Positions 1 to 64,000 of a DNA stretch of 64,000 nt are shown piece by piece. The notes beneath the pieces were generated by a model. That model ran no database searches and was not told where the DNA came from. It was given only the letters and a program-made list of their open reading frames with translations. Both the position numbers and the translations under genes were made by a program. This DNA comes from a virus. The stretch spans positions 1-64,000 of IMG/VR virus record IMGVR_UViG_3300036804_000165; one strand, written 5' to 3'. Numbering within the stretch: the stretch's first letter is position 1; each line of letters starts with the position of its first letter.

Positions 1-443
1 TTGAAATTTTTCCGCGAGCGGCTCAGGGCTGCGTCCAGGCGTCGATCCTACCTACGGTTGCACTAATGGGCGTCGGTTGCGGAGGTGTCATTTCGGGGAC
101 AATAGGGTTGTGTCGTGTTAAACGATACGATGCACGCGCAACGTGCAGTGAGAGGCGGCTTAACATAATAATGAATTATGCGTTCTATCTACAGTTGCAG
201 CCGACGTCAGCGGGCAGGCGGATCGATCGTTACACTTTAGCGCAACGGAACGCGCTTCCCCATAACTGATATCGTTTCGCACGATACGATGCGAGCGGGC
301 GCGGACTAGTCCTTTCCCGCCTTCCTGCCCGCCTCCTCAATGTGCGTCTTGTGCAGAATGACAACGTTCATTCGGCAAAATGATTGATCCCTTTCCCGAT
401 TGATAGGCTGTAAGTGATTGATCTTTAAGGTGAATAAATGTGA

Positions 444-472
444 TTAGCTTCTGTGCGTAAAGCACACATAAT
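444..472 (+). promoter_or_regulatory. Candidate promoter with operator in the spacer
   Basis: TTAGCT (444-449), a 17-base spacer and CATAAT (467-472). The spacer is almost filled by the palindrome TGTGCGTAAAGCACA (452-466), one of the dispersed operator-like sites. The -35 is weak and the -10 is good. No gene starts for about 680 bases downstream. Confidence 0.45.
452..466. promoter_or_regulatory. Operator-like palindrome, copy 1
   Basis: TGTGCGTAAAGCACA fits the TGTGC-N5-GCACA pattern seen at the repressor region and early promoter. A CI- or Cro-type repressor is the likely binder (inference). Confidence 0.6.
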
Positions 473-1073
473 ACGTGAGGCTAATGAGTAAGTGACTAAC
501 GGATGAGGCGCCTAGCCTTCCTGCCTCTTCCGCGCTCTTTGAAAATCGCATCCGTCCCTTTGTCGCGTCTGATCGCAGTCGCGCGCAAGGCTTCGCATCA
601 CGCGCTAGGCAGGTTCCTAAGCCTGCCTGAGTGCATGACGATACGAAGCTAGGCGAGTGAAGCGTGATCGTCTTAGGCGCCTCCTAGCCTCTTCAAGAGG
701 CAGGCAGCAAGTGAACCTCATCGTGCATTGGATAGCGTTAGAGGCAGCATGTTGCGGATGCAACGCGCGACAAGGGGAAGTATCGATCGATCTTTGACAA
801 GTAAATAGGCTATGACGTTATGAAACACTAGCAAGCTATGCTGTGTGTTTCCTATGACGTCGCATGTATTGATACGCGCTTGACTATGCGGAACGAAGTA
901 GCAAGGGAACGGATTGCCTGATAAGGCAGGGATTGCGAAGGCAGAAACATAGAATAGCGCAAGTCAATTCATGAATTAGGTGTGTCCTCCTCTGAAATAT
1001 CCTAAGCATATCGAAAGGACACGTAAGCAATTCGTGACGCGTTCATGTCCAATTGCTTGCGCTGTTCTTTCGA

Positions 1074-1144
1074 CCTGCTAGGGAAACACCTAGTAGGCGA
1101 TGCGCGCATGTGCGTTCATCGCAAGCCTACAATCAGAGGACACC
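1074..1144 (+). promoter_or_regulatory. Hairpin/SD leader module 1
   Basis: Two overlapping hairpins, 1074-1097 (CCTGCTAGG with CCTAGTAGG) and 1094-1130 (GTAGGCGATG with CATCGC..GCCTAC), share bases 1094-1097 and so exclude each other. CAGAGGACACC follows at 1134-1144, four bases before the ATG of the 1149 gene. Confidence 0.7.
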
Positions 1145-1148
1145 TACG

Positions 1149-1610
1149 ATGGCAAAAGATATCAAGAATGCTGCTCCCCGTACTCAGGTCTATGTTCGCG
1201 CGTTGACGCGTGCGAAAGGCGCGACTGCGACGGAATTGAAACAGGCAGTGATTGACGCGAACCTCCCTCGTCGAGCGGAGGCGAAGAACGTCGCGACGAT
1301 GACGCAATTCACGTCGCACAATTCGTACAGCCTCACGCTGCTTGCAGCGACGTTCGGATATGCGTTCCTCGCAGTTGATAACCTCAAGTCCGATCGGACG
1401 TATTTCTTCCGTTCGCCGAAGAACGCGGAATTTTTCGATCGGATGATTGCGGAACAGGCGGAAGAGGAGCGCAACGCGAAGGCGGAACGTGAGGCTGCGA
1501 AGGCTGCGAAGCAGGCTGCGAAGGCGGAGCGCGATGCGCGCAAGGCTTCCAAGGCTGCGACACCTCCGAAGGCTTCCAAGGCTGCGGAAGGCGAGCGCGC
1601 GAGCGTCTAA
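1149..1610 (+). CDS. Small DNA-binding-like protein with Lys/Ala tail
   Basis: 153 residues. The ATG at 1149 is chosen because the CAGAGGACACC leader ends just before it. Residues about 15-90 look like a winged helix of the DUF3489 kind (GATATELKQAV, then FTSHNSYSLTLLAATFG and a wing). Residues about 100-153 are almost only Ala, Lys, Glu and Arg: a long charged helix able to bind nucleic acid. First gene of the left cassette array and followed by a hairpin module. DNA binding is inferred from family resemblance and charge. The 7301 gene is a related design. Confidence 0.7.
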   Translation: MAKDIKNAAPRTQVYVRALTRAKGATATELKQAVIDANLPRRAEAKNVATMTQFTSHNSYSLTLLAATFGYAFLAVDNLKSDRTYFFRSPKNAEFFDRMIAEQAEEERNAKAEREAAKAAKQAAKAERDARKASKAATPPKASKAAEGERASV

Positions 1611-1632
1611 CACTCGCTCGCGATAAGCGGAC

Positions 1633-1708
1633 TAAAGCAGGCGGAACGCGCAAGCGTTTGCCTGTTTTAGCCTCCTTATCTGACGATATGGAGCGATCAG
1701 AGGACACC
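1633..1708 (+). promoter_or_regulatory. Hairpin/SD leader module 2
   Basis: Hairpin 1633-1669 pairs TAAAGCAGGC with GCCTGTTTTA. TCAGAGGACACC ends at 1708, four bases before the ATG at 1713. Confidence 0.75.
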
Positions 1709-1712
1709 TTAA

Positions 1713-1982
1713 ATGACCGATCAAATGCACGATGTCACCATCTTACAGGTGAATGCACATCGAGCCAAAGTCTTCGTCAACACCGTCTATGTCGGAAAAA
1801 TCCGCATTGACGCCGACCAATCGCGCATCTTGTTTCGTTCGTCACGAGACGCATGGAACCGTGCGATCTACGAGATCGATCCCGAGACCGACATCGCCAA
1901 TCTCGCTGACAACCAACTGGATGTTTTCATCCAAGAGGCGATCAAGGCTTACCACCGGTACTACGCTCCCAAGCGCGCTTAG
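1713..1982 (+). CDS. Unknown small phage protein, 89 aa
   Basis: 89 residues; ATG four bases after the TCAGAGGACACC leader. The chain starts with a beta-like stretch (VTILQVNAHRAKVFVNTVYVGKIRID) and ends in a helix rich in aromatic and basic residues. No signal peptide or membrane segment. I do not recognise the family. Lies alone between two hairpin modules, so it is probably its own translation unit. Confidence 0.7.
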   Translation: MTDQMHDVTILQVNAHRAKVFVNTVYVGKIRIDADQSRILFRSSRDAWNRAIYEIDPETDIANLADNQLDVFIQEAIKAYHRYYAPKRA

Positions 1983-1986
1983 CGTA

Positions 1987-2067
1987 CTGAACCAGGCGGA
2001 AGGCTCCCAGTCTTTGCCTGATTCAGCCTGCTAATCCCAGGACTTACCCCATCCTTCAGAGGACACC
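1987..2067 (+). promoter_or_regulatory. Hairpin/SD leader module 3
   Basis: Hairpin 1987-2026 (CTGAACCAGGC with GCCTGATTCAG), small second hairpin CCTG..CAGG (2027-2041), then TCAGAGGACACC ending at 2067. Confidence 0.75.
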
Positions 2068-2072
2068 GAACA

Positions 2073-2231
2073 ATGAGAACCGCCCTTTTCGCGCTCGTCT
2101 TTGCGGTCGCGATTGCGCTGGTGTTTGCGAGCGCGTTGCTCGCGACCGACCAGCGTTCATCCGGATTGATCTGCATGGACCAGCACACGACCGATGGAGC
2201 GTGCCACCGCCTCGTGCGCGGAACGCTCTAG
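2073..2231 (+). CDS. Tiny membrane-anchored protein, 52 aa
   Basis: 52 residues. ATG at 2073 is five bases after CAGAGGACACC. Residues 3-23 are one hydrophobic segment (ALFALVFAVAIALVFASALLA), a signal anchor or uncleaved signal peptide. The short remainder holds two cysteines (LICMD and GACHR) that could pair outside the cytoplasm. Family not recognised. Placement in its own cassette between hairpin modules supports a real gene despite its size. Confidence 0.6.
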   Translation: MRTALFALVFAVAIALVFASALLATDQRSSGLICMDQHTTDGACHRLVRGTL

Positions 2232-2243
2232 CGATTGACAGAC

Positions 2244-2322
2244 CAAAGCAGGCGGAAGGCCCAGCCTTTGCCTGCTTTAGCCTGCCGACCATCGCAGGAC
2301 CCCAGCCTTTTCAGAGGACACC
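2244..2322 (+). promoter_or_regulatory. Hairpin/SD leader module 4
   Basis: Perfect 9-bp stem AAAGCAGGC (2245-2253) with GCCTGCTTT (2270-2278), extended inside by AAGGC/GCCTT. Second hairpin CCTGC..GCAGG (2281-2298). TCAGAGGACACC at 2311-2322. Confidence 0.8.
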
Positions 2323-2327
2323 AGACA

Positions 2328-2672
2328 ATGCCAACCACGACGATTATTGACTATCGCGCCGTTCCGCGCGCGTCGCGTGCAAAGCCGACCTACGCGCTTT
2401 GCACCGATAGCGAACAGAGCCGCTTTCTGACAACCGAGAACAAATGGCGGCTCGCGCCCAACGCGAAAATCCGCCTGTTCGCCAGCCGCGCCGCCATCGA
2501 TGCGTTCGTCCGCTCGCCGGAGGCCGTCCCCGCCATCTATGCGCTGAACCGCGCCTTTCCCGATGTAGGGACGATGCCGATACAGTTTACGCCGCCTGCC
2601 CCTCGCGCCGATCTGCGAGGCGCCACCAAGGTTACGCCGAGCTATTCGCTGCGCTCGTTCGAACGCCGATAA
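2328..2672 (+). CDS. Unknown phage protein, 114 aa
   Basis: 114 residues from the ATG at 2328, five bases after the leader. Basic and rich in Ala, Arg and Pro. The middle part reads like a small mixed alpha/beta fold (TENKWRLAPNAKIRLFASRAAIDAFV). No cysteine cluster or membrane segment. Family not recognised. Single-gene cassette flanked by modules 4 and 5. Confidence 0.65.
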   Translation: MPTTTIIDYRAVPRASRAKPTYALCTDSEQSRFLTTENKWRLAPNAKIRLFASRAAIDAFVRSPEAVPAIYALNRAFPDVGTMPIQFTPPAPRADLRGATKVTPSYSLRSFERR

Positions 2673-2677
2673 GCATA

Positions 2678-2762
2678 CGGAAGCAGCGCCGATCGCCATG
2701 TCGCCGCTGTTTCCGCCTGCCAATCCGCAGGCGATCGAAGACCGATCGAATCAGAGGACACC
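2678..2762 (+). promoter_or_regulatory. Hairpin/SD leader module 5
   Basis: Stem CGGAAGCAGCG with CGCTGTTTCCG (2678-2715). Second hairpin CCTGC..GCAGG (2716-2731). TCAGAGGACACC at 2751-2762. Confidence 0.8.
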
Positions 2763-2765
2763 GAC

Positions 2766-3086
2766 ATGACGATCTACACCATATCGATGACTGACCATTT
2801 CGATGCGTCAGGAACCGATGGAGGCTTCCCGTATATCGCTTTGACCGTTTCCCATGAAGGGAAGCCCCAGACCGACATACGGATCGACTTTGAGACCGAT
2901 GGAAAGCCGGCGATCTTGAAGGCGACCAATCGCCGATCGCCGATTGATTTCTATCCCATCGGCTTCAGCAGTCACTTGGATCTCGCGTGCGCCGCCTGGA
3001 CGTTCATTCAGACCGCGCACGATAGGACCGACAACGAGCAGTATTCCGAGCTTTTCGAGGTTGCCGATTTGCTCTGGACCACATGA
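2766..3086 (+). CDS. Unknown acidic phage protein, 106 aa
   Basis: 106 residues, ATG three bases after the leader. An acidic chain with alternating beta-like stretches (FPYIALTVSHEGKPQTDIRIDF) and a C-terminal helix. No motif I can name. Own cassette; the next module has only the second hairpin. Confidence 0.65.
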   Translation: MTIYTISMTDHFDASGTDGGFPYIALTVSHEGKPQTDIRIDFETDGKPAILKATNRRSPIDFYPIGFSSHLDLACAAWTFIQTAHDRTDNEQYSELFEVADLLWTT

Positions 3087-3092
3087 CAGCCG

Positions 3093-3134
3093 CCTGCCAA
3101 TCCCGCAGGAAACCCCAACCAATCAGAGGACACC
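3093..3134 (+). promoter_or_regulatory. Hairpin/SD leader module 6, short form
   Basis: Only the small hairpin CCTGC..GCAGG (3093-3109) precedes TCAGAGGACACC (3123-3134). The large hairpin is missing, so the two parts are separable. Confidence 0.65.
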
Positions 3135-3138
3135 GCAA

Positions 3139-3267
3139 ATGCAGCATTCCGGCACCATCCTGCTCGTCGCCCTGGGCCTGCTCGCCTGGGTCTACATCGG
3201 GCGCGAAGCCGTCCGCTTCAACGATCTGCTGACCGAGACGATCGCTCATACCGTCGTTTCGCGCTGA
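3139..3267 (+). CDS. Tiny membrane protein, 42 aa
   Basis: 42 residues; ATG at 3139 four bases after the leader. Residues 5-20 (GTILLVALGLLAWVYI) form one membrane segment, followed by a short polar tail. No family recognised. Being the only open frame between two leader modules, in the right place for the SD, is the main support. Confidence 0.55.
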   Translation: MQHSGTILLVALGLLAWVYIGREAVRFNDLLTETIAHTVVSR

Positions 3268-3272
3268 CCATA

Positions 3273-3357
3273 CCGAAGCCGCGCGCGCATCCCCCGATGC
3301 GTGTCGCCGCTTCGGCCTGGCTAGCACCAGGGCAATAACGACCACTCAGAGGACACC
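3273..3357 (+). promoter_or_regulatory. Hairpin/SD leader module 7
   Basis: CCGAAGC with GCTTCGG (3273-3315), CCTGG..CCAGG (3316-3331), TCAGAGGACACC (3346-3357). Confidence 0.8.
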
Positions 3358-3365
3358 AAATTCCC

Positions 3366-3650
3366 ATGACACCACCCGAAATCATCATCCCGATGCTGAG
3401 CGCCAATGGCACGCCCGGCACCGCGCTGCTGGACGGCTACATCAATGCCATGGATGCGTTGCGCAAGGCCCGATCGGCGATGGACGAGACCGCGCCGCAC
3501 GGGCGGGATTATCCGACGACCGATATCCTGCAAATGGCGACCACGCATCACCGTATCCGCCTGGGCATGATCGACCAGATCATCGACGATTTCTACAAGA
3601 TCGGCCTCGCCGTAGGGGCCGAAACGCGCAAGCGCCGCCGCCAGCCGTGA
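3366..3650 (+). CDS. Unknown helical phage protein, 94 aa
   Basis: 94 residues from ATG 3366, eight bases after the leader. Mostly helical: a Pro-rich start, then two amphipathic helices (LLDGYINAMDALRKARSAMDE and HHRIRLGMIDQIIDDFYKIG) and a basic end. No catalytic motif visible. Single-gene cassette. Confidence 0.65.
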   Translation: MTPPEIIIPMLSANGTPGTALLDGYINAMDALRKARSAMDETAPHGRDYPTTDILQMATTHHRIRLGMIDQIIDDFYKIGLAVGAETRKRRRQP

Positions 3651-3732
3651 CCGAAGCAGCCCCGATCCTGCGGGATTGGGCGCTGTTTCGGCCTGGGCTT
3701 TCCAGGCAATCACCACCCACTCAGAGGACACC
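3651..3732 (+). promoter_or_regulatory. Hairpin/SD leader module 8
   Basis: CCGAAGCAGC (3651-3660) with GCTGTTTCGG (3682-3691); CCTGGgctttCCAGG (3692-3706); TCAGAGGACACC (3721-3732). This is the most typical copy. Confidence 0.85.
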
Positions 3733-3735
3733 GAA

Positions 3736-3879
3736 ATGAAACGCATCATTCTGGCTTGCTGCCTGCTGCTCGCCGCTTGCGACGATGGCAAGCCGATCCA
3801 CGGCATCAGCGGACCGAAAACCTCGCTGCTCAACATGGCGACCATCCATTGTTGCCTCTACGGCAACGGTCGTCGCTGA
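3736..3879 (+). CDS. Small predicted lipoprotein, 47 aa
   Basis: 47 residues. The start MKRIILACCLLLAAC is a lipoprotein signal peptide with lipobox LAAC and the lipidated Cys at residue 15. The mature part is about 33 residues. A phage lipoprotein of this size could be a superinfection-exclusion factor or a small spanin (speculation). ATG three bases after the leader; own cassette. Confidence 0.6.
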   Translation: MKRIILACCLLLAACDDGKPIHGISGPKTSLLNMATIHCCLYGNGRR

Positions 3880-3891
3880 TCGAAGCGCTGA

Positions 3892-3968
3892 CCGAAACAG
3901 CCCCATCCTCGGCGGATGGCGGCTGCTTCGGCCTGGGCTTTCCAGGGGACCAACCTTCAGAGGACACC
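3892..3968 (+). promoter_or_regulatory. Hairpin/SD leader module 9
   Basis: CCGAAACAGCC with GGCTGCTTCGG (3892-3931), CCTGGgctttCCAGG (3932-3946), TCAGAGGACACC (3957-3968). Confidence 0.85.
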
Positions 3969-3972
3969 AATC

Positions 3973-4224
3973 ATGCAAACACCACAGAAACGCGCCCGCG
4001 AGCCGGTCTACTGGATCGGCAACCCGGTCGCGTGCGACCTGTGCAGAAAGCCGTTCGGCGAGGCGGTCGGCGTCAAGATCGTCGATGGCCGGCTCGCCGT
4101 GACCGGATCGTGGGGCATTCTCGACCTGGGATGCCATCGCACGCACGGCGTCGGCGTCGGCACGGGCAAGGGCCAGGTCTACGAGCGGCAAACCGATGGC
4201 CGCTGGCTCAAAGTCGAGGGCTGA
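3973..4224 (+). CDS. Putative zinc-binding small protein
   Basis: 83 residues. CDLC (residues about 20-23) and a later LGCH look like the two halves of a small zinc site. The ending GVGTGKGQVYERQ..GRWLKVEG matches a phage small-protein family I have seen, whose function is unknown to me. ATG four bases after the leader. The next gene starts three bases after its stop, so the two form a pair. Confidence 0.7.
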   Translation: MQTPQKRAREPVYWIGNPVACDLCRKPFGEAVGVKIVDGRLAVTGSWGILDLGCHRTHGVGVGTGKGQVYERQTDGRWLKVEG

Positions 4225-4227
4225 GCG

Positions 4228-4425
4228 ATGGCGCAATATTACCATCCGCTCGACCCCGACTGCCCGGTCGTCGCCAAATTCTCGACCGATCTGACCGACG
4301 ATCCCATGACCGAGGCGATGGGTGCGCCCGTCGATGACATCATGGCGGGTTTCGCGCGCAAGCATCGGGTCAACTGCGAACGCTGCCAGCGGTACGGGGC
4401 GGCGAATATCGAAGTGAGGGACTGA
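4228..4425 (+). CDS. Unknown small protein with a CxxC pair, 65 aa
   Basis: 65 residues, beginning three bases after the previous stop and translated from the same cassette. A CERC pair lies near the C-terminus (residues about 50-53) and a lone Cys near residue 12. Could bind a metal together with a partner. Family not recognised. No CAGAGGACACC of its own, as expected for an internal cassette gene. Confidence 0.65.
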   Translation: MAQYYHPLDPDCPVVAKFSTDLTDDPMTEAMGAPVDDIMAGFARKHRVNCERCQRYGAANIEVRD

Positions 4426-4432
4426 CCGCCGG

Positions 4433-4505
4433 ACCGAAGCAGCCCACCCAGCGATGGGTGCGGCTGTTTCGGCCTCGCGATCGTGCGGGGCACTCAGAGG
4501 ACACC
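4433..4505 (+). promoter_or_regulatory. Hairpin/SD leader module 10
   Basis: CCGAAGCAGC with GCTGTTTCGG (4433-4472), inner stem CACCCA/TGGGTG, second hairpin CCtCGC..GCGgGG (4473-4490), TCAGAGGACACC (4494-4505). Confidence 0.8.
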
Positions 4506-4508
4506 ATA

Positions 4509-4832
4509 ATGATCACCATGACCCTGTTCAGCGCGGCTAGAACCGCGCTGGTCAATGCCAACGGCCGCGATCTGCCGATCGTCATGCTGGCGAGCATCGA
4601 TGCGTTCATCTTCGGCGTGGTCAAGGATACTCCGCAGAATCGGCTGATCAAGCCCGGCGGGATCCATGACACGCGACCGGAGCGGTATGTGCCGTTCTCC
4701 ATGCGATCGACGGGCGGCGCGGCGGTGATGTGGGACGATCGCGGCGATAACGATCCAACCCAAGCGATGCAGGAGATCGCCGATTTGATCGGCTGCATCG
4801 CGCGCGATGGCCGCGTCGATCCGCACCCATGA
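4509..4832 (+). CDS. Unknown phage protein, 107 aa
   Basis: 107 residues from ATG 4509, three bases after the leader. Mixed alpha/beta composition, with a hydrophobic helix (LPIVMLASIDAFIFGVV) that is not long enough to be a clear membrane span. A glycine-rich loop (TGGAAVMWDDRGD) follows. Ends with ATGA overlapping the next start. No family recognised. Confidence 0.65.
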   Translation: MITMTLFSAARTALVNANGRDLPIVMLASIDAFIFGVVKDTPQNRLIKPGGIHDTRPERYVPFSMRSTGGAAVMWDDRGDNDPTQAMQEIADLIGCIARDGRVDPHP

Positions 4833-5050
4833 AGACCGGACAGACGCTCTGGTGGATAATCGAGCATGCCACCGAGGGCGCGTTCCTCGGCTACGCGCGA
4901 CAGCGCCGCACCCGCGAGATGGCGCCGCTGTTTCGTCGCGCCGATGATCGCAAACCGGCGATGCTGTTCGGCTCGATTGCCGCCGCCGCCGAGGAACTGC
5001 AGTACATCACCGTCGATGAGCGGGACTATCAAATCGTGCCGCTCCGATAG
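4829..5050 (+). CDS. Unknown small protein, 73 aa
   Basis: 73 residues, overlapping the previous gene by the four bases ATGA, so translation is probably coupled. Basic N-terminal half, then an Ala-rich helix (MLFGSIAAAAEELQYIT). No recognised domain. Confidence 0.65.
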   Translation: MKTGQTLWWIIEHATEGAFLGYARQRRTREMAPLFRRADDRKPAMLFGSIAAAAEELQYITVDERDYQIVPLR

Positions 5051-5055
5051 CCGGA

Positions 5056-5132
5056 CCGAAGCAGCGCCATCCGCGAGGGTGCCGCTGTTTCGGCCTCGCC
5101 GTCGCTCAAGACGCCGAGGCTCAGAGGACATC
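5056..5132 (+). promoter_or_regulatory. Hairpin/SD leader module 11, variant motif
   Basis: CCGAAGCAGC with GCTGTTTCGG (5056-5093), second hairpin GCCTCG..CGAGGC (5093-5120), then TCAGAGGACATC (5121-5132), one base off the usual motif. Confidence 0.75.
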
Positions 5133-5136
5133 GACC

Positions 5137-5502
5137 ATGACCAAAACCACAGAGCCGCCGCGCTTGACCTCGCTCAGCAGCTTGGTGCGCGAGATCGCGG
5201 TGCCGGGGGAGTTGGCCTTCGCGTTCGCCACCGATCGTGTCGAACTGCTCAGGCTGATCAAGCCGAAGCCGCTCGACGCGAGCCAATCCGCCAAACTCTA
5301 CGAGATCATCGGCGTGCTGATGGAGACCAACCAGGCATTGCGCAACTACGCCGCAAGGATGACCGTGCTGGCGGAAGACCTGGGCGGCAGCATCGAAGAA
5401 ATCATCGCCGCCCAGGTGGATATCAACGAGACCGCCGCGCACGCCAAGAAGGCAACGGCGCAAGTCAAGCGCCTCGCCAGCTTTCGCGACGCCGAGGATT
5501 GA
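5137..5502 (+). CDS. Unknown helical/coiled-coil protein, 121 aa
   Basis: 121 residues. Nearly all helix, with heptad-like spacing in the second half (IGVLMETNQALRNYAARMTV and AAQVDINETAAHAKKATAQV), suggesting a coiled coil of about 70 residues. No membrane segment or cysteine. Single-gene cassette, ATG four bases after the leader. Confidence 0.65.
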   Translation: MTKTTEPPRLTSLSSLVREIAVPGELAFAFATDRVELLRLIKPKPLDASQSAKLYEIIGVLMETNQALRNYAARMTVLAEDLGGSIEEIIAAQVDINETAAHAKKATAQVKRLASFRDAED

Positions 5503-5510
5503 GCCGCTGA

Positions 5511-5587
5511 CCGAAGGCGCCCCCGTCGCAGGAGGGGCGGCGCTTTCGGCCTGGGGCTTCGCCCAGGACACCACCAGAGGACAACAC
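5511..5587 (+). promoter_or_regulatory. Hairpin/SD leader module 12, variant motif
   Basis: CCGAAGGCGCC with GGCGCTTTCGG (5511-5549), CCTGGGgcttcgCCCAGG (5550-5567), then CAGAGGACAACAC (from 5575), a variant of the SD motif. Confidence 0.8.
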
Positions 5588-5588
5588 A

Positions 5589-5855
5589 ATGGCACTCGAA
5601 CTGGGCGCTTTGCGTAAAGCGCTGATTAACGCCGGAGCCGATACGACAATGGCGGAAACCGCGTCGGAAGAGGTCGCCGGTTATGAGAACCGTCTGACCC
5701 GGCAGACGACGATGGTGCAGGCCATGCTCGCGATCGGCCTGATGATGCTCGCCAGCCAGGGCGCACTCTGGCTGGAGATCGGCAAGCTCGACGGCTCGAT
5801 GGTCGCCTTGAATACCAAGGTCGATCTGATCGCCCGCGCCGTGAACGCTCACTAA
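5589..5855 (+). CDS. Small single-span membrane protein, 88 aa
   Basis: 88 residues. About 40 polar residues, then one membrane helix at about 48-65 (MLAIGLMMLASQGALWL) and a short amphipathic tail resembling coiled-coil membrane proteins (DGSMVALNTKVDLIARAVN). Inner-membrane location is likely. Function unknown; a role at the host membrane in lysogeny or lysis timing is only a guess. ATG is two bases after the motif. Confidence 0.65.
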   Translation: MALELGALRKALINAGADTTMAETASEEVAGYENRLTRQTTMVQAMLAIGLMMLASQGALWLEIGKLDGSMVALNTKVDLIARAVNAH

Positions 5856-5869
5856 TCCGCCAATCCATA

Positions 5870-5962
5870 CCGCAACGGCTGGCGCGCGCCTCGCGAGGGG
5901 CGCGCGTTTGCTGTTTCGGCCTGGATTTGCAATGACCTGCCAGGGGGCAAACAGAGGACACC
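5870..5962 (+). promoter_or_regulatory. Hairpin/SD leader module 13
   Basis: A less regular large hairpin (5870-5919) built on GGCGCGCG/CGCGCGTT, second hairpin CCTGG..CCAGG (5920-5944), CAGAGGACACC (5952-5962). Confidence 0.7.
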
Positions 5963-5968
5963 ATAACA

Positions 5969-6202
5969 ATGAAACTGGACTTAACCCGCTGCGAAGCCGC
6001 GGCCTGGGTCGAAGCCGAGATGACGATCGTCACCAACGGCGTCGATCCCGGTGCGCGGCTGCAAATGGCGCGGGGAACTTTGGCAGCGTGCCGGCAAGCA
6101 CCGGACGTCGCGGCCCTCATGCCTCATGCGATCGCCGCCTGCCTGCTGCTGATCGCCCGCCTCGAAGCGACCGAGGATCGACTGAAATCCGCCGCCGACT
6201 AA
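5969..6202 (+). CDS. Unknown small helical protein, 77 aa
   Basis: 77 residues, helical and Ala-rich, with three cysteines that form no close cluster. A central hydrophobic helix (IAACLLLIARLEAT) is probably a buried rather than a membrane helix. ATG six bases after the leader. Family not recognised. Confidence 0.6.
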   Translation: MKLDLTRCEAAAWVEAEMTIVTNGVDPGARLQMARGTLAACRQAPDVAALMPHAIAACLLLIARLEATEDRLKSAAD

Positions 6203-6209
6203 CCGCATA

Positions 6210-6295
6210 CCGAGGCATCGCCACGGTCTTTCGAGATCGTGCCGATGTCTCGGCCTGGGTTAGCTACACCGCCACCAGGGGCATCAGAGGACACC
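6210..6295 (+). promoter_or_regulatory. Hairpin/SD leader module 14
   Basis: CCGAGGCATCG with CGATGTCTCGG (6210-6253). Stem bases differ from other copies on both sides. Second hairpin CCTGG..CCAGG (6254-6279), TCAGAGGACACC (6284-6295). Confidence 0.8.
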
Positions 6296-6300
6296 AACAC

Positions 6301-6597
6301 ATGAAGCACAACAAAACGCCCGGCGGCACGCCGCTGGGCGTCATCAGTGCGCTCGTCGCCGACGCGCGCACGCCGGGTCAACCCGGCATCCCCGAGCAAG
6401 CGGTCAAGGCGCCGGTTCCCACGCCGCCGCCACGATCGATGAGCATCATCGTGACCGTCCTGACGTTCGTGGGATTGCTGTCGCTGTACCTGGGCCTGCT
6501 GGCGATGACCGGTGGGCTGCACGATTATCGCTCACCCGATGACGACCGGCCAATGGCTCAGAGCCAAGCACCGCTCAATATCGTCACGAGCCGCTAA
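6301..6597 (+). CDS. Small single-span membrane protein, 98 aa
   Basis: 98 residues from ATG 6301. A Pro/Ala-rich polar N-terminal part of about 45 residues, one membrane helix at about 48-67 (IIVTVLTFVGLLSLYLGLLA), then about 30 polar residues. Function unknown. Single-gene cassette. The 6203-6300 gap upstream is wholly taken up by the leader module. Confidence 0.6.
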   Translation: MKHNKTPGGTPLGVISALVADARTPGQPGIPEQAVKAPVPTPPPRSMSIIVTVLTFVGLLSLYLGLLAMTGGLHDYRSPDDDRPMAQSQAPLNIVTSR

Positions 6598-6612
6598 GCA
6601 CCGAACCATTGA

Positions 6613-6693
6613 CGACAGCGCTGCCCGAGCCGTTCGGGAGCGCTTTCGCCTTGGGTTCGCCTGGGGACAATCGAAACCTTTTCAGAGGACACC
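6613..6693 (+). promoter_or_regulatory. Hairpin/SD leader module 15
   Basis: Large hairpin CGACAGCGCT with AGCGCTTTCG (6613-6648), enclosing GCCCGA/TCGGG. TCAGAGGACACC (6682-6693). Nearly the same DNA as module 16, with paired changes in the stem. Confidence 0.85.
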
Positions 6694-6698
6694 AACCC

Positions 6699-6998
6699 AT
6701 GACAGAACAAGAACTGATCGTCGGCGCGCGGGTGCGGCTGATCCGCGACGTGTGCGGCGGTGGCGGCGCAGGCACGATCATTGACACGATCAAGGCGGGC
6801 GAGACCGCTGAGATCGTGGCGATCGACCTGGATGCCGCTATTCAGACTGGCGATGCGGCAGTCGTCGTGCGCTTCGACAACCACCTCGAAACCCTGGATG
6901 ACTGGGAAAACACGCTCAATGTTGGCCTCGACCGCGACGTCATGGACTGGGATGCCACGATCGATGATTTCGAAGTGGAGCGGGGCTTCGGGCAATGA
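6699..6998 (+). CDS. SH3-like beta protein, 99 aa
   Basis: 99 residues. The opening IVGARVRLIRDV..AGTIIDTIKAGE and the later VVVRFDNH have the strand-turn pattern of small SH3/KOW-like barrels, usually protein- or RNA-binding. The C-terminal third is acidic. Overlaps the next gene by ATGA, so the two are coupled. The SH3-like call is from pattern only. Confidence 0.65.
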   Translation: MTEQELIVGARVRLIRDVCGGGGAGTIIDTIKAGETAEIVAIDLDAAIQTGDAAVVVRFDNHLETLDDWENTLNVGLDRDVMDWDATIDDFEVERGFGQ

Positions 6999-7204
6999 CA
7001 GACGCAATGAGCGACAGAGCCATGAAGCTGCTGATCCGCAACATCTGTAAGGCGGCGCTTGATGACGCCAAGGGTGATTTCGCGCATCAGCGCCAACGGA
7101 TCGAAACATCCTTCGTCGATGACCGCACGATCCAGATCAAGTTGTTTGGTCCCGGCAACCCGCCACCGTCTTACCTGACCGTCACGGTAAAAGGGTCGAT
7201 TTGA
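6995..7204 (+). CDS. Unknown small protein, 69 aa
   Basis: 69 residues, starting within the stop of the previous gene (ATGA). N-terminal helix (RAMKLLIRNICKAALDDAKG), then two beta-like stretches. No recognised family. Internal cassette gene without its own CAGAGGACACC. Confidence 0.65.
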   Translation: MTDAMSDRAMKLLIRNICKAALDDAKGDFAHQRQRIETSFVDDRTIQIKLFGPGNPPPSYLTVTVKGSI

Positions 7205-7212
7205 ACCATTGA

Positions 7213-7295
7213 CGACAGCGGCGCCCGAGCCGTTCGGGGCCGCTCTCGCCTTGGGTTCATCCCCGAGGACTACCGAAACCTTTTCAGAGGACACC
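7213..7295 (+). promoter_or_regulatory. Hairpin/SD leader module 16
   Basis: CGACAGCGGC with GCCGCTCTCG (7213-7248), enclosing GCCCGA/TCGGG. TCAGAGGACACC (7284-7295). Duplicate of module 15 in which two adjacent stem pairs have changed on both strands of the stem. Confidence 0.85.
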
Positions 7296-7300
7296 TACAG

Positions 7301-8185
7301 ATGAAAAAACCAGCGGCTCGAAAGACCGTCGAGCAACTGAAATCAGCGGTATGGCCGGATCGGGCAACGGCGCTGGCCGATCTCAAACCGGCCGGTCTGT
7401 CGGCGCGCGGTGCGGACTACGAACTGCGCGAATATAAGACCGGATCGTGGCAGTTAATGCCGCTGACCGACGAGGTCTCGCGTGAGGAGCGCGTGGTGCA
7501 GGCGCTGCGCAAGCAGCCCGGCCAGCCGCCACGCGGGACGGCGAAAGTCATCGTCGAGGCCAAGGCACCCGCCAAGGCCAAGGCGAAGGCCCCGGCCAAG
7601 GCGCCCGCTAAGGCACCGCCAGAGGCTCCGACCAAAACCCCGGCGGAAGCCCCTGCGGCGGCCCCGGTCAAGGCGCCCAACGGCGAGGCCAAGCCCACGA
7701 TCGCCCCGCCGGACCCGGCGCCGGTCGCGACGCTGCAAGAACTGTTCTCGCCGATGCCGGAAGCCAACGCGCCGTACGAGATCGTCATCGCCGAGGGATC
7801 ACCGGCTTTCCCCCGCCATACCGCGCATACCACGGCGATCGATATCTCGCGGAAGCTGAAAGCCCCGGTGCTGGTGCGCAGCGAGGGTTTCGAGATCAAC
7901 CGCGTCTATGACTGGGCGGCGATCGAGAAGGCCCGCAAGGCGTCCCGCGTGCCGGGCAAGCGAGGCGGTCGGCAGGCGGGCGGCGAGAGCAAGTTTGCCC
8001 GCGCCGCGCGTCTGCTGTTCCGCCCCGAAGGCGCCACCGCCGCCGAACTGGAGGTCGAATGCGGCTGGACGCGCGTGGGCCAGCGGCACGTCAACCGCGC
8101 ATCGAAGTTCAACGCCAACGCCCGGATCACCATCCTGGGCGACAAGCACTGGCGCCTCGAAGCGCCCAAGCCGACCAAAGCATGA
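7301..8185 (+). CDS. Histone-H1-like linker protein with winged-helix end
   Basis: 294 residues. N-terminal domain of about 85 residues; a Lys/Ala/Pro-rich linker (about 87-150) of AKAPAKAKAK-type repeats resembling bacterial histone H1-like tails; then a C-terminal domain (about 220-290) that reads as a winged helix (ARLLFRPEGATAAELEVECG, followed by a predicted recognition helix). It resembles DUF3489-type proteins. Probably DNA-binding, perhaps a nucleoid-like or regulatory protein. Largest gene of the first half of the array. Single-gene cassette. Confidence 0.7.
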   Translation: MKKPAARKTVEQLKSAVWPDRATALADLKPAGLSARGADYELREYKTGSWQLMPLTDEVSREERVVQALRKQPGQPPRGTAKVIVEAKAPAKAKAKAPAKAPAKAPPEAPTKTPAEAPAAAPVKAPNGEAKPTIAPPDPAPVATLQELFSPMPEANAPYEIVIAEGSPAFPRHTAHTTAIDISRKLKAPVLVRSEGFEINRVYDWAAIEKARKASRVPGKRGGRQAGGESKFARAARLLFRPEGATAAELEVECGWTRVGQRHVNRASKFNANARITILGDKHWRLEAPKPTKA

Positions 8186-8190
8186 CTTGA

Positions 8191-8266
8191 CTGATGCACC
8201 ACCCGGACTTCGGGGGGCGGGCGGTGCATCAGCCTGATCATGCCGATCAGGACTTCAGAGGACACC
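8191..8266 (+). promoter_or_regulatory. Hairpin/SD leader module 17
   Basis: Perfect 10-bp stem CTGATGCACC (8191-8200) with GGTGCATCAG (8223-8232). Perfect second stem CCTGATC/GATCAGG (8233-8251). TCAGAGGACACC (8255-8266). Stem sequence differs from the typical copy but the pairing is kept. Confidence 0.85.
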
Positions 8267-8270
8267 GACA

Positions 8271-8627
8271 ATGAGCGAAATTATTCTGACCGACCCGATC
8301 GGTCTGCGCGAGGCGATTGCCTTCGCGGAGGCCAACGGCTGCCTCGATCAACTCGGCTTCGGCCTAATCCGGCTGCTCCAAACATTGACCGTCGGTATGA
8401 CCAAAGACGACGAGCGCACAGCCGAGCTTGGCAGCGACTTCGCCCCTTACAGTCAGCGATTTTGCGTTTGGGACGGCGCGCGTCAGCAATCCAACGTGGT
8501 GCTCGCCGGCGGCTGGATTTACGACGGGCCGAGCGCACCGGGCGATGGCTCGTTCCCATCGCTGTCGGTCAATCTCGCGCGCCTGATGGGCAATGCGCCG
8601 ACGCACTCATGGAATGTCCACACATGA
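8271..8627 (+). CDS. Unknown phage protein, 118 aa
   Basis: 118 residues. Helical first half (GLREAIAFAEANGCLDQLGF), mixed second half ending near HSWNVHT. No catalytic motif recognised. ATG four bases after the leader. Overlaps the following zinc-ribbon gene by ATGA, which suggests a joint role or coupled translation. Confidence 0.65.
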   Translation: MSEIILTDPIGLREAIAFAEANGCLDQLGFGLIRLLQTLTVGMTKDDERTAELGSDFAPYSQRFCVWDGARQQSNVVLAGGWIYDGPSAPGDGSFPSLSVNLARLMGNAPTHSWNVHT

Positions 8628-8836
8628 GCGCCCAACCGATGCACCCCTCCATCACCCTTGAGCGGGTGATGGAGGCGGTCGAGCGGCACAACACCACGCT
8701 CGACAACCCCGGCTTCTGCCTCGCCTGCGGGGAAGAGGCGGACGGCGTCGAACCCGACGCGCGGCGGCTTGAGTGCGAAGCCTGCGGCGAGAGCCGGGTC
8801 TACGGCGCCGACGAACTGCTGATAATGATGGCTTGA
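8624..8836 (+). CDS. Zinc-ribbon small protein, 70 aa
   Basis: 70 residues. Two CxxCG knuckles, CLACG and CEACG, separated by about 17 residues make a clear zinc ribbon. The stretch around it (NPGFCLACG..CEACGESRVYGADELL) is a common small phage protein of unknown function. Start overlaps the previous stop (ATGA). A 16-bp hairpin follows at 8839. Confidence 0.75.
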   Translation: MSAQPMHPSITLERVMEAVERHNTTLDNPGFCLACGEEADGVEPDARRLECEACGESRVYGADELLIMMA

Positions 8837-8838
8837 CG

Positions 8839-8875
8839 GAATGGCCCGCATGTCGGAATGACATGTGGGCTATTC
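8839..8875 (+). terminator. Large hairpin without U-tract
   Basis: GAATGGCCCGCATGTC (8839-8854) pairs with GACATGTGGGCTATTC (8860-8875), with two G-U type positions and a 5-base loop. It takes the place of a leader module but no CAGAGGACACC follows. Tail is not U-rich, so it may be a processing or stability element rather than a terminator. Confidence 0.5.
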
Positions 8876-8904
8876 GCACAACATTGCGCCAAAAGCGACG
8901 CCTC

Positions 8905-9114
8905 ATGCTCATCGGCTATGTCATCCATACCGGCTTCGACGGCCTCTCGGTGCTCAGCGAGCACGATACCTGGGTCGATCCCAGCGCCGCCAACGTCCTG
9001 ATGTTCGCCAGCTATGCCCTGGCCTCGGCGTGGCTGCTGTCGCATCATCGCCAATCACAGGTACTGGCCGGCACGTTGCCGACCGTTTCGCGACGCGACG
9101 ATTTGCCCTCCTAA
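8905..9114 (+). CDS. Small membrane-associated protein, 69 aa
   Basis: 69 residues from ATG 8905. An in-frame ATG at 8863 lies inside the hairpin at 8839-8875 and is less likely. A hydrophobic stretch at about 29-47 (AANVLMFASYALASAWLLS) may span the membrane. Unusual in the array because no CAGAGGACACC precedes it. Function unknown; the start is uncertain. Confidence 0.45.
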   Translation: MLIGYVIHTGFDGLSVLSEHDTWVDPSAANVLMFASYALASAWLLSHHRQSQVLAGTLPTVSRRDDLPS

Positions 9115-9120
9115 CCCATA

Positions 9121-9179
9121 CCGAAACAGCGCCCGCTGCTTCGGCCTGGGGATTAGGCCCTGGGGTAACAGAGGACACC
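9121..9179 (+). promoter_or_regulatory. Hairpin/SD leader module 18
   Basis: Compact hairpin CCGAAACAGCG with CGCTGCTTCGG (9121-9144), second hairpin GGCCT..AGGCC (9143-9159), CAGAGGACACC (9169-9179). Confidence 0.8.
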
Positions 9180-9183
9180 ACCA

Positions 9184-9810
9184 ATGAGCAAACCAGCCAA
9201 AAAGCGTCTCCCGCCGCGCTGGGCGGAGCAGCTTCGCTACGACATGGTTTTCGCCGAGGACGCCATCACCACCAAAGGCGAACTTCCCCCGGTGTTCGTT
9301 CTGCACAACCCAGATCGCAGCGTCACGCCGTTCGTGGTGCCGCTGCGTGATGCCGCGCACAAGCGCCGGGTCTACCAGTTCCTCGCCCTGACACTCCTCG
9401 CCAGCGGCGCGGTGGGCTTCACGATGATGACCGAGGCGTGGATGCGCGATGAGTTAGCCGAGCCCGGCGAAAGCGCGGAGGCGGCGATGGCGCGGGTCGA
9501 GCGCGACGGGCCGATGCCCAGCCAGGTATCGAACCGCAAAGAGATCGTCAGCATCGTCATGGTCTATCGCGACGACGCAGACGAGCGCCAGACCAGCGGC
9601 GTGATCGGCGAGATCGTGCGCGCCGACGATGCCTCGGTCGCCGCTATCAAGTGGGAGGTGAACGCGGAAACGAGCGCCGCTGGCGCGATGGTCGACATCA
9701 TGCCGGTCATCGCGCCAGACCCCCGCCATCGCGCGGCCGCGGCGCGGCTGCTGATCGAGATCGGACCGACGATCATGCAAGTGCTCGGCATCGTCGAGGT
9801 GGCGGTATGA
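9184..9810 (+). CDS. Unknown phage protein, 208 aa
   Basis: 208 residues. Basic start, then a region with a hydrophobic helix near 65-85 (VYQFLALTLLASGAVGFTMM), followed by alternating strands and helices (IVSIVMVYRDDADERQTSGV). No named family. Overlaps the next gene by ATGA. First gene of a two-gene cassette. Confidence 0.65.
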   Translation: MSKPAKKRLPPRWAEQLRYDMVFAEDAITTKGELPPVFVLHNPDRSVTPFVVPLRDAAHKRRVYQFLALTLLASGAVGFTMMTEAWMRDELAEPGESAEAAMARVERDGPMPSQVSNRKEIVSIVMVYRDDADERQTSGVIGEIVRADDASVAAIKWEVNAETSAAGAMVDIMPVIAPDPRHRAAAARLLIEIGPTIMQVLGIVEVAV

Positions 9811-10121
9811 GCCAGACCATCGCCGATATCCACTTCTCGATGCAGATCGAGGATGATCTGGTCGTGCTGACCGACCACGGCTCCGGTTATTCGATCACCA
9901 ACGGCGCCGAACTGGTGATCGCAGAACTGGCGCTGCTGCTGGGCGCCGATTTCGCCCGCTTCCGCGTGATCTACCGCGACACCGAGCAGGACTGGGACGG
10001 CATCGCTCATCACGGTGATCGTTTCATCCGCTTCGTGCCGCTGCGCACCCGTGACCGGCACGTTGCCGTTGACCTCGCCAAACGCGGTGTCGACGCCAAA
10101 GGCGATCCCTGGAAGAAATGA
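9807..10121 (+). CDS. Unknown phage protein, 104 aa
   Basis: 104 residues, coupled to the previous gene by ATGA overlap. Acidic, mixed alpha/beta, with a hydrophobic helix in the middle (LVIAELALLLGADFARF). The C-terminus is basic and ends KK. No recognised motif. Confidence 0.65.
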   Translation: MSQTIADIHFSMQIEDDLVVLTDHGSGYSITNGAELVIAELALLLGADFARFRVIYRDTEQDWDGIAHHGDRFIRFVPLRTRDRHVAVDLAKRGVDAKGDPWKK

Positions 10122-10133
10122 CCGAACCGCTGA

Positions 10134-10210
10134 CGACAGCAGCCACCCAGCGCGCGGTGGCTGCTATCGCCTGGGTTCGCCCCGGGGCATGACCTTTTTC
10201 AGAGGACACC
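10134..10210 (+). promoter_or_regulatory. Hairpin/SD leader module 19
   Basis: CGACAGCAGCCACC with GGTGGCTGCTATCG (10134-10169). TCAGAGGACACC (10199-10210). Confidence 0.8.
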
Positions 10211-10214
10211 AAAG

Positions 10215-10634
10215 ATGAAAATCACCTTCAACCGCGTCGGTGTGGAGCGTCTGCTCGCGCACACCAAGGCGGCCAAGGACCACAAAAAGACCTACGCCGA
10301 AGAGGCTGACGGCAAAAAGTGTGTCGGGCCTGCGCTGTGGCTGGTCGGCGATGACGGCGTCTACTTGATGAGCAACGGCAAGCCCGCGCTCAAGCCCGAG
10401 GAGGGCGACGGCCACTTCGTCGTCTATGCCGATCAGATCAACCCCAAGACGATGGCCTTCGACGACTGGTGGGCCGCGAAAAACACCGCGTTCGGGGGTG
10501 ACGACGGGGTCGATGGCATCGCCGCCGGCGAGATCGAACAGGCGCTGGCGGCCGCCCCCGGCAAGCCGTTGACGCTGGACCTGACGCCAAAGGCGATCAC
10601 CCTGCACGTCGCCGCACCGAAGCGGAAGCATTGA
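10215..10634 (+). CDS. DUF3085-like protein
   Basis: 139 residues. The core GPALWLVGDDGVYLMSNG with preceding basic helix (LLAHTKAAKDHKKTY) fits the DUF3085 family, found in alphaproteobacterial plasmids and phages; function unknown. Compact single domain without cysteine cluster or signal. ATG four bases after the leader; single-gene cassette. The family call is from memory of the pattern. Confidence 0.7.
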   Translation: MKITFNRVGVERLLAHTKAAKDHKKTYAEEADGKKCVGPALWLVGDDGVYLMSNGKPALKPEEGDGHFVVYADQINPKTMAFDDWWAAKNTAFGGDDGVDGIAAGEIEQALAAAPGKPLTLDLTPKAITLHVAAPKRKH

Positions 10635-10723
10635 CCGAGGCCGCCCGTCGATTTGCGCATGTGCGCAAATGTGCAAATACGGGCGGCATCGGCCTGGGCT
10701 TCCCCAGGGCTTTCAGAGGACAC
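10635..10723 (+). promoter_or_regulatory. Hairpin/SD leader module 20
   Basis: CCGAGGCCGCCCG with CGGGCGGCATCGG (10635-10692). The loop itself holds a near-perfect palindrome (10651-10670, TTTGCGC/GCGCAAA). CCTGGgcttccCCAGG (10693-10708), TCAGAGGACAC (10713-10723). Confidence 0.8.
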
Positions 10724-10727
10724 AAAC

Positions 10728-11735
10728 ATGCAACAACCCCAAGCCTACCGAACCGCCAGCGGCCCGGTGCTGGGCATCGAAGCCTCGCTGCGTGACATCC
10801 GAGAATGGCGGCCCACCGTCACGCAAATCCGCGAGCCGATCCTGACCTTCATGGTCGTCGGCACATCGATGTTCGCCGCCGACATGCCGCCGCTGGCGCG
10901 TGCCTTCGCGCCGACGCAAGACGATGTCGAAGGCATCGCCGAACTGACCGAGGTAGCGGTGCGGGCCGGGCGGCTGATCGATTTCGGCGCCTGGACCAAT
11001 GACGTCATCAAGTACGGCGGCAACCGTGGCGGCCCGCTCTACTCGCGCGACGTCATCGGTCATCCGTTCCGCGATCCGTATGTGTTCTTCCATACCTGGG
11101 AGGACGCATCGGCGGCCTATCTGGTCAACCCGCTGGAGCCGGAGCGGACCGGCGGCGATGTCGAGTGCATCGAACTGCAACCGATCGAGATCAAAGGCAA
11201 TCGGGCGCTGATGATCGGCGATCGGGCGGTGCTCACCCCGGACGCCAGCAACTTCGCGGGATGGTCGAAATACCATTGCCGATCGATGCCGTCGCTGTGG
11301 CGGTATCTGCCGGGCGCCGAGGCGATCAACACCGGCGGCAAGCCTGAAAACGCCGCAGCGGGCAACGTGCTCGACCCGCTGATGACCGCGCTCTTGATCC
11401 TGTCCACCAGGGGCATCGCGCGCGAAACCGTTGCCGCGCCGGACAAGCTGCAGAAGGCCCGCCGCAAGAACGGCAAGCCGCTGATCCCACCCTATCAACG
11501 GGTGGACTCGGCGCCCTACGTCACGGCGATCCAGAATCGCGCGGCACGGGGGCGCGCGCCGTCACAAGGCGGCACGCACGCTTCGCCGGTCATGCATCTG
11601 CGCATGGGTCATGTGCGGACTTATGCGTCGGGCGTGCAGACGTTCGTGCGCGACGCCATCGTCAACGCCAGCGAGGCAACCCGCGCCGCCTTCACGATCG
11701 GACGCAGTCACTACACGGTCAAACAAAAAGTCTGA
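10728..11735 (+). CDS. Conserved phage protein, 335 aa
   Basis: 335 residues, the largest gene of the left array. The last third (KLQKARRKNGKPLIPPYQRV, later SPVMHLRMGHVRTY) matches the C-terminal pattern of a phage protein family that I remember as common and uncharacterised. The first two thirds have no motif I can name. No signal or membrane segment. ATG four bases after the leader. Single-gene cassette. Confidence 0.7.
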   Translation: MQQPQAYRTASGPVLGIEASLRDIREWRPTVTQIREPILTFMVVGTSMFAADMPPLARAFAPTQDDVEGIAELTEVAVRAGRLIDFGAWTNDVIKYGGNRGGPLYSRDVIGHPFRDPYVFFHTWEDASAAYLVNPLEPERTGGDVECIELQPIEIKGNRALMIGDRAVLTPDASNFAGWSKYHCRSMPSLWRYLPGAEAINTGGKPENAAAGNVLDPLMTALLILSTRGIARETVAAPDKLQKARRKNGKPLIPPYQRVDSAPYVTAIQNRAARGRAPSQGGTHASPVMHLRMGHVRTYASGVQTFVRDAIVNASEATRAAFTIGRSHYTVKQKV

Positions 11736-11743
11736 CCGCAGAC

Positions 11744-11808
11744 GGCAGTCGCATGGGCCCGCGCTCATGCGGCTGCCGCCTGGGATCGGCCCAGGACTCA
11801 GAGGACAC
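11744..11808 (+). promoter_or_regulatory. Hairpin/SD leader module 21
   Basis: GGCAGTCGCATG with CATGCGGCTGCC (11744-11777), CCTGGGatcggCCCAGG (11779-11795), TCAGAGGACAC (11798-11808) followed by a longer gap to the ATG. Confidence 0.8.
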
Positions 11809-11816
11809 AACCAAGA

Positions 11817-12272
11817 ATGAAGATTATGCTCGCCGAAGCCGTGACCCTGGACATCAGGCCAGGGGTGCGACTGTCGATTGAGGCCGATGGCTCGGTGCTG
11901 CTCGAACCCGAGGCGCCGCCGGGGGAGCCAGAGCCTCCGACAGTGGCGAAGCCCAAGGTGCTCCGATCGCGTCCGATCACCCGCCGCGCCTCGGGGGCGA
12001 TATTCACCGGCACCATCGAGAATGATTTGCTGGTGAAGCTCGCGCAGGAGTCGGATCGCTGGGTCGGCTTCGGCGACGTGGTGAAACTCCTCTACCCCGA
12101 GGTGCCATTGCGAGCCAACGGCAAGCCGACACAGGACTACGAGAACCTCCGTATCGCCCTGCGCCGGCTGCTCAAGCTCGGTGAGGTCGAGCAGCGCTCC
12201 ACCGGGGCAGGGAACGCCTCCGGGCGCGGCTTGAAGGCGCAATACCGCATCGTCAAGAAGCCCGTGTCATGA
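11817..12272 (+). CDS. Winged-helix-like protein, 151 aa
   Basis: 151 residues. N-terminal part (1-60) is acidic and Pro-rich. Residues about 65-150 look like a winged helix: a helix (NDLLVKLAQESDRW), a second (GFGDVVKLLYPE), a recognition helix (YENLRIALRRLLKLGEVEQR) and a wing ending in AQYRIVKK. DNA binding is likely but inferred. Single-gene cassette. Confidence 0.65.
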   Translation: MKIMLAEAVTLDIRPGVRLSIEADGSVLLEPEAPPGEPEPPTVAKPKVLRSRPITRRASGAIFTGTIENDLLVKLAQESDRWVGFGDVVKLLYPEVPLRANGKPTQDYENLRIALRRLLKLGEVEQRSTGAGNASGRGLKAQYRIVKKPVS

Positions 12273-12299
12273 TCGAGCGCGCGTATGCTCAGCCATTGA

Positions 12300-12368
12300 C
12301 CGAACCCGCGACACGTCGAGCGTGTCGCAGGCTCGGCCTGGGGCTGGTCCCAGGGTTTCAGAGGACAC
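12300..12368 (+). promoter_or_regulatory. Hairpin/SD leader module 22
   Basis: CCGA..CCGCGACAC with GTGTCGC.GG.TCGG (12300-12336), CCTGGGgctggtCCCAGG (12337-12354), TCAGAGGACAC (12358-12368). Confidence 0.8.
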
Positions 12369-12373
12369 AGACA

Positions 12374-12673
12374 ATGCCAAACATAAGCGATTTCGAGGAT
12401 GCCTTCGCCTTGGCGCGGGCGTATCCCGACACCTTCGAGGCGGTGCCCGCAGCCGAGACCGCGAGGCTCATGGCGGGCGACTGCGTCAAGGTCTGCCGCA
12501 ACGACGAGCGATTCTGGGTGCTGATCCACACCAACGCGGACGGCCGGATCAGCGGCGAGGTCAACAACGAGCTGGTCGATCCGCGCAACGCCGACATACC
12601 GTGTGGGACCATCGTCGGCCTGGAATACCGCCATGTCTACCAGACCTACCGGACGCCCAAGGAGCGGCGCTGA
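12374..12673 (+). CDS. Unknown phage protein, 99 aa
   Basis: 99 residues. Middle part (GDCVKVCRNDERFWVLIHTNADGRISGEV) looks like a small beta barrel, reminiscent of proteins that bind a partner at ribosomes or DNA; no family named. The next gene starts on its stop (TGATG), so the three genes to 13514 are one cassette. Confidence 0.65.
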   Translation: MPNISDFEDAFALARAYPDTFEAVPAAETARLMAGDCVKVCRNDERFWVLIHTNADGRISGEVNNELVDPRNADIPCGTIVGLEYRHVYQTYRTPKERR

Positions 12674-13341
12674 TGGACAAGCTCACGCCGGAACAGATGT
12701 TTCCGAAGAGCCTGGGACTGATCCGCGCGGCCCTGTCGCAGGCCGAGCGGCTGGCGATCCCGCTGCCCAAGCAGTTGCGCACCCGCCCACGCGACGCACG
12801 GGGCTATCCGATCCCGTTCATCGTGGTGATCGACCGCCGCCGGCAGCCGCAGTTCACCATCAACGACAGCACCCGTGTCACCGCCTGCCGCACCCGCTCG
12901 CTCTGCGGCATCTGCGGCAAGCGGCTGGACAAAGACCTGTGGTTCGTCGGCGGCGCGCGCTGCTTCCTGCACCCGCGTGGCGCGTTCGTCGATCCGCCGA
13001 GCCATTACGCGTGCGCCGAATACGCGCTGCGGGTCTGCCCGTTCCTCGCGGCACCCAGCTACGCCAAGCGGATCGACGACCGCAAGCTGCCGCCGGGCGG
13101 GTTGCCCGATGGCATGGCGCTCGGCCGCGTGGACTTCATGCCGCCCGCGCAGCCCGAACGCTTCGGCCTCGGCAGCACGCGCGCCTATCGCTGGGTGTCG
13201 CACGACAGGGACGGGGTCTACGTGGTCGACGCCTGGGACTATGTCGAATGGTGGAAGACCGGCGAGCCGGTCAACGCGCCGGACGGACTGCCGGCGGATC
13301 AGCCGATGCTGCGCAACTGGCGGGGAGGCAACGGCGCATGA
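12673..13341 (+). CDS. Cysteine-rich conserved hypothetical, 222 aa
   Basis: 222 residues. CGICGKRLDKDLWFVGG followed by HYACAEYALRVCPFL (Cys, His and Cys spaced as in a metal site) is the hallmark of a widespread uncharacterised family of phages and actinobacterial or alphaproteobacterial mobile DNA, probably zinc-binding. Function is unknown. Start TGATG-coupled with the previous gene and stop ATGA-coupled with the next. Confidence 0.7.
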   Translation: MDKLTPEQMFPKSLGLIRAALSQAERLAIPLPKQLRTRPRDARGYPIPFIVVIDRRRQPQFTINDSTRVTACRTRSLCGICGKRLDKDLWFVGGARCFLHPRGAFVDPPSHYACAEYALRVCPFLAAPSYAKRIDDRKLPPGGLPDGMALGRVDFMPPAQPERFGLGSTRAYRWVSHDRDGVYVVDAWDYVEWWKTGEPVNAPDGLPADQPMLRNWRGGNGA

Positions 13342-13514
13342 GCGAGGGGGAAAAACTGGCACGCGCGGTGCTGCTGTTTTTCCGTGGCGGCCACTGGTCG
13401 GCCTGCGACCGCGAGGTCTGGCAGGCGCTGACCGGCTCGGAGGACGCGACGACGCGGGCGTTGTGCGATCTGGCGCGGCGGGTGCAGGCCGCCGAGGCAG
13501 CGATCCCGCGCTGA
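13338..13514 (+). CDS. Unknown small protein, 58 aa
   Basis: 58 residues, starting inside the previous stop (ATGA). Two short helices with a WSACDREVWQAL stretch. No family recognised. Last gene of a three-gene cassette, followed at once by module 23. Confidence 0.6.
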   Translation: MSEGEKLARAVLLFFRGGHWSACDREVWQALTGSEDATTRALCDLARRVQAAEAAIPR

Positions 13515-13522
13515 CGATGATG

Positions 13523-13591
13523 GACCGAGGCAGCACCAGGCACCCCCTGGCTGCTGTCTCGGCCTGGGATCGTCCCAGGAATGGAGGACAC
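13523..13591 (+). promoter_or_regulatory. Hairpin/SD leader module 23, variant motif
   Basis: CCGAGGCAGC with GCTGTCTCGG (13523-13561), inner CCAGG/CTGG pairing, perfect CCTGGGatcgtCCCAGG (13562-13578), then GGAGGACACC (13582-13591) directly against the ATG. Confidence 0.8.
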
Positions 13592-13592
13592 C

Positions 13593-14192
13593 ATGAGCGA
13601 TGAACACCAAACTATCCAGCACACGGTGCTCTACGACGCCGCGGCGCGGGCGAACTCGACGCGGGTCTGCGGCGATTGCCAACTGTGCTGCAAGCTCGTG
13701 CCGGTCAGTTCGATCGGCAAGCCGGCGAACACGCGCTGTCGTCACCAGCGCGTCGGCAAGGGCTGTCTGGTCTATCATCAGGCCGGGATGCCGCCCGAGT
13801 GCGACCTGTGGTCATGCAAGTGGCTGCTGGGGGGCGAGACGGCGGACCTGCAACGCCCCGATCGCGTGCATTATGTCATCGACATGATGCCCGACATGAT
13901 CGGCGCGATCCCGCCGGGGAGCAGCGAGCGTCACGACGTCATGGTCACCCAGGTCTGGCTCGATCCGGCGTTTCCGTTGGCGCATCGCGATCCCGGCCTG
14001 CGCGGCTATGCCGAGCAGATCGCCGCGCGCGATCAAATGCCGATCCTGGTCCGCATCGGCTCGTCGGAGGCGTTCCTGCTGGTCGCGCCATCCTTGGCGA
14101 GTGACGGCCAATGGCACGAGCAATCCATCAACCGCCAGCCCGAGCAGCCCAAGCACGGGATGATGTTTCTCGACCGGATGATGGGAGAATGA
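13593..14192 (+). CDS. YkgJ-like cysteine-cluster protein
   Basis: 199 residues. CGDCQLCCKLVPV near residue 26 is the CxxCxxCC signature of the YkgJ family, followed by further cysteines (RCRHQRVGKGC, PECDLWSCKW). Such clusters bind zinc or iron; the enzyme activity is not known. Start at 13593 is favoured over the in-frame ATG twelve bases upstream because the SD-like GGAGGACACC ends at it. First of four overlapping genes to 15053. Confidence 0.75.
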   Translation: MSDEHQTIQHTVLYDAAARANSTRVCGDCQLCCKLVPVSSIGKPANTRCRHQRVGKGCLVYHQAGMPPECDLWSCKWLLGGETADLQRPDRVHYVIDMMPDMIGAIPPGSSERHDVMVTQVWLDPAFPLAHRDPGLRGYAEQIAARDQMPILVRIGSSEAFLLVAPSLASDGQWHEQSINRQPEQPKHGMMFLDRMMGE

Positions 14193-14422
14193 CCATGGGC
14201 GAGCCAAATTGGCACGACGATCCCGACGTGCAGGCGTACGGGCAGATGATGCAGGCCGCGCTGGTGATGGGGCGCGTCAAGCTCGGCGCGGACAAGGCGC
14301 TGTCCGTGGCGCTCGCCACGATCGCCGAGGAAATGGAGCGTCATCTCGGGCGGCAGACCGTCGCGTGGGTGCTACGCACCTTCGCCGAGGGGCTGGCGAG
14401 CGGGCGGGGAGGCGAGCCATGA
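14189..14422 (+). CDS. Unknown helical protein, 77 aa
   Basis: 77 residues, ATGA-coupled to the YkgJ-like gene. Helical, with long Ala/Leu/Met-rich helices (MMQAALVMGRVKLGADKAL and AEEMERHLGRQTVAWVL). No motif named. Ends ATGA-overlapping the next gene. Confidence 0.65.
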   Translation: MTMGEPNWHDDPDVQAYGQMMQAALVMGRVKLGADKALSVALATIAEEMERHLGRQTVAWVLRTFAEGLASGRGGEP

Positions 14423-14793
14423 CGCGCCGGTACGGCCTGCGGCACTACATCCTCGACGAGGCCGACAACCCGGTGGAACTGCCGATGCCCGAGGGGGTGC
14501 CGCTGCTCGACGCGCTCGCCGCGGTGATCAAGCCGCACGCCCAGTGGATCGCCGATAACGAGGCCCGGATGCGGGTCGCCGAGGATTTTATCGACGATGT
14601 GCGTGTCTCGACGGTGTTTCTCAGTGTCGGGATCAGCTTCGGCGAGCCGCCGGACATGTTCGAGACCATGCTGTTCAAGCCGGGGCAGGAGGCGTTCCTG
14701 TTCGGCCGCTGCGCCACCTGGAACGAGGCCAAGGGGCTGCACGACTTCGCGGTGGCGATGGTGAAGAACGGAGAACTGCCATGGCAATCGTGA
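14419..14793 (+). CDS. Unknown phage protein, 124 aa
   Basis: 124 residues, coupled at both ends. Mixed alpha/beta; the second half (STVFLSVGISFGEPPDMFET and KGLHDFAVAMVKNGE) looks like a compact domain. Family not recognised. Overlaps the following gene by 13 bases. Confidence 0.65.
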   Translation: MTRRYGLRHYILDEADNPVELPMPEGVPLLDALAAVIKPHAQWIADNEARMRVAEDFIDDVRVSTVFLSVGISFGEPPDMFETMLFKPGQEAFLFGRCATWNEAKGLHDFAVAMVKNGELPWQS

Positions 14794-15053
14794 TCAAGAT
14801 CGTCAGTCGCGGCGACGGCAAGCCGACGCCGCACGCCGAGCGCTACCTCGCGCACTATGATCCCGATGCCGATCCGCTGAACGGCTGGGTCGAAAGCACC
14901 GAGTTCCTCGACGAGGCGCTGCTGTTCGCCAGCATAACCGAGGCGACGGAATGCTGGCGGCGGGTCAGCAAGACGATGCCGCGACGGCTGAGCGACGGGC
15001 GCCCCAACCGCCCGTTAAGCGCCTACACCTGTAGCTTTCAGCCGGTCGACTGA
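14781..15053 (+). CDS. Unknown small protein, 90 aa
   Basis: 90 residues, starting 13 bases inside the previous gene. Starts AIVIKIVSRGDGKPTPH, a beta strand and loop, then a helix (ITEATECWRRVSKTMPRRL). No family named. Last gene of a four-gene cassette before module 24. Confidence 0.65.
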   Translation: MAIVIKIVSRGDGKPTPHAERYLAHYDPDADPLNGWVESTEFLDEALLFASITEATECWRRVSKTMPRRLSDGRPNRPLSAYTCSFQPVD

Positions 15054-15063
15054 CCCTCGGACG

Positions 15064-15124
15064 GATGCAGCGCCGCCGCGCGCTGCATCTGCCTGGGGAT
15101 CATCCCAGGATTTCAGAGGACACC
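15064..15124 (+). promoter_or_regulatory. Hairpin/SD leader module 24
   Basis: Perfect 10-bp stem GATGCAGCGC (15064-15073) with GCGCTGCATC (15080-15089), CCTGGGgatcatCCCAGG (15092-15109), TCAGAGGACACC (15113-15124). Confidence 0.85.
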
Positions 15125-15127
15125 ACT

Positions 15128-15472
15128 ATGAGTGACATGACATGGCAGGATCGGGCCGTTTCGGCGACGCGCGAGACGCAGTTCGGCGCGATCCTTAACT
15201 GCGCCTTGGGGCGGGAAATTCCGCCGCCTTGCTTTCACGGCAAGGCCGTCGTCAGCAGCGACGGCTTCTTGACGTGCGCCTACACCGACAGGCAGGGCAA
15301 CGATCATCACGGCGCCTTTGTCGGCGCGGTCGCCGACCTCGAAGGCAACATCGTCGGGCTGTCGCGGCACCTGGCGCTCAACCCCACGGACAAGGCGGCG
15401 CTGATCGCGGCGCTGCAAGCCTGGATCGGGCTGGACTATCGCGCCACTCCGGGCTTGGAGGTGGCGTCATGA
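15128..15472 (+). CDS. Unknown phage protein, 114 aa
   Basis: 114 residues, ATG three bases after module 24. The centre (SSDGFLTCAYTDRQGNDHHG, then AFVGAVADLEGNIVGLSRHL) reads as a small beta-rich domain followed by a helix. No family recognised. First of four coupled genes ending at the strong terminator; ATGA overlap with the next. Confidence 0.65.
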   Translation: MSDMTWQDRAVSATRETQFGAILNCALGREIPPPCFHGKAVVSSDGFLTCAYTDRQGNDHHGAFVGAVADLEGNIVGLSRHLALNPTDKAALIAALQAWIGLDYRATPGLEVAS

Positions 15473-15900
15473 GCTATCTCATCAGCATCCACAATGACGG
15501 CGGCGAGATCGTCAGCACCAACTATTGGCAATCCGACTTGGCGGCAGGCGGCAAATTCTTTCTGTCGTTCAACGCCGGCACCGTGCGCCTACTGGTGCCG
15601 CCTATCCTGATTGAGACGCTGCGCGAGATGGAGACCGGCAAGACGATCGTGCTGACCTTGGGTGAACACCAACGCAAGGAAGGCGCGGTGGAGCTGCTGT
15701 TTGACGACGGCAGCAATGCGCCGTTCGCGATCCTCCTCGACCCGGTGCAGCTTGAGCGCCGCTGGCCGACCGCCGACGACGGCAGAGAAGTCCCGTTTGC
15801 CGTCTACACCACCACCGGCAAGTCGCTGGTGCGTACCTGCTTCCTGCGCCGCACGCGCAAACTGCCCTACCTCAAGCCATGGAAAGGAGCGGGGCAATGA
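15469..15900 (+). CDS. Unknown phage protein, 143 aa
   Basis: 143 residues, ATGA-coupled on both sides. Beta-rich N-terminal half, basic C-terminus (TCFLRRTRKLPYLKPWKG). No motif I can name. Confidence 0.65.
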   Translation: MSYLISIHNDGGEIVSTNYWQSDLAAGGKFFLSFNAGTVRLLVPPILIETLREMETGKTIVLTLGEHQRKEGAVELLFDDGSNAPFAILLDPVQLERRWPTADDGREVPFAVYTTTGKSLVRTCFLRRTRKLPYLKPWKGAGQ

Positions 15901-16388
15901 GCGCGCCAGTATTTCCCGACTGCGTATTTCCCGACGATTGCGAGTGCGCCAAGCGCGGCTATCAACTGGAAATGGAAAGCTGCGCGGTGTCGCGCGTACG
16001 CACAGCGGTTGCCGACCTCGGCATCGATCTCGACTTGGAGAAAGCTGGCCTGGGAAAGCCCAAGCCCTGTGTGGCGCTGCTGATCGACCCCCTCAACCGG
16101 ACGATCAGCGAAACCACCTACATCGGCCTCGAAGGACTGCAAACGCTGGTCGGCGGCTCGATCGAGGCCGCCTATCAGTGGCCCAACCGCGATGTGCTGT
16201 ACGTCGATGAGGAAGGACTGTTCAAAGACGCCCAGATGTTCTTCGCGATCAGCGTGCGGCCCGATCAGCCGCTCGCCGGCAACGGCGTGCTGGTCGGCCG
16301 CGAGGTCGATGATCTCGGCAACACCGCGCCGCCGCAGATGACGATCGAGCGATTGTCTTCGCTCGTCCGCTTCCTGGGGAGGCTGTGA
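15897..16388 (+). CDS. DUF3846-like protein
   Basis: 163 residues. The core (CVALLIDPLNRTISET, LQTLVGGSIEAAYQW, VLYVDEEGLF, NGVLVGREVDD) is the DUF3846 pattern, a small domain common in phages and plasmids and of unknown function. About 45 residues precede it, with a DCECAKRGY cysteine pair. ATGA-coupled to the previous gene; the next ATG shares the A of its stop. Confidence 0.75.
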   Translation: MSAPVFPDCVFPDDCECAKRGYQLEMESCAVSRVRTAVADLGIDLDLEKAGLGKPKPCVALLIDPLNRTISETTYIGLEGLQTLVGGSIEAAYQWPNRDVLYVDEEGLFKDAQMFFAISVRPDQPLAGNGVLVGREVDDLGNTAPPQMTIERLSSLVRFLGRL

Positions 16389-16687
16389 TGGATCCCGATG
16401 CGACCCTCGCCGCGCTGCTCGACGCGTTCCGCGACGGCGATTACCCTGCCGCCTGGGACGCGATCGAGGCGTTGAACGACTGGCTGGCGAAAGGCGGGGC
16501 GATGCCCAAGGACCCGCGACTGACCCGCGCCGCATCCGAACCGCATCAGATTCACCCGCCGATGGACTGGTCAAAATACGAAAGTCCCGACGATGTCGAT
16601 CTCTCCGATGCGGACCGCTCGAAAATGATGTGGGACAGGTGGCGTGACGACATGGCGAGCCGTAAGGACGCCATCAAGCCGGATTGA
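16388..16687 (+). CDS. Unknown small acidic protein, 99 aa
   Basis: 99 residues from ATG 16388; an in-frame GTG lies three bases upstream. Helical start (LAALLDAFRDGDYPAAWDAI, then EALNDWLAKGGAMP) of a kind often seen in small phage proteins, then an acidic polar tail. Function unknown. Last gene of the left array; the terminator follows 29 bases after its stop. Confidence 0.65.
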   Translation: MDPDATLAALLDAFRDGDYPAAWDAIEALNDWLAKGGAMPKDPRLTRAASEPHQIHPPMDWSKYESPDDVDLSDADRSKMMWDRWRDDMASRKDAIKPD

Positions 16688-16716
16688 GAGAAGGACACAC
16701 CGAAGCCAACTGACAG

Positions 16717-16764
16717 AGCGCAACACCGCCGGGCGCATAGCCTTGCCGTGTTGCGCTTTTTTTT
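16717..16764 (+). terminator. Strong Rho-independent terminator
   Basis: AGCGCAACAC (16717-16726) pairs perfectly with GTGTTGCGCT (16748-16757), followed by a run of eight T (16757-16764). It ends the left array, facing the minus-strand genes from 17393. It is the only copy in the left half with a real U-tract, unlike the hairpin modules. Confidence 0.9.
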
Positions 16765-16846
16765 GGTGTCGGTGACACTCGGCCGGCGGAGCCGACAGAC
16801 GGGGGCTGAGTCGCAGCCGCGCCGCCCGCCGGCTCGCCTTTGACCC

Positions 16847-16857
16847 CAGAGGACACC
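16847..16857 (+). promoter_or_regulatory. Orphan CAGAGGACACC motif
   Basis: A perfect copy of the cassette SD motif with no plus-strand gene after it; the next genes run the other way. It lies in a 253-base gap (16688-16940) after the terminator. Probably the remnant of a cassette lost at the array edge. Confidence 0.6.
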
Positions 16858-16940
16858 TCCTCGCTCACCGCATACGGATCTCGCGGGAATCTTCTGGCGA
16901 CAGACTGAAACATAGGTCAGCGGCCGGGACGCGACAAGCG

Positions 16941-17393
16941 TTAGCCGCTCGCGTGCAGCCGATCCCAGATCAACAGTGACGTGCCCTGCTTGTCGTCGGC
17001 GTAGCTGCGATAGGCCGCGGTGGTGATGTTCAGCACGTCGCCGCTCAAGGTGTAGGTTCGCTCCAGGTCGGTGCCGGTCCAGCTTTCATTCCATGACGTT
17101 TCGACGTGATGGATGATCGTGCCGGGATGCGGCGAGGACCAGCGCCCGGCATAGGCGCACATCGAGCCATACAGCGCGGCGGCCTCCGCCGACGTGGCGA
17201 CCGCGCCGAGCGGCTTCACCCGGCCGGCCTGACAGAACTGCACATACATCCGCTGATCGGCGCTGTAGCTCAGCAGCCCCTGCGGCGCGGCGCCGAACTG
17301 CGGCGTGCGCGCGCCGGTGGCCTGATCGACGCGCAGGTAGGCGCGCAACCGCCACGTGCCGAGGATCGAGGCTTGTTCGGTCTGAGTGATCAT
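16941..17393 (-). CDS. Lipocalin-like protein
   Basis: 150 residues. ASILGTWRL at the start, then YSADQRMYVQF and a C-terminal strand pair (LERTYTLSGDVLNITT) fit the small bacterial lipocalin-like family (lipocalin_5), which binds small hydrophobic molecules. No signal peptide. Start taken at ATG 17393; a GTG at 17399 is possible. Unrelated to replication neighbours, so it may be cargo. Last gene of the minus-strand replication block. Confidence 0.65.
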   Translation of the reverse strand: MITQTEQASILGTWRLRAYLRVDQATGARTPQFGAAPQGLLSYSADQRMYVQFCQAGRVKPLGAVATSAEAAALYGSMCAYAGRWSSPHPGTIIHHVETSWNESWTGTDLERTYTLSGDVLNITTAAYRSYADDKQGTSLLIWDRLHASG

Positions 17394-17414
17394 CGGCACA
17401 GGTAAGACTTTTTG

Positions 17415-17672
17415 TCAGACCGATACAAGCATCACCGGCGGCGCCCCCGCCCGAGGGTTGCGCCAGCGCCGGGAGTCTTCCAGGCACAGGCTGACCTCGT
17501 CCACCGCCGGGGCGATCAGCCGTCGCTGCCTGCGCGTCGAGCCGTCCGGCAGCGTGATGACGCGGCTCGCCCATTCGGCTTCCGCGCCGGGCGAGAACAC
17601 GCACGCGGGCCCGCCGCAGAGCAGGCAGCGGCGGGCCATGTTCAAGGCGGAGAGCACCGACACGCTCAGCAT
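17415..17672 (-). CDS. Unknown small protein with CxxC, 85 aa
   Basis: 85 residues. Starts inside the last codons of the upstream gene (ATG at 17672, upstream stop at 17666), which supports it. CLLCGGPAC near residue 16 could bind zinc. The rest is basic and Arg-rich. Family not recognised. Confidence 0.55.
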   Translation of the reverse strand: MLSVSVLSALNMARRCLLCGGPACVFSPGAEAEWASRVITLPDGSTRRQRRLIAPAVDEVSLCLEDSRRWRNPRAGAPPVMLVSV

Positions 17673-18559
17673 GACACGTCCTCCTCATCGGGCCATTCGA
17701 GCGGGGGCAGCGGGCGCTCGTGCGCGATATCGACCGCGATCGCGCGCGGCGGCGTCTCGAATGCCTCGCTGGCGCGTCGCCGTTCCGCCTCGCGCGCTGC
17801 CTCAGCCTCAGCGATCGGGCGCAGCAGCGGGTTCGCCATGCGCACCGCCTGCATCTGCGCGGGCGTCAGCGCCCCGAGAGGCTTCGCCGGGGGCTGCGGC
17901 GCGGCGGCGTGCGACAGCGGCTCTGGCGGCGTCGCCAGCGCTTCCGGCGGCACGGTCGAGGCGCGATGATCGGCATCGGTCGTGCTGCTCAAGCCACCCA
18001 GCGCCGCCAGGGCCTCCTGCACGCGGGCGCCCACGTAGGCGATCTCGGCGGGATCGCGGTCGCCGTGGCGCGGCTCGCGCAGCCAGCCGCGTTTCACCGC
18101 GATCTCGGCGGCGACGAGATCGGTCCGACACAGATGCTGGAACGCCGCCGCGTTGGGGATGCGGATCATCGCCAGCCACGTTTCCAGCGTCACGCGCGCC
18201 GGCAGGGGTTTGATCCCGCCGCGATACTCGTTCCAGAAGCCGACCATGCAGCGATCGGCGCCGGACATCTCGCTGTCCTCCAAGCCGGGCAGCGCCGTGC
18301 GCTTCGGCGTGTGCTTGTCGTGCCATGCCACCAGCCCTTTGCGCAGCCGCGCCAGCGACGGCACGCGGTCCATCTCGGCGCCGATGGCGAGCGCGAGGTC
18401 GGCCGGATTGGCGAACACGCTGTCGGGCAGATGCTGCACCGCAGGCAACATCGGCATCATCGCGTTCACCGCCTCGGTCGACTGCATCGGCGCCACCATC
18501 TTCGCCAGTGTCGCGATGAACACCCGCTGGTTGACCGAAGGCTGCCATTCGTCGCTCAT
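17666..18559 (-). CDS. Unknown replication-operon protein, 297 aa
   Basis: 297 residues. N-terminal 180 residues are helical with conserved-looking Trp/Arg positions; the rest is an Ala/Pro-rich linker with a second short domain. It directly follows the replication initiator (ATGA overlap), the place where many phages carry a helicase loader, but no Walker motif is visible, so the loader role is only positional. Also overlaps the next gene. Confidence 0.6.
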   Translation of the reverse strand: MSDEWQPSVNQRVFIATLAKMVAPMQSTEAVNAMMPMLPAVQHLPDSVFANPADLALAIGAEMDRVPSLARLRKGLVAWHDKHTPKRTALPGLEDSEMSGADRCMVGFWNEYRGGIKPLPARVTLETWLAMIRIPNAAAFQHLCRTDLVAAEIAVKRGWLREPRHGDRDPAEIAYVGARVQEALAALGGLSSTTDADHRASTVPPEALATPPEPLSHAAAPQPPAKPLGALTPAQMQAVRMANPLLRPIAEAEAAREAERRRASEAFETPPRAIAVDIAHERPLPPLEWPDEEDVSC

Positions 18560-19557
18560 GACCGGCCTCCCGTCAGCGCGCGCAGCGTCGGTCGCGGCTC
18601 AGGCGACGGCTGTCGCAGTCCGGCCAGCATGTCCGGGCTAATGCCAGCGGCCACCAGTGCGGGATCGATAACGAGTTTCTTGGCGCTCTCCCAGCGTTGC
18701 TGACGCAGCCAGTTCACCGGATGGACGGTGTATTGCCCCGGACGAAATTGATAATTGCGCACCCCGGCCAGCAGTTCCTCCGGTGTCACGCCTTCGGCGA
18801 GCACCTGCGCGTAGGCGAGGCGAGCGTTGCGATAGTCGCCATCACAGGCGGGGAAGGCGTCCCAGAATTGCTGCCATCCCTCGGGGTCACGCTCGCGCGC
18901 GAGCGGGAGCGCACGCGTGGGGGCGCGCACGCGCGGGGGAGGCGATGAGAGAGAATGTGAGTCCCCGGATGACTCTTCTAAGGGGGAGTCTTTTAAGGGG
19001 GATTCATTATACATCTCGCACGCCTTGCGAGATGCCACTCGCACGCTTTGCGAGATGCTCGCGGCTGCATCTTGCACGGGTTGCGAGATGGATGGCTCTG
19101 CATCTCGCACGCTTTGCGAGATGGGTTCCGAGATATCCACAGGCGCAGCATCTTGCACGCTTTGCGAGATGCCATTCAGAACGTTCTGATCTTCGTCTGC
19201 GTGCCAGGACGGGCGATAATCGCTCGATCGCGCTGGTTTCTCCGCCGCCTCGGCCGATCTGAGCAGAAAATAGTGCAGCCCATCGGCCTTGCTTTCGACG
19301 CGGATCAGCCCGCGCTCGACAAGTCCTCGCTCGCGGCGCTTCTCGTCGCCGTGGATCGCCGTCCAGACGCTGCGTTGGGAGATGCCTGTGTCGCACGCCA
19401 GGACGGGCAGCTTGGCATGACAATGCAGATCACCGTCGGCGCGTTCGGCCATGGCGATATAAACCCAGCGTTCGTGCTTGGGCAGATCGAGCGCGCGCGC
19501 GCGCCAGAACGCGTAGGCGATGTTGGGGCTGTTGCCGCCGCCGAGTTCGCCGCTCAT
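18556..19557 (-). CDS. Replication initiator-like winged-helix protein
   Basis: 333 residues. ATG 19557 is chosen because of the GGGGGG stretch just upstream. Residues about 15-105 form a helix-turn-helix of the HTH_36 type (LACDTGISQRSVWTAIHGDE). Residues 129-182 are a low-complexity linker of ISQSVRDA-type repeats. Residues about 225-300 hold the C-terminal domain typical of phage replication proteins (FWDAFPACDGDYRNARLAYA, later VHPVNWLRQQRWE). The linker DNA is a set of five iterons, as in lambda O. It would bind the origin and recruit the host helicase. Confidence 0.7.
   Translation of the reverse strand: MSGELGGGNSPNIAYAFWRARALDLPKHERWVYIAMAERADGDLHCHAKLPVLACDTGISQRSVWTAIHGDEKRRERGLVERGLIRVESKADGLHYFLLRSAEAAEKPARSSDYRPSWHADEDQNVLNGISQSVQDAAPVDISEPISQSVRDAEPSISQPVQDAAASISQSVRVASRKACEMYNESPLKDSPLEESSGDSHSLSSPPPRVRAPTRALPLARERDPEGWQQFWDAFPACDGDYRNARLAYAQVLAEGVTPEELLAGVRNYQFRPGQYTVHPVNWLRQQRWESAKKLVIDPALVAAGISPDMLAGLRQPSPEPRPTLRALTGGRS
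18972..19001 (-). repeat. Two tandem 15-bp repeats beside the iterons
   Basis: On the minus strand CCCCCTTAAAAGACT (19001-18987) is followed by CCCCCTTAGAAGAGT (18986-18972). They directly follow the iterons, with the AT-rich TATAATGAAT in between. Candidate unwinding region of the origin. Confidence 0.55.
19012..19171. repeat. Five 23-bp iterons, candidate replication origin
   Basis: CATCTCGCA-N5-TGCGAGATG inverted repeats at 19012-19034, 19035-19057, 19068-19090, 19101-19123 and 19149-19171. Copies 1 and 4 have perfect 9-bp arms; copies 3 and 5 have one change in the left arm; copy 2 has several. Between 4 and 5 lies a degenerate remnant. Copies 1 and 2 are 23 bp apart, so copy 1 is read in another codon frame (ASRKACEM against ISQSVRDA). 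The repeat is therefore kept at DNA level. Sits inside the initiator gene. Confidence 0.75.
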
Positions 19558-19615
19558 GACCGTGCCCCCCGATTGAACAGGATGCACAAGTCAATTTTCA
19601 CGAAACTGAGATAAA

Positions 19616-19752
19616 CCATAGCTTTAGCCCTCTTGAAAAGGGCGGTCGGCTATGGCACATAGAGAGCGCATGCTTGCTTTATGTGCCACAGGCGTTTGTA
19701 CCGCCCTGGTTTGATCTAGCGATCAGAACGCCTCAAGGTCCCCACCTTGGGG
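19616..19752 (-). promoter_or_regulatory. Hairpin-rich leader of the replication operon
   Basis: In the 303-base gap 19558-19860. Hairpin C: CAAGGT/ACCTTG (19734-19749). Hairpin B: GGGCGGT (19640-19646) with ACCGCCC (19700-19706), and inside it TGGCACATA (19653-19661) with TATGTGCCA (19680-19688). Hairpin A: CCATAGC (19616-19622) with GCTATGG (19649-19655). A and B share bases and cannot form together. On the minus strand A is followed by GGTTTAT. Looks like an attenuator or riboregulator. Confidence 0.5.
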
Positions 19753-19762
19753 CGCTTCGCTT

Positions 19763-19777
19763 TGTGCAGTATGCACT
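19763..19777. promoter_or_regulatory. Operator-like palindrome, copy 2
   Basis: TGTGCAGTATGCACT: TGTGC-N5-GCACT, one base off the full TGTGC-N5-GCACA pattern; overlaps the -10 of the candidate replication promoter. Confidence 0.5.
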
Positions 19778-19796
19778 CACTCGCAAGGCCCGACAA
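19768..19796 (-). promoter_or_regulatory. Candidate promoter of the replication operon
   Basis: Minus strand TTGTCG (19796-19791), 17 bases, CATACT (19773-19768). The palindrome TGTGCAGTATGCACT (19763-19777) covers the -10, which suggests repression by the phage repressor. Would produce a leader of about 200 bases before the ATG at 19557. Confidence 0.45.
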
Positions 19797-19860
19797 GACA
19801 GCCTCGTAACGCGTTGATCGCGTATGGTCTTTTGTCATGGCGAGTCGCCTTTCGTGGCGG

Positions 19861-20406
19861 TCATGGAACTTTCTCGCTGGCGGCGAACAGGCGCCCGGCG
19901 ACGGCTTGGCCGCCGCGCAACTGCGTGGTTTCCCAGGCCCAGGTGAGGCAGGCATCGCCGGCGTTGTGGTCGGGCACCTTCCAGCCTTGTCGCTTGCAAT
20001 AGGCGAGCACCTCGCGCTTCACCGTGCCTTTGGCGAAGCGGGACTGCCCCAACATCGCGAAGCGCACCGCGTCGGCGCTGATCTCGCTGATCGGCGCCGA
20101 GGCCCGCCATGCCTCGGCGTAGGCGATGCCGCGCAAGGTCAACTGCTGGGCGACCACCTTGAGCGTCGAGACCCCGCACAGCGCGCCCAGCGGCATCGGG
20201 GCTTCCAGCACCAGGCGGCCGGGCTGCAGGGTCTCCATCGCCGCGATCAGTTCGTCCTCGAACGCCGCATAGCGGCCGCCCTCGCCGCCTTCGTGCGGCA
20301 GTCGCCAGCAGCCGAACGCGGGCGTGCGGTCCTCGATCTGCCCGTACGCCCAGCCGACCATGCCGCTCAGGTCAAGCGCGAGCACCCCGCCGGGTCGTGT
20401 CGGCAT
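19861..20406 (-). CDS. RuvC-like Holliday junction nuclease
   Basis: 181 residues. VLALDLSGMVGWAYG at the N-terminus gives the first catalytic Asp (residue 12) in an RNase-H fold strand. RLVLEAPMP gives the Glu, and NAGDACLTWAWE the C-terminal Asp and helix. This is the layout of phage RuvC-like resolvases, which cut branched DNA during recombination or before packaging. ATG at 20406 overlaps the upstream stop (TGATG). Confidence 0.8.
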   Translation of the reverse strand: MPTRPGGVLALDLSGMVGWAYGQIEDRTPAFGCWRLPHEGGEGGRYAAFEDELIAAMETLQPGRLVLEAPMPLGALCGVSTLKVVAQQLTLRGIAYAEAWRASAPISEISADAVRFAMLGQSRFAKGTVKREVLAYCKRQGWKVPDHNAGDACLTWAWETTQLRGGQAVAGRLFAASEKVP

Positions 20407-21041
20407 CACGCACGCGGGGACGCACCGTTGCCCGCTTTCTTCCGCCGCGGCTTGCGCGTCGGCGTCATCGTCGCCGCACTCGGCACGTAGGTATCGCTGA
20501 CCAGGGTCAGCGCGCGCTGCGTCGCGCGCTTGCGTCGCGTCTTGGAGGCGCCGGCGACCTTGACGTCGGGCCCCAGCTCACGCGCGATCGCCGCCTGACC
20601 CTTGTTCCACCATTCCAGCCAATGCACGTGCAGTTCGGTGCCGGGGGTGTACGGGCACTCCTCGATCCTCACGCCGTGCCGCCCGGCCTTGTAGCCGGCG
20701 TCCTCGGCGTCCCACAGATCATCCTCGCGCTGCGTCTGCTGGCTGATCGTGGTGTCGAAGCCCTCGAACAGCGACGCCTGGGTCAGCGGGATATGGATCA
20801 GGCCCATGTAGCGGATCTGATCGCGCAGATCCTGCGCCACCACTTCGGGGTCCAGCTTCGACGCCTTCACCGCATTGATCATCGCGGTGGTGTTGACGCC
20901 GTCGCTTTTCGCCCGCTTGACAATGTTGCGCAGCACACCATTGGCCTCTTCGCACAACCGCTTCTGTTTGCGGTACTGGCGCGTCCAGTCCACCGCCGAG
21001 TCGTTGCTCGCGGTATTGGAACCGGCTTGATCAAGCGGCAT
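20406..21041 (-). CDS. Protein with Rmf-like domain
   Basis: 211 residues. Start at 21041, where GAGGGAAG is a good SD; longer in-frame starts lack one. Residues about 15-100 are helical. Residues about 105-140 (AGYKAGRHGVRIEECPYTPG, then ELHVHWLEWWNKG) match the ribosome-modulation-factor/CrpP-like motif found in alphaproteobacterial phages. The basic tail (TRKPRRKKAGNG) may bind nucleic acid. Function unknown. Start overlaps the Cro-like gene by 11 bases. Confidence 0.65.
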   Translation of the reverse strand: MPLDQAGSNTASNDSAVDWTRQYRKQKRLCEEANGVLRNIVKRAKSDGVNTTAMINAVKASKLDPEVVAQDLRDQIRYMGLIHIPLTQASLFEGFDTTISQQTQREDDLWDAEDAGYKAGRHGVRIEECPYTPGTELHVHWLEWWNKGQAAIARELGPDVKVAGASKTRRKRATQRALTLVSDTYVPSAATMTPTRKPRRKKAGNGASPRA

Positions 21042-21444
21042 GATGCTTCCCTCGGCGCCCTGCTTGCGCCCTGTTTGCGTTAACAATTGGTGGTACTTGC
21101 GCATCGACCGGTAGTGCATCTTGCACAACGCGGCGGACAGCTTTTATACCGGTCGCGTCACCGTCGACTGGATTTGCTTTGCTGTTTGTCAATGTCGCGC
21201 GTTTCTTCGCCTTGGCTGCCACCGAGACGGCCCGGAGCGTTGCGTATGTCACACCCTGGATACCGCGCCGGCGAGCGGCCTTCACCAGATCGTCCCAGTA
21301 CGCCACGGGAATAGACCCGCGGCGCAGCCAGGCCGCGACGGTGAAGTGCGAGAGCGTCAGATCGCGCGCCACCGTGGCGATGTCAGGCCACAGTCGGAGC
21401 AGCTTGACCGCGATCATGTCGGTTGGAGGTTGAGACTTGGTCAT
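21031..21444 (-). CDS. Cro-like HTH regulator (carph-isopro type)
   Basis: 137 residues from ATG 21444, the first start after the intergenic operator. Residues about 8-55 (LLRLWPDIATVARDLTLSHF, then TVAAWLRRGSIPVAYWDDLV) are a lambda-Cro-like helix-turn-helix of the carph-isopro type. The C-terminal 60 residues are basic and unstructured. Transcribed away from the repressor and likely the first gene of the replication operon. Its predicted promoter carries the operator over the -10, leaving almost no untranslated leader. Confidence 0.75.
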   Translation of the reverse strand: MTKSQPPTDMIAVKLLRLWPDIATVARDLTLSHFTVAAWLRRGSIPVAYWDDLVKAARRRGIQGVTYATLRAVSVAAKAKKRATLTNSKANPVDGDATGIKAVRRVVQDALPVDAQVPPIVNANRAQAGRRGKHHAA

Positions 21445-21454
21445 GGCGGCGCGC

Positions 21455-21483
21455 AATGTGCGCTTAGCACAATCGGAGTTCAA
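21455..21483 (-). promoter_or_regulatory. Candidate cro-side promoter
   Basis: Minus strand TTGAAC (21483-21478), 17 bases, CACATT (21460-21455). The palindrome at 21457-21471 covers the -10 and most of the spacer. The start point would be only a few bases before ATG 21444. Confidence 0.5.
21457..21471. promoter_or_regulatory. Operator-like palindrome, copy 3 (cI/cro region)
   Basis: TGTGCGCTTAGCACA, in the 87-base gap between the divergent regulator genes. This copy anchors the reading of the other palindromes as repressor sites. Confidence 0.7.
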
Positions 21484-21531
21484 GCGGCTTTCCCCCCGTC
21501 GCGCCGGCGACGCACACAGGATATTTTTGTC

Positions 21532-22167
21532 ATGAGCCTGATCAGCAAAAGCAACTCGGTCGCCGAACGGCTGCGCGAGGCACGCACGCGCGCGGGCTAC
21601 CAGAGCGCGAGCGAGTTCGCCCGTTTTGCGAATATCAATTATACCACTTACGCGCACCACGAGAATGGGCGCCGTGAGATCAAACCAGACATTGCGCGTG
21701 TCTATGCACGCCTGTTGAGTCTGCCAGCGGGGACGCTACTGTATGGCGAACAGACGGCGACACGACCGTCGGTACGGATCATGTCGCGAACCGGTGCGCA
21801 GGGGAGGATCGAGCCAATTCTAAGCAAGAGCGGCAAGACACCGGTCGTGGAACTGCCCGATCCCTGGAGCTTGGTCGGCACCCAGATCGTCGGCGATGAC
21901 CTGTATCCGGCCTATCGTGACGGTGACGTGGTGTTTCACCGCGCGCTGCGCACAGAGCGCTACGATCCCACGATGATCAGCGGCGTCGAATGCGTGGTTG
22001 AACTGCAGGATGGCACGGTGCTGTTGCGGCACGTGACGGTGCAGGCGGACGGCCGCGCCACGCTCTCGGCCTATCAGACGCCGCCGCTGATCAACCAGAT
22101 CATCGTCGCCGCCGCGCCGGTGGAGATCGTCCAGCGCAACCTGCCGCGCCGCTATGTCAATCACTGA
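21532..22167 (+). CDS. CI-like repressor, S24 domain lacks Ser/Lys
   Basis: 211 residues. XRE-type helix-turn-helix at about 10-65 (LREARTRAGYQSASEFARFA, then TYAHHENGRREIKPD). The C-terminal S24-like domain begins near LVGTQIVGDDLYPAYRDGDVV. Where LexA/CI proteins have the catalytic Ser (GDSMxP) this one has Asp (GDDLYP), and the expected Lys region reads TVLLRHV. So it probably dimerises but does not cleave itself; induction would need another route. Faces the Cro-like gene across the operator. Confidence 0.8.
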   Translation: MSLISKSNSVAERLREARTRAGYQSASEFARFANINYTTYAHHENGRREIKPDIARVYARLLSLPAGTLLYGEQTATRPSVRIMSRTGAQGRIEPILSKSGKTPVVELPDPWSLVGTQIVGDDLYPAYRDGDVVFHRALRTERYDPTMISGVECVVELQDGTVLLRHVTVQADGRATLSAYQTPPLINQIIVAAAPVEIVQRNLPRRYVNH

Positions 22168-22568
22168 TGGCCGCGCTGGTGATCGGTGCGGAGGAGCGCC
22201 TGGCGATCCTCCAATTGCGGCTGCTGGCGGAGGCCAACCCGTTTGATATCGCGCAGGCGGAGGCGCTGGCGGCGCGCGCCATCGACGACTACCGCGCCTG
22301 GATGGAAACCATGAGCCTTGTCCTGCCCGTCGGCTATCAAGTGACCTATTCGCGCGAAATCCAGTCCTTCGGGCTGTGCGACCATATCAGCGTCAGCGTC
22401 GCGCGCCGCGACATGCTGCCCTCGCCCGAGGCGATGGAACTGATCCTCGAAGCGTTCGGGATGCAGCCCGCCGGCGCTCACGTCACCGCCAATATCTGGG
22501 TCGAAAGCGTGGCCGTTGGGTTACGCGCCGTCAACATTGTGCAGATTGTCGCCGACGATCCGCGCTGA
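22167..22568 (+). CDS. Unknown protein behind the repressor, 133 aa
   Basis: 133 residues, TGATG-coupled to the repressor and thus probably made in the lysogen. Helical first half, then strands (HISVSVARRDMLP, NIWVESVAVGLRAVNIVQIV). No family recognised. Position suggests an immunity or lysogeny-linked role, which is only inference. Confidence 0.65.
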   Translation: MAALVIGAEERLAILQLRLLAEANPFDIAQAEALAARAIDDYRAWMETMSLVLPVGYQVTYSREIQSFGLCDHISVSVARRDMLPSPEAMELILEAFGMQPAGAHVTANIWVESVAVGLRAVNIVQIVADDPR

Positions 22569-22720
22569 GGATCGATCGCAACCGCGAACGGGTTTGAGGC
22601 CCGGCTCCAAGCCCCGCAGTCGACCGCCAGCCTAACCTGACGCCGGGCGATCGCCGACACGCGCGAGCAATCGTCCGATCGCGCGTTCGTGTGCGTTGGC
22701 AGTCCGTTCTCACCGTGGTC

Positions 22721-22735
22721 TGTGCGTAGCGCGCT
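22721..22735. promoter_or_regulatory. Degenerate operator beside the early promoter
   Basis: TGTGCGTAGCGCGCT: perfect left half, decayed right half. Its last base is the first base of the -35 of the early promoter. Confidence 0.4.
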
Positions 22736-22763
22736 TGACACCCTTTCTTCGCGCGCACAGAAT
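22735..22763 (+). promoter_or_regulatory. Early promoter
   Basis: Perfect TTGACA (22735-22740), 17 bases, CAGAAT (22758-22763). An exact operator palindrome starts at 22763, over the start point. Would drive the RecT/ParB operon. The best promoter in the window. The rest of the gap 22569-22734 shows no gene. Confidence 0.7.
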
Positions 22764-22777
22764 GTGCGTAACGCACA
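22763..22777. promoter_or_regulatory. Operator-like palindrome, copy 4 (early promoter)
   Basis: TGTGCGTAACGCACA, a perfect 15-base palindrome around a central base, placed at the predicted transcription start. Confidence 0.7.
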
Positions 22778-22797
22778 TATTGCAAGGGAGATCGGCG

Positions 22798-23151
22798 GTG
22801 TCGTCAGCACGTCATTCGTCCGCGCAGAAACGCATGATCTGGCCGCCGGAACCCGGCCCGTTCAGCCTGCGTCTGGTCAAGGGCGGCTGGCGGGTGCCCG
22901 CGCGCATCGTCCGCGACGCCGAGGATCGCTGGCACGCCGAGGTCGATGGCGAGGCGCACGCGGCGGACGCCGATCCCGCGCAAGCCGTCATGGTCGCCAC
23001 GCTCTGGCATGTCGGCATCAAGATCGACGAGCAGACCTACGACTGGCTGCTCGCGATGAAGGCGCACGCGCTCGCGCGTGAGCCGGACCACCCGTGTCTC
23101 CATCCGCGCAAGCCGATCGATCCACGGCTCTTAAAACCCCGATACTTCTGA
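22798..23151 (+). CDS. Unknown early protein, 117 aa
   Basis: 117 residues with a GTG start at 22798, chosen because AAGGGAG lies eight bases upstream and the predicted transcript starts only about 30 bases before. Basic N-terminus, then GGWRVPARIVRDAEDRWHAE, a beta pair, and a helix. No family named. First gene of the early operon. Confidence 0.6.
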   Translation: MSSARHSSAQKRMIWPPEPGPFSLRLVKGGWRVPARIVRDAEDRWHAEVDGEAHAADADPAQAVMVATLWHVGIKIDEQTYDWLLAMKAHALAREPDHPCLHPRKPIDPRLLKPRYF

Positions 23152-23160
23152 GAGGACACC
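23150..23160 (+). promoter_or_regulatory. GAGAGGACACC leader in the early operon
   Basis: A copy of the cassette SD motif (one change) overlapping the stop of the previous gene, six bases before the ATG at 23167. No hairpin module accompanies it. Confidence 0.65.
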
Positions 23161-23166
23161 ATTGTC

Positions 23167-23955
23167 ATGAACGACACATCGCTTGTGCATGTCCGCGACA
23201 CGAACGCCCCGCCGCCGCCGACGCCGCTGTCGCCGCGCGAGATCGCCGAATTTCTCGACTACGCCGGCACCCAACTGAAAGACCGCCGCGCCGAAGTGAC
23301 GGCGGCGCTGGACGCCAATATCGCCGCGCACCCGGAGATCGAGGACGACGAGGTGCTCGCCACGATCGCGGAAAACATGCGCTTGGCCGCCGCGCTGGGG
23401 CGCACCGCCGAAGAGCGCCGGGTGCAGCACAAAGACCCCTTCCTGGAAGGCGGTCGCGTGGTCGACGGCTGGTTCAAGCGTTTCCGGGCGCCGCTCGACA
23501 AGGCCATGGCGCCGGTGCAGGCGGCGATGGACGCCTACGGCGCGCGCAAGCTGGCGCGTCAGCAGGCCGAGGCCGAGGCGCAGCGGAAGAGCGCGCAGGC
23601 CGAGGCCGATCGCGCCATCGCCCGCGCCTCCGAGGCGCTGCGGCAAGGCGGCTCGGCGAGCGCGGCGCTGGACCTCGCCGCCGACGCCGCCCTGCGCGCC
23701 GAGGAAGCAGAGGAACGCACGCACGCGCGACCGGCCGATCTGACCCGCACCTACAGTGATTTCGGCGCCGTCGCCTCGGTGCGGCAGAAGTGGAAATGGC
23801 GCGTCGTCAATGCGGCGGCGGTGCCGCGCGAGTACCTGATGATCGATGATGATCTGGTCAAAGTCGCGGCCAAGAAACGCGACAGCGCCGGCAAGCCGGT
23901 CGTCATGATCCCAGGCATCGAGTTCTACGCCGAAACCAAAATGGGCGTGCGGTAG
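23167..23955 (+). CDS. Coiled-coil protein of the recombination operon, 262 aa
   Basis: 262 residues. Helical, with a coiled coil at about 120-190 (ARQQAEAEAQRKSAQAEADR), then a C-terminal beta domain (KWKWRVVNAAAVPREYLMID and VMIPGIEFYAETK). This layout is common for uncharacterised phage genes beside recT; a role in recombination is inferred from position only. Immediately followed by the next gene. Confidence 0.7.
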   Translation: MNDTSLVHVRDTNAPPPPTPLSPREIAEFLDYAGTQLKDRRAEVTAALDANIAAHPEIEDDEVLATIAENMRLAAALGRTAEERRVQHKDPFLEGGRVVDGWFKRFRAPLDKAMAPVQAAMDAYGARKLARQQAEAEAQRKSAQAEADRAIARASEALRQGGSASAALDLAADAALRAEEAEERTHARPADLTRTYSDFGAVASVRQKWKWRVVNAAAVPREYLMIDDDLVKVAAKKRDSAGKPVVMIPGIEFYAETKMGVR

Positions 23956-24183
23956 ATGCCCCGCGAGCAGAGAAGCGCGTCGCGGCTGCTGAACGCCGCG
24001 CACGCCGCCTTGGTCTTCGTCAGCGACTACCGCGATGAACTGATGCGCTCGTACTGCCTGTGCGACGCGCTGGGCACGCCGCTGCGCGATACCGCCGACC
24101 CGATCGAAAGCACACACCTGCGCGAAGTCGAGGCGCTGATCGACCGGCTCGCTTCCGCCATCAATGAGGAGCTGAGAACATGA
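23956..24183 (+). CDS. Unknown small helical protein, 75 aa
   Basis: 75 residues, starting right after the previous stop and ATGA-overlapping recT. Two helices with a CLCD pair between them. Family not recognised. Confidence 0.6.
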   Translation: MPREQRSASRLLNAAHAALVFVSDYRDELMRSYCLCDALGTPLRDTADPIESTHLREVEALIDRLASAINEELRT

Positions 24184-26135
24184 ACGAAACCATCAAGCCG
24201 CAGCCCGGCCAATCGACCGCGCTGTCCGCGCCGTCGAAAGCCAGCTTTAAGAAACTGGCCGACTGCCGCAGCCTGGGCGAGGCGTTCCAGACCGCGGAAC
24301 TGAAATCCCTGGTCGCCGATGCGGCGCCGAAGTTCATGGACGCGGGCGCGATGCTGCGGACCTGGGTGCAGGCGGCGAACAAGCAGCCGCTCATCTATCA
24401 GGCCGAACTGCGACAGGTCCTGGGCGCGTTCCAATCGCTCGCCTATCTCGGCCTCGTGCCCAACACCCATCTCAACCACGCGCACATGATCCCGTTCAAG
24501 ACCAAGCGCTACAACCCGCAGACCAAAAAGCGCGACATCGACGCGGTCGATTTGCAGATCATCATCGGCTACGCCGGTTACATCGAACTGGGCTATCGCG
24601 CCGATGCGATCCTGCCGCCGCATTGCGACGTGGTCTACGACGAGCGGCTGGAAGGGTTCCATTACTCGTATGGTTCAAATTCGCATCTTGAGCATGGCGG
24701 CAAGCCGTATGATTTCCGCCCGAGCGGCGATCCGCGCTACGCCTACGCCTACGTCAAGCTGAAAGGTGGCGGCGAGCAATTCGAGGTCATGCCGTGGGTC
24801 GATGTGATGCGGATCAGGGATCGCTCGCAGGCGTACCGCACCGCCCTGGCGGCGAAGGAAAAGGCCGAGCAGGAAGGCTGGCGCATTCCTGTCACCTGGA
24901 CCGAGGCGCCGTGGGTGCGCGATCAGGCCGAAATGGGCAAGAAAACCCCGTTGCGGCGGCTGTTCAAAATCCTGCCGAAATGTCCCGAACTGCGCGCGGC
25001 GGCGGCGCTGGAAGACGCGATCGACAGCGGCAAGCGGCTTGACTTCGGCCCGGTGATCGACGGCACCGCCTCGCCGCTGGAAGGCGGCGTGCCCGAGGCG
25101 CAGGAGGATGATCCCCCGGCGGCGGTCGATCCCGCGACCGCCTACGGCGTGCGCGGCAGTGCGCCCCCCATGGAGGACAAGCGCGCGGTCAGCACGCGCA
25201 AGGCCGAGCCGCCCACCGACGAGCACGGCTCGTGGATCGAGGAGCAGGAGCGCGACGAGCGCGCGGCGCAGACCCGCAGCCCGGCCGCGCCCAAGGTTGC
25301 GTCGGGCCCCGCGCAACAAAATCCGAAAACCGAGCCGCCCCGTCAACAGACGGCCGCGCCGGGTTTCGAGGCGGTGCTGATCGACGCCGGCGGCGAGGCA
25401 TCCGATGCGGTCTACGATAGCCCCGCCGCGTTCGCCCGCGCCTACATGGCGCTGTGGCACGTCGCGGATCAGGCGGAGGACGCGAGCGCGATCGACGCGC
25501 TGGCGGAGTACAACGCCGACGCGCTGGCCGACGCCGCGCAAGGGAGCGAGGATGCCCAGCGCATCCTGGCGGCGACGCAGGCGCACAAGCCCGCCGACGA
25601 GCCGGTCAAACAAAATGTTCGACCGCCGATCGTCGCGGTCGAACCGCCGGAAGATCGCGGCAAGACCTCCTGGCCGGGCTACATCAAGCTGCTCAAGGCG
25701 ACGTTGGCGGAGGTTACGGCGGAGGAGTTCGGCGCCTGGGCCGCCGCCCAGCGGGCCGCCCTGGAACGCTGTCCGACCGCGCAGCGGGTGCTGGCGGTGC
25801 GCGCGATCGCCGAAACGGCGGGGATGCGCAAGGTCGAACAGCCGCTGTGGCTCGGCGATCTGATCAAGGCGAAGGAGAAACCCCCGGCGAGCGCGCCGCC
25901 GCCCGCCGAGCCGCCCGCCGAGCCGGTCACCGACGCGGACGAGAAATGGGTCAACAACCGCATCGGCGAAATGCACGAGATCACCACGCGCGACGCGTTC
26001 GATCAGCTTGTCGGATCGGGCGCGGTGCGCACCATCATGGCGCGGCTCAGGCGCGAGAAGCGCGCGCTGTTCGATCGCGCCGATGCGGCGTTCTCCGCCA
26101 AGCATCAGGCGCTGCCCCCGCCGGAGGCGGTGTGA
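24180..26135 (+). CDS. recT: RecT-type annealing protein with long C-terminal extension
   Basis: 651 residues, about twice the usual RecT length. Residues about 1-290 are RecT: QPLIYQAELRQVLGAFQSLA, LGLVPNTHLNHAHMIPFK, VDLQIIIGYAGYIELGYRAD and KTPLRRLFKILPKCPE. They anneal complementary single strands in recombination. An acidic Pro/Ala-rich linker (about 300-400) leads to two further helical regions (about 400-460 and 480-650) I do not recognise. No RecE- or YqaJ-type exonuclease gene lies nearby. The extension may bind a partner. TGA/ATG overlap with the MarR-like gene. Confidence 0.85.
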   Translation: MNETIKPQPGQSTALSAPSKASFKKLADCRSLGEAFQTAELKSLVADAAPKFMDAGAMLRTWVQAANKQPLIYQAELRQVLGAFQSLAYLGLVPNTHLNHAHMIPFKTKRYNPQTKKRDIDAVDLQIIIGYAGYIELGYRADAILPPHCDVVYDERLEGFHYSYGSNSHLEHGGKPYDFRPSGDPRYAYAYVKLKGGGEQFEVMPWVDVMRIRDRSQAYRTALAAKEKAEQEGWRIPVTWTEAPWVRDQAEMGKKTPLRRLFKILPKCPELRAAAALEDAIDSGKRLDFGPVIDGTASPLEGGVPEAQEDDPPAAVDPATAYGVRGSAPPMEDKRAVSTRKAEPPTDEHGSWIEEQERDERAAQTRSPAAPKVASGPAQQNPKTEPPRQQTAAPGFEAVLIDAGGEASDAVYDSPAAFARAYMALWHVADQAEDASAIDALAEYNADALADAAQGSEDAQRILAATQAHKPADEPVKQNVRPPIVAVEPPEDRGKTSWPGYIKLLKATLAEVTAEEFGAWAAAQRAALERCPTAQRVLAVRAIAETAGMRKVEQPLWLGDLIKAKEKPPASAPPPAEPPAEPVTDADEKWVNNRIGEMHEITTRDAFDQLVGSGAVRTIMARLRREKRALFDRADAAFSAKHQALPPPEAV

Positions 26136-26470
26136 TGGCGTCGCTGCACGCGCACGGGCATCTGGCGGCGTTCTCCTCGCTGCTGGCGCATGACCCGGAC
26201 GCCTCGAAGCTGCACATGCGCGATTTGCAGGTGATCGCCCTGCTGGTCGCGCACGACGTGCCGCTGTCGATCGGCGCGATCGCGACGATGCTCTCGGTTT
26301 CCTCGCCGCATATCAGCCGGGTCTGCGACCGGCTGGTGACACGTGATCTGCTGGTGCGTAACGAAAGCCCCACGGATCGCCGGATTGCCCTGCTGACGCC
26401 GACGCCAGCAGGCCGCGCGCTCGATGAGCGGGTCGCGCGTCACTATCAGTCGTCGGCTATTCCCGCCTGA
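26135..26470 (+). CDS. MarR-like winged-helix protein
   Basis: 111 residues. LSIGAIATMLSVSSPHISRV then CDRLVTRDLLVRNESPTDRR gives the MarR helix-turn-helix and wing, including the typical SPTDRR wing. Shorter than full MarR dimers (about 140), lacking part of the dimer helices. Probably a small phage regulator. Coupled to recT by a one-base overlap. Confidence 0.75.
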   Translation: MASLHAHGHLAAFSSLLAHDPDASKLHMRDLQVIALLVAHDVPLSIGAIATMLSVSSPHISRVCDRLVTRDLLVRNESPTDRRIALLTPTPAGRALDERVARHYQSSAIPA

Positions 26471-26474
26471 CCCC

Positions 26475-26485
26475 GAAAGGACACC
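26475..26485 (+). promoter_or_regulatory. GAAAGGACACC leader in the early operon
   Basis: A relaxed copy of the cassette SD motif, three bases before the ATG of the ParB-like gene at 26489. Confidence 0.5.
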
Positions 26486-26488
26486 CCC

Positions 26489-28111
26489 ATGTTGATCGCT
26501 ATCGACACCATTCACGAATCCCCCGGCAACGCCCGCAAGGTCGGCGCCGGTCCGGCCGCCGACGCCGCGCTGCAAGCCTCGATCGACAAGATCGGGCTGC
26601 TGCAGCCGGTCCTCGTCGCGCCGTCACCCGAGCCGGGGCAATGGCTGCTGCGGGCCGGGCATCGGCGCCTCGCCGCGATGCGCGCGCTGGGTCATACGCA
26701 GATCGAGGCGACGGATCGCGGCGCACCTGACGACGATATCCCCGAGGTCGCGATCAGCGCGGCGGAGAATATGGTGCGCGCGGGGATGCATCCGGTCGAT
26801 CAGTGGCGCGCGGTCGCCGCGTTGCAGGCGCAGGCGGGCTACGATCTGGATACCGCTGCCGCGGTGCTGGGCGTGGCGTCCAGCCTCGCGCGGCGGCTGT
26901 CCTGGCTCGGGCAGATGCATCCGGCGCTGCTCGACGCCATGGCCCAGGGCGATCTGCCCGACGCGCAGCATTTGCGCGCGATCGCGCTCGCACCGCATGA
27001 CGTGCAGCGCGAGGCGTTGGCGCGGGGCACCTACAGCACGACGACGCAGGCCGAGCGGGTCGATTGGCGCACCGTCGCTGAGTGCTGCAAGGTGCGCCGC
27101 ATCCCGCAGTCGCGTGCGCTGTTCGACATCACGACGCTCACCTGGGACGAGGACTTGTTCGCCCAGCCGGACGCCGATGATCGTTACACCACGACCGATA
27201 CCACGGGCTTTCTGAACAAGCAGTCCGCCGCGCTCGACGCCCAGGTGGCAAAGTCCAAGGGGCGGATCGAACGCATCGCCTACGACACCGAGGGCAAGAC
27301 CAAGGCGCCGAAGGGCTGGCAGCTAACCTACGGCGAGGTCCCCAAGCGCTGGAAAAAGGACGACCCGCGCCGCGCCTTCGCGGTGCTGATCGAGGACGGC
27401 TATCAGATCGGCACGGTGGTCTTCCAGTTAGGCGAGCCGGTCGCGACGCGCGCGGAGGCCGAGGACGCGCGCGGGGCAACGCGGCCGCAGGCGCGGCCGC
27501 CGATCAACAAGGCGGTGCAGGCGCGGCTGTCCTTCCTCAAGGCGCAGGCGGTGCGCGAGCGCCTCGCCGACATCGCCCCGACGCACGGATCGGCGTTCAT
27601 GTTGAAGGCGCTGCTGCTCGCCTTGACGTTCCGCAACGTCAGTGCCCGCAGCGGGATCGCGGACGCGCTGATCGATCCGCAAGGCCAGCCGCTCGATCTG
27701 TCGGAGGCGAAGCTGTGCGCGCTGACGGCGAGCACGATCGCCGACATGACCGTGTTCGACCGGCCGGACGGCTTCAACTCCTCCGGTGCTGCGGCGGAAT
27801 GGCTGGCGACGCTGATCGGGGCGAACATGCCCCGCACCGACACCGCCGACATCCTGCGCGGCATCAGCGGCGAGGCGCTGGCAGCGATCGCCGAGGCGCA
27901 CAGCGTCAGTGCGCGCGGCACTGTCGGTGCGTTGCGCAAGCGTCTCGTGGGCGCGTTGCCGGACTGGCGCGCGGCGAGCTTCGGCAAGGCCGGGCCGATC
28001 CACTATACCGACGCGGACGAGGACGAGACCGAAGTGACGGAATTTGCCGAGGTCGGCGAACATGACGACGATGTCACGGTCGAGGCGGTTGGCGAGGAGA
28101 TAGCGGAATGA
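26489..28111 (+). CDS. ParB-like nuclease-domain protein
   Basis: 540 residues. N-terminal ParB domain: KIGLLQPVLVAPS, the GxRR-type box AGHRRLAAMRALG, and ENMVRAGMHPVDQW. A helix-turn-helix follows (YDLDTAAAVLGVASSLARRL). The rest, about 250 residues plus an acidic end, is not typical of chromosome-partition ParB. No ParA is present, so this is the phage/plasmid type that binds or nicks DNA in recombination, replication or regulation. ATGA overlap with the next gene. Confidence 0.8.
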   Translation: MLIAIDTIHESPGNARKVGAGPAADAALQASIDKIGLLQPVLVAPSPEPGQWLLRAGHRRLAAMRALGHTQIEATDRGAPDDDIPEVAISAAENMVRAGMHPVDQWRAVAALQAQAGYDLDTAAAVLGVASSLARRLSWLGQMHPALLDAMAQGDLPDAQHLRAIALAPHDVQREALARGTYSTTTQAERVDWRTVAECCKVRRIPQSRALFDITTLTWDEDLFAQPDADDRYTTTDTTGFLNKQSAALDAQVAKSKGRIERIAYDTEGKTKAPKGWQLTYGEVPKRWKKDDPRRAFAVLIEDGYQIGTVVFQLGEPVATRAEAEDARGATRPQARPPINKAVQARLSFLKAQAVRERLADIAPTHGSAFMLKALLLALTFRNVSARSGIADALIDPQGQPLDLSEAKLCALTASTIADMTVFDRPDGFNSSGAAAEWLATLIGANMPRTDTADILRGISGEALAAIAEAHSVSARGTVGALRKRLVGALPDWRAASFGKAGPIHYTDADEDETEVTEFAEVGEHDDDVTVEAVGEEIAE

Positions 28112-28314
28112 TCGTGAAAATGCAGTTGGCACTGATGCCCCAGGACGCGCCGATCCTGGTCTATGACCAGTACAAGCGCGTGCATCACACGCTGCCGCAG
28201 ACGCCGACGTTGCGCAAGATGTTCGCCGGTCGGATGAAAATCTACGCCGAGGCGACGATGAACCGCGATGGGACGCTGACGATCGGTCGGGTGGTGCCAG
28301 ATCGCGGCTGGTAG
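28108..28314 (+). CDS. Unknown small protein, 68 aa
   Basis: 68 residues, ATGA-coupled to the ParB-like gene. Beta-like start and end with a basic middle (TPTLRKMFAGRMKIYAEATM). Family not recognised. Followed by a terminator-like hairpin. Confidence 0.6.
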   Translation: MIVKMQLALMPQDAPILVYDQYKRVHHTLPQTPTLRKMFAGRMKIYAEATMNRDGTLTIGRVVPDRGW

Positions 28315-28326
28315 CGCACACTGTCT

Positions 28327-28362
28327 GTGCGATCGGGGCAAATTCCCGGTCGCACCCTTTTT
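28327..28362 (+). terminator. Terminator-like hairpin in the early operon
   Basis: GTGCGATCGGG (28327-28337) pairs with CCCGGTCGCAC (28345-28355), then CCTTTTT. One mismatched pair in eleven. Would stop or reduce transcription after the ParB-like pair. Confidence 0.65.
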
Positions 28363-28364
28363 CG

Positions 28365-28375
28365 CAGAGGACGCC
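28365..28375 (+). promoter_or_regulatory. CAGAGGACGCC leader after a hairpin
   Basis: One base from the cassette SD motif, directly after the hairpin at 28327-28362 and five bases before ATG 28381. The same hairpin-plus-SD order as in the left array. Confidence 0.6.
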
Positions 28376-28380
28376 GCCTT

Positions 28381-28692
28381 ATGACCCAACGCTCACTCGC
28401 CGTGATGATCGTCATCGAAACCGAGGACGCCCGGCTGTTTCCCGAGAATATGGACAACGCGACAGTGGCGGCGACGCAGGCGCTGCGCGCCGCCGTCATC
28501 GACGCGCTGCCCGGCCTCTCGCGCGTCGTCGCGGTGATGGACGAGGAAGAGGCACGCCTGATGGTGAGCGCGCACGCGATGGCGGCGCGACAGGCTGGGC
28601 TGGACGCGCTGTTCTCCCACCCGCCCGCATCCTATCGCGCGCCCGGCGATCGGCACGCCCCGGTGATGCCCGGCGCGCGACGGCGGCACTGA
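28381..28692 (+). CDS. Unknown phage protein, 103 aa
   Basis: 103 residues. Beta strand (SLAVMIVIETEDARLF), Ala-rich helices and a basic disordered tail. No motif named. ATG overlaps the next gene at its stop (TGATG). Confidence 0.6.
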   Translation: MTQRSLAVMIVIETEDARLFPENMDNATVAATQALRAAVIDALPGLSRVVAVMDEEEARLMVSAHAMAARQAGLDALFSHPPASYRAPGDRHAPVMPGARRRH

Positions 28693-28895
28693 TGCCCGCC
28701 GATCGCCTGACGCGGCTTTGGCTCACCGACAAGGAGCGTCAACTGCTGGGCGATCTGGTGACAATCAAGATCGCCGGGGACGGCTACTGCGCTGACCCCG
28801 CCTACACCTCGGCGCTGGTGAAGCTGCGGGCGATCTTCCCGCGTCCGGCGCCTCGCATGAACGATCAGACCGAGGAACCACCATGTTCGACGTGA
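28692..28895 (+). CDS. Small protein, paralogue of the 30403-30573 gene
   Basis: 67 residues. The segment LTDKERQLLGDLVTIKI..CADPAYTSALVKL is echoed in the minus-strand gene ending at 30403 (LSDHERQLLLNLV..CAADPGYSSILRQL), so the two are paralogues. Helical; function unknown. Overlaps the next gene by 13 bases. Confidence 0.6.
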   Translation: MPADRLTRLWLTDKERQLLGDLVTIKIAGDGYCADPAYTSALVKLRAIFPRPAPRMNDQTEEPPCST

Positions 28896-29089
28896 AACTC
28901 TACACCCGCGATGGCCGCTACGTGATCACCTTGACCGTGCCGCCGCTCTCGCCGCCGGCGGAAGTGATCGCCTGGGGGCAGCGGGTTTTCGTGCGTAACG
29001 AGCAGGGTCATTACTGCGAGGGGCTGCTCTGGCACGCTCAGGACGACCATCTGGCCTGGGAGCCCGCCGACACAGCGGATCTGTTCTGA
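28883..29089 (+). CDS. Unknown small beta protein, 68 aa
   Basis: 68 residues, starting 13 bases inside the previous gene and ending on the next start (TGATG). Mainly beta strands (FDVKLYTRDGRYVITLTVPP). No family named. Confidence 0.6.
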   Translation: MFDVKLYTRDGRYVITLTVPPLSPPAEVIAWGQRVFVRNEQGHYCEGLLWHAQDDHLAWEPADTADLF

Positions 29090-29223
29090 TGTCGCAGGCC
29101 CACGCGGCCTTCGCGCTGGCGCATCCGGTGTATGATCCGGACCGGCAGATCGTCAGCGATCATTACTGGCTGTGCGGCTCGCGCGTCAGCGCCTGCCTCA
29201 CCGTCAACATCGGCATGGAATGA
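29089..29223 (+). CDS. Unknown tiny protein, 44 aa
   Basis: 44 residues, TGATG-coupled to the previous gene and immediately followed by the next ATG. One Cys pair (WLCG and ACLT). Supported mainly by its fit between tightly packed genes. Confidence 0.5.
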   Translation: MSQAHAAFALAHPVYDPDRQIVSDHYWLCGSRVSACLTVNIGME

Positions 29224-29517
29224 ATGACCTATGCGGCCGGTCGGCCGCTCTGGATGCTCAGCCTCGCAACCTGGGATGCGGAGCGACGATCGGTGCCGGT
29301 GCTCCGGTGGAGTCCGACCATACGCAGACAAATCGAAGCCGTGCGCGATCGTATCTTAATGCGCTTGGGCACCAATGAGCCGATGATCGAGGAATCGGCG
29401 GCGATGCTCTACGGCGAACGGGCGATCTCGATCGCTTGGCGCAAGCCGCTGTCGATCGAAGAGATCAACCGCATGGCGCCGACGCCCGAAGTCAAGGCAC
29501 GGCCGGGGAGGGCTTGA
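29224..29517 (+). CDS. Unknown small protein, 97 aa
   Basis: 97 residues, starting directly after the previous stop. N-terminal strands, then a helix (RRQIEAVRDRILMRLG) and a second (KPLSIEEINRMAPTP). Family not recognised. The next gene starts on the following base. Confidence 0.55.
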   Translation: MTYAAGRPLWMLSLATWDAERRSVPVLRWSPTIRRQIEAVRDRILMRLGTNEPMIEESAAMLYGERAISIAWRKPLSIEEINRMAPTPEVKARPGRA

Positions 29518-30153
29518 ATGACGCAACTGCTGGGAGGGGGTCTGCTCGCGGACCTCGACGCCTGCGCCGCGGTGTCGGATGCCTACGGCGCGGTGCCCAG
29601 CATCGCGGTCGGCGATGTGCGTCTGGTGATCACCCGCAAGCCGTGGGGCAGCATGATCGCGATCCCCGGCACGCGCAAGGACGTGCTGGCTGACTGGATA
29701 CGCGACCTCGCGGCGCTGCCGCACGAATCGCGCACCCATCCGCAGCTTGGCGAATGTCACAGCGGCTGTCTGTCCGGCGCGGAGATGGCGTTTGATCCGG
29801 CGCTGCGGGCGATCGGCGATGATCCCTACATACTCGCGCTGCACAGCCTGGGCGCGCTCGGGGTGCTGCTGGGGGCGATGCTGACGCTGGCGGGCAAGCC
29901 GCCGCTGCGCATCGTCACGTTCGGCGCGATGCGGGTCTCGATCGGCGCGGACGTGCCCAACATCCTGCACGCGGCGGCCGGGGTGAGCTATCGCAACGCC
30001 GGCGATCCGGTGATGGGCCTGCCGCCCTGGCCGTATGGTCACTGGCGGGCCGAGACGCAGCTTGGCGCCGATGCCCCGGACTGGATCCCAGATCATTATA
30101 TCGAAGCATACAGCGCGGCGCTGGGACTGCTGGCGGTCGGACCACTGGTTTGA
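29518..30153 (+). CDS. Lipase-like alpha/beta hydrolase
   Basis: 211 residues. IAIPGTRKDVLADWIRDLAAL and the helix-strand turn ILALHSLGALGVLLGAMLTL, with Ser in HSLGA, fit the class-3 lipase-like fold, with LRIVTFGAMRVS after it. A possible Asp (AGDPV) and His (PYGHW) follow in the right order. A cytoplasmic hydrolase with no signal peptide; substrate unknown. Seen now and then as cargo in phages. Confidence 0.65.
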   Translation: MTQLLGGGLLADLDACAAVSDAYGAVPSIAVGDVRLVITRKPWGSMIAIPGTRKDVLADWIRDLAALPHESRTHPQLGECHSGCLSGAEMAFDPALRAIGDDPYILALHSLGALGVLLGAMLTLAGKPPLRIVTFGAMRVSIGADVPNILHAAAGVSYRNAGDPVMGLPPWPYGHWRAETQLGADAPDWIPDHYIEAYSAALGLLAVGPLV

Positions 30154-30419
30154 CCATCGATCCCGCGACCCGCTTTCCGCTGCGCGAGATGCGGCCCTAT
30201 GTCAGCATCCCGTTCGCCGTCATGGAGCATTATCGGTCAAACTTCGAGTTCAATCACGGTCAGACACTGGAAGCGCTGCGCGCGCAGGGCGGGCTGGACT
30301 GGATCGAATTGTGGTGCGGCTTCACCGCGACGCCGCTGTTTCCCACCCCGCCGATCGGCCGCGACGCGGCGCGGACCTTCGTGCTGCGCGAGGTCACAAG
30401 GCTCACGCTGGGCGGCTGA
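30150..30419 (+). CDS. Unknown small protein, 89 aa or shorter
   Basis: 89 residues if it starts at TTG 30150, which overlaps the previous stop; 76 if it starts at ATG 30189. A compact chain rich in aromatics (LDWIELWCGFTATPLF). Family not recognised. Ends overlapping the minus-strand gene at 30403. Confidence 0.5.
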   Translation: MTIDPATRFPLREMRPYVSIPFAVMEHYRSNFEFNHGQTLEALRAQGGLDWIELWCGFTATPLFPTPPIGRDAARTFVLREVTRLTLGG

Positions 30420-30573
30420 TCAGCACCACGACATCCACCCCGTTCAACTGCCGCAGGATCGACGAGTAGCCCGGATCGGCCGCGCAGCCAGCGCGCGTCA
30501 GCCTTTCCAGCACCAGGTTCAGCAGCAACTGCCGCTCGTGATCGCTCAGCGGGATCGGCTTGGACTCTACCAT
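30403..30573 (-). CDS. Small protein, paralogue of the 28692 gene
   Basis: 56 residues from ATG 30573, where TAGAGGT gives the SD; a longer frame lacks one. Shares the ERQLL..LV..C.ADP.Y.S.L pattern with the plus-strand gene at 28692. Helical; function unknown. Last gene of the minus-strand block 30403-32886; its 3' end overlaps the plus-strand gene end by 17 bases. Confidence 0.55.
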   Translation of the reverse strand: MVESKPIPLSDHERQLLLNLVLERLTRAGCAADPGYSSILRQLNGVDVVVLISRPA

Positions 30574-30584
30574 CGCTTGGACCT

Positions 30585-30848
30585 CTACTGACGCGTGAGA
30601 CCGCGACACGGCAGGCGGATCGAGCGCGGATCGTCGGGCCGACCCGCCGTGGTGCAGACGGTGGAAAACCCGCAGGACCGACAGATCACGCCGTAGTAGC
30701 CCAGCCGCTTGGCGGGATAGGCCAGATTGACGCGACAGGTCGGCGTTGCCCCGGCGCTGACGTCGAGATCGATCCCGTCCGGATAGGCGGGGTCCGGTGG
30801 CATCTGCGGCTCCTGGTGGCGGTCGTACCAGGTGACCGTGAACCGCAT
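30585..30848 (-). CDS. Conserved small protein with CxxC, 87 aa
   Basis: 87 residues. The C-terminal half (RLGYYGVICRSCGFSTVCTT, then AGRPDDPRSIRLPC) is a pattern I know from many uncharacterised alphaproteobacterial and phage proteins. The CRSC pair and two more Cys may bind zinc. Start overlaps the upstream stop (TGATG). Confidence 0.65.
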   Translation of the reverse strand: MRFTVTWYDRHQEPQMPPDPAYPDGIDLDVSAGATPTCRVNLAYPAKRLGYYGVICRSCGFSTVCTTAGRPDDPRSIRLPCRGLTRQ

Positions 30849-31252
30849 CACGCGCGACCGAGGCGGCGCGTCAGCACGCGCTGCGCGCCGATCAGCACCT
30901 TGGCGTTGGGCGGCAGCGGACGGCCGCGCAGCTTGGCGATCGCCTGGGCGATCTCGACGGCGCGGCCGACCTCGTCGATGCTGAGCGGCGGCAGCGGGTC
31001 CAGCACCGCGATGTCGCTCCGCCCGGGACGCTCCGGGGGCAGCACGGTCAGCGCGTTCGGCTCGCGCTCGCGCTGCACCTTTTCCTCGATCGCCTCGCCG
31101 AGCCATTCCCCCGCCGTCTGGTGCGTGCGCTTGCGCGCGGCGGCGAGCAGTCGCTTGTGATGGGCCAACATGAATTTGACGGCGAACGGCCCGTCGATGA
31201 TTTCCTTTTCCTCGTCGGGCGGGTTGTCAGACCGTGCGTCAGACCTTGTCAT
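30848..31252 (-). CDS. Unknown protein with helical DNA-binding look, 134 aa
   Basis: 134 residues. Residues about 22-60 (VKFMLAHHKRLLAAARKRTH then QTAGEWLGEAIEEKV) resemble ribbon-helix-helix or mobilisation-type helices, but this is weak. The rest is Pro/Arg-rich. Preceded by the minus-strand copy of CAGAGGACACC, the only one on that strand. The start also lies within the end of the upstream gene. Confidence 0.6.
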   Translation of the reverse strand: MTRSDARSDNPPDEEKEIIDGPFAVKFMLAHHKRLLAAARKRTHQTAGEWLGEAIEEKVQREREPNALTVLPPERPGRSDIAVLDPLPPLSIDEVGRAVEIAQAIAKLRGRPLPPNAKVLIGAQRVLTRRLGRA

Positions 31253-31466
31253 CTGCGGTGTCCTCTGGCCGGTGGATGCTCACGACTTCCTCGGTGATGA
31301 TCGAACGGAATTGCCCGTGCTCGCGCAGCACCGCCATGGCGCCGGCGTGCTTGCCGAGCGTGGTGTCGAATGTCAACACCAGGGAATGACCGTTGTTCGA
31401 CGCCAGTACAACCTCGGCGTCCAGGGTCAGCCGCACCCGGTCGCCCTTCTTGAAAATGTCCGCCAT
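31239..31466 (-). CDS. Small SH3/KOW-like protein, 75 aa
   Basis: 75 residues. FKKGDRVRLTLDAEVVLASN then SIITEEVVSIHRPED is the strand pattern of a small SH3/KOW-like barrel. Function unknown. Start overlaps the upstream stop by one base; the 3' end contains the CAGAGGACACC of the next gene. Confidence 0.6.
   Translation of the reverse strand: MADIFKKGDRVRLTLDAEVVLASNNGHSLVLTFDTTLGKHAGAMAVLREHGQFRSIITEEVVSIHRPEDTADDKV
31257..31267 (-). promoter_or_regulatory. CAGAGGACACC leader on the minus strand
   Basis: A perfect motif copy, four bases before ATG 31252, inside the end of the upstream gene and without a hairpin. Shows that the motif serves as an SD outside the left array. Confidence 0.75.
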
Positions 31467-31939
31467 CAGGCTGGTTCCGGCAAGCGTGTCCGCCCACGAC
31501 CCAGCGGCACCCGCGCGATCGGCTGTCCGAGCGCGGTGGCGAGACGCTGACGCAGCGCCTCGGCCTGACGCACCGCGCCCACGCTGAGGCGGGGATCGCT
31601 ATCGTGCATGGCGGCGAAGTAGGGGTTGTTCTCGATCGCCTCGACGAAGATCAGCCGTTCGAGCGGCGTGACGATGAACAGGTTTGCCGGCGGCGTACGC
31701 AGCACCCGCACGATCGCGATCAGCTTTTCCACGACATGATGCCGATCCCACGAGGATATATGGTGACCGGGCCTTGGATGATGCACGATCGCCTCCGCCG
31801 TGGCGCTGACATCGGCCAGTCGCGCCAGCAGGAACTTGCACTCGGCCGGGCTGACCGCCACCACGATGGCGTGGGGCCGCCCCTTCGAGCGGCGCACCGG
31901 CGCGATCGCGGTCTCGATGCCGCGTGTGAAGCTGGTCAT
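31466..31939 (-). CDS. Unknown phage protein, 157 aa
   Basis: 157 residues. Helical; a stretch with strand-like IAIVRVLRTPPANLFIVTPL, then an acidic helix (VEAIENNPYFAAMHD) and a basic end. ATG 31939 is ATGA-coupled to the upstream gene. No family named. Confidence 0.6.
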   Translation of the reverse strand: MTSFTRGIETAIAPVRRSKGRPHAIVVAVSPAECKFLLARLADVSATAEAIVHHPRPGHHISSWDRHHVVEKLIAIVRVLRTPPANLFIVTPLERLIFVEAIENNPYFAAMHDSDPRLSVGAVRQAEALRQRLATALGQPIARVPLGRGRTRLPEPA

Positions 31940-32154
31940 GGCGCGCCCTCGGCGTCGTAGGCGCGCTGCTCGGCCTCGGTCAGCCAGCGCCAGTGCGTCA
32001 CGCCGACCTTGCGCCACCACGCCACATCGCTGTCGTGATCGATGTCCTCGACGCTCTCGCCGCCGTCGCGCCAGCGGAGGCACACCAGCCGCTCATCGTT
32101 GGGCAGCGTTTCGATCGGCAGCCACGGATCAACGTGGGAGTCAGGCTCGCTCAT
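31936..32154 (-). CDS. DUF551-like small protein, 72 aa
   Basis: 72 residues. WLPIETLPNDERLVCLRWRD near the start and VTHWRWLTEAEQ near the end resemble the DUF551-type domain common in phages, of unknown function. ATGA-coupled at both ends. Confidence 0.6.
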   Translation of the reverse strand: MSEPDSHVDPWLPIETLPNDERLVCLRWRDGGESVEDIDHDSDVAWWRKVGVTHWRWLTEAEQRAYDAEGAP

Positions 32155-32495
32155 GGCGGAAACCCGAGATCGGACATCGTCTTGTTCGCCATATCGAGGT
32201 CGTAGAACACGACGCCGTTCTCGGTGCTGCGCATGCCGGGGAAGCGCCGCTCCATGTCGCGGTCGAGCCAGTCCGCCTCCTTGTTGAGCCGCCTTTGGAA
32301 CTCGGCGGCGTTGATCACGTTCTTCTCGATCAGCAGGCCGAGGATGGCGTTATTCTCGGCCCGCATGATAAGCCATTTGTCCATCAGATCGCGCATCCCC
32401 TGCACCGCGGGCTGATCGATCGTGTGCGAGCCGAATATCCAGCCGGCGAGCACCATGCGCCACTTGCACAGCTTGTTCAGCGGGTCGATTGCCAT
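32151..32495 (-). CDS. Unknown phage protein, 114 aa
   Basis: 114 residues from ATG 32495. Helical, with long conserved-looking stretches (MRDLMDKWLIMRAENNAILG and FQRRLNKEADWLDRDMERRF). No family named. ATGA-coupled to the next gene. Confidence 0.6.
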   Translation of the reverse strand: MAIDPLNKLCKWRMVLAGWIFGSHTIDQPAVQGMRDLMDKWLIMRAENNAILGLLIEKNVINAAEFQRRLNKEADWLDRDMERRFPGMRSTENGVVFYDLDMANKTMSDLGFPP

Positions 32496-32499
32496 GCGG

Positions 32500-32886
32500 T
32501 CAGACCTTTTGTTCGACGTCGGGATAAGGCCGCCGCCAGCCGAGTTTGTCGGCGGTGGCGTTGATCTCGGGCACCGCACAGTGCTCACGCAGACCGATCG
32601 CCCCCGGTGGCAGGTGCTCGCGGCACGCGCAGGCGAGCGGGCGTACGCAATCGGGGTATAGCGCATCGATCCTTTGTTCGATCAGAGCGCCGTTCTTGAT
32701 GTCGGCGAGGGTGCCGAGCTTGGCGAACGGGATATGGATTGTCTCGACGAAGACGCTGTTTTCGTAGACATCGACCAGCACGTGAGTGTGCGTCCAGTGC
32801 GGGCAAAGCCCGATGCGCCCGTCCAGCAGCAGGACCGGCAGAGCCGACATCTCACCCTGAAGGGACAGAAATTCCTCGTACGTCAT
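32500..32886 (-). CDS. Unknown cysteine-containing protein, 128 aa
   Basis: 128 residues. Beta-rich first half (ALPVLLLDGRIGLCPHW), then CVRPLACACREHLPPG, a CxC cluster that may bind metal. First gene of the minus-strand block. A promoter candidate with TTGTCA/TAGGCT lies upstream. No family named. Confidence 0.6.
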   Translation of the reverse strand: MTYEEFLSLQGEMSALPVLLLDGRIGLCPHWTHTHVLVDVYENSVFVETIHIPFAKLGTLADIKNGALIEQRIDALYPDCVRPLACACREHLPPGAIGLREHCAVPEINATADKLGWRRPYPDVEQKV

Positions 32887-33185
32887 GCGGGGTTTGACCG
32901 TTGTTCGACCGCGAGCCTAAGCGGATCGATGCGCGATGACAAGTCCGTGCGTCCGGGCATAGGATGCGCGGCGCACAGATTGATATGGTCGAGCCGCTGG
33001 ACGCGAACCCGCCGCCGCCCTAAGACCGTTGCGCATTCGACGGTGTGGTCAATCCAGCGCACCGCATTGGGCGCAGGGCGATGGTCGGCCGATCATCGCC
33101 CTTTCCGCCAAGTAATCGGCTCTGCTAGCCGCTCTCGGGTGTTTTTACTCGACGCATAATGCACAACTCTGGCAGACTCCGCGCC
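32887..33185. other. Divergent intergenic region
   Basis: 299 bases between the minus-strand block and the plus-strand WGR operon. No gene seen. Holds the minus-strand promoter candidate and, near 33156-33161, a CATAAT that could serve the plus-strand genes with a poor -35. Confidence 0.55.
32914..32942 (-). promoter_or_regulatory. Candidate promoter, minus-strand accessory block
   Basis: Minus strand TTGTCA (32942-32937), 17 bases, TAGGCT (32919-32914). Good -35, weak -10. About 30 bases before ATG 32886. Confidence 0.4.
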
Positions 33186-33446
33186 ATGCAAACCACGATC
33201 CGCAAGCGCGATCCGGCGAAGCACATGGCGCGGTTTTATAGCCTGCGCGCGCAAGGCGTGCTGCGCTTGACCCAGGACGGTCAACCGGACGCGCCGCTTG
33301 ACGTGGCCGGGGTGGCGCTGCTGCGCGAATGGGGCCGCATCGGCTCGCCCGGCAAGGTTCGGCTTGACAGCGTGAAGAGCCTCGACGAAGCCGAGATCAA
33401 GGCGGCGCGCATCGCGGCGCTCAAGCGGCGGAAGGGCTATCGATGA
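33186..33446 (+). CDS. Small WGR-domain protein
   Basis: 86 residues. RFYSLRAQGVLRL..VALLREWGRIGSPGKVRLD is the WGR domain, with the name-giving WGR at about residue 48, ending in a basic tail (AALKRRKGYR). WGR domains bind nucleic acid in PARPs and in small stand-alone proteins of alphaproteobacterial plasmids and phages. No signal. ATGA overlap with the next gene. First gene of a five-gene plus-strand operon. Confidence 0.75.
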   Translation: MQTTIRKRDPAKHMARFYSLRAQGVLRLTQDGQPDAPLDVAGVALLREWGRIGSPGKVRLDSVKSLDEAEIKAARIAALKRRKGYR

Positions 33447-33985
33447 GCGAGGAGGAGCGGCGGGTCCGCCTGCGGCTGTCGAGCGACCGCAGGAAGGCAT
33501 TGCAGCAGTACGACGACTTGCGCCGCACCGGCCGGCTCGATAGCGCGGTGATCCTGTGCGACATGAAGGACGGCAGCTTTCAGGTGCTCGGCCAGGGGAT
33601 GGACCTCGCCCAGATCGCGCAGTCGCTGGTCATCGCCGCGCAGACCATCGCAAATGCCGAGCAAATGCGGCAACAGCCGCCAGCCCAGCCAACCCCGCCA
33701 GAGCCGCAGCGGAGCACGCGCAACCCGCCGCCGGGCGCACCGATGCACTCGATCGCCGGGTCATGGGCGTCGCTGGAGGCTGAGATTTTCGATGTCGATA
33801 CCTCGGCGATCCAACGCCGCGAGATGCGACGAGGCTTTTACGCCGGGGCCCAAGCGCTGTTCAGCCTGATGATGGCCGCGCTCGACCCCGGCTTGGAGGA
33901 AACCGAGGACGACTTGCAGCGGATGGATCGCTGGGCGCAGGAGCTTGCCGACTTCGGCGCTCAGGTCGATGCCGGGCACGCCTGA
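33443..33985 (+). CDS. Unknown protein, 180 aa
   Basis: 180 residues. Basic N-terminus, a helix (DLAQIAQSLVIAAQTIANAE), a Pro-rich linker (about 78-100) and a C-terminal helical domain (YAGAQALFSLMMAALDPGLE). ATGA-coupled to the WGR gene; stop shares a base with the next start. No family named. Confidence 0.6.
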   Translation: MSEEERRVRLRLSSDRRKALQQYDDLRRTGRLDSAVILCDMKDGSFQVLGQGMDLAQIAQSLVIAAQTIANAEQMRQQPPAQPTPPEPQRSTRNPPPGAPMHSIAGSWASLEAEIFDVDTSAIQRREMRRGFYAGAQALFSLMMAALDPGLEETEDDLQRMDRWAQELADFGAQVDAGHA

Positions 33986-34350
33986 TGACGATGCAATGCC
34001 CCGCCTCGATGTGCCCGCTGATCGCGCCGAATGGCTCACCCTGGACCGGGGAGTATGGCGCCGAATGTCCCGGCCATGACGCGGTCCCTGACGGCGGCTG
34101 TCCGTGGTGGTCGATGGCCTGTTCCTGCGGCGGCATCCAGAGCCAGGTCGAGGAAGCCGCCGCGCATGACGGCCGGGCGCTGGTGATCGGTCCCAATCAG
34201 CCAAGGCGGGGCGTTGGCGAGCCGCGCAGCTACGACTGCCCGCTCGCGCCCATCTGCCGCTGGCAGGAGCAGGCGACGGCGGCGAGCGGGTTGTGTCCGC
34301 CACGTGATGCCCTGGCGCGCGGCATCGATCCTCGCGTCACGCTGTTCTGA
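33985..34350 (+). CDS. Cysteine-rich protein, 121 aa
   Basis: 121 residues with eight or more cysteines (QCPASMCPLIAP, GCPWWSMACSCGG, DCPLAPICRW). Likely binds zinc or another metal. The repeat CPxxxxCP suggests two similar halves. Family not recognised. Stop-start overlap with the previous gene. Confidence 0.6.
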   Translation: MTMQCPASMCPLIAPNGSPWTGEYGAECPGHDAVPDGGCPWWSMACSCGGIQSQVEEAAAHDGRALVIGPNQPRRGVGEPRSYDCPLAPICRWQEQATAASGLCPPRDALARGIDPRVTLF

Positions 34351-34361
34351 GGGAACCAGCC

Positions 34362-34598
34362 ATGAAACTGACGATCGAACCCACGAAGCATTTCTTCATG
34401 GCGGGCGACGTCATGGTGCGGATGTGGACCGGCCGGGACGAGGCCGGCGGCGAGGTCGTTGTGCTGGTATCTGCCGTCGCTTTCGCGGGGCAGGCAGCCG
34501 CCGTCGCCTCGGGACTGGTGGAAATCCCCCCGCCCGACGAGGCGACGGCGCAAGCCTGGGCGCAGCGCGTGCTGGCGCGGGCGACGGGTGCGTCATGA
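34362..34598 (+). CDS. Unknown small protein, 78 aa
   Basis: 78 residues. Beta strands, then Ala/Pro-rich helix (PDEATAQAWAQRVLARATG). No family recognised. ATGA overlap with the next gene. Confidence 0.55.
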   Translation: MKLTIEPTKHFFMAGDVMVRMWTGRDEAGGEVVVLVSAVAFAGQAAAVASGLVEIPPPDEATAQAWAQRVLARATGAS

Positions 34599-34768
34599 CG
34601 CACGCCTCGCTGCTCACGTGGTCGCAGATCGTCGTCGCGGTGGCGCTGGTGATCAACCTGTACCTGATGACGACGCAGGTTATCGCCATCCGTGCGCTGC
34701 GGCGGGCCGCCCGGCACTACATCGCTTTTCTCGAACAAATGGCCCGCGACAGCGCGCGGCCGCCATGA
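34595..34768 (+). CDS. Small single-span membrane protein, 57 aa
   Basis: 57 residues. One membrane helix at about 8-30 (WSQIVVAVALVINLYLMTTQ) then a basic amphipathic tail. Last gene of the plus-strand operon; hairpins follow. Function unknown; could act in lysis control, as it lies next to the lysis block, but this is only positional. Confidence 0.55.
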   Translation: MTHASLLTWSQIVVAVALVINLYLMTTQVIAIRALRRAARHYIAFLEQMARDSARPP

Positions 34769-34791
34769 GGGTCATCGCGTAAGACAGAAAA

Positions 34792-34825
34792 GACCGGCCG
34801 CAGGAGGCTCCGTCTGCGGCCGGTC
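34792..34825 (-). terminator. Perfect 12-bp hairpin between convergent operons
   Basis: GACCGGCCGCAG (34792-34803) pairs perfectly with CTGCGGCCGGTC (34814-34825). On the minus strand it is followed by TTTTC, so it terminates best in that direction; it may work both ways. Confidence 0.75.
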
Positions 34826-34859
34826 AGGCTAGGGGAGGCACGTTGTTCTTGCCGGTCAT

Positions 34860-34888
34860 CTTGTGCGGATTGTTACCATCCGCGCAAG
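34860..34888. terminator. Second hairpin between convergent operons
   Basis: CTTGTGCGGAT (34860-34870) with ATCCGCGCAAG (34878-34888), one mismatch, 7-base loop. No U-tract. Together with the perfect hairpin it separates the convergent genes. Confidence 0.5.
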
Positions 34889-34898
34889 CGATCGTTTC

Positions 34899-35318
34899 TC
34901 AGGTCGCCGCTGCCGGCTGAGCCGCCGGGGCGGTCAGCGCCTGCACCGTATCGTCAACCATTGTGGCGACACCCGTCGCGACGGCGATCACCGGCGCGGC
35001 GGCGGGGTCAACGGCGCTGGCGATGCTGCCGCCCAGCGAGACCAGCCCGCCCAGGCTGGCGACGGTCGGATCGGCGGCGGCGATCGCCTTCAGGCTGGTG
35101 GTGACGTCGCTCTCGACCACGCCGACCACGGCGGTCGATACCCCCGAGCGGGTCAGCATCTCATTGGCGGCAGCGACGCCAGCGGACACCAGCGGGGCCA
35201 CCACCGGGCTGCTCTCCCAGGAGGTGATCTCGGCGCCGGTCGCCAGCACCGCGTGATAGACACTCGCCGCGCCCTTTTCGGCGGCGGCGATCAGTTCGGC
35301 AAAAGTCATGATCTTCAT
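34899..35318 (-). CDS. Hydrophobic protein next to the endolysin, 139 aa
   Basis: 139 residues, Ala/Val/Gly/Ser-rich. Hydrophobic stretches at about 38-55 and 85-120 (SLGGLVSLGGSIASAVDP, PVIAVATGVATMV) could insert in a membrane, but they are not typical holin spans. GAGGGAGC is a good SD before ATG 35318. ATGA overlap with the lysozyme gene. A holin-like role is suggested by position only. Confidence 0.55.
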   Translation of the reverse strand: MKIMTFAELIAAAEKGAASVYHAVLATGAEITSWESSPVVAPLVSAGVAAANEMLTRSGVSTAVVGVVESDVTTSLKAIAAADPTVASLGGLVSLGGSIASAVDPAAAPVIAVATGVATMVDDTVQALTAPAAQPAAAT

Positions 35319-35872
35319 GCTCCCTCGTGAGGCTGGGCCGGATCGTCGGCCAAGCGGTTGATTTCGGCGTCGTTCAACGCGGCTGTCGCGTCCACCATCG
35401 GCGCGTCGGCGGCCGTGCGCAGGAACAACGCCCGCTCGCGCTTGCGGCGCGTCTCCAGGCCGCCAAGCTCTACGCCGCCGGCGTGATCGTATTCAAGGAA
35501 GCGATCGGCGGCGGTCTGATAATGTCCCTGATTCAGCGCCGTGAGGATGTTACTGGCGTGAAAGTTGCCGATGCCGATGTTGTAGACCAGCGAGGTGAGC
35601 GCGCCAAGCTGCGGCGCGGTCAGGCCGACCAGCACGCACGCCAGCACCTGTCGCGCGCTGCTGGTCAAATCCGCGGCCGCCCAGGCATCGGCCTGCGTCA
35701 GCGTGCAGGTCATGCCCGCGTGCACCGGCTGGCCGTTGACGCGCGTGCTGCCGTGGCCGATCGTCCACACCGGCGGCTTGGCGAGCCTGTCGAGATAGGC
35801 CACCGATTTGAAACCTTCCGCCGGAAATACGAGCGGCACGGCGAGACCCAGGGCGGTGTTGATGTCGTCCAT
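35315..35872 (-). CDS. Endolysin, GH24 lysozyme
   Basis: 185 residues. The GH24 catalytic set is visible: Glu19 (PAEGFKS), Asp28 (AYLDRL) and Thr37 (VWTIGHGST), with the wider Asp-Thr spacing usual in alphaproteobacterial phage lysozymes. It would cleave the peptidoglycan glycan chain at lysis. No signal peptide, so it needs a holin. Start ATG 35872 is taken because the frame upstream does not fit the family. Confidence 0.85.
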   Translation of the reverse strand: MDDINTALGLAVPLVFPAEGFKSVAYLDRLAKPPVWTIGHGSTRVNGQPVHAGMTCTLTQADAWAAADLTSSARQVLACVLVGLTAPQLGALTSLVYNIGIGNFHASNILTALNQGHYQTAADRFLEYDHAGGVELGGLETRRKRERALFLRTAADAPMVDATAALNDAEINRLADDPAQPHEGA

Positions 35873-35876
35873 GACG

Positions 35877-36263
35877 TCAGTCCTTCGGTGGATCGTCCAA
35901 GGTTTCGCGCAGCGCACGCACCGCATCGCGGGCGATCCGCAGTTGCTCGGGCGTCGGATGACTGCCCTCGCGTTCCAGCATCACCAGTGAGCGGCGCGCG
36001 GCGCGATCGGCGGCATGCACTTCGCGCACGCTTTGGGCGGTGGCGCCGGGCGCGATCACCGCCTTGATCGTCGGGGCCGCCGTGGCGGCGTAATCGCGTT
36101 TCAAGGCCGCGACCTCCGGCGGCGAAGCGGTCGGCGTCAGCAGCACCGGCGCCGGGCAGGCCATCGCCGGGGGGATCGCCAGGAACGGCACCTCCTGCGC
36201 CAGCGGCGGTGCGCTGCAACAACCGGTACCGAGCAGTAACATCAGCGACACCATCGATTGCAT
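35877..36263 (-). CDS. Predicted lipoprotein of the lysis block, 128 aa
   Basis: 128 residues. N-terminus MQSMVSLMLLLGTGCCS is a lipoprotein signal with lipobox LGTGC. Then Pro-rich region and a helical C-terminal half (VREVHAADRAARRSLVMLER) with charged heptads. This layout would suit a unimolecular or outer-membrane spanin, but family membership is not certain. Confidence 0.55.
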   Translation of the reverse strand: MQSMVSLMLLLGTGCCSAPPLAQEVPFLAIPPAMACPAPVLLTPTASPPEVAALKRDYAATAAPTIKAVIAPGATAQSVREVHAADRAARRSLVMLEREGSHPTPEQLRIARDAVRALRETLDDPPKD

Positions 36264-36652
36264 CAGCGCGGTCCTATTGGTTTGGCCGCCATAAAGCGAT
36301 CGGCGAAGAAATGCACCTGCGCTTCCAGCACCGCGACCCGACCGCTCAGCGCCGCGACTTCCATATCACGCGTCCGGCGCATATCGAGCACGTTTATTGT
36401 CTCTATGGTCAAACGACGATCGAGGTCGGTGAGGTCGATGCGCAGATCGGCGCTCTCCTTGGCGACGCGTGTCATGTTTGTATTGGCATCGGCAATCGCG
36501 TGCGTGGTGTCGGCGATCTGCCAAGTCGCGGTGGTCAGCGCGCCGCCGATCGCCGAGACGATGCTGATGACGAACATGGTCAGCGCGAGGTTGAGTTTGA
36601 GCCAGCCAATCACCGTCGCGCGCGGCGGTTCGACGATCTGAAGCTCGGCCAT
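36263..36652 (-). CDS. Membrane protein with coiled coil, 129 aa
   Basis: 129 residues from ATG 36652. One membrane helix at about 20-45 (LNLALTMFVISIVSAIGGAL), then a long coiled coil (LRIDLTDLDRRLTIETINVL and VAALSGRVAVLEAQVHFFAD). Could be an inner-membrane spanin subunit or a holin-class protein. A possible minus-strand -10 (TATGAT at 36720-36715) lies upstream. Stop-start overlap with the lipoprotein gene fits a lysis pair. Confidence 0.55.
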   Translation of the reverse strand: MAELQIVEPPRATVIGWLKLNLALTMFVISIVSAIGGALTTATWQIADTTHAIADANTNMTRVAKESADLRIDLTDLDRRLTIETINVLDMRRTRDMEVAALSGRVAVLEAQVHFFADRFMAAKPIGPR

Positions 36653-36767
36653 TTGGGGGTCGTCCTGACAACGACTGGTGAGTAGCAAGCGTCGTTGTTA
36701 CGTCTACCGATCCTATCATATTTTTGCGACCAATGCCTCATAAATGAATGCTTCACGACGCGCCATG

Positions 36768-37406
36768 TCAGATCATCCCGCTGCCCATGAAGGTCATCCC
36801 CGAATGCGCCACGACCGGCGCCAGCACCACGAAGCTGACCAGCTTGGTGACCCGGATATCCGTCTGCTGCAGGACGTTGAAGCTGACAAATTTCGATGCC
36901 CGCTCGTCCGTCTGCTCCAGGACGTTGAAGGTGACGAGTTTGGACGCCTGAATTTGCGGCAAACCACCCACGGTGAACACAAGGTCCACGCCGTAATAAG
37001 ATTGGTTGGCGGTTAGCAGGCCGGGAGAAGACAGGCTGCTCGAAAACGCACTGGACACACTGCCAGCATCATTAAGCGCGACGGGTGACGTATCGGACCA
37101 TTGATTCCCGCCGCTGGTCACCGTGGCAGCCAAATAATATTGGCTTCCCGCAGTCAATCCTATTGGCGAGATGGAAACGTAAGCGAAGCTGCCGGGCGTT
37201 GCGCCTGTTACACTGATGCTTACCGACGCTAAAACCGTCCCGCCTATTGCTAACGAAACGACAATTGAGCCGGTGTTGCCAGACTGGACGAGTGCGCCAA
37301 GTGCGGTGACGGTCATCGCCGCGGTCGGCGTAAACACCATGCCGACAAAGCCGGTGAAGTTGTTCCGTAACGTCCCGTGAGTATAAGACGCGACGAGATT
37401 GGTCAT
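36768..37406 (-). CDS. Tail fibre-type protein with three C-terminal repeats
   Basis: 212 residues. Residues 1-145 form a beta-rich domain (FTGFVGMVFTPTAAMTVTAL, LTAGSQYYLAATVTSGGNQW) of the kind found in phage surface proteins. The last 55 residues are three 14-16-residue repeats with the pattern (L/F)V(T/S)F(N/V)VL(E/Q)QTD. Probably part of the tail tip or a fibre binding host surface sugars. Last of three similar genes behind the tip protein. Confidence 0.6.
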   Translation of the reverse strand: MTNLVASYTHGTLRNNFTGFVGMVFTPTAAMTVTALGALVQSGNTGSIVVSLAIGGTVLASVSISVTGATPGSFAYVSISPIGLTAGSQYYLAATVTSGGNQWSDTSPVALNDAGSVSSAFSSSLSSPGLLTANQSYYGVDLVFTVGGLPQIQASKLVTFNVLEQTDERASKFVSFNVLQQTDIRVTKLVSFVVLAPVVAHSGMTFMGSGMI

Positions 37407-37407
37407 G

Positions 37408-38421
37408 TCACGCCAGGCTTTCCAGGCCGCTGTTCAGAAGCTGCCCCGCCGTCCACGGCGCGGCCGTGGCCGGGTTTACCGGAAGAATGTTCTGGAAATT
37501 GCCAAAGCTGCCGACCGGTGGCGCAACCGAACCGTTCTGGAACGAACCAGCCGAGGTATGCACATCCCAGGCGAAATGCTGCGGCCCGGACGCGCCCGCC
37601 GACACCGACGCGGCCTGGGCCACCGCGGCGATCGTCCAGTTCCCGGTCGGCAGCGTGCCGGCGACGGTCCACTCGGACAGAGCGTTGGTCGAGGCGGTGT
37701 CGATGAACGCGCCTGTGTTGTTCGTCGCTTCGTTGATGCTGCCGACAACACCGGTCCACGACTGGGTAGCGCCAGCGGCGACGGGTGGAAGCGTTTGCAA
37801 TGCCCATCCGAGCGTTGACGTTGACGCTACAATCACCTCTGACCATGACTGGCTGGGGGAGAAGCCACTAAAACCGGCAGACAGCAGCAGCGCGGTAAGT
37901 TGGGTCTGACCATCGGTTGTGACGTTGACCCCGGCTCCTGTGTTACAAACGAGGACCCCGTTGACATAGACCTCTACCTGTCCGGTCGTGCTGTAATTGC
38001 AGAATATGTCGATGGCGCTGACCGGTACGACGGCGGCGGCGGGTAGCGCCCCGGCAGTAGAAGTTGCTATGGGGGTGACCGTTCCCGCCGCGTTGCCGGT
38101 GCAGATCGTGAATGTTTCGCCCGCCCCCGAATAAGCCCCATAGCGCAGAATAATACGCTCTACACCAGCACTATCCAGCAGCGCCAAAAAAGTCCCACCA
38201 CTCGTCATGGGGTTGGTAGCAGCAGCCTGTACACCGGTTTGCGCATGCACCCAGAACGAATTGGCAGGCCCCCAACTCGGCGTCACCGCATAGGCTGTGG
38301 TGTTTGCTGACCCAATAGCCGCCCGCGCAAAGGCGCTTCGGAAATACGAGGCATTCGTGGTTACAGTCGCCCCAATCAAAGTGAAATTTATATCCTCGCC
38401 GCCCGCCCAAAGAATCGTCAT
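37408..38421 (-). CDS. Tail fibre-type beta-rich protein, 337 aa
   Basis: 337 residues, rich in Ala, Thr, Ser and Gly with few charges, as in secreted or virion surface proteins. Segments such as QVEVYVNGVLVCNTG and SWSEVIVASTSTLG suggest a concanavalin-like sandwich. Ends in a disordered region. Likely receptor-binding, from position and composition. Confidence 0.6.
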   Translation of the reverse strand: MTILWAGGEDINFTLIGATVTTNASYFRSAFARAAIGSANTTAYAVTPSWGPANSFWVHAQTGVQAAATNPMTSGGTFLALLDSAGVERIILRYGAYSGAGETFTICTGNAAGTVTPIATSTAGALPAAAVVPVSAIDIFCNYSTTGQVEVYVNGVLVCNTGAGVNVTTDGQTQLTALLLSAGFSGFSPSQSWSEVIVASTSTLGWALQTLPPVAAGATQSWTGVVGSINEATNNTGAFIDTASTNALSEWTVAGTLPTGNWTIAAVAQAASVSAGASGPQHFAWDVHTSAGSFQNGSVAPPVGSFGNFQNILPVNPATAAPWTAGQLLNSGLESLA

Positions 38422-38422
38422 C

Positions 38423-38989
38423 TCACGTCACCTCGAATTGGAAGGAGAGGCAGGCATTGGCGAACGTCAGGTCAGCCGTTGCCTGGTTGATGAGTTCGAT
38501 GGAATCACCGGCCGCCCAGGGCACCGCCGCGAACGTCGGAAAGGTGACAGTCCCGCCTGTGTTGACGGAAACCGTGCCCTGGGTATGCACCGTGCCGCTG
38601 TTGATGGTGTTCAGCGTCAAAGTATTGGACGCGGTCGGCCTGCCCTTGACCTGTGCTTGCGGGGCGCCGCCGTTCGCCAACAGCGTCCCGGCCTGCGTGA
38701 GGGTGATGATCATGTCCTGGCCGCCGACCAGGGTCCCGACCATCGGGAAGGGTATCGTCCTGATCATCGCTGAGGACCCGAGATCGAGCGTGCCGCCGCT
38801 CAGCGCGAGCCGCGTGGACAGCGGGATATTGGTTGCCTGAGCGCCGACCGTGCCGCCCAGCAGTCCGGTGGCGGCCAGTGTCGGCGAGGAGATCGTGCCG
38901 CCATTGACGATGGTGCCGCCGTTGAGGAACGCGCTCGATGCGATGACGATCGATGTCACCGCCGGGGGCAGGGGGGTCACATTCGTCAT
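38423..38989 (-). CDS. Tail surface protein, 188 aa
   Basis: 188 residues. N-terminal beta-repeat stretch (FLNGGTIVNGGTISSPTLAA), then a Thr/Gly-rich core ending AGDSIELINQATADLTFANA. Looks like a small tail-tip accessory or fibre part. Two-base gap to the neighbouring gene. Function from position only. Confidence 0.55.
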   Translation of the reverse strand: MTNVTPLPPAVTSIVIASSAFLNGGTIVNGGTISSPTLAATGLLGGTVGAQATNIPLSTRLALSGGTLDLGSSAMIRTIPFPMVGTLVGGQDMIITLTQAGTLLANGGAPQAQVKGRPTASNTLTLNTINSGTVHTQGTVSVNTGGTVTFPTFAAVPWAAGDSIELINQATADLTFANACLSFQFEVT

Positions 38990-38993
38990 GTCG

Positions 38994-41531
38994 CTACCCC
39001 GCTGGCGCGCTGCTGCCGGCGGCGTTGACCGCCACCAGGAAAACCGACAGGGCGCTCGGTGTCTCGCCCGTCACGGTCAGGAAGGTCGCCGGCGCCGCCA
39101 CGCTGCCGAGCAGCGAGGCGCCGCTGAACGGCTGGCTGGCCCCCGGCGCGGCCCATGCCTGATAGGACCGGATGGTCAAATCGGTGCTCGCGGTCCAGGC
39201 CATCGTGAAGCCGCCCACGATCGGCGTGACCACCAACCCGCTCGGCGTCGCCGGCACCGCCGCCACCAAGGCGCCGGAGTTGACCGCCGCCGAGGTGTCC
39301 CAGGCTGAAATCGCCAAGCCGTTTTGCGAGATCGCCCGGACCCGAGCGACATAGCTTGTCGCGGCGACGGCGGGGATCAGCGCGTAGCTGAGCGCTGAGG
39401 CGCCGAGGCTCTGATCGACCGGCCATGTCGTGCCGCCATCGGCGGAGAACTGCACCTCGTAGCGGCCGAGCGCGGGGCCGGTGCTGGCCGTCCAGGTTGC
39501 CGTCATCGCCAGCACAGTGGTGCCGTCCGCCTGCGTCGTGCGGCTGGCCGCGAGGGCAATCCCGCTCGGCGGGTTGATCGTGTAGACCACCCCGGTCGGG
39601 GTGTAGCTGTAGCGGGTGACCGCCGAGATGTCCTCGGACGCGGCGCCGAAGATATTGAAGCTGACCAGCTTGGCGTAGATCGTCACCCCGACATAGGCGG
39701 CCGGCAGGGTGATCTGCAGCAGATGCGCGGGCACCACCGACCAGAACGGATCGCCGATGGCGTGCGCGGCGATGGTGGTGTCGTAGAAGCCCCGCCGCAG
39801 ATAGGTCAGGTCCGACGAATAGGCGTCATGGCCGTTGACCGCGACGGCGCCGTAGGCCAGCAGTTCGGTGCCCACCATCGCCAGCGAACGCCCCGCGTCG
39901 GCGTCGGCGTGCGTCACCGTGGCGCTGAGCACGGACAGGCTCTCGATCAGATCGACCGACAGCGTATCGGTGGTGTCGGGATCAGCGTTCGCCGCCAGCG
40001 CCGCCAGCAGGACGCCCTGCGGGGTCGCCGCGGTGACCTGACCGAACGGCGCATAGGTGACGTCGTCAACCGAGAGATACACCGTCGCCCCGCCCCACCA
40101 GGGGCCGCCGGACGCGCCGATCCAGACCTGCGGCACGCCCACGGTCACGGAGGCGGGCGGCTCGAAGATCAGCGGCGCGTTGTTCACCGGACCCGGCGCG
40201 ACATTCAGCGCCGGCGTGCCGATGCCGCCGGCGGGCTGCGAGGCCATGACGATGCCGACGCCGACGCCGCTGGGGCATTCCTCGGCCTCGACCGCAAGCT
40301 CGCCTGTGTCGTTCTCGCTGACCGTCTGGATGCGCACCGGATAGGCGACGAGGCCGAGCGCGGGGTCGGTGAGGCTGACGATGTCGCCCGGCTCCAGCAG
40401 CACGAAGTTGTAGCCGAGGGTGAACTTGTAGGTGTTGCGGATGTAGAGCGCGCGCGCGCCGATCAGCCCCACCATGACCCCGGCGATGCCGCGGTCGCAG
40501 ACCTCGTTGGCCTGGATTTCATTGGCCTGGAACAGGCCGTATTTGTCGATCGAGGTCTGATCTTTGTATTCGACCGTCGCGGTCGAGTACTGATTGAGCC
40601 GATCGAGGGCGTTGATCCGGGTCCAGTTGTAGGCGGCGGATGGCTCGGAGCGGACGCAGGTGACCGGGGACTCGTTCTTTTTGGTGACGAAATCGTCCCA
40701 GGTCAGGTCGTAGCGGACGGTGTTGACCGGCACGAACGTCACGCCGTTGGCGGTGATCTCGGTATCGCCCAGCGGCACGAACTTCATCTGGTTTTCCGAC
40801 CAGAAAATCCAGCTATTGGTGAGTTGCGACCAGCGTTGCAGGATCGAGATCGCCTGCTCCTCCTGGTTCAGCGCAGGCGACAGCAGCAGGTTGAGCGCGG
40901 TGCAATAGGTCGCATACAGCGTCATGTCGCCGATCAGCGCCGGGGGGATGGCGAGGCCGTAGCGGGTCGAGGTGCAGATGTCGTAGATGATCGTCGCGGC
41001 GTTGACGTCCGGATAGTTCGGCGACGAGGTTGAGTCGAAGAAGCCGATAATCTCGAAGTTGTGCTGCGGCACCGTCGCCGATGAGCCGAGATCGTAGTTG
41101 TTGGTCGCGAGGTAGGCGATGCCGCGATAGGCGATCGGCACGAAGCCGGGCACCGTCGAGATGCAGCTAAACGGGGTTTGCGAAAAGGTGCCGGTGTAGG
41201 CGACGAGGTTGAGCGCGGAGAATGTCGTCTGGGTGGTGCCGTCAACCCAGATGCTGCCGTAGCTGACCGGTCCCTCGCACGCCGCGAGGATCACCCCGGC
41301 GGTATAGGTGTAGTTCTGCGATCCCTTGCCGCCGCCTTTGCCGCCGCCGCCGCCTTTTTTGCCGCCGCCAGAGGCGAAGCGCTGGAAATTGTCGGCCCAC
41401 ACGAGGTTCGGCGCGATCTGGTTGCGGCCGTAGATCACGGGGACGATCATACCCTCCGAGGAGGTCTGGATCGCGACGCCGACATAGTTCGGCGGATTGG
41501 TGGCCTTGGTGCCTGAGCGCAAAAAGCCCAT
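38994..41531 (-). CDS. Tail tip/host specificity protein
   Basis: 845 residues. N-terminal part MGFLRSGTKATNPPNYVGVA with PVIYGRNQIAPNLVWADNF is the start of TipJ/GTA-type tail hub proteins; a Gly/Lys-rich loop follows (about 55-75). The middle is the phage tail tip domain. The C-terminal 250 residues hold fibronectin-III-like units (MTATWTASTGPALGRYEVQF, VARVRAISQNG). It closes the tail and contacts the host. Stop-start overlap with the NlpC gene. Confidence 0.8.
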   Translation of the reverse strand: MGFLRSGTKATNPPNYVGVAIQTSSEGMIVPVIYGRNQIAPNLVWADNFQRFASGGGKKGGGGGKGGGKGSQNYTYTAGVILAACEGPVSYGSIWVDGTTQTTFSALNLVAYTGTFSQTPFSCISTVPGFVPIAYRGIAYLATNNYDLGSSATVPQHNFEIIGFFDSTSSPNYPDVNAATIIYDICTSTRYGLAIPPALIGDMTLYATYCTALNLLLSPALNQEEQAISILQRWSQLTNSWIFWSENQMKFVPLGDTEITANGVTFVPVNTVRYDLTWDDFVTKKNESPVTCVRSEPSAAYNWTRINALDRLNQYSTATVEYKDQTSIDKYGLFQANEIQANEVCDRGIAGVMVGLIGARALYIRNTYKFTLGYNFVLLEPGDIVSLTDPALGLVAYPVRIQTVSENDTGELAVEAEECPSGVGVGIVMASQPAGGIGTPALNVAPGPVNNAPLIFEPPASVTVGVPQVWIGASGGPWWGGATVYLSVDDVTYAPFGQVTAATPQGVLLAALAANADPDTTDTLSVDLIESLSVLSATVTHADADAGRSLAMVGTELLAYGAVAVNGHDAYSSDLTYLRRGFYDTTIAAHAIGDPFWSVVPAHLLQITLPAAYVGVTIYAKLVSFNIFGAASEDISAVTRYSYTPTGVVYTINPPSGIALAASRTTQADGTTVLAMTATWTASTGPALGRYEVQFSADGGTTWPVDQSLGASALSYALIPAVAATSYVARVRAISQNGLAISAWDTSAAVNSGALVAAVPATPSGLVVTPIVGGFTMAWTASTDLTIRSYQAWAAPGASQPFSGASLLGSVAAPATFLTVTGETPSALSVFLVAVNAAGSSAPAG

Positions 41532-42076
41532 CAGGTCGGTCCCTGCTGGCGCAGCCGGGCGAAGAAGTCGAAGCAGCGACGCGGGCGTTTGTGTGCCGCG
41601 CCGTGCCCCATATAGGCGAGCGCGGGATGGCGCAGCGGTGATTCGTTGACCTGTTTCTCGTCGGCGAAGGCGTGCACCAGGTGCTCGGGATCGATGACGA
41701 TGCCCGAGTGGGCGAACGCCCGGCCGATCTTGAACGAGACGAAGTCACCGGCCTGCGGCGTCTCGATCTCGACCCCGACGATACCGAGCCAGTCGATGTA
41801 ACGTTCATCGTCCCGGTGCAGAAACCACGCCGGGGGGTAGGGGCGCGGATCGAACGGCTCGACCAGTCCGGCGTCGACCACGCAGCGCACCAGCAGCATC
41901 GAGCAATCGACCGCGATACCCTTGGTGTCGCCCAATTGGCGATAGGGCGTGCCGATCCAGCTGCGCGCCTCGGCGACCAGTTTCGCGCGCAGCATCGCCT
42001 CGCGTTCGCTGGTCAGTGGATAAATCGCGGCGCACGGGATCAGCCGGCTCGGTAGCATCTGCGGGATATCGGCCAT
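41531..42076 (-). CDS. NlpC/P60 tail peptidase
   Basis: 181 residues. WIGTPYRQLGDTKGIAVDCS gives the catalytic Cys (residue 58) in DCSM, and FAHSGIVID the His (residue 122). This is the tail-associated NlpC/P60 peptidase, equivalent to GTA gp14, which opens peptidoglycan during DNA entry. Start ATG 42076 is after a 10-bp inverted repeat (42100-42160). Confidence 0.85.
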   Translation of the reverse strand: MADIPQMLPSRLIPCAAIYPLTSEREAMLRAKLVAEARSWIGTPYRQLGDTKGIAVDCSMLLVRCVVDAGLVEPFDPRPYPPAWFLHRDDERYIDWLGIVGVEIETPQAGDFVSFKIGRAFAHSGIVIDPEHLVHAFADEKQVNESPLRHPALAYMGHGAAHKRPRRCFDFFARLRQQGPT

Positions 42077-42099
42077 TGCTGCGGCATCCTCGTCTCGCG

Positions 42100-42160
42100 C
42101 CTGTGCGAAACGTATAGCCCATGGCAGACGCAAAATGAAAGCCTGCGCCGTTCGCACAGG
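42100..42160. repeat. 10-bp inverted repeat before the NlpC gene
   Basis: CCTGTGCGAA (42100-42109) and TTCGCACAGG (42151-42160) with 41 bases between, in the 95-base gap between the DUF2163 gene end and the NlpC start. Contains the TGTGCG half-site of the operator motif on both arms, facing apart. A regulatory role is possible. Confidence 0.4.
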
Positions 42161-42171
42161 TGGCGGGCGCG

Positions 42172-43023
42172 CTAAAGACCCGACTGCTGCGCCGGGATGT
42201 AGGGGAAGCCGCCGAAATTTAACTGATTGCCGAAGCTGATGCAGCGCGCCACGGTCTTGGCGCAGCCCTGGGTGACGCTGAAGGTGTCCCCCGGCGACGG
42301 CACGGTCAGCAGCGGATAGCCGAACGCGATGCCGCTTGATGAATAATTTGCGACCGTCAGCGCCTGCCCGGCCCCCGCGCCCGAGGTCAGCGTCATCGTG
42401 CCGAACAAATAGATCGAGGGGTCGGTGGGCGGGGCGGTCCAGGCGATCGCGATCGCATTGGCCGAGGCGACGATGTAGTTGTCGGTGAAACTGCCGCGGC
42501 TCAGCGTGCACTGCGCGTCATAGAGGGTGTGCGCACAGGTCGCCTCGTAGGTGCGCCGGGGCAGGTTCTGTTCGAGTTGGATATTCGAGCCGGTGCAGGT
42601 GATCTTGGCGCCCAGGCTGTTGACCTCGACCTGACCGATGGTGCCGCCGAACAGGGTCACGACGCCGAGCGCGGTGTTGCCGAAACTCGACATGAAGGCC
42701 CGCTGCAACAACATGTAGGCGCCGTCCAGCAGGCCGTTGTGGATTTGGTTCTTGATGTTGTTGCCGGCGCCGAAGTCCAGCCCGTTGGAATAAAGCTGGA
42801 TGTCCATCTGCGGCACTTCGGTGGTGTTTTTGGTCGCCCAGGCCGAGCGCTGGATCGCCGGGCCGACCGACGAATAGGTGATACCGTTGGCAACGATACT
42901 CTGGTCGGCGGAGGTCCAGTAATAGTTCTGCGCGTTGGGCAGCGACAGAGTGAACAGATCGGCGCTCCACAGCGGCGTGCGCGCCGCCAGCGCCGCGATC
43001 AGGCCCGCTGATGCTTGACGCAT
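42172..43023 (-). CDS. DUF2163/BR0599-type tail protein
   Basis: 283 residues. LPRRTYEATCAHTLYDAQCT and the C-terminus GCAKTVARCISFGNQLNFGG, FPYIPAQQ are the DUF2163/phage_BR0599 hallmarks, equivalent to GTA gp13. It forms part of the distal tail hub. Cysteines are conserved in the family, where they may hold an iron-sulfur cluster. ATG 43023, four bases from the upstream stop. Confidence 0.85.
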   Translation of the reverse strand: MRQASAGLIAALAARTPLWSADLFTLSLPNAQNYYWTSADQSIVANGITYSSVGPAIQRSAWATKNTTEVPQMDIQLYSNGLDFGAGNNIKNQIHNGLLDGAYMLLQRAFMSSFGNTALGVVTLFGGTIGQVEVNSLGAKITCTGSNIQLEQNLPRRTYEATCAHTLYDAQCTLSRGSFTDNYIVASANAIAIAWTAPPTDPSIYLFGTMTLTSGAGAGQALTVANYSSSGIAFGYPLLTVPSPGDTFSVTQGCAKTVARCISFGNQLNFGGFPYIPAQQSGL

Positions 43024-43026
43024 GGC

Positions 43027-43248
43027 TCAATCCACCCTGGCGACGTATTCGATGAACAGCCCCGAGGCGCTCCATTCTGCGGCAGAAGCGACCGAGCCGC
43101 ACTGGACTTTGGTGACGACGACGTCGCCCCCCGCGATCACGTCCGCGAACCGGCGCAACACCGCCGCGATGTCGGCGCCGTCAGCGAGGCCAAACGGCAA
43201 ATTGCCGGGCTTGAGCACGGGCCGGGCGAACGTGGCGGCATCGATCAT
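43027..43248 (-). CDS. Small tail-region protein, 73 aa
   Basis: 73 residues. Begins MIDAATFARPVLKPGNLPFG, then a helix and beta strands (GDVVVTKVQCGS). Found between DUF2460 and DUF2163 genes, so it is probably a minor tail part. Family not recognised. Confidence 0.55.
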   Translation of the reverse strand: MIDAATFARPVLKPGNLPFGLADGADIAAVLRRFADVIAGGDVVVTKVQCGSVASAAEWSASGLFIEYVARVD

Positions 43249-43264
43249 GATCGGGATCCCTCTC

Positions 43265-43906
43265 TCAGCCTCGCTGCGACATCAGCGTAACTTTCTGCAC
43301 CTGCCACAATTTGTCAAAAAACTTTTCGAAGTCGGTGTGATCATCCTGAAACCGCACATAATAGAAATAGCTCATGTCGACGGCTATTTCCGAGGCCGCG
43401 GCCGGGGCGGTGTCGAACTGCACCACCTGGGCGACCGGGGTGGTGTTCACCACGCTATAGGTCGCGGGGTTCTGCAGCACCCCGCCGAGATAGAGGTGGA
43501 ACGGCTCGCCCAGGTTGACAAAGCCGATCGGCTCGGTCCCGGTGCCCTCGCCGCCGCCGTAGGTGCGCACCAGGGTGAAGGTGGTCGTCGCGCCGTCGCT
43601 GGTGCCGATCGCCTGCGCGGTGACCGCGTTGTCGTCAGGGTCGGTAAACAGGAACCCGCCGAACGCGCCGCTGACCGAGAGGTAGAAGCCGACAATCGCC
43701 TTGAGGTCCGATGGCGTCGCGGAGGAATCGGTCTGCTGGTCGGGCAGGTAGGCATAGGTCAGTTCCCACTCCCACAGCGGATTTTGCGCGTAGGAGACAC
43801 GTACCTCCCGGCCGGTCGCGGCGACGGCGATGCCGGTGAAGAATTTCGGTCGTTTGATCACCGAATAGGCCAGACCGGGCAGGGTGGGGTAGATCGGCGG
43901 CGACAT
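43265..43906 (-). CDS. DUF2460 tail protein, copy A
   Basis: 213 residues. YSVIKRPKFFTGIAVAATGR, LWEWELTYAYLP, GFLFTDPDDNAVTAQAIGT and SYFYYVRFQDDHTDFEKFFD, then LWQVQKVTLMSQRG, are the DUF2460 pattern (GTA gp12), the distal tail ring protein. Full length for the family. A second DUF2460 gene lies directly upstream. Confidence 0.85.
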   Translation of the reverse strand: MSPPIYPTLPGLAYSVIKRPKFFTGIAVAATGREVRVSYAQNPLWEWELTYAYLPDQQTDSSATPSDLKAIVGFYLSVSGAFGGFLFTDPDDNAVTAQAIGTSDGATTTFTLVRTYGGGEGTGTEPIGFVNLGEPFHLYLGGVLQNPATYSVVNTTPVAQVVQFDTAPAAASEIAVDMSYFYYVRFQDDHTDFEKFFDKLWQVQKVTLMSQRG

Positions 43907-43913
43907 GATGGTG

Positions 43914-44828
43914 TTAGCTCCCTCGACGTTGCGACATCAGCGTGAGCGTCGCCGCCGACCACAACCGGTCAAGGAATTTCTCGAAGGCGATTTCATCGTC
44001 CTTGAACCGTACGTAATAGAAATAGCTCATCGACACGGTGATTGTCACACCGGAGGCCGGCGCGACGGGAAACTTGAGTCGCTGCGCCAGCGGGGTCTTG
44101 GTGATCACGCTGTAGCCCGCCGGGCTGACCAGCGCACCGTCGAAATAGACGCTGAACGGCGCATTGAGATCGACATAGCCGATCGGCTCGCTGGCGTTGC
44201 CGTCGCCGCCGCCATAGGTGCGATACAGCAGGAAATTGGTCGTCACGCCATCCGCGACGGCGACATACTGCCCGCTGACGATATGATCGTCGATGTCCTG
44301 GAACAGAAACCCCAGCGCGGCGCCGAGGCGCGAGAGGTAGAGGCCGAACAGCGCCCAAAGGTCATCGCCGATACCGCCCGGATCGGGCAGATAGTCGTAG
44401 TTCAGGTCCCATTCCCACAGCGGATAGGCGGCATAGGCGACGCGCACTTCCCGGCCGGTCGCGGCGATGCTGATGCCGCTGGAAAACTTCGGCCGCTTGA
44501 TCACCGAATAGCTGAGGTAGGGCAGGCCCGAGCCGCCCGAGCCGTCCACCGCCTGCGACGGCGCGCCCGGCGACAGCAGGATCGGGTAAATCTCCGGCGG
44601 CGCGTTCACCATGGCGCGTTGGTACAGCACCTCGACCACCGTCTGCGTGGCGCGCACCGGCGATTGTTTGATGATGAGGCCCGCCAGGACGTTTTGTGTC
44701 GCGTGCGCCGGCCGGTCGGAGTGCTGGTTGATGATGAGCGCGGTGACGACGTTCTGCGTGACCCGCACGTACGCGGCGTTACGGATCGACAGCGAGGCGA
44801 TGATGCCCTGGGTGGAGCGCCCCGCCAT
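43914..44828 (-). CDS. DUF2460 tail protein, copy B, with N-terminal repeats
   Basis: 304 residues. About 95 extra N-terminal residues carry three repeats of the type (A/V)TQ(N/T)VV..L(I/Y), then the whole DUF2460 domain (YSVIKRPKFSSGISIAATGR, SYFYYVRFKDDEIAFEKFLD, TLMSQRRGS). A tandem duplicate of copy A with an added surface module. The extension may decorate the tail tip. Confidence 0.85.
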   Translation of the reverse strand: MAGRSTQGIIASLSIRNAAYVRVTQNVVTALIINQHSDRPAHATQNVLAGLIIKQSPVRATQTVVEVLYQRAMVNAPPEIYPILLSPGAPSQAVDGSGGSGLPYLSYSVIKRPKFSSGISIAATGREVRVAYAAYPLWEWDLNYDYLPDPGGIGDDLWALFGLYLSRLGAALGFLFQDIDDHIVSGQYVAVADGVTTNFLLYRTYGGGDGNASEPIGYVDLNAPFSVYFDGALVSPAGYSVITKTPLAQRLKFPVAPASGVTITVSMSYFYYVRFKDDEIAFEKFLDRLWSAATLTLMSQRRGS

Positions 44829-44830
44829 CG

Positions 44831-46342
44831 TTAGCTGATCAGGCTATAGCCGGCTTGCACCGCATCGACCGCCGCGACCGTCCACGCCGCCCCGGTGTTG
44901 GGATCGAGCGGGTAGAGATCGACAAAGTAGAAGTAGGACGTCGAGAGCGGTCGCGCGGCGCTGACGACGGACGTGCCGCCGGAAGAGAGCACCTGGCTCA
45001 GCGTGCGCGCGCTGGCATCATCCTTGCGGTAACTGCCGATCTGCTGCACCGCGAGCACCAGCGGTGCATTGGCGCTGAGCGGCTGGTAATTGAACATGTC
45101 CTGCGCGCCGACCGTGGCCGTGCTGTTGTAGGTGGTATCGCCATCGTTGTTGTCCTCGGTGACCTCCATCCAATTGGTCAGCGTGGTGATGGTGAAGGTC
45201 TGCTGCGCGCCCGCCGTCCACACGGCGGAGCGGAAAGTCCACGCGGTTGCCCAGTTCGCGTTGTTATCGGACCATTGCAGTTGAAACTCGTTTGGCGCGA
45301 ACTGATCGCCGTTGAGGAACGCGCCAGCGGTGATCTTGACTTCGAGGATTTGCTGGCTGGCGCCGGCGCCGAAATCATATTCCAGCCATTGTCCCGCTAC
45401 CGCCGTTGCGGCGACAGACGACCAGTAGGTCGCCGGATTGCCATCGACCGCCATCGCGGCGGTGTTGGCGCCGCTGACCGATGAGGCGCTGGCGGTGCCG
45501 GCGCCGATCAAATTGGCGCCCCCGGCACTGGCGGCGAGGCTGAGTTCGGCGATCGCGGTGGTGTGGAGGTCCGCGCTCTGGTTGATCAGCAGCCGCCAGA
45601 AGCGGTGTGCGCCCGGCAGCACCCCGGCCGCCGGCTGGAATGGCGTCCAACCCGGCGTGCCGACGTTGCCGATGGTATGCAGGGTCTCCACCTGCACATC
45701 GCCGACGAAATCGGAGAACGGATAGACACCGGCGGCGGTGGTGGTATCGGCGACGTAAAAATCATCGACATAAAGGCTTGCCCCGAACTGCGCCCCCGAA
45801 CCGGCGAAGTTGATCGTATCGACCAGATTGTTGCTGCCGCCTTGCGTGTTAAGTCCGGTCAACGTGCTGACGGTCTCGCCGTTGACGGCGACGGTGATCG
45901 AGCCGGCGCTCGGGTGAATGAAGACCCGTACCTCAAGATAGAGCCAGACGTTGACGTTGAAGACATTGTTCGGCGTGGAGCCGACGGCGATGGCGTTGCC
46001 CCGGCTGAATAAGATGGCGCACGATACCGGATTGAAATTTAGCGAAAGCTGCTGACCGCCCGTCGAGCTGCTCAAGTTGATGGTCGGCCCGAATTGAGCC
46101 GCAATGGTGACAAGAATCGCGGCGCCGAAGAACAGCGTCGTGAGCGGGGTCGTCAGCACGCCGGAGAGCCCGTCAGCAAAGCCCAAAAGTATACAGGCGC
46201 CCGTGCCGTTGCGCCCCGGTGTGACCATCTGGGCGCCCTGGAAGGTCTCGAAGTTCCATTGAAAGTTGCCGCCACGACGGGACAGCAGATCGGAGAGGTT
46301 GGACGCGTAGTTGTCGAACCCGTCGAAGGCGAGCAGCGCCAT
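44831..46342 (-). CDS. Tail protein with lectin- and discoidin-like domains
   Basis: 503 residues. Residues 1-205 resemble a concanavalin-like sandwich (FDGFDNYASNLSDLL, WLYLEVRVFIHPSAGSITVA). Residues about 240-400 resemble an F5/8 discoidin domain (AMAVDGNPATYWSS, QWLEYDFGAGASQQILEVKI, FQLQWSDNNANWATAWTF). Both usually bind glycans. It lies between the tape measure and DUF2460, so it is probably a baseplate-bound receptor-binding protein. Confidence 0.7.
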   Translation of the reverse strand: MALLAFDGFDNYASNLSDLLSRRGGNFQWNFETFQGAQMVTPGRNGTGACILLGFADGLSGVLTTPLTTLFFGAAILVTIAAQFGPTINLSSSTGGQQLSLNFNPVSCAILFSRGNAIAVGSTPNNVFNVNVWLYLEVRVFIHPSAGSITVAVNGETVSTLTGLNTQGGSNNLVDTINFAGSGAQFGASLYVDDFYVADTTTAAGVYPFSDFVGDVQVETLHTIGNVGTPGWTPFQPAAGVLPGAHRFWRLLINQSADLHTTAIAELSLAASAGGANLIGAGTASASSVSGANTAAMAVDGNPATYWSSVAATAVAGQWLEYDFGAGASQQILEVKITAGAFLNGDQFAPNEFQLQWSDNNANWATAWTFRSAVWTAGAQQTFTITTLTNWMEVTEDNNDGDTTYNSTATVGAQDMFNYQPLSANAPLVLAVQQIGSYRKDDASARTLSQVLSSGGTSVVSAARPLSTSYFYFVDLYPLDPNTGAAWTVAAVDAVQAGYSLIS

Positions 46343-46345
46343 GGG

Positions 46346-49300
46346 CTATCCCCTCCCGTGCGGCAGTTGCAGCGCGCCGTTGCGGGTGGCGTGCCAGAGG
46401 TAGCTTTTGAAACTGGCCGATTGCTGCCGCATCATCCCGGCCATGTCGGCGCTGTGGCCGCCGGCGATGTTGGGCGAATAGTTCAGCGTCTGCCCGCCGC
46501 CCGCGCCGCCAGTGCCTCCGCCGCCGCCCATCGCCCCGCGCAGCCCATCGGCGAAGTTCGCCGGCACCACCATTTCGCCCGCGTGCAGTTGCGCCGGCAT
46601 ATCGGAGGGCAGGTTCCACGCGCCGACATCGAGCGCGGTCAGGCTATCGAACGCCGCCACCGCCGCGAACGCCGCCGCCGCCGCCCCAGGCGCCAGCAGC
46701 CAGCCGACATAGGGGATGGCGGAGACCGAGGCGTAGGTATGCGCCGCCGCCTGATAGGCGCTGTTCATCACCGAGGCGGAGCCGACCGCGACCTCTTGGG
46801 CCGAACCGGCTGCCGTGGCGGCGGTGTTGGCGGCGGTGCGGGCGGTGTTGCCCGCCACCGTGGCGGTGGTCTTGGCGGTCTCCCCGGTGATCCAGTGGGC
46901 AAGCTGCGCCAGCAGCGCGGTGTTCTGCGTGGTCGTCGCGGTGGTGTCGATGCCCTCGCGGGTCAGCGTGGCGGCGGCGGTGGCGGCGGTCTTGGCGGTC
47001 TCGGTGGAATTGTTGATGAGCAGTTCATAGGCTTTGCCGGCGGCCCATTTCAGCGCCGCCTGCGTCGCCATCTGGGCATACGAGATGACGATGTTGCCGG
47101 CGGCCTTTTGCACCGCCATGGAGATCGTCTCCTGGCCGCGCAGCACCGAACTGACCTGACCGGAGATCGCGCTTTCCACCGGGGCGATGGTCTTTTGCCA
47201 GGACGCCGCCTGCTCTTGCGCGATCTGGGTGTTGATCTTGGCGTCCTGCGCCGCGAATTGCTCCTTCAGATCGGTGATCTTGTCGAGCGTCGCCTTGTAC
47301 AGCGCCGGTTCGTTGCCCAGCGTCACCAGCAGCGCCTGCTCGCCCGCCAGCATGACCTGTTGCTGCTGCGCGGTGAACTGCTGCAGGATTTGCAGTTCCT
47401 TTTCTTTGCCGATCTTGTGCTCGGCGACCTCGGCGTCGAGCGCGGACTTTACCGCGGCGGTTTCCTTCTCCATCGCGGTGCGTTCGGAGGCGAGGTATTT
47501 CTCCTCCTCGTTCGCCTGCTGCGTCGCGTGCTGGCGCCGCAGGTTGTCCTCCTTGGCGAGTTCGGACTCGTAATCCTTGCTGGCGCTGCCGTGCGCCGCC
47601 TTGATCAGCGCGAGCTTCTGCGCCTCGATCTGCATCACCATGGCGTAGTCGGCCCGGTTCGCCGCCTGCTCCTCGGACAGCGCCGCCAGTTTTTCCGCCA
47701 ACGACTGCTTCGCCGCCTGCGCGGCACCAGCCAGATTTTCCTTGGTGAGCGCGAGCCGCGCGCGCGACAGATTGGCGAGCGCGACATTCAACTCGCCCTC
47801 GGTCAGGCCGATCTGCTTCGAGGCGGCCTCCCAGAACGTCACCCGCGCCTTGTTCTCGTCGATCGCCAGCCCTTTCACCGAGGTGGCGTGCGCCGCCACA
47901 CTGGTCAGGACCTGGTTGAGCGCGGCCTCCTGCTCCTGCGCCCAGGTGCTGTCGCCCTGCACCCGGTTCAGTTGGATCTGCACCTGGATGTTGTGCTCGG
48001 CGGCGGCGGCGATGGCGCGCTCGGCGTCGGTGCCGGCGGCGGCATATTGCGCCTGCGCGGCGGCGAGGTCGTGTTGCAGGCCCAGCAGCTTGTTCAGGTC
48101 CTGCGTGTGGGCAATGGTCTCGTCGCGCTGCTGCGCCACCTGCGGGCTTTCCGCGCGCTGCGGCGCCTCGGGCAGCGCCATCGCCTGCGCCGGGCCGGCC
48201 TGGAACTCCATATCGGCGCCGCTCTCGCGGAACTTCTGCGCCGCCGTGACGTATTCCTGGAACCGCGTGGTCAGCGCACCGATCGCGATGCCCATCGCCG
48301 CCGAGGAGTCGTGGGTGTCCTCCGCCAGCTTCAACTGGCTACGCTGCACGAGGCCGTTCTGCGCGTCCCACAGATGATACTCGTCCATCAGCGTGCGCAC
48401 GCCACCGGCGCCTTTGTCGAGCGCGGCGACGAGTCGTTCCGTGGCCTTTTCCGGCGTCTCGCCGAGCGATTTGGAAAACGCGATGGCGAGATCGGCCAAC
48501 TGCGCGCGCTGCGCCTGGGTGGCGCTGGTCAGCGTCTGCAGCCCGCCCGCGACCTTCAGCGCCTCGGTCTGGCCGACGCCGGTCTGCTTCAACTGATCGT
48601 TCAGTCCGGCGGCCTCGGCGCGCGCGCGGGCGGTGTCCTGACCCATCAGCACGGCGGCGTTGCCGATCTGGCGGATCGAGTTGGCGGCCTCGACCGCACG
48701 CGCGATCATCGCGACGATCGCCAGGGTGACGGCGGCGACCGCGCCGACCGCCACGCCCCCCATGAAGGTGAAGCTGGTGGCGAGTTCGCCCAGCTTGGTC
48801 ATCAACCCGCCGCTGCGTTCGGCCATCGTGACCAGCGAGCCGGGGATCATGCTGAATCGCCCGTTCATCGCCTCGTGCCCGACGACGACGATCTCCCGCA
48901 TGATCCCGGCAAGCCCGGTCTGAGTCTTGTGCGCGCCCTCCGGGAGGTCGGTGTTCATCAGCGTCTTGAGCTTTTGCGCCGGGGTCTGCACGTCGCCCAG
49001 GGCGATGGCGAACACCTGCGCGGACTCGGCGGCTGAGCGGAACTCGCGGTCCAGCCCGGTGCCGGCGCCGATCGCCTCTTGGATCGTCTGCGTGGTGACT
49101 TTCGTCGCCAGGGTCAAATCCGCCAGCCGCTGGCGCAGGGTGGCGGTGGGGGTCAGCGTCGCGTTGATCTCGGCGGCGAAGAACGCGGCGCTGTCGGCGG
49201 CGCTTTTCAGCCCGCCGCCAAGGCCGGTGGCGGCGTTGATCGCCTCGTTGGCGGTCTCGGTGGTCAGCCTGAGCGAGCCGATGTTCTCGTTCATCAGCTC

Positions 49301-50398
49301 GACAAGCTGCTGCGCCGGGGTCTTGATGTCGCCGAGCGCGCGGGCGAACACATCGGCGGAGTCAGCGGCCGACTGGAACGTCGTCCCCAGCCCGGTGGCG
49401 CCCTCGATCGCCTGGAGCGTGCTGACCGAGGTGAAGGTGACGCTCTCGGCCAGCGGTCCCATCAAATCGAGCAGTTGCTGGGTCGGCGAGAGGGTGTCGC
49501 CGAGTGCGGCGGCGAACACCGAGGCGGAGTCCTGGGCGGACTTGAACCCCGCATCAAGGCGGTTGGCGGTGGCGATGGCGTCCTGGGTCGCCGTCGAGGT
49601 CAGGGTCAGCCCCTCGGCGACGTCGAGCAGCTTGGCGCGCAGATCGGCGGTCGAAAGCCCGCTGATCTGCTGGGAAAAGAAGGCCGCGCTCTCGGCGGCG
49701 CTGACAAAGCCTTGTCCGAGGCCGGTCTGCGCGCCGATCGCCTGATGGATGGTCTCGGTGGTGCGCGTGAGACTGCCGACATTGGCGTTCATCAGCGCGT
49801 TCAACTGCTGCGCGGGCGAGGCGATGTCGCCCAGCGCGGTGCCGAACAAATGCGCGGCGTCGGCCGCGCTCTTGGCCTCGGCCTCGATACGCTGCAGCGT
49901 GTTGATGACCCCGCCCGTGGCGTTCTGGGTCATCTGGAACGCTTCGGGCAGCGCGTCGCCCATCAGCGCGCGCAGCCGTTGCAGCGGCGTCGGGTTCAGC
50001 AGTTTGAGAAAGAAGTCCGCCGACTCCGCCGCCGATCGGAACCCGGCCCCGGCCTGTTCGCTGGCGCTCGCCAAATGCGCCAGTTCGGCGCCCGAGGCGC
50101 GTTCGGCGGCGGTCGCGGCCAGGATCGCCTGCGCCAGCCGGTCGCTGCCAAGGCCCAGGGCGGCGGTATCGATCTTGGCGAGGTTGCCCCCGGCGGCGGT
50201 CAGCGCGGCGGCGAAATCGGACGCGGAGAGCGTCGCCCGCTGCATCGCCCCGCCCACCGCGCCCAGCGACCCCGCAGAGCTTTGCAGCGCGGCGGTGAAT
50301 TGCGTCGCCGCTTGCGCCGCGCTTTGCGTGCCATCCTGGAAGCCGGAGGCGTCGGCGGTGATGTTGACGTTGACGTTCTCGTCGCTCGAACCGCTCAT
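46346..50398 (-). CDS. Tail tape measure protein
   Basis: 1350 residues; at about 1.5 angstrom per residue this means a tail of roughly 200 nm. Residues about 119-510 are seven tandem repeats of 54-57 residues, each opening with (F/L).SA..SA..F. A membrane-type stretch follows near 550-580 (GGVAVGAVAAVTLAIVAMIA). Then a long coiled coil (about 700-1100), and a Gly/Ala-rich C-terminus. ATGA overlap with the chaperone frameshift product. Confidence 0.85.
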   Translation of the reverse strand: MSGSSDENVNVNITADASGFQDGTQSAAQAATQFTAALQSSAGSLGAVGGAMQRATLSASDFAAALTAAGGNLAKIDTAALGLGSDRLAQAILAATAAERASGAELAHLASASEQAGAGFRSAAESADFFLKLLNPTPLQRLRALMGDALPEAFQMTQNATGGVINTLQRIEAEAKSAADAAHLFGTALGDIASPAQQLNALMNANVGSLTRTTETIHQAIGAQTGLGQGFVSAAESAAFFSQQISGLSTADLRAKLLDVAEGLTLTSTATQDAIATANRLDAGFKSAQDSASVFAAALGDTLSPTQQLLDLMGPLAESVTFTSVSTLQAIEGATGLGTTFQSAADSADVFARALGDIKTPAQQLVELMNENIGSLRLTTETANEAINAATGLGGGLKSAADSAAFFAAEINATLTPTATLRQRLADLTLATKVTTQTIQEAIGAGTGLDREFRSAAESAQVFAIALGDVQTPAQKLKTLMNTDLPEGAHKTQTGLAGIMREIVVVGHEAMNGRFSMIPGSLVTMAERSGGLMTKLGELATSFTFMGGVAVGAVAAVTLAIVAMIARAVEAANSIRQIGNAAVLMGQDTARARAEAAGLNDQLKQTGVGQTEALKVAGGLQTLTSATQAQRAQLADLAIAFSKSLGETPEKATERLVAALDKGAGGVRTLMDEYHLWDAQNGLVQRSQLKLAEDTHDSSAAMGIAIGALTTRFQEYVTAAQKFRESGADMEFQAGPAQAMALPEAPQRAESPQVAQQRDETIAHTQDLNKLLGLQHDLAAAQAQYAAAGTDAERAIAAAAEHNIQVQIQLNRVQGDSTWAQEQEAALNQVLTSVAAHATSVKGLAIDENKARVTFWEAASKQIGLTEGELNVALANLSRARLALTKENLAGAAQAAKQSLAEKLAALSEEQAANRADYAMVMQIEAQKLALIKAAHGSASKDYESELAKEDNLRRQHATQQANEEEKYLASERTAMEKETAAVKSALDAEVAEHKIGKEKELQILQQFTAQQQQVMLAGEQALLVTLGNEPALYKATLDKITDLKEQFAAQDAKINTQIAQEQAASWQKTIAPVESAISGQVSSVLRGQETISMAVQKAAGNIVISYAQMATQAALKWAAGKAYELLINNSTETAKTAATAAATLTREGIDTTATTTQNTALLAQLAHWITGETAKTTATVAGNTARTAANTAATAAGSAQEVAVGSASVMNSAYQAAAHTYASVSAIPYVGWLLAPGAAAAAFAAVAAFDSLTALDVGAWNLPSDMPAQLHAGEMVVPANFADGLRGAMGGGGGTGGAGGGQTLNYSPNIAGGHSADMAGMMRQQSASFKSYLWHATRNGALQLPHGRG

Positions 50399-50736
50399 GC
50401 CTGCATCACCACCGTTTGGCCGGGCTTACCGCCGAGGCTCTGGAACAAGCCGCGCAACGCACCGGTCGGCGGCGGCACGCGCGGGCGGGCCACCGGGCCG
50501 GCGGTGCGGACGACGATGGGGTCCGCCGGCGGCTTGAAGCCGAGGTAGCCGGCGATCAGCCATTCCGGCCTCGGATGCGCGCGCCAGTGGCGTTTCAGCG
50601 CCAGATAGCGCGGGATGGTGACGCGGCGTTCGACCGCGTCCCACGAACCGCCCTCGATGCCGTATGCCGTCAGTTCGGCGACGAGCCGGTCCCATTGAGG
50701 TGGGCTGGCACGTGACCCGTCGCCGAGGCTTCCCCC
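50395..50736 (-). CDS. Frameshift extension of the tail chaperone
   Basis: An open frame overlapping the end of the chaperone gene in the -1 frame and stopping against the tape-measure ATG. Product part WDRLVAELTAYGIEGGSWDA..RPEWLIAGYLGFKPP has no good start of its own. As with lambda G/GT it is probably made by -1 slippage, for example at GGGGGAA (minus strand, 50736-50730). That slip is clean in the P site only, so the exact spot is uncertain. Confidence 0.65.
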   Translation of the reverse strand, partial: GGSLGDGSRASPPQWDRLVAELTAYGIEGGSWDAVERRVTIPRYLALKRHWRAHPRPEWLIAGYLGFKPPADPIVVRTAGPVARPRVPPPTGALRGLFQSLGGKPGQTVVMQA

Positions 50737-51161
50737 TGCGGGTCGCCAGCCTCGCTGCTGACAAGGCCCGAGAGGTTCATCAGTTGCGTGCAGGCGACAT
50801 GGATGCCGGCGAACTCGCTCGGCTGCACCTGCTTGGCAAACTGCTCGTAGCTGGGCGGGGGCGTGTCGAGCGCCAGCGCGGCGACGATGACCTTGATCGC
50901 CTCGCGGGTCTGGCCGATGAAATCCGCCCCCTCCTGCTCGACCAGCGCCTGCGCGGTCACGAGGTTGTCCGTCGCCGTGGTGTGCTCCTCGGCGGTGATC
51001 GCGTTGCGCACCTGAAGCTGAGCGGCCGCCAGCGCCTGGCTCAGTGCGCCCAGCCGGCTCATCCGCTGGATGTGCGGCCACGCGCGTTCGAGGCAGTAGA
51101 ACGGCATCGGCGGGCAGACATACGTCACACCCCCGATGACCACCAAGGTTGGCTGCTGCAT
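50670..51161 (-). CDS. Tail assembly chaperone
   Basis: 163 residues from ATG 51161; a GTG at 51170 overlaps the upstream stop. Helical, acidic, small; sits between the major tail protein and the tape measure, the constant place of the lambda G-type chaperone. Its last 20 codons overlap the -1 frame extension. It would coat the tape measure protein during assembly. Confidence 0.7.
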   Translation of the reverse strand: MQQPTLVVIGGVTYVCPPMPFYCLERAWPHIQRMSRLGALSQALAAAQLQVRNAITAEEHTTATDNLVTAQALVEQEGADFIGQTREAIKVIVAALALDTPPPSYEQFAKQVQPSEFAGIHVACTQLMNLSGLVSSEAGDPQGEASATGHVPAHLNGTGSSPN

Positions 51162-51166
51162 GGCGT

Positions 51167-51904
51167 TCACAGCGAGGTCGAGATGGTGACCGGCGAGCCG
51201 TTGCCGGCGAACGCCTGGAAATCGAACTCTTCCATGACGTAGTCGTCGATTTTCGTCGGCATGGTGAGTTTCGAGGAGACGCAGTTGGGCATCGTGATGG
51301 TGGTGGTGTTGCCGCCGTAGGTCTGCGCGAACGAGGTCGAGAAGCGCGGCGTGGTGCCCATCAGCGGGTTGCCCGAGGCCATCGTGAAGCCGGTCGTCGC
51401 GGTGTAGGTGTAGTCGATCAGCACCGCGCGCGAGGCATCGACCGAGGCGAAGGTGTAGATGCCGGTCGCGGTGTCCACCTCATAGGTGTTGGTCAAGGTC
51501 GGCGCGACGGTGACGCGCTTGAACGGCGTGCCGGTGGCGGCGTCGTAGACGCCCAGATCGGTCACGAAGGTGGCGGCGTTCGCCACCGTGATGATGAAGG
51601 TGGTCGCCGCCGGCACCGTGCCCGCCTCGCCGTACTGGCTGATCGTCTGGCCGGTGGCAACGGTGCCGCCGAAGAAGATCGCGTTCATGATCGGCGCGCT
51701 AATCTGGGCGAATTTCGCCTTCGCCTGGATCTTCACCTTGCCGCGCGCCACGTCCAGGGCGAACTGGTTCTGCCCGAACAGTTCCTTGACCTCGCCGGAG
51801 AAGTCGAGTTGCAGGTCCTGGAACGCGCCGAAACGGATCGGCGCCTGCCCGGAGATGTCGGTGCGCGTGGTGTAGAGGAGGCCGGAACCGAAGCCGAACT
51901 GCAT
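51167..51904 (-). CDS. Major tail tube protein
   Basis: 245 residues. Beta-rich (FGFGSGLLYTTRTDISGQ, FQDLQLDFSGEVKELFGQNQ, FALDVARGKVKIQAKAKFAQ) and ends in a strand (DFQAFAGNGSPVTISTSL). This is the pattern of siphovirus tube proteins. Position between tail terminator-like gene and chaperone agrees. Forms the hexamer rings of the tail tube. Confidence 0.75.
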   Translation of the reverse strand: MQFGFGSGLLYTTRTDISGQAPIRFGAFQDLQLDFSGEVKELFGQNQFALDVARGKVKIQAKAKFAQISAPIMNAIFFGGTVATGQTISQYGEAGTVPAATTFIITVANAATFVTDLGVYDAATGTPFKRVTVAPTLTNTYEVDTATGIYTFASVDASRAVLIDYTYTATTGFTMASGNPLMGTTPRFSTSFAQTYGGNTTTITMPNCVSSKLTMPTKIDDYVMEEFDFQAFAGNGSPVTISTSL

Positions 51905-51922
51905 GGAAGTCTCTCCTTGTTG

Positions 51923-52360
51923 CTACGGAGGCATGATCTTGATGGGGATCACCGCGCCGCCGAGCCCGTTGGTGTCGGTATCGCCGGTTTCCTTGACGAT
52001 CGTGCCCTCGACGCGGGCGTAATGAACCAGCCCGCCCAGCGAACAGACGTTGCGGCCGAAATCATCGACCGCGAGCGCGGTTTCGACCGCATCGATCATC
52101 GGGTTGATGATCGTTGCGCCGGCGACGGTCGAATCGGGGTTGGTGAAGACGATGACGATCCAGGCTTCGAGGATGCGCTTGTCGGGCAGCCCGGTCTGAT
52201 TGCGCGCGCGCTCGGGCTGCTCCCATTGCATCAGGCGCGGCTGATCGAGCGGCGCTACCTGACCGGGCAGCGTCATCCGCCGCGAGTACGAGGTGATGCC
52301 GGGCACGCTCTCCATGCGCGCGAACAGCGCCTGCATGATGGCTTCACGGGTCGGCATCAT
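51923..52360 (-). CDS. Tail completion/terminator-like protein
   Basis: 145 residues. EAIMQALFARMESVPGITSY and a central strand (ILEAWIVIVFTNPDSTV), with MIDAVETALA, fit the tail-terminator (gpU-like) fold of phages. It would cap the tail at the head side. The start is ATGA-coupled with the upstream gene. Confidence 0.65.
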   Translation of the reverse strand: MMPTREAIMQALFARMESVPGITSYSRRMTLPGQVAPLDQPRLMQWEQPERARNQTGLPDKRILEAWIVIVFTNPDSTVAGATIINPMIDAVETALAVDDFGRNVCSLGGLVHYARVEGTIVKETGDTDTNGLGGAVIPIKIMPP

Positions 52361-52899
52361 CGCTCCGCCTCGGCGAAGCTGAAGGAAACGGCGCCCGCGA
52401 ACGCCTCGCGGATCGCCTCGCGGCGCTGCGCCAGCGCATAGCGCAGATACGACCGCTCAGGCATCGGAATGGCGTGCGGATTGGTGTGCGGGGTGAACAC
52501 CCAGTCGGCGGCGGAGGTGCTGCCGGCGCGGAACTGCGCCCAGCGGTCGGCGGCGAACGCCTGGAACTTGTCCGAGCCGGGGTGACCGATGATGCCGCCG
52601 TATTCGTGGATCGCCAGATACGGCAGCCCCGAGGCCATCACCGAGAAGCTGATCAGCGCGCCGCCGGTGTCGATGGTGTCGGCGGTGTCGACCCCGACCG
52701 CCGCCTGCATCTGCCCGGCGTTGCGGAACAACTCGCCGATCCGCGCGCGGGCCATCTCGGCGATCTCTTCGGCCTCGCTCAGCATGACGTCGTAGAGCCG
52801 GTCGTGCAGCCGCCGTGCGGCGCCCTGGAAGCGACCTTGGACTTTAGCGAGACCGACGACCTCAAGGCCGCGGACCGCAAAATCGCCGGACCCGCTCAT
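52357..52899 (-). CDS. HK97 gp10-like head-tail joining protein
   Basis: 180 residues. LSEAEEIAEMARARIGELFR, then YLAIHEYGGIIGHPGSDKFQ and PMPERSYLRYALAQRREAIR, match the HK97-gp10 family (neck/tail completion). ATGA-coupled on both sides. Acts where the tail docks on the head. Confidence 0.75.
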   Translation of the reverse strand: MSGSGDFAVRGLEVVGLAKVQGRFQGAARRLHDRLYDVMLSEAEEIAEMARARIGELFRNAGQMQAAVGVDTADTIDTGGALISFSVMASGLPYLAIHEYGGIIGHPGSDKFQAFAADRWAQFRAGSTSAADWVFTPHTNPHAIPMPERSYLRYALAQRREAIREAFAGAVSFSFAEAER

Positions 52900-53354
52900 G
52901 AGCCGACCTCGCTCAGCGAACCCTCGGTGTTCACCGGGCCGACCGGCAGGTAGTTGTCCTGCATGCCGATGGCGAACTGCGGCCCCATACGATCGGGATC
53001 GGCCAGCATCTGGTTGTAGTCGGCCTGACTGATCTGGCCGCTGTAGGGCAGCCCGGCGGAGCGGGCCATGGCCTGCACTTCGTAGCGCCCGGCGGCGGCG
53101 GCGTAGGCGCGCGAGCGGGCGGAATACAGCGTGTGCAGGCTGCCCTGCGTGCTGTCGGCCTGCCGCGCCATCTGCGAGGCGAGCGAACGGCAGGCATCGG
53201 CCGCCGCGCCGTAGATCGAGGTGCGCTGACCGCTGAGCCAGGTCAGTTCCTCGTCCTGCATCTGCGGGTCTTTGCTCAGCGTGTCGCCGATCAGCAGCCG
53301 CAGTTGGAACAGCGGCGTGCTGGCGAGCGCGGTGGGGTCGTACGTCCAGGTCAT
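52896..53354 (-). CDS. Head-tail connector-like protein
   Basis: 152 residues. LFQLRLLIGDTLSKDPQMQD, ELTWLSGQR and ACRSLASQMARQADSTQGSL resemble the gp6-like connector family: a four-helix protein that sits under the portal. ATGA-coupled with both neighbours. Confidence 0.7.
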   Translation of the reverse strand: MTWTYDPTALASTPLFQLRLLIGDTLSKDPQMQDEELTWLSGQRTSIYGAAADACRSLASQMARQADSTQGSLHTLYSARSRAYAAAAGRYEVQAMARSAGLPYSGQISQADYNQMLADPDRMGPQFAIGMQDNYLPVGPVNTEGSLSEVGS

Positions 53355-53776
53355 GAGGACTGCACGCGGCTCCAGTTACCCACCTTGGTGCAGAAATACA
53401 GCGCCGCGACGCCATTGGCCTGGGCGACGCCGGTTGCGGTCGCGACGAGGTTGATCGTATCGGTGCCATTACCGAACACCTGCATCGAGGCGACGCCGTC
53501 GTTGCTCAGGAAGAACTCGCCGCCGACGACAGCGGCCGGCAGCAGCACCGAGTCCGCCGCCGTCGCCACGGTGCCCACCGAGGCCATCGCGCCGGTCAAC
53601 TGCAAGGCGCCGGCCTTGCCGCCGCCGGCGTGCGCGGTCAGCCCGCTCGCCGTCTGCGCCTTCAGCGGTGCGCTGGCGAAGGTGGCGGTGCCGAAGGATG
53701 CGGTGCCGAAGGTGGCGCTGACGAACGAGCCGTAGACGGCGGCAATTTTGCCCTGGAAGCGTTGCATGACACCCAT
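53351..53776 (-). CDS. Unknown virion-region protein, 141 aa
   Basis: 141 residues, Ala/Gly/Thr-rich and beta-like; begins MGVMQRFQGKIAAVYG, then a short repeat of FGTA-type (SATFGTASFGTATFASAP). The rest resembles small phage decoration or fibre pieces. Lies between the capsid and the connector genes; probably a head or neck part. Family not recognised. Confidence 0.55.
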   Translation of the reverse strand: MGVMQRFQGKIAAVYGSFVSATFGTASFGTATFASAPLKAQTASGLTAHAGGGKAGALQLTGAMASVGTVATAADSVLLPAAVVGGEFFLSNDGVASMQVFGNGTDTINLVATATGVAQANGVAALYFCTKVGNWSRVQSS

Positions 53777-53788
53777 GGCGGCTCTCCC

Positions 53789-54103
53789 TCACGTGGCTTT
53801 GGTTTGCGCGAGCGCTTCGGCGGCCTCGCGGGACAGCGGCTCGGCGTTCAGCACGGTCCCGTGCACCACGTCGTAACGGCCGCCGCCGCGATGGATGACG
53901 TGGCGTTCGTTACTGGCATGGCGCGGCACGTAGAACGGGGTGATCTGCCCGTCGCGCAGCCACAGCCGCTTGATCGTGTATTTGATCGCGGCATAGGCGG
54001 CGGTGGACAGCACGGTGCCCGCCAGGACGCGCTGGGCGCCCTGCCCGTAAGGCTTGCGCACGATCGCGCCGGCGATCGTGTAGCCGGGGATGGAGTCGTC
54101 CAT
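53789..54103 (-). CDS. Unknown virion-region protein, 104 aa
   Basis: 104 residues from ATG 54103, directly after the capsid stop. A hydrophobic stretch (AGTVLSTAAYAAIKYTI), then basic strands (DGQITPFYVPRHASNERHVI). May be a small structural protein. Family not recognised. Confidence 0.55.
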   Translation of the reverse strand: MDDSIPGYTIAGAIVRKPYGQGAQRVLAGTVLSTAAYAAIKYTIKRLWLRDGQITPFYVPRHASNERHVIHRGGGRYDVVHGTVLNAEPLSREAAEALAQTKAT

Positions 54104-54105
54104 GC

Positions 54106-55092
54106 TCAGGCAACGATCGAGTTGAACATGTAGCCGAGGTCGGCGCCGACCAGGTGCATGTCGAAGCTCATCTCGGTCTCGACGCGGGTCGCGCGCAGCT
54201 TCTGCTCGTACCACGAGGAGGTGCGGATGCCGACGTCGTTCAGGCCGGTATAGCCCCGCCAGCCGAAGATGTAGCCCGCCGAGGGGATCATCAGCCCGGG
54301 GCTGGGCGGGGAGTAGGACAGCAGCGCCGATTTGCCCATGATCCACGAAAAGCTGTCGGTGCCCCCCTCGATCCCGGCGTTGTAGACCGCCTTGGAGACG
54401 ATGACCTGTTCGAGGTCGAACATCTCGGCGAGCAGGATCGCGGTGACGTTCTTCGCGGTCGGCATCGAGGTGTACTTGATGCGATCGACGATCAGCGGGT
54501 GTTTGATCAGCGCCTGGAACACCGGGTAGGAGATGGTGAGCTTGTTCGGTTCCATCCCCGTGGTCAGCAGCACGTAGGTCTTGCCGTTGGCAACGTCGGT
54601 GATCGGATCGCCGTTGGTGTCGTCGGACCACTGGATCGTCTGCCCGGTGGTGGGCGTCGCGGAGACGCCGGTGATGTCGGTGCCCCAGATGCCGGTCGTC
54701 AGGTAATTCTGCACGAACAGCCGATCGCGGCGGATCAGCAGCCGCTGGGTGCAGAACTCGGTCGAGGTGGTTTCGATATCCACCGCCGGATCGGCGTTGG
54801 AGCGCACCTGATCGCCGATGTCCTTGTGGAACGCCCACACCGCGGCGGAATAGGCGCCGGTTGACATGTTGAAGCCGCCGCCAGCGGACTCGGTCGCATC
54901 GGCGCGCTGCTGGGCCTCATCACGGAAGAAGTCCGACTTCGAGAAAATGAAGTATTTGTCCGCCTGATTGTTCACCGGCACCATCGGGAACACTTTGTCG
55001 GCGATGTAGGCATCGGCCGACTGCAGGTAGGCCACGCTGATGTCGGTCAGCGCGGCGGATACGTGGACGTCACTAAATACTGGCTGCGGCAT
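54106..55092 (-). CDS. Major capsid protein, HK97 fold
   Basis: 328 residues. The N-terminus SDVHVSAALTDISVAYLQSA with FPMVPVNNQADKYFIFSKSD, and the run WAFHKDIGDQVRSNADPAVD, fit the HK97-type capsids of the gpE-like group. The C-terminal half gives the A-domain. Full length. Forms the capsid shell. Separated by 105 bases from the decoration gene. Confidence 0.85.
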   Translation of the reverse strand: MPQPVFSDVHVSAALTDISVAYLQSADAYIADKVFPMVPVNNQADKYFIFSKSDFFRDEAQQRADATESAGGGFNMSTGAYSAAVWAFHKDIGDQVRSNADPAVDIETTSTEFCTQRLLIRRDRLFVQNYLTTGIWGTDITGVSATPTTGQTIQWSDDTNGDPITDVANGKTYVLLTTGMEPNKLTISYPVFQALIKHPLIVDRIKYTSMPTAKNVTAILLAEMFDLEQVIVSKAVYNAGIEGGTDSFSWIMGKSALLSYSPPSPGLMIPSAGYIFGWRGYTGLNDVGIRTSSWYEQKLRATRVETEMSFDMHLVGADLGYMFNSIVA

Positions 55093-55197
55093 CGAGAGGC
55101 TCCATCTATGGGACTGGGCGCCTCAACGGCGCTGCGGGGATGTCTTGCCCAAGGGCATCCTTATGTCGGAAACGGCGCGGGCGGCGCCGAAGGCGGT

Positions 55198-55575
55198 TCA
55201 GGCGGCGGCGCCCTGCGGCACGAGCGCGATGGTGATAAGCTGACCGGCGGCGGTGGCCGCTTCGAGCGCCACGCCAAGACGCTGATTGGTGCTGGCCGCG
55301 GTGATCACTCGCCCCGAGGTGTCGCTGGTCAGTCGTGCGGCGGCGCTGATCGCGGCCCCGGCAACCGCCTTGGTGACACCGAGGATGCCGACGTCCGCCG
55401 CCTGCCCCAGCGTCGGCTTGTTCTGCAGGATGCCGTAGGCAACATCGCCCACCGCAGCGGTGAGATTGACCTGCCGCGCAGCGGTGATTTTTACGATGTA
55501 GAACTGGTTGGCCGACAGATCGACAGCAGCGGTGGTCTGGCTGCCGTCGTGGATGAGCGGGGATTCGGTAGCCAT
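55198..55575 (-). CDS. Head decoration protein, DUF2190-like
   Basis: 125 residues. QFYIVKITAARQVNLTAAVG, DVAYGILQNKPTLGQAADVG, then AAARLTSDTSGRVITAASTN fit the DUF2190 family, small beta barrels that decorate capsids. An operator-like palindrome (55616-55630) lies about 40 bases before the ATG. Confidence 0.75.
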   Translation of the reverse strand: MATESPLIHDGSQTTAAVDLSANQFYIVKITAARQVNLTAAVGDVAYGILQNKPTLGQAADVGILGVTKAVAGAAISAAARLTSDTSGRVITAASTNQRLGVALEAATAAGQLITIALVPQGAAA

Positions 55576-55615
55576 GTGCGCCTTGTCCTTATGTTGACGG
55601 CGAAAGCGGGATTAT

Positions 55616-55630
55616 TGTGCGTTACGCACA
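55616..55630. promoter_or_regulatory. Operator-like palindrome, copy 5 (head decoration)
   Basis: TGTGCGTTACGCACA, the same 15-base palindrome as at the early promoter. Followed on the minus strand by AATAAT, a good -10; no -35 is visible. May regulate the decoration and capsid genes. Confidence 0.6.
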
Positions 55631-55644
55631 GATCGCGGGCGTGC

Positions 55645-56961
55645 TTACGTCACCGCGCGAACCGCCGCGCGCTCCTCGTCGCGCTCGCGCTGCGCCAGAT
55701 CGGGGTTGGCTTTGCGCACCGCGACGCGGGCGGCGATCAGGCTGAGCTTGGGATCGGCCTTGCGCAGCGTTTCCGCTTGCGCCGTGACCTCGGCCTGCGC
55801 CTGCCCGCCGGTCGGCGGCAGTCCGCCGGAGCCGCCGAACTCCTTGAACACCGCACCGGCCTTGGCCTGGGCGTTGGCCGCCTTGATCATGTCGAGCACC
55901 GCCTGGAACGCCGTGCCGTCGCCTTTCGACGCCTTGAGGATGGTCTCCGCCTGGGCATCGGCGAGGCCGATCTCCTTGGCGCGCTTCTGGAACGTGATGA
56001 CCTCCCGCTCGGCCTCGAAGGCTTCCAGCCGCTTGCGCAGATCGGCGGTCTCGCCCAGCGCCTTGGTCAGCCGCTTCGCGGTGTCGTCGTCGCCGTCGTC
56101 GGGTTCGGCGGCGTCCATCTGCGCGTCGCGGTCTTCCGGCGACTTGGCGAGGAACTTGCCCTTGGCGTCATCGGTCTTCAGCTTGTCGTGGAACGCCTTG
56201 TGCTTGGCGCTCATCTTCGCCTTGGTGATCTCCAACTCGGCGGCGGCGAGGCGCTTGTGCAAATCGGCGTTGGTGGCGACCACCTCGTCCAGCGTCGGCA
56301 TGGTGTTGTCCTTCTGTTCGATTGTGACACCTGCCAGCGCGACATCGCGCATGGCCTTCTCGATCTGCTGCGGCATCGCGTCGCCCAGAAAGTCGCGGAA
56401 CTCGGCGAGCGATTTGCCGATCGCGGTGGCTTTGTCGGCAACCGCGGTGTCGGCGAGGATCGAGGCGATCGACTTGCCCAGCGCGGTGGTGGCCTGATCG
56501 ACGCTGGCGGCGGCGGCGTCGGCATAGGCGTCGGGATCCAGCGCGTCGGCCTGCGCCTTGCGCAAGCCCAGCCGGGTCAGCAGTCGGTCGAGCGGGCCAT
56601 CGGCCTTGGCGGCTTTCCACGCATCGGGCAGCGCATCGGCGGCGCCCAGCGCGCGAGCGCGGCTCTTGATGTGCGCCTTGGCCTTCTCGGGATCGGCCGC
56701 CCGGCCGACCGCCTTGATGGCGTTGTGCAGATCGGCGGTGTTCTCGATCGGAAACGAGCCGTCCGGCAGCGCCGCGCCCGAGGCGGCGAGGTCTTTGCGC
56801 TGATCGGCGGTGAAGCTGCGCTTGATGATGTCATCATAGTCCACCATGACGGTCGGGTTCCTTCGCTTGAAGAGGACATGCAGCGCGCCGGGGTTGGCCG
56901 GGGCGTCCACGAGGCTGACCTCGTCCACCCGCAGGCCCTTCAAGGTGTGCGCCCGGCCCAT
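55645..56961 (-). CDS. Scaffold-type protein with a protease-like tail segment
   Basis: 438 residues. Residues 1-30 (TLKGLRVDEVSLVDAPANPG) equal the usual C-terminus of XkdF-like prohead proteases. Residues about 42-110 (RSFTADQRKDLAASGAALPD, HNAIKAVGRAADPEKAKAHI) match DUF6582. The rest is helical with coiled coil (TADLRKRLEAFEAEREVITF), as in scaffolds. Thus protease tail, DUF6582 and scaffold are one protein here. It would guide capsid assembly. Confidence 0.7.
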   Translation of the reverse strand: MGRAHTLKGLRVDEVSLVDAPANPGALHVLFKRRNPTVMVDYDDIIKRSFTADQRKDLAASGAALPDGSFPIENTADLHNAIKAVGRAADPEKAKAHIKSRARALGAADALPDAWKAAKADGPLDRLLTRLGLRKAQADALDPDAYADAAAASVDQATTALGKSIASILADTAVADKATAIGKSLAEFRDFLGDAMPQQIEKAMRDVALAGVTIEQKDNTMPTLDEVVATNADLHKRLAAAELEITKAKMSAKHKAFHDKLKTDDAKGKFLAKSPEDRDAQMDAAEPDDGDDDTAKRLTKALGETADLRKRLEAFEAEREVITFQKRAKEIGLADAQAETILKASKGDGTAFQAVLDMIKAANAQAKAGAVFKEFGGSGGLPPTGGQAQAEVTAQAETLRKADPKLSLIAARVAVRKANPDLAQRERDEERAAVRAVT

Positions 56962-56963
56962 CG

Positions 56964-57536
56964 CTATGCTCCCACCGGCACGCGGCGGGCCTTGCCGCCG
57001 ATCGAGAAACCCTTCAGCACGCCGCGCTTGACCAGGTCCCAGGCGTCGGGGTCGTTGACCCGGTAGCCGATGAACCAGCCGGTTTTGCCGAGATCGACGC
57101 CGAGCGCCTTCTGCACGTCCGCCGTCAGCACGATCGACTCCACCACATCGCCGCCGGAATGCGGCGTGCCGTCCGCCCGCAGCGCGTGCAGCACACCGCC
57201 CTCGCGGCTTTGCGCGACGAAATCGTGCGCCGCCTTGGTCATCTCGGCGTCCTCGACCTGATCGTCCTGATGATCGGTGACCAGCCGGCCGCCTTCGCTG
57301 TTGACCGTGGCCCAGCCGTAGACGGTGCGCAGTTCGTCGTTGACCTTGCTGATCGGCACATAGAACGACAGCGTCGCGTCGTCGGCTTTGCTGGTGGTTT
57401 CAGAGGGAACCTTCGTCGCGGTGTCGCCGATCAGCGCGATCGGCACAGAACGCCGACGCCGACGGCGGGATGTGCTTGCGATATGCACATCGCCGACGCT
57501 CGGGCTGTCCTTGATGATGTCGGCGAAGCTGCGCAT
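56964..57536 (-). CDS. XkdF-like prohead protease
   Basis: 190 residues from ATG 57536 (GTG 57542 possible). The core VYGWATVNSEGGRLVTDHQD, EMTKAAHDFVAQSREGGVLH, TGWFIGYRVNDPDAWDLVKR and LKGFSIGGKARRV match the XkdF-like family. It would trim the scaffold and capsid in the prohead. Its usual C-terminal end has been moved to the next gene. Confidence 0.75.
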   Translation of the reverse strand: MRSFADIIKDSPSVGDVHIASTSRRRRRRSVPIALIGDTATKVPSETTSKADDATLSFYVPISKVNDELRTVYGWATVNSEGGRLVTDHQDDQVEDAEMTKAAHDFVAQSREGGVLHALRADGTPHSGGDVVESIVLTADVQKALGVDLGKTGWFIGYRVNDPDAWDLVKRGVLKGFSIGGKARRVPVGA

Positions 57537-57572
57537 CGGCACCCTGAATTTGCCGCAGTTGTCAATCGGAAA

Positions 57573-57587
57573 CGTGTTCTACGCACA
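57573..57587. promoter_or_regulatory. Degenerate operator before the protease gene
   Basis: CGTGTTCTACGCACA: right half TACGCACA intact, left half only GTG. In the 85-base gap 57537-57621. Confidence 0.35.
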
Positions 57588-57621
57588 TTCCGACATCAAT
57601 TGCACCATCTATAGTGCCTAA

Positions 57622-58632
57622 TTATCCGGCGAAGCGGACAAATCGTTCGGTGCACCGACAGACCGGGTGCGGATCGGGCGGCGCGTCGAGTGGTCCGATC
57701 GGCGTCGCGTAGCGCTCATCCAGGCCGATACCCTCGGGATTCAGGCCCGGGATCGGTGCGCAAATCGCACAAACCAGTTCATCACCGGCGGTGAGCCAAA
57801 ATCGCCGCACGCCTTCGCCGGTCAAGCCGGCATACTGCGTCCAGGCGGCCTTGCGGCCCTGGTTGGCCGCGCGCAGGCTTTCGGTGCGGGCGAGTCGCAT
57901 CGCGCGGAACGCCCGGTAGCGCGCCGCGTAGCGCTCGACCATGCGATCGATCTGCGCCTCGTCCAGCCCGCCGCGCCGGGTCGCGGCATCAAACCGGCGA
58001 TCGCGCAGCGCCCGGTTGAGCGGGCTGAGCGTGCCGGAATTGAGCGCGGCGCGGTAGTTCTGGATCGCGGTGGCCTCCTGCAACGTCATCCCCAGCGTGT
58101 CGCGCAGCTGCCGCGCGATCTGCGCCGGGCGCACCCCGGCGGACAGCCCCTGGCTCAGAATGTGTTCCGCTGTCGCCTGCGCGTTCGCCTCGACCCCGGC
58201 GACGATCTGCGCCGCCTGGGCCTGCTGCGCCGCGACCGTGGCGGGGTCCAGCGGATCGTAGGTGAGCGGGATGACGGCGGGGGTTTTCAGCTTCGAGGGG
58301 GCCGCCTTGAACACCGGCGCATCGGCGATGCCGAGCGAGGCTTCGATCGCGGACTGATCATGGGTCAGCGCGATGCGGTTGAGCGCGGGACGCAGCGCCG
58401 GGGCGAGCCGTTCCAGCGCGAGGTGATCCCACAGCGCATCGAAGCGGTTGGCCTGGATCGCGAGGCCCAGGCTTGTCGGGTTAAGCTCGCCGATGATCGC
58501 GTCGAAGCCCGCGCGCACCAGGGCCGCGATCGGCCGTTCCGCCCGCTCGGCCAGCACCCGCGCCGGATCGCTGCGCGGCTGGATTTGCCCCGCCCGGAGA
58601 TAGGCCGGACGCACGCTGGCGGCGTAGGGCAT
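57622..58632 (-). CDS. Mu-F-like minor head protein
   Basis: 336 residues. The C-terminal motif FWLTAGDELVCAICAPIPGL..PPDPHPVCRCTERF has the cysteines and histidine of the phage Mu F / SPP1 gp7-like family. The helical N-terminal half binds the portal. It is a minor head protein that helps DNA ejection. TGA/ATG overlap with the portal gene. Confidence 0.85.
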   Translation of the reverse strand: MPYAASVRPAYLRAGQIQPRSDPARVLAERAERPIAALVRAGFDAIIGELNPTSLGLAIQANRFDALWDHLALERLAPALRPALNRIALTHDQSAIEASLGIADAPVFKAAPSKLKTPAVIPLTYDPLDPATVAAQQAQAAQIVAGVEANAQATAEHILSQGLSAGVRPAQIARQLRDTLGMTLQEATAIQNYRAALNSGTLSPLNRALRDRRFDAATRRGGLDEAQIDRMVERYAARYRAFRAMRLARTESLRAANQGRKAAWTQYAGLTGEGVRRFWLTAGDELVCAICAPIPGLNPEGIGLDERYATPIGPLDAPPDPHPVCRCTERFVRFAG

Positions 58633-60308
58633 CAGGCCCTGGCGCGGTGCTGGCGGGCACGCCGTTCGGCGGCGGCTTCCAGCATCTTGATCACCGCCTG
58701 CGCGGCGTCGCGCTTGAGGTTAACGGTCGGGCCCCCCGAGGGCTTCTTCACCTGCCCGGTGCCGATCGCCTCGGCCGAGGGTACCTGGACGAAACCCGGA
58801 CTGGCGGTGCGCTGCTCGACCGAGGGCGCGAGATCGTCGGGGGTTTGCAGGTCGGTGGTTTTCAGATCCTGCGGATTGGTCTGATCGTTGTCGGCATAGG
58901 CGGTGTCGCCCTTGTCCGGCATGCCGGCGGCGTCGCGCAGATAGTTCTCCAGGTCGTCGTCCGGGAACATCTGCATCCCCGACTGCGCCAGCTTGAGCAC
59001 GAAATCGCTGATCGCGCCGAGATCGATGCGCTGGGCGAGGTCGGGGACATATTCCGGCATCAGCGCCGGATCGAGCGCGTTCAACTGCCACACCCGAGGC
59101 AGCAGATAGCGGTTGACCACGGCGGCGATGGCGTTGATCCAGCCCTCGATCGCCTGGAAGAACATATCCACCTTGTTCTCGGCGAGCGACTGGGTGCCGT
59201 GCGCGGCGTGGCCCAGCGCGATGAAGTCCGCCAGCATGGTCATCAGCATGTTAAGCTGGTGGCGGTGGATCACCTTGTCGCTGTCGACCGCCGCGCCGCC
59301 ACGGCTTGCCGGGGTGATCAACTGGAACTCGTACATCCGCACGCTGCCCTGCGCCCCGGCGGCGGTCGGCCACGTATTGCTCGGCAAGAGCAATCCCATC
59401 TGCTCGCCGATCTTGGTGTTGGTGACCATTTTTTTGTAGGCGTTGACCTGGGCGATGGCGTTGGGATCATTCGCGGCGGCGGCGTCCATCAGTTCCTGCG
59501 GCACGAACATGCAGGGCACGCCGGACATCCGCTCGTAGAAAATCGCCTCCTCTTCCTCGAACCGCTTGAGGAAGAACCACGAGCGGTAGCTGTTGCGCAG
59601 CATCGAGCGGCCTTCGGGGTTGCCTTTGTGCGCCGAGGGCCGGAACAGCAGCAGCTTCTCGATCGGGATGTTGACGGTCGGGCCGGTGTAGGGCTGCTGG
59701 GTCAGGCCCTCGATCTCGCCGTTGTCGCCGAAGAACCATTTGATCACCGTATCCTGGCCGCGGATCGGCAGCTTGCGCAGCCCGATGCGGCCGTCGTCGA
59801 ACTGGCTCGACGGGGTTTCTTCATCGGTGTTGGTCGGATCATTGGGCTGACGGCCGAGCCGGCGCTTGTAGACGATTTCGTGCGGCGCGAAACCGTACGG
59901 CAGCATCGACAGCGCCTCGGCGATGAAATCCTCCCAGGTGTGGCTCATGTCGAAGCGCAGGCTGTCGGCGAACTGTGCCTCGGCCAGCGCCTCGGGGGTG
60001 TCGTCGGCCGGTTTCACCCGCCAGTCGATCTTGCGCATCGTCTGGGTTACCGCAAACAGCATGGCTCCGATCGTGGCGTCGTTATCCGACATCTCGCGAT
60101 AGACCCGCGCCGCTTGGCGGCCTTGCAACTGCGGCAGGAACTCCTCGCGGACCCAGCCGGAATACTGCCGCAGCCCGGTCTGACCGACCTCGCGGAACGT
60201 CATACCCTGGTCGAACACCGGCGTGCCGTAGGTGCTGAGGTTCTGTCCGCGCTGCGCGTCCTGGCCGGGCGCGGGGCCGATCGGCGAGGCGGTTGGTGCG
60301 GTTGCCAT
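58632..60308 (-). CDS. Portal protein
   Basis: 558 residues. RQYSGWVREEFLPQLQGRQA, YREMSDNDATIGAMLFAVTQ, then YGFAPHEIVYKRRLGRQPND, KLLLFRPSAHKGNPEGRSML and the helix LNMLMTMLADFIALGHAAHG form the portal core of the Mu-29/DUF935-like group. It makes the dodecameric ring for packaging. Eighteen bases from terminase. Confidence 0.85.
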   Translation of the reverse strand: MATAPTASPIGPAPGQDAQRGQNLSTYGTPVFDQGMTFREVGQTGLRQYSGWVREEFLPQLQGRQAARVYREMSDNDATIGAMLFAVTQTMRKIDWRVKPADDTPEALAEAQFADSLRFDMSHTWEDFIAEALSMLPYGFAPHEIVYKRRLGRQPNDPTNTDEETPSSQFDDGRIGLRKLPIRGQDTVIKWFFGDNGEIEGLTQQPYTGPTVNIPIEKLLLFRPSAHKGNPEGRSMLRNSYRSWFFLKRFEEEEAIFYERMSGVPCMFVPQELMDAAAANDPNAIAQVNAYKKMVTNTKIGEQMGLLLPSNTWPTAAGAQGSVRMYEFQLITPASRGGAAVDSDKVIHRHQLNMLMTMLADFIALGHAAHGTQSLAENKVDMFFQAIEGWINAIAAVVNRYLLPRVWQLNALDPALMPEYVPDLAQRIDLGAISDFVLKLAQSGMQMFPDDDLENYLRDAAGMPDKGDTAYADNDQTNPQDLKTTDLQTPDDLAPSVEQRTASPGFVQVPSAEAIGTGQVKKPSGGPTVNLKRDAAQAVIKMLEAAAERRARQHRARA

Positions 60309-60326
60309 GGAAAATGCCCTTGCCTG

Positions 60327-61709
60327 TCAGTCCATTACCGCCCAGCCCTCTTGTTCCCGCGACTCGGTGAACACGTGGCCGGTGCCGATCGTAACAAAAT
60401 AGCGGGTCAAACCCTTGAATGCAGTACTGGTCGCATCCGGCATGTCGTCATGGCTCGCCTCGGGGAAGGCTTCCAACTCCGAGAGGAACCGTTCATTCCA
60501 CGGCCCGCGCAGGATCGACACGTTGCCCGCCTCGGCCTGCGCCGAGAACGGCGAAAACCGGGTGATCTTGTCGCCGCTCTCGACCGCCACCTTGACGATG
60601 TAGCCGCCCAGCGCGGCGACGAAGTCCTGCGCCTGGGATTTGCCCGCCTGGGCGGGGTCCTGCGGCAGATGGATCGCCACCCGCGCGCCGTCCTCGCTGG
60701 CGGTGTTGGCGATGAAGCGCTTGACCTCGCCCGGCGAGCCGCGCAGCCAGCGCGCGTCGAGCACGAAATACCGCCCGTCATAGGTGCGCCCCATCTTGCA
60801 GGCACAGGTCCAGTCGGGATCGTTGCTGCCGGTGTATTTCGTCGCCGCAAGATCCCAGCCGCGCTTGATCGTCAGATGCGCCGGGGCGATGTCGACCACG
60901 GGACACCACGAGCGCTGGAAATACAGCCCCGCGCTCGGCCTGATCTTCCAGTTGGCGCCGAGCAGCCGCTCGCGCTCGACCAGTTGCAGCGCCATCAGGT
61001 TGGCGCGATAGCCGGGGTCGGAGGCTTCGAGCGTCGGGTTGTCCGCCAGCGTGGCGCCGATGAAGGTCAGCGATTTCGGCTTCGCCTCGGGAAACCGCTC
61101 GACCATCTCGGCGTAGCTGTCGCCCCATTCGAGGCGGTCCTCGACGCGGACGAACCAGCGGATCACCCCCGAGCGTGCCTCGATCGCCAGCCCGGTGTCC
61201 TGGTCGATCCACCACGCGATCAACTCGGCGACCCAGCTATCGGCGTCGGGGTTGCAGGAGGCGCGGATGTAGCCGCGCACGCCCGACATCGAGCGGTTGC
61301 GGCTGAGCAGGTACCAGAACTGCGTCGAGGTGAACGTGGTCAACTCGTCGAAGCAGATCAGCGGCAACTCCGCGCCGTGCCAGTCGAGCTTGGTGCTCTC
61401 GTGCTCCAGATGCGCGAACTTGACCTTGCCGCCCTCGCGCCAGCGCCATTCCAGCGTGTAGGAGGGGATGCCGCCGACCAGCGGATAGAGCCGCATCGAC
61501 TGATCCCACAGCCCGCCGGGGTTTTTGATCTGTGTCGTGGTGCGGCGAAAGTAGACCGCGGCGAATTTCGCGTTGCGCACCGCGTGGCGCAGCGTTTCCA
61601 GCAGCAGCGCCCAGGATTTGCCGCCGCCCGCCGCGCCGCCGAAGATGGCGATATCGGCGGTGCACGAGAGGAATTTCTCCTGCGGGCCGGTATGCGGGCG
61701 GATTTCCAT
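60327..61709 (-). CDS. terL: Terminase large subunit
   Basis: 460 residues. Walker A FGGAAGGGKS (residues about 23-32) and Walker B LICFDELTTF give the packaging ATPase; GWDLAATKYTG with KMGRTYDGRYFV and SHDDMPDAT give the three acidic residues of the RNase-H-type nuclease. All key residues are in place and the length is normal. It cuts and pumps the phage DNA. One-base stop-start overlap with the small subunit. Confidence 0.92.
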   Translation of the reverse strand: MEIRPHTGPQEKFLSCTADIAIFGGAAGGGKSWALLLETLRHAVRNAKFAAVYFRRTTTQIKNPGGLWDQSMRLYPLVGGIPSYTLEWRWREGGKVKFAHLEHESTKLDWHGAELPLICFDELTTFTSTQFWYLLSRNRSMSGVRGYIRASCNPDADSWVAELIAWWIDQDTGLAIEARSGVIRWFVRVEDRLEWGDSYAEMVERFPEAKPKSLTFIGATLADNPTLEASDPGYRANLMALQLVERERLLGANWKIRPSAGLYFQRSWCPVVDIAPAHLTIKRGWDLAATKYTGSNDPDWTCACKMGRTYDGRYFVLDARWLRGSPGEVKRFIANTASEDGARVAIHLPQDPAQAGKSQAQDFVAALGGYIVKVAVESGDKITRFSPFSAQAEAGNVSILRGPWNERFLSELEAFPEASHDDMPDATSTAFKGLTRYFVTIGTGHVFTESREQEGWAVMD

Positions 61710-62166
61710 CAGCGTTCGGAGCGGCCGTTGTCGGGCAGGAAGATCGTCACCCGCGCGTCGCCGCCGCTGATCTGCACCGGCACCTCGATCTCGGCGGTGC
61801 GGCTTTTCGGCTGGAACTCCGGCCCGCCGAGCCGGTCGAGCAGATAGGTCTGCGCGCGCACGCTGCCGTTCTGCGCCGCTTTCGCCAGTTGACCCTTGAC
61901 CGAGGCGACGAAACGCTCGCGGCCCTCGGTCAGTTCCCGCGAAAAGTGCTTCACCAAAGTGGCTTCGGAGACGCCCTTGTCGCCGATCATCCCGGCGATC
62001 GTCGCCTGCGGCACCGCCATGCCGATCATCACCATGACGAACATGCGCTGTTCGTTGCTCGGCACGAAGCTGGGGTTGCCCAGCGGGTTGCCGGTGGACG
62101 CGTAGGGCTTGCGCTTGCGGCCCTGACGGTTGCGCGTGTCCTTCTTTTTCGGCTTCCCTGCGTCAT
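61709..62166 (-). CDS. terS: Terminase small subunit, apparent -1 shift
   Basis: About 152 residues. Core FVPSNEQRMFVMVMIGMAVP, IGDKGVSEATLVKHFSRELT then AKAAQNGSVRAQTYLLDRLG is typical of small terminase subunits that bind the packaging site. The frame has no ATG between the M of QRMF (62044) and 62569. ATG 62166 leads into it by a -1 shift at the A5 run (codons CGA AAA AGA), giving MTQGSRKKKDTRNRQ. Programmed slippage, or one base missing from the A run, are both possible. A GTG at 62065 is the alternative start. Confidence 0.7.
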
Positions 62167-62455
62167 GACCGACAAGCCGCTGTTCGTCCCGCTGATGGGG
62201 ATTTGGTTCGACCTCTTCGAGCGGGGGGAGAAGTTCGATGAGTGGCGCAAGCTGGGCGCGCGATGGCGCGTAGGCAACTGCCCGCCGGGCCGGGCGGTTG
62301 TGCTGAGCCGGGGCTACAGCGGGCGACGGCTGAGCGCGCGCATCCTCCACGTCGCGGAGCGGCGCGCGATCGAGAACCCCGGCGCCTTCAGCCTCTACGG
62401 CGACGCACTCTGCCTGGTTATGACGCTGCACCAGATTACCCCTCTGGTGGGATAG
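62165..62455 (+). CDS. ASCH-domain protein on the opposite strand
   Basis: 96 residues. LFVPLMGIWFDLFERGEKFD, EWRKLGARW and VVLSRGYSGRRLSARILHV fit ASCH domains (PUA-related, RNA-binding). A small stand-alone ASCH of this kind is known in phages; function unknown. The only plus-strand gene in the packaging/head block. Its ATG overlaps the candidate terS ATG in CATG (62164-62167), and its end overlaps the next minus-strand gene by 20 bases. Confidence 0.7.
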   Translation: MTDKPLFVPLMGIWFDLFERGEKFDEWRKLGARWRVGNCPPGRAVVLSRGYSGRRLSARILHVAERRAIENPGAFSLYGDALCLVMTLHQITPLVG

Positions 62456-62642
62456 CGGGGAACGGGTCGCGCGTGTCGGCGAAGCGGCGGGCGAAGGCCA
62501 CGATGGCGCGCTCGCATTCCGCGTCGCCCTCGCTGATATCGGCCAGCACCTCCGCCAGCGCGTCGACATTCGCGGCGAACACCCGCAGCGCCTGGGCCGC
62601 CTGCCGCAGCGCGTCGATCGCCTCGTCGTGGCGTTCGCTCAT
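62436..62642 (-). CDS. Unknown small helical protein, 68 aa
   Basis: 68 residues from ATG 62642. Helical (AIDALRQAAQALRVFAANVD, LAEVLADISEGDAECERAIV). ATGA overlap with the ABC-GNAT gene, so it belongs to that operon. Family not recognised. Confidence 0.6.
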   Translation of the reverse strand: MSERHDEAIDALRQAAQALRVFAANVDALAEVLADISEGDAECERAIVAFARRFADTRDPFPAIPPEG

Positions 62643-63742
62643 GTCAGCAGCACCGCGGCGTCGGCCTGCGCCATCGCGGGGCCGATGTATTCGAACACCG
62701 CGCAGGGTCGGGCCCCGAACACGCCGGTGATGGTCGTGGTCTCGTTGCGCGACGAGCGCACCCGGCCGGGCGGCTTGTCCAGGCGCCACACCGGGGAGCG
62801 GTCATGCGCGCGGACGTAGCCCGGATGCGCGGGGTAGGAGCGCAGGCGAAACCCGCGCGCCTTGTAGGCGGCACCCAGCCGGTCGATCAGCGCGAAGATC
62901 AGCCCCATGCCCTGAAAGTCCGGCATCACCACGCCGCGCGAGAGGCCGTAGATGTTGCGCACCTTGGCGTGCGGGCGATACAGCGCGGCGGCGAACGCGG
63001 CGGGCGTGCCGTCCACCGACAGCACATAGCAGCGCGCGGCGCGGTGCAGATCGGCGCTCATATAGTGAAAGCGAGCGAACGCGTCCCACGCGGCGTAGGG
63101 GACGTGCGCGAGGGTGCAGGCGAGGCCGGGGCGTGGACAAACCGCCCTCCAGCGAAACGCCATGCTGGCCGGCTCAAACACCCAATCGGGCTGCAGCCAA
63201 TCCTCCAGATCGTAGTGGCACGTCACCGCGACGAACTGCCGGCCCTGCTTGCGGATGTGCTTCTGCACCGCGTGGGCGCCGATATGCGCCACCTGACGGT
63301 CCACCACGGAGGTGAACTCGTCGCACACCACGCGCGAGCCGCCTTCCAGCAGGCGCCGCGCCAGATCGACGCGGAACTGCTCGCCGTTGGACAGCACGCG
63401 GTAGGGCCGGAGCCACGCGGGGATGGTGTTGAAGCCGACCGCCATGCAAATCTGGGTCACCGCCTCGACGGAATGGCGCTTGTCGAAATCATCGATCACC
63501 GAGGCGCCTTCCCAGGCGAAGGACTGCGGCTCGCCGAACACCTTGCGCATCACCGTGGTCTTGCCCGCCCCGGACGGACCCACGATCAGCCCGACATTCC
63601 AGTCCCGCGCCTCGATCGGCAGGCTGCCGTGCCATTCGAGCCGTGCGGTCTGCGCAGGCGGCACGTCAAACATCGATGATACTTGTGCCGCACGCACAGA
63701 CTGCGAGATCGGGCTTTCAACGACGATGGCGACGTCGGGCAT
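62639..63742 (-). CDS. ABC ATPase fused to GNAT-type acyltransferase
   Basis: 367 residues. Residues about 30-200 form a soluble ABC ATPase: Walker A VGPSGAGKTTV, signature LSNGEQFRVDLA, Walker B SRVVCDEFTSVVD and H-loop VTCHYDL. Residues about 215-340 form a GNAT-like fold (PYAAWDAFARFHYMSADLHR, RAARCYVLSVDGTPAAFAAA, IYGLSRGVVMPDFQGMGLIF). No membrane part. GNAT folds also include phage Mu Mom, which modifies adenine; a base-modification role is a hypothesis. Start may also be ATG 63673, just after the operator copy at 63684. Confidence 0.75.
   Translation of the reverse strand: MPDVAIVVESPISQSVRAAQVSSMFDVPPAQTARLEWHGSLPIEARDWNVGLIVGPSGAGKTTVMRKVFGEPQSFAWEGASVIDDFDKRHSVEAVTQICMAVGFNTIPAWLRPYRVLSNGEQFRVDLARRLLEGGSRVVCDEFTSVVDRQVAHIGAHAVQKHIRKQGRQFVAVTCHYDLEDWLQPDWVFEPASMAFRWRAVCPRPGLACTLAHVPYAAWDAFARFHYMSADLHRAARCYVLSVDGTPAAFAAALYRPHAKVRNIYGLSRGVVMPDFQGMGLIFALIDRLGAAYKARGFRLRSYPAHPGYVRAHDRSPVWRLDKPPGRVRSSRNETTTITGVFGARPCAVFEYIGPAMAQADAAVLLT
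63684..63698. promoter_or_regulatory. Operator-like palindrome, copy 6 (ABC-GNAT)
   Basis: TGTGCCGCACGCACA fits TGTGC-N5-GCACA. Minus strand: the site is followed by AG and TATCAT, a good -10. Lies inside the 5' end of the long frame, just before ATG 63673. Confidence 0.5.
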
Positions 63743-63866
63743 CAAACCACCCCTGGGTGCTGACGATCTCTTCCCCGGCGGGCGGGCGCGCGCGGATACA
63801 AAGAAGGACCGCTGTACAAAGAAGAGAGGATCGGCGACCGCGCTGTCAATGCCCGTTTTGCACAGG

Positions 63867-64000
63867 CTACAGGATCAGCGGGCGGCATTTGATCGACCGG
63901 CCCTGCAACTCTTCCAGGATCGCGGCCTGGTCCGCCTCGTCGGTGCACTCGATAACCACCTGATATTGCAGACGGTCCGCCAGCCTCGGACCCTCGGGAT
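63867..64000 (-). CDS. 3' end of a further minus-strand gene
   Basis: Only the last 44 residues are inside the window; the gene runs past 64000. The end RLQYQVVIECTDEADQAAIL..CRPLIL* looks like a small alpha/beta end domain that I have seen at the C-terminus of phage ParB-like or modification-linked proteins, but I cannot name it. The gap 63743-63866 holds a TTGACA and two CTTCTTTGTA repeats on the minus strand. Confidence 0.6.
   Translation of the reverse strand, partial: PEGPRLADRLQYQVVIECTDEADQAAILEELQGRSIKCRPLIL

What the first reader, a model, noticed from the sequence alone, without database searches (positions are those of the whole stretch)
1074..15124. The same hairpin-hairpin-SD module precedes 24 cassettes of small genes
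Seen directly: at 24 sites between 1074 and 15124 a large hairpin (often CCGAAGCAGC..GCTGTTTCGG), usually a second one (CCTGG..CCAGG) and the motif (T)CAGAGGACACC occur in fixed order 2-9 bases before an ATG. Stem sequences differ but pairing is kept. No U-tract follows, so these are not ordinary terminators. Inference: an RNA element that insulates, processes or regulates each cassette, with a fixed ribosome-binding leader.
Basis: partly seen in the sequence, partly recalled or inferred. Interest (0 to 1): 0.85.

Follow-up and report, generated by a model that had tools for sequence, protein, structure and literature searches.

The report
Likely RNA-cutting junctions between phage genes
A phage separates 24 small gene cassettes in one long operon with copies of an unnamed folded RNA element; in related phages the same positions are held by self-cutting hammerhead ribozymes, which suggests that the element marks where the long message is cut into separate, equally translatable pieces.

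Summary
In detail: 24 sites (1134-15114) carry (T)CAGAGGACACC ('SAS') just before an ATG, and 22 have the standard hairpin element upstream. Helix P1, usually holding the upstream stop codon, encloses hairpin P2; P1's 3' strand overlaps hairpin P3, so P1 and P3 exclude each other. All three helices keep pairing while sequence changes (within-phage permutations, 0 of 20,000 each). The element occurs in eight other metagenomic phages and matches no Rfam family. It has no U-tract or sigma-70-like promoter. Two findings point to function. (1) Eight of eight leaders have one 'anti-SAS' predicted to pair with the first gene's SAS (probability 0.82-1.0), with compensatory changes. (2) In three relatives hammerhead ribozymes occupy the same place; one operon mixes five hammerheads with two P1-P2-P3 elements, and at three orthologous junctions one phage has a hammerhead where others have P1-P2-P3. 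Best explanation: an RNA-processing junction, probably cut between P2 and P3, so that upstream mRNA ends in hairpin P2 and downstream mRNA starts with hairpin P3, then SAS and AUG. Whether RNase III, another nuclease or the RNA itself cuts is unknown. No cleavage has been shown.

The parts
979..994 (+). anti-SAS GGTGTGTCCTCCTCTG in the operon leader; predicted to pair with the first gene's SAS (1134-1144)
   Evidence: One copy in each of the 8 phages whose operon start is held; anti-SAS:SAS pairing is in the MFE of all 8 leaders, probability 0.82-1.0
1002..1148 (+). leader of the first gene: long P2-like hairpin, CCTGCTAGG..CCTAGTAGG hairpin, third hairpin, first SAS 1134-1144
1619..1708 (+). 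P1-P2-P3-SAS module
   Evidence: 44.1 bits
1974..2067 (+). P1-P2-P3-SAS module
2230..2322 (+). P1-P2-P3-SAS module
2665..2762 (+). P1-P2-P3-SAS module (P1 weak)
3074..3134 (+). SAS with a P3-like hairpin only, no P1/P2
   Evidence: 19.8 bits
3261..3357 (+). P1-P2-P3-SAS module
3638..3732 (+). P1-P2-P3-SAS module
3879..3968 (+). P1-P2-P3-SAS module
4421..4505 (+). P1-P2-P3-SAS module
5043..5132 (+). P1-P2-P3-SAS module
5498..5585 (+). P1-P2-P3-SAS module
5858..5962 (+). P1-P2-P3-SAS module
6197..6295 (+). P1-P2-P3-SAS module (P1 CTAACC/GGTTAG)
6600..6693 (+). P1-P2-P3-SAS module, recent sister copy of the next one
7200..7295 (+). P1-P2-P3-SAS module; two compensatory double changes in P2 against 6600-6693
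8178..8266 (+). P1-P2-P3-SAS module (P1 GCATGA/TCATGC, P3 CCTGATC/GATCAGG)
9108..9179 (+). P1-P2-P3-SAS module (shortest P2)
10121..10210 (+). P1-P2-P3-SAS module (best match in the window, 57.2 bits)
10622..10724 (+). P1-P2-P3-SAS module
11730..11809 (+). P1-P2-P3-SAS module (P1 weak)
12287..12369 (+). P1-P2-P3-SAS module
13512..13592 (+). P1-P2-P3-SAS module (P1 GACGAT/ATCGTC; SAS variant TGGAGGACACC)
15049..15124 (+). last P1-P2-P3-SAS module
16718..16764 (+). intrinsic terminator (GCGCAACAC..GTGTTGCGC TTTTTTTT), probable end of the operon
   Evidence: read directly from the sequence; its loop is longer than the scan allows

Best explanation
The repeated element is an RNA-processing junction. 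One promoter near the leader makes a long rightward transcript of about 16 kb (inferred). At each cassette boundary helix P1 (usually 5-8 bp and usually holding the upstream stop codon), an internal loop (..A / CC) and hairpin P2 form one long interrupted hairpin. It is cut, most likely directly 5' of the conserved CC, that is between P2 and P3. The upstream mRNA then ends in hairpin P2. The downstream strand is freed from P1 and refolds into P3, a 5'-terminal hairpin that most often lies 4 nt before the SAS ribosome-binding leader and the AUG. Each cassette thus becomes its own insulated mRNA with the same kind of 5' end. Hammerhead ribozymes at the same position in relatives would give products of the same shape (stem III at the upstream 3' end, stem I at the downstream 5' end). 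In the leader, anti-SAS hides the SAS of the first gene until that domain is cut or opened. Shown: P1, P2 and P3 pairing and covariation, P1/P3 exclusivity, position, anti-SAS complementarity, exchange with hammerheads. Inferred: cleavage, cut site, enzyme, effect on translation.
For: Within-phage permutation tests: P1 899 vs 742 +/- 18, P3 877 vs 758 +/- 15, both 0 of 20,000; P2 599 of 649 pairs vs 471 +/- 10, 0 of 20,000. Covariation score 0.52 vs 0.20 shuffled, and it falls when partners are slid. P1's 3' strand overlaps P3's 5' strand by a few nt in nearly all copies, and the two forms are close in predicted energy, mean difference 1.7 kcal/mol. A covariance model finds strong matches only in sense direction in the early operon of these phages and none in 35 records reached through terminase similarity. 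Strongest: hammerheads replace the element. In L209 (=L206) five of seven intergenic SAS sites carry type II hammerheads and two carry P1-P2-P3; L201 and L162 also have hammerheads. The type II descriptor gives 7 hits, all sense and all 3-15 nt before a SAS, against 1 in 6.0 million shuffled strand-bases and 1 in 2.9 million of other contigs. Three orthologous junctions swap element: L209 16095 vs window 7285, L162 7155, L165 12820, L201 13767; L209 19736 vs L162 9263 and L012 11836; L209 16945 vs L210 3604. Precedent: hammerheads flanking single genes in prophages, cut in vitro and in E. coli (PMC3088659). No sigma-70-like promoter on the + strand of 1-17000.
Against: No transcript or cleavage data exist. 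Exchange with hammerheads shows the same position, not the same chemistry. P2 length varies widely (24-70 nt), which is loose for a single recognition site. Site 3124 lacks P1 and P2. The 17 held-out modules support P1 and P3 only moderately within phages (393 and 282 of 20,000 permutations reach the observed value), partly because many share one P1 sequence and some were misparsed. The hammerhead matches score below Rfam's gathering threshold (29.8 vs 48.5 bits), one found by descriptor had no Rfam match at all, and two copies have C for U at core position 4.
Confidence: 0.6

Rival explanations
1. A ribosome-coupled switch without cleavage: a ribosome that stops at the upstream stop codon melts P1, P3 forms, and translation from the SAS is tuned by upstream translation.
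For: The upstream stop codon ends 0-16 nt before P2, mostly 5-8, in all but four or five of 59 modules. P1 and P3 are exclusive and balanced in energy.
Against: A compact genome places stop codons there anyway. The SAS does not take part in P1, P2 or P3, so it would be free in both forms. A hammerhead at the same position would not preserve such a switch.
Confidence: 0.15
2. A translational operator: a phage RNA-binding protein (for example a product of the small basic genes at the start of the operon) recognises the A/CC loop or the SAS and controls all cassettes together.
For: One element in 22 or more copies in one operon; invariant A and CC beside P2; a single anti-SAS in the leader.
Against: No such protein identified. 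A ribozyme could hardly take over a protein-binding site, yet hammerheads do replace the element. P1 sequence is free to vary.
Confidence: 0.1
3. Intrinsic or factor-dependent transcription terminators or attenuators at each cassette end.
For: Stable GC-rich hairpins directly after stop codons.
Against: No U-tract; terminator-like sites are at chance (15 vs 12.8); no promoter for the next cassette; P1 and P3 are both kept although they exclude each other; a proper U-tract terminator is seen at 16718-16764, after the last cassette.
Confidence: 0.05
4. A DNA-level repeat: recombination or cassette-exchange sites, or sites of a DNA-binding protein (stoperator-like).
For: Direct repeats flank gene cassettes; two neighbouring copies (6600-6693, 7200-7295) look like recent duplicates.
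Against: G.T exceeds A.C on the coding strand; the SAS sits only in the ribosome-binding position; element type changes at orthologous junctions while the gene stays.
Confidence: 0.05

Closest known systems
Hammerhead ribozymes flanking single genes in prophages (Perreault et al. 2011, PMC3088659)
   Same: Intergenic, in phage operons; proposed there to cut long phage transcripts into single-gene mRNAs. Relatives of this phage carry hammerheads at the very same SAS junctions.
   Different: The window's elements have no hammerhead core (CUGANGA with GAAA and three stems). Helix order and loop differ. Self-cleavage of P1-P2-P3 is not shown.
Start-associated sequences (SAS/ESAS) of cluster K mycobacteriophages (Pope et al. 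2011, PMC3203893)
   Same: A short asymmetric sequence with Shine-Dalgarno core a few nt before many non-structural genes, an inverted repeat upstream of many of them, only in the non-structural part of the genome.
   Different: Sequence unrelated (GGGATAGGAGCCC vs CAGAGGACACC). ESAS repeats do not support RNA pairing and contain SigA-like promoters (PMC11373665); here RNA pairing covaries and no promoter is seen.
RNase III processing sites between early genes of phage T7 (from general knowledge)
   Same: Intergenic hairpins with an internal loop in a polycistronic early transcript; cutting leaves hairpins that stabilise the pieces.
   Different: T7 has only a few sites and no fixed leader or P1/P3 exchange; RNase III cleavage here is untested.
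RiboJ-type synthetic insulators (from general knowledge)
   Same: Cleavage followed by a hairpin directly before the ribosome-binding site makes expression independent of upstream sequence.
   Different: Engineered; uses a hammerhead-type ribozyme.

Membership tests
Hammerhead ribozyme | CUGANGA and GAAA core joined to three stems | tested here: not met
   No match in the window with descriptors of type II or III; no Rfam match. Met only at sites in relatives L162, L201, L209; L163 and one L209 copy have CCGATGA.
SAS/ESAS of cluster K mycobacteriophages | 13-bp GGGATAGGAGCCC before the start codon | tested here: not met
   The sequence here is (T)CAGAGGACACC.
SAS/ESAS of cluster K mycobacteriophages | Placed a few nt before starts of non-structural genes after intergenic gaps | tested here: met
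SAS/ESAS of cluster K mycobacteriophages | Inverted repeat is a promoter/DNA site, not an RNA hairpin | tested here: not met
   No + strand promoter-like site; RNA pairing covaries.
Intrinsic terminator | U-tract directly after the stem | tested here: not met
RNase III processing site | Long double-stranded RNA, often with an internal loop, between genes | tested here: met
   P1 plus P2 in most copies; predicted, not probed
RNase III processing site | Cleavage by RNase III | not testable with these tools
   Needs biochemistry or RNA-seq.
Any Rfam 15 family | Score above gathering threshold | tested here: not met
   0 matches in the window and in five relatives

The most novel reading that the evidence does not exclude
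P1-P2-P3 is itself a new class of small self-cleaving ribozyme that takes the place of hammerheads at these junctions, with the P1/P3 exchange separating the products after the cut.
Probability: 0.15. Interest if true: 0.95.

Novelty: new variant of a known kind. Interest (0 to 1): 0.8.

Why it matters
Hammerheads beside phage genes have been known since 2011 without a settled function. Here a phage group cuts, or seems to cut, one operon at up to 24 boundaries and uses two unrelated RNA elements for the same job, always joined to the same ribosome-binding leader. That makes the proposed function of phage ribozymes (turning one transcript into insulated single-cassette mRNAs) directly testable, offers natural parts for gene insulation, and may hide a new ribozyme or a new nuclease site.

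Tried and rejected
Rfam on the window and relatives at gathering score: nothing. Rfam at low threshold on part of the window: only chance microRNA-type and sRNA matches. Megablast of the region and tblastn of two cassette proteins against isolated phages: no match; blastn of one module: five 23-nt matches at E 0.9, chance. Exact-pattern scan of 84,980 bacterial and archaeal genomes: four single chance hits, so no prophage or host. Terminators and per-cassette promoters rejected. A pseudoknot of P1 and P3 was considered, but they overlap by a few nt and P3 loops can be only 4-6 nt, so exclusion is more likely. SAS as a DNA stoperator rejected because of its strict ribosome-binding position. The reversed SAS at 979-994 as a gene start on the minus strand rejected: no conserved reading frame follows.
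Full report
WHAT THE WINDOW IS. The window is 64,000 of 64,791 bases of a metagenomic phage record. It has a RecT-like protein, a ParB-like protein, and terminase, portal and tail genes on the minus strand. The nearest isolated phages by terminase are Rhizobium phages at 59% identity. The genes at 1.1-16.7 kb run rightward, and those tested have no or almost no known relatives. A terminator with a U-tract lies at 16718-16764, and no sigma-70-like promoter is found on the + strand of 1-17000. A single long transcript is therefore likely, but not shown.

OBSERVATION. All 24 sites exist. I call the fixed motif SAS by analogy with cluster K mycobacteriophages. Its GAGG can pair with the 16S anti-SD; the other conserved bases are not explained by that pairing (inference).

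ANATOMY. Order: P1 5' strand, short loop ending in A, hairpin P2, CC(T/C), P3 5' strand overlapping P1 3' strand, P3 3' strand, most often 4 nt, SAS, AUG. Examples of P1: GATAAG/CTTATC (1698), CTAACC/GGTTAG (6285), GAACC/GGTTC (6683, 7285, 10200), GCATGA/TCATGC (8256), GACGAT/ATCGTC (13582). Examples of P3: CCTGGG/CCCAGG, CCTGC/GCAGG, CTCC/GGAG, CCTGATC/GATCAGG. Because P1 and P3 were chosen by their pairing, I tested them against exchanges of flanks between modules of the same phage, with the same selection applied to the exchanged flanks: 0 of 20,000 for each; in the window alone P1 309 vs 251 +/- 11 and P3 334 vs 277 +/- 10, also 0 of 20,000. P2: 599 of 649 pairs vs 471 +/- 10. Pair counts on alignment A1 agree, though that structure came from these sequences. 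P1 and P3 overlap by a few nt, so they exclude each other; predicted energies are close. G.U exceeds A.C, pointing to + strand RNA. The sister copies at 6600-6693 and 7200-7295 differ by two compensatory double changes in P2 (C-G to G-C, T-A to C-G; read). The upstream stop codon lies in or next to P1 in nearly all modules.

OTHER PHAGES. Pattern scans and a covariance model found the module in eight further IMG/VR phages: L162, L163, L165, L012, L166/L167, L201, L209, L210. Thirty-five records reached through terminase similarity lack it. SAS variants include CAGAGGGACACC and CAGAGGAACACC.

LEADER. Each of the eight phages whose operon start is held has one anti-SAS upstream of the first gene. 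The form searched occurs nowhere else in the 1.56 Mb then held. The predicted fold pairs it with the first SAS with probability 0.82-1.0. Where the first SAS differs, the anti-SAS can differ with it (L166: CCTTCTCTG with CAGAG..AAGGAACA; L209: GTTCCTC with GAGGAAC).

HAMMERHEADS. Between anti-SAS and first SAS, L162 and L201 hold type III hammerhead cores (Rfam RF00008, 29.8 bits, E about 1e-4 in a small search, below the gathering score), and L163 a copy with CCGATGA. Type II hammerheads precede SAS sites in L201 (twice) and in L209 (five times); L209 also has two P1-P2-P3 modules in the same operon. The descriptor has almost no background. At three orthologous junctions one phage has a hammerhead where others have P1-P2-P3. 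This exchange is the main reason to favour RNA processing.

MECHANISM. If cut before the CC, the module gives the same product shape as a type II hammerhead: upstream RNA ending in a hairpin, downstream RNA starting with a hairpin shortly before SAS and AUG. The need for both P1 (to be cut) and P3 (afterwards) would explain why two exclusive helices are both conserved. All of this is inference from anatomy. The cutting agent may be RNase III, another nuclease or the RNA itself.

KNOWN. Perreault et al. [quoted passage not shown] SAS/ESAS of cluster K phages (PMC3203893, PMC11373665, PMC12699233) is the closest analogue of the leader, but ESAS is a promoter-like DNA element. The P1-P2-P3 element matches no Rfam family.

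LIMITS. No expression data; host unknown; nine contigs, several incomplete; module boundaries partly set by hand; held-out support for P1 and P3 moderate; literature searched only in open-access full text.

Noticed in passing
window 979-994; L162, L163, L165, L012, L166, L201, L209 leaders: A single anti-SAS (reverse complement of the SAS with a short insert) upstream of the first gene of the operon in all eight phages; it may keep the first gene silent.
   Followed up: yes
L201 rc 13200-13400 and 14240-14320; L209 rc 15380-19730; L162 rc 5340-5400: Hammerhead ribozymes of types II and III at SAS junctions, missed by Rfam's gathering score.
   Followed up: yes
L163 rc 6408; L209 rc 19714: Hammerhead-like cores with C instead of U at core position 4 (CCGATGA), twice in different phages; possibly active variants or decayed copies.
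   Followed up: no
window 1149-1607 and 7301-8182 with relatives: The first gene of most of these operons codes for a small protein with a basic Lys/Ala-rich tail; a second family (7301-8182) shows weak DUF3489 matches and is present in most of the phages.
   Followed up: partly
window 20406-21125 (-): An open frame with a near-threshold match to ribosome modulation factor (RMF, 27.2 bits against a cut-off of 27.9).
   Followed up: no
window 31257-31267 (-): One exact SAS on the minus strand 4 nt before the ATG of a 134-codon frame, without P1-P2-P3.
   Followed up: partly
window 4228-4425 and 12736-13287: Homologues of these internal genes have their own SAS module in relatives (L165 14784, L167 6273), so modules are gained or lost at gene boundaries.
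   Followed up: partly
L163 rc and L165 leaders, also L162 and L012 farther upstream: A conserved TTGACAT(C/T)GT(G/A)AATC or CAT(C/T)GTGAATC upstream of the anti-SAS, possibly part of the operon promoter.
   Followed up: no
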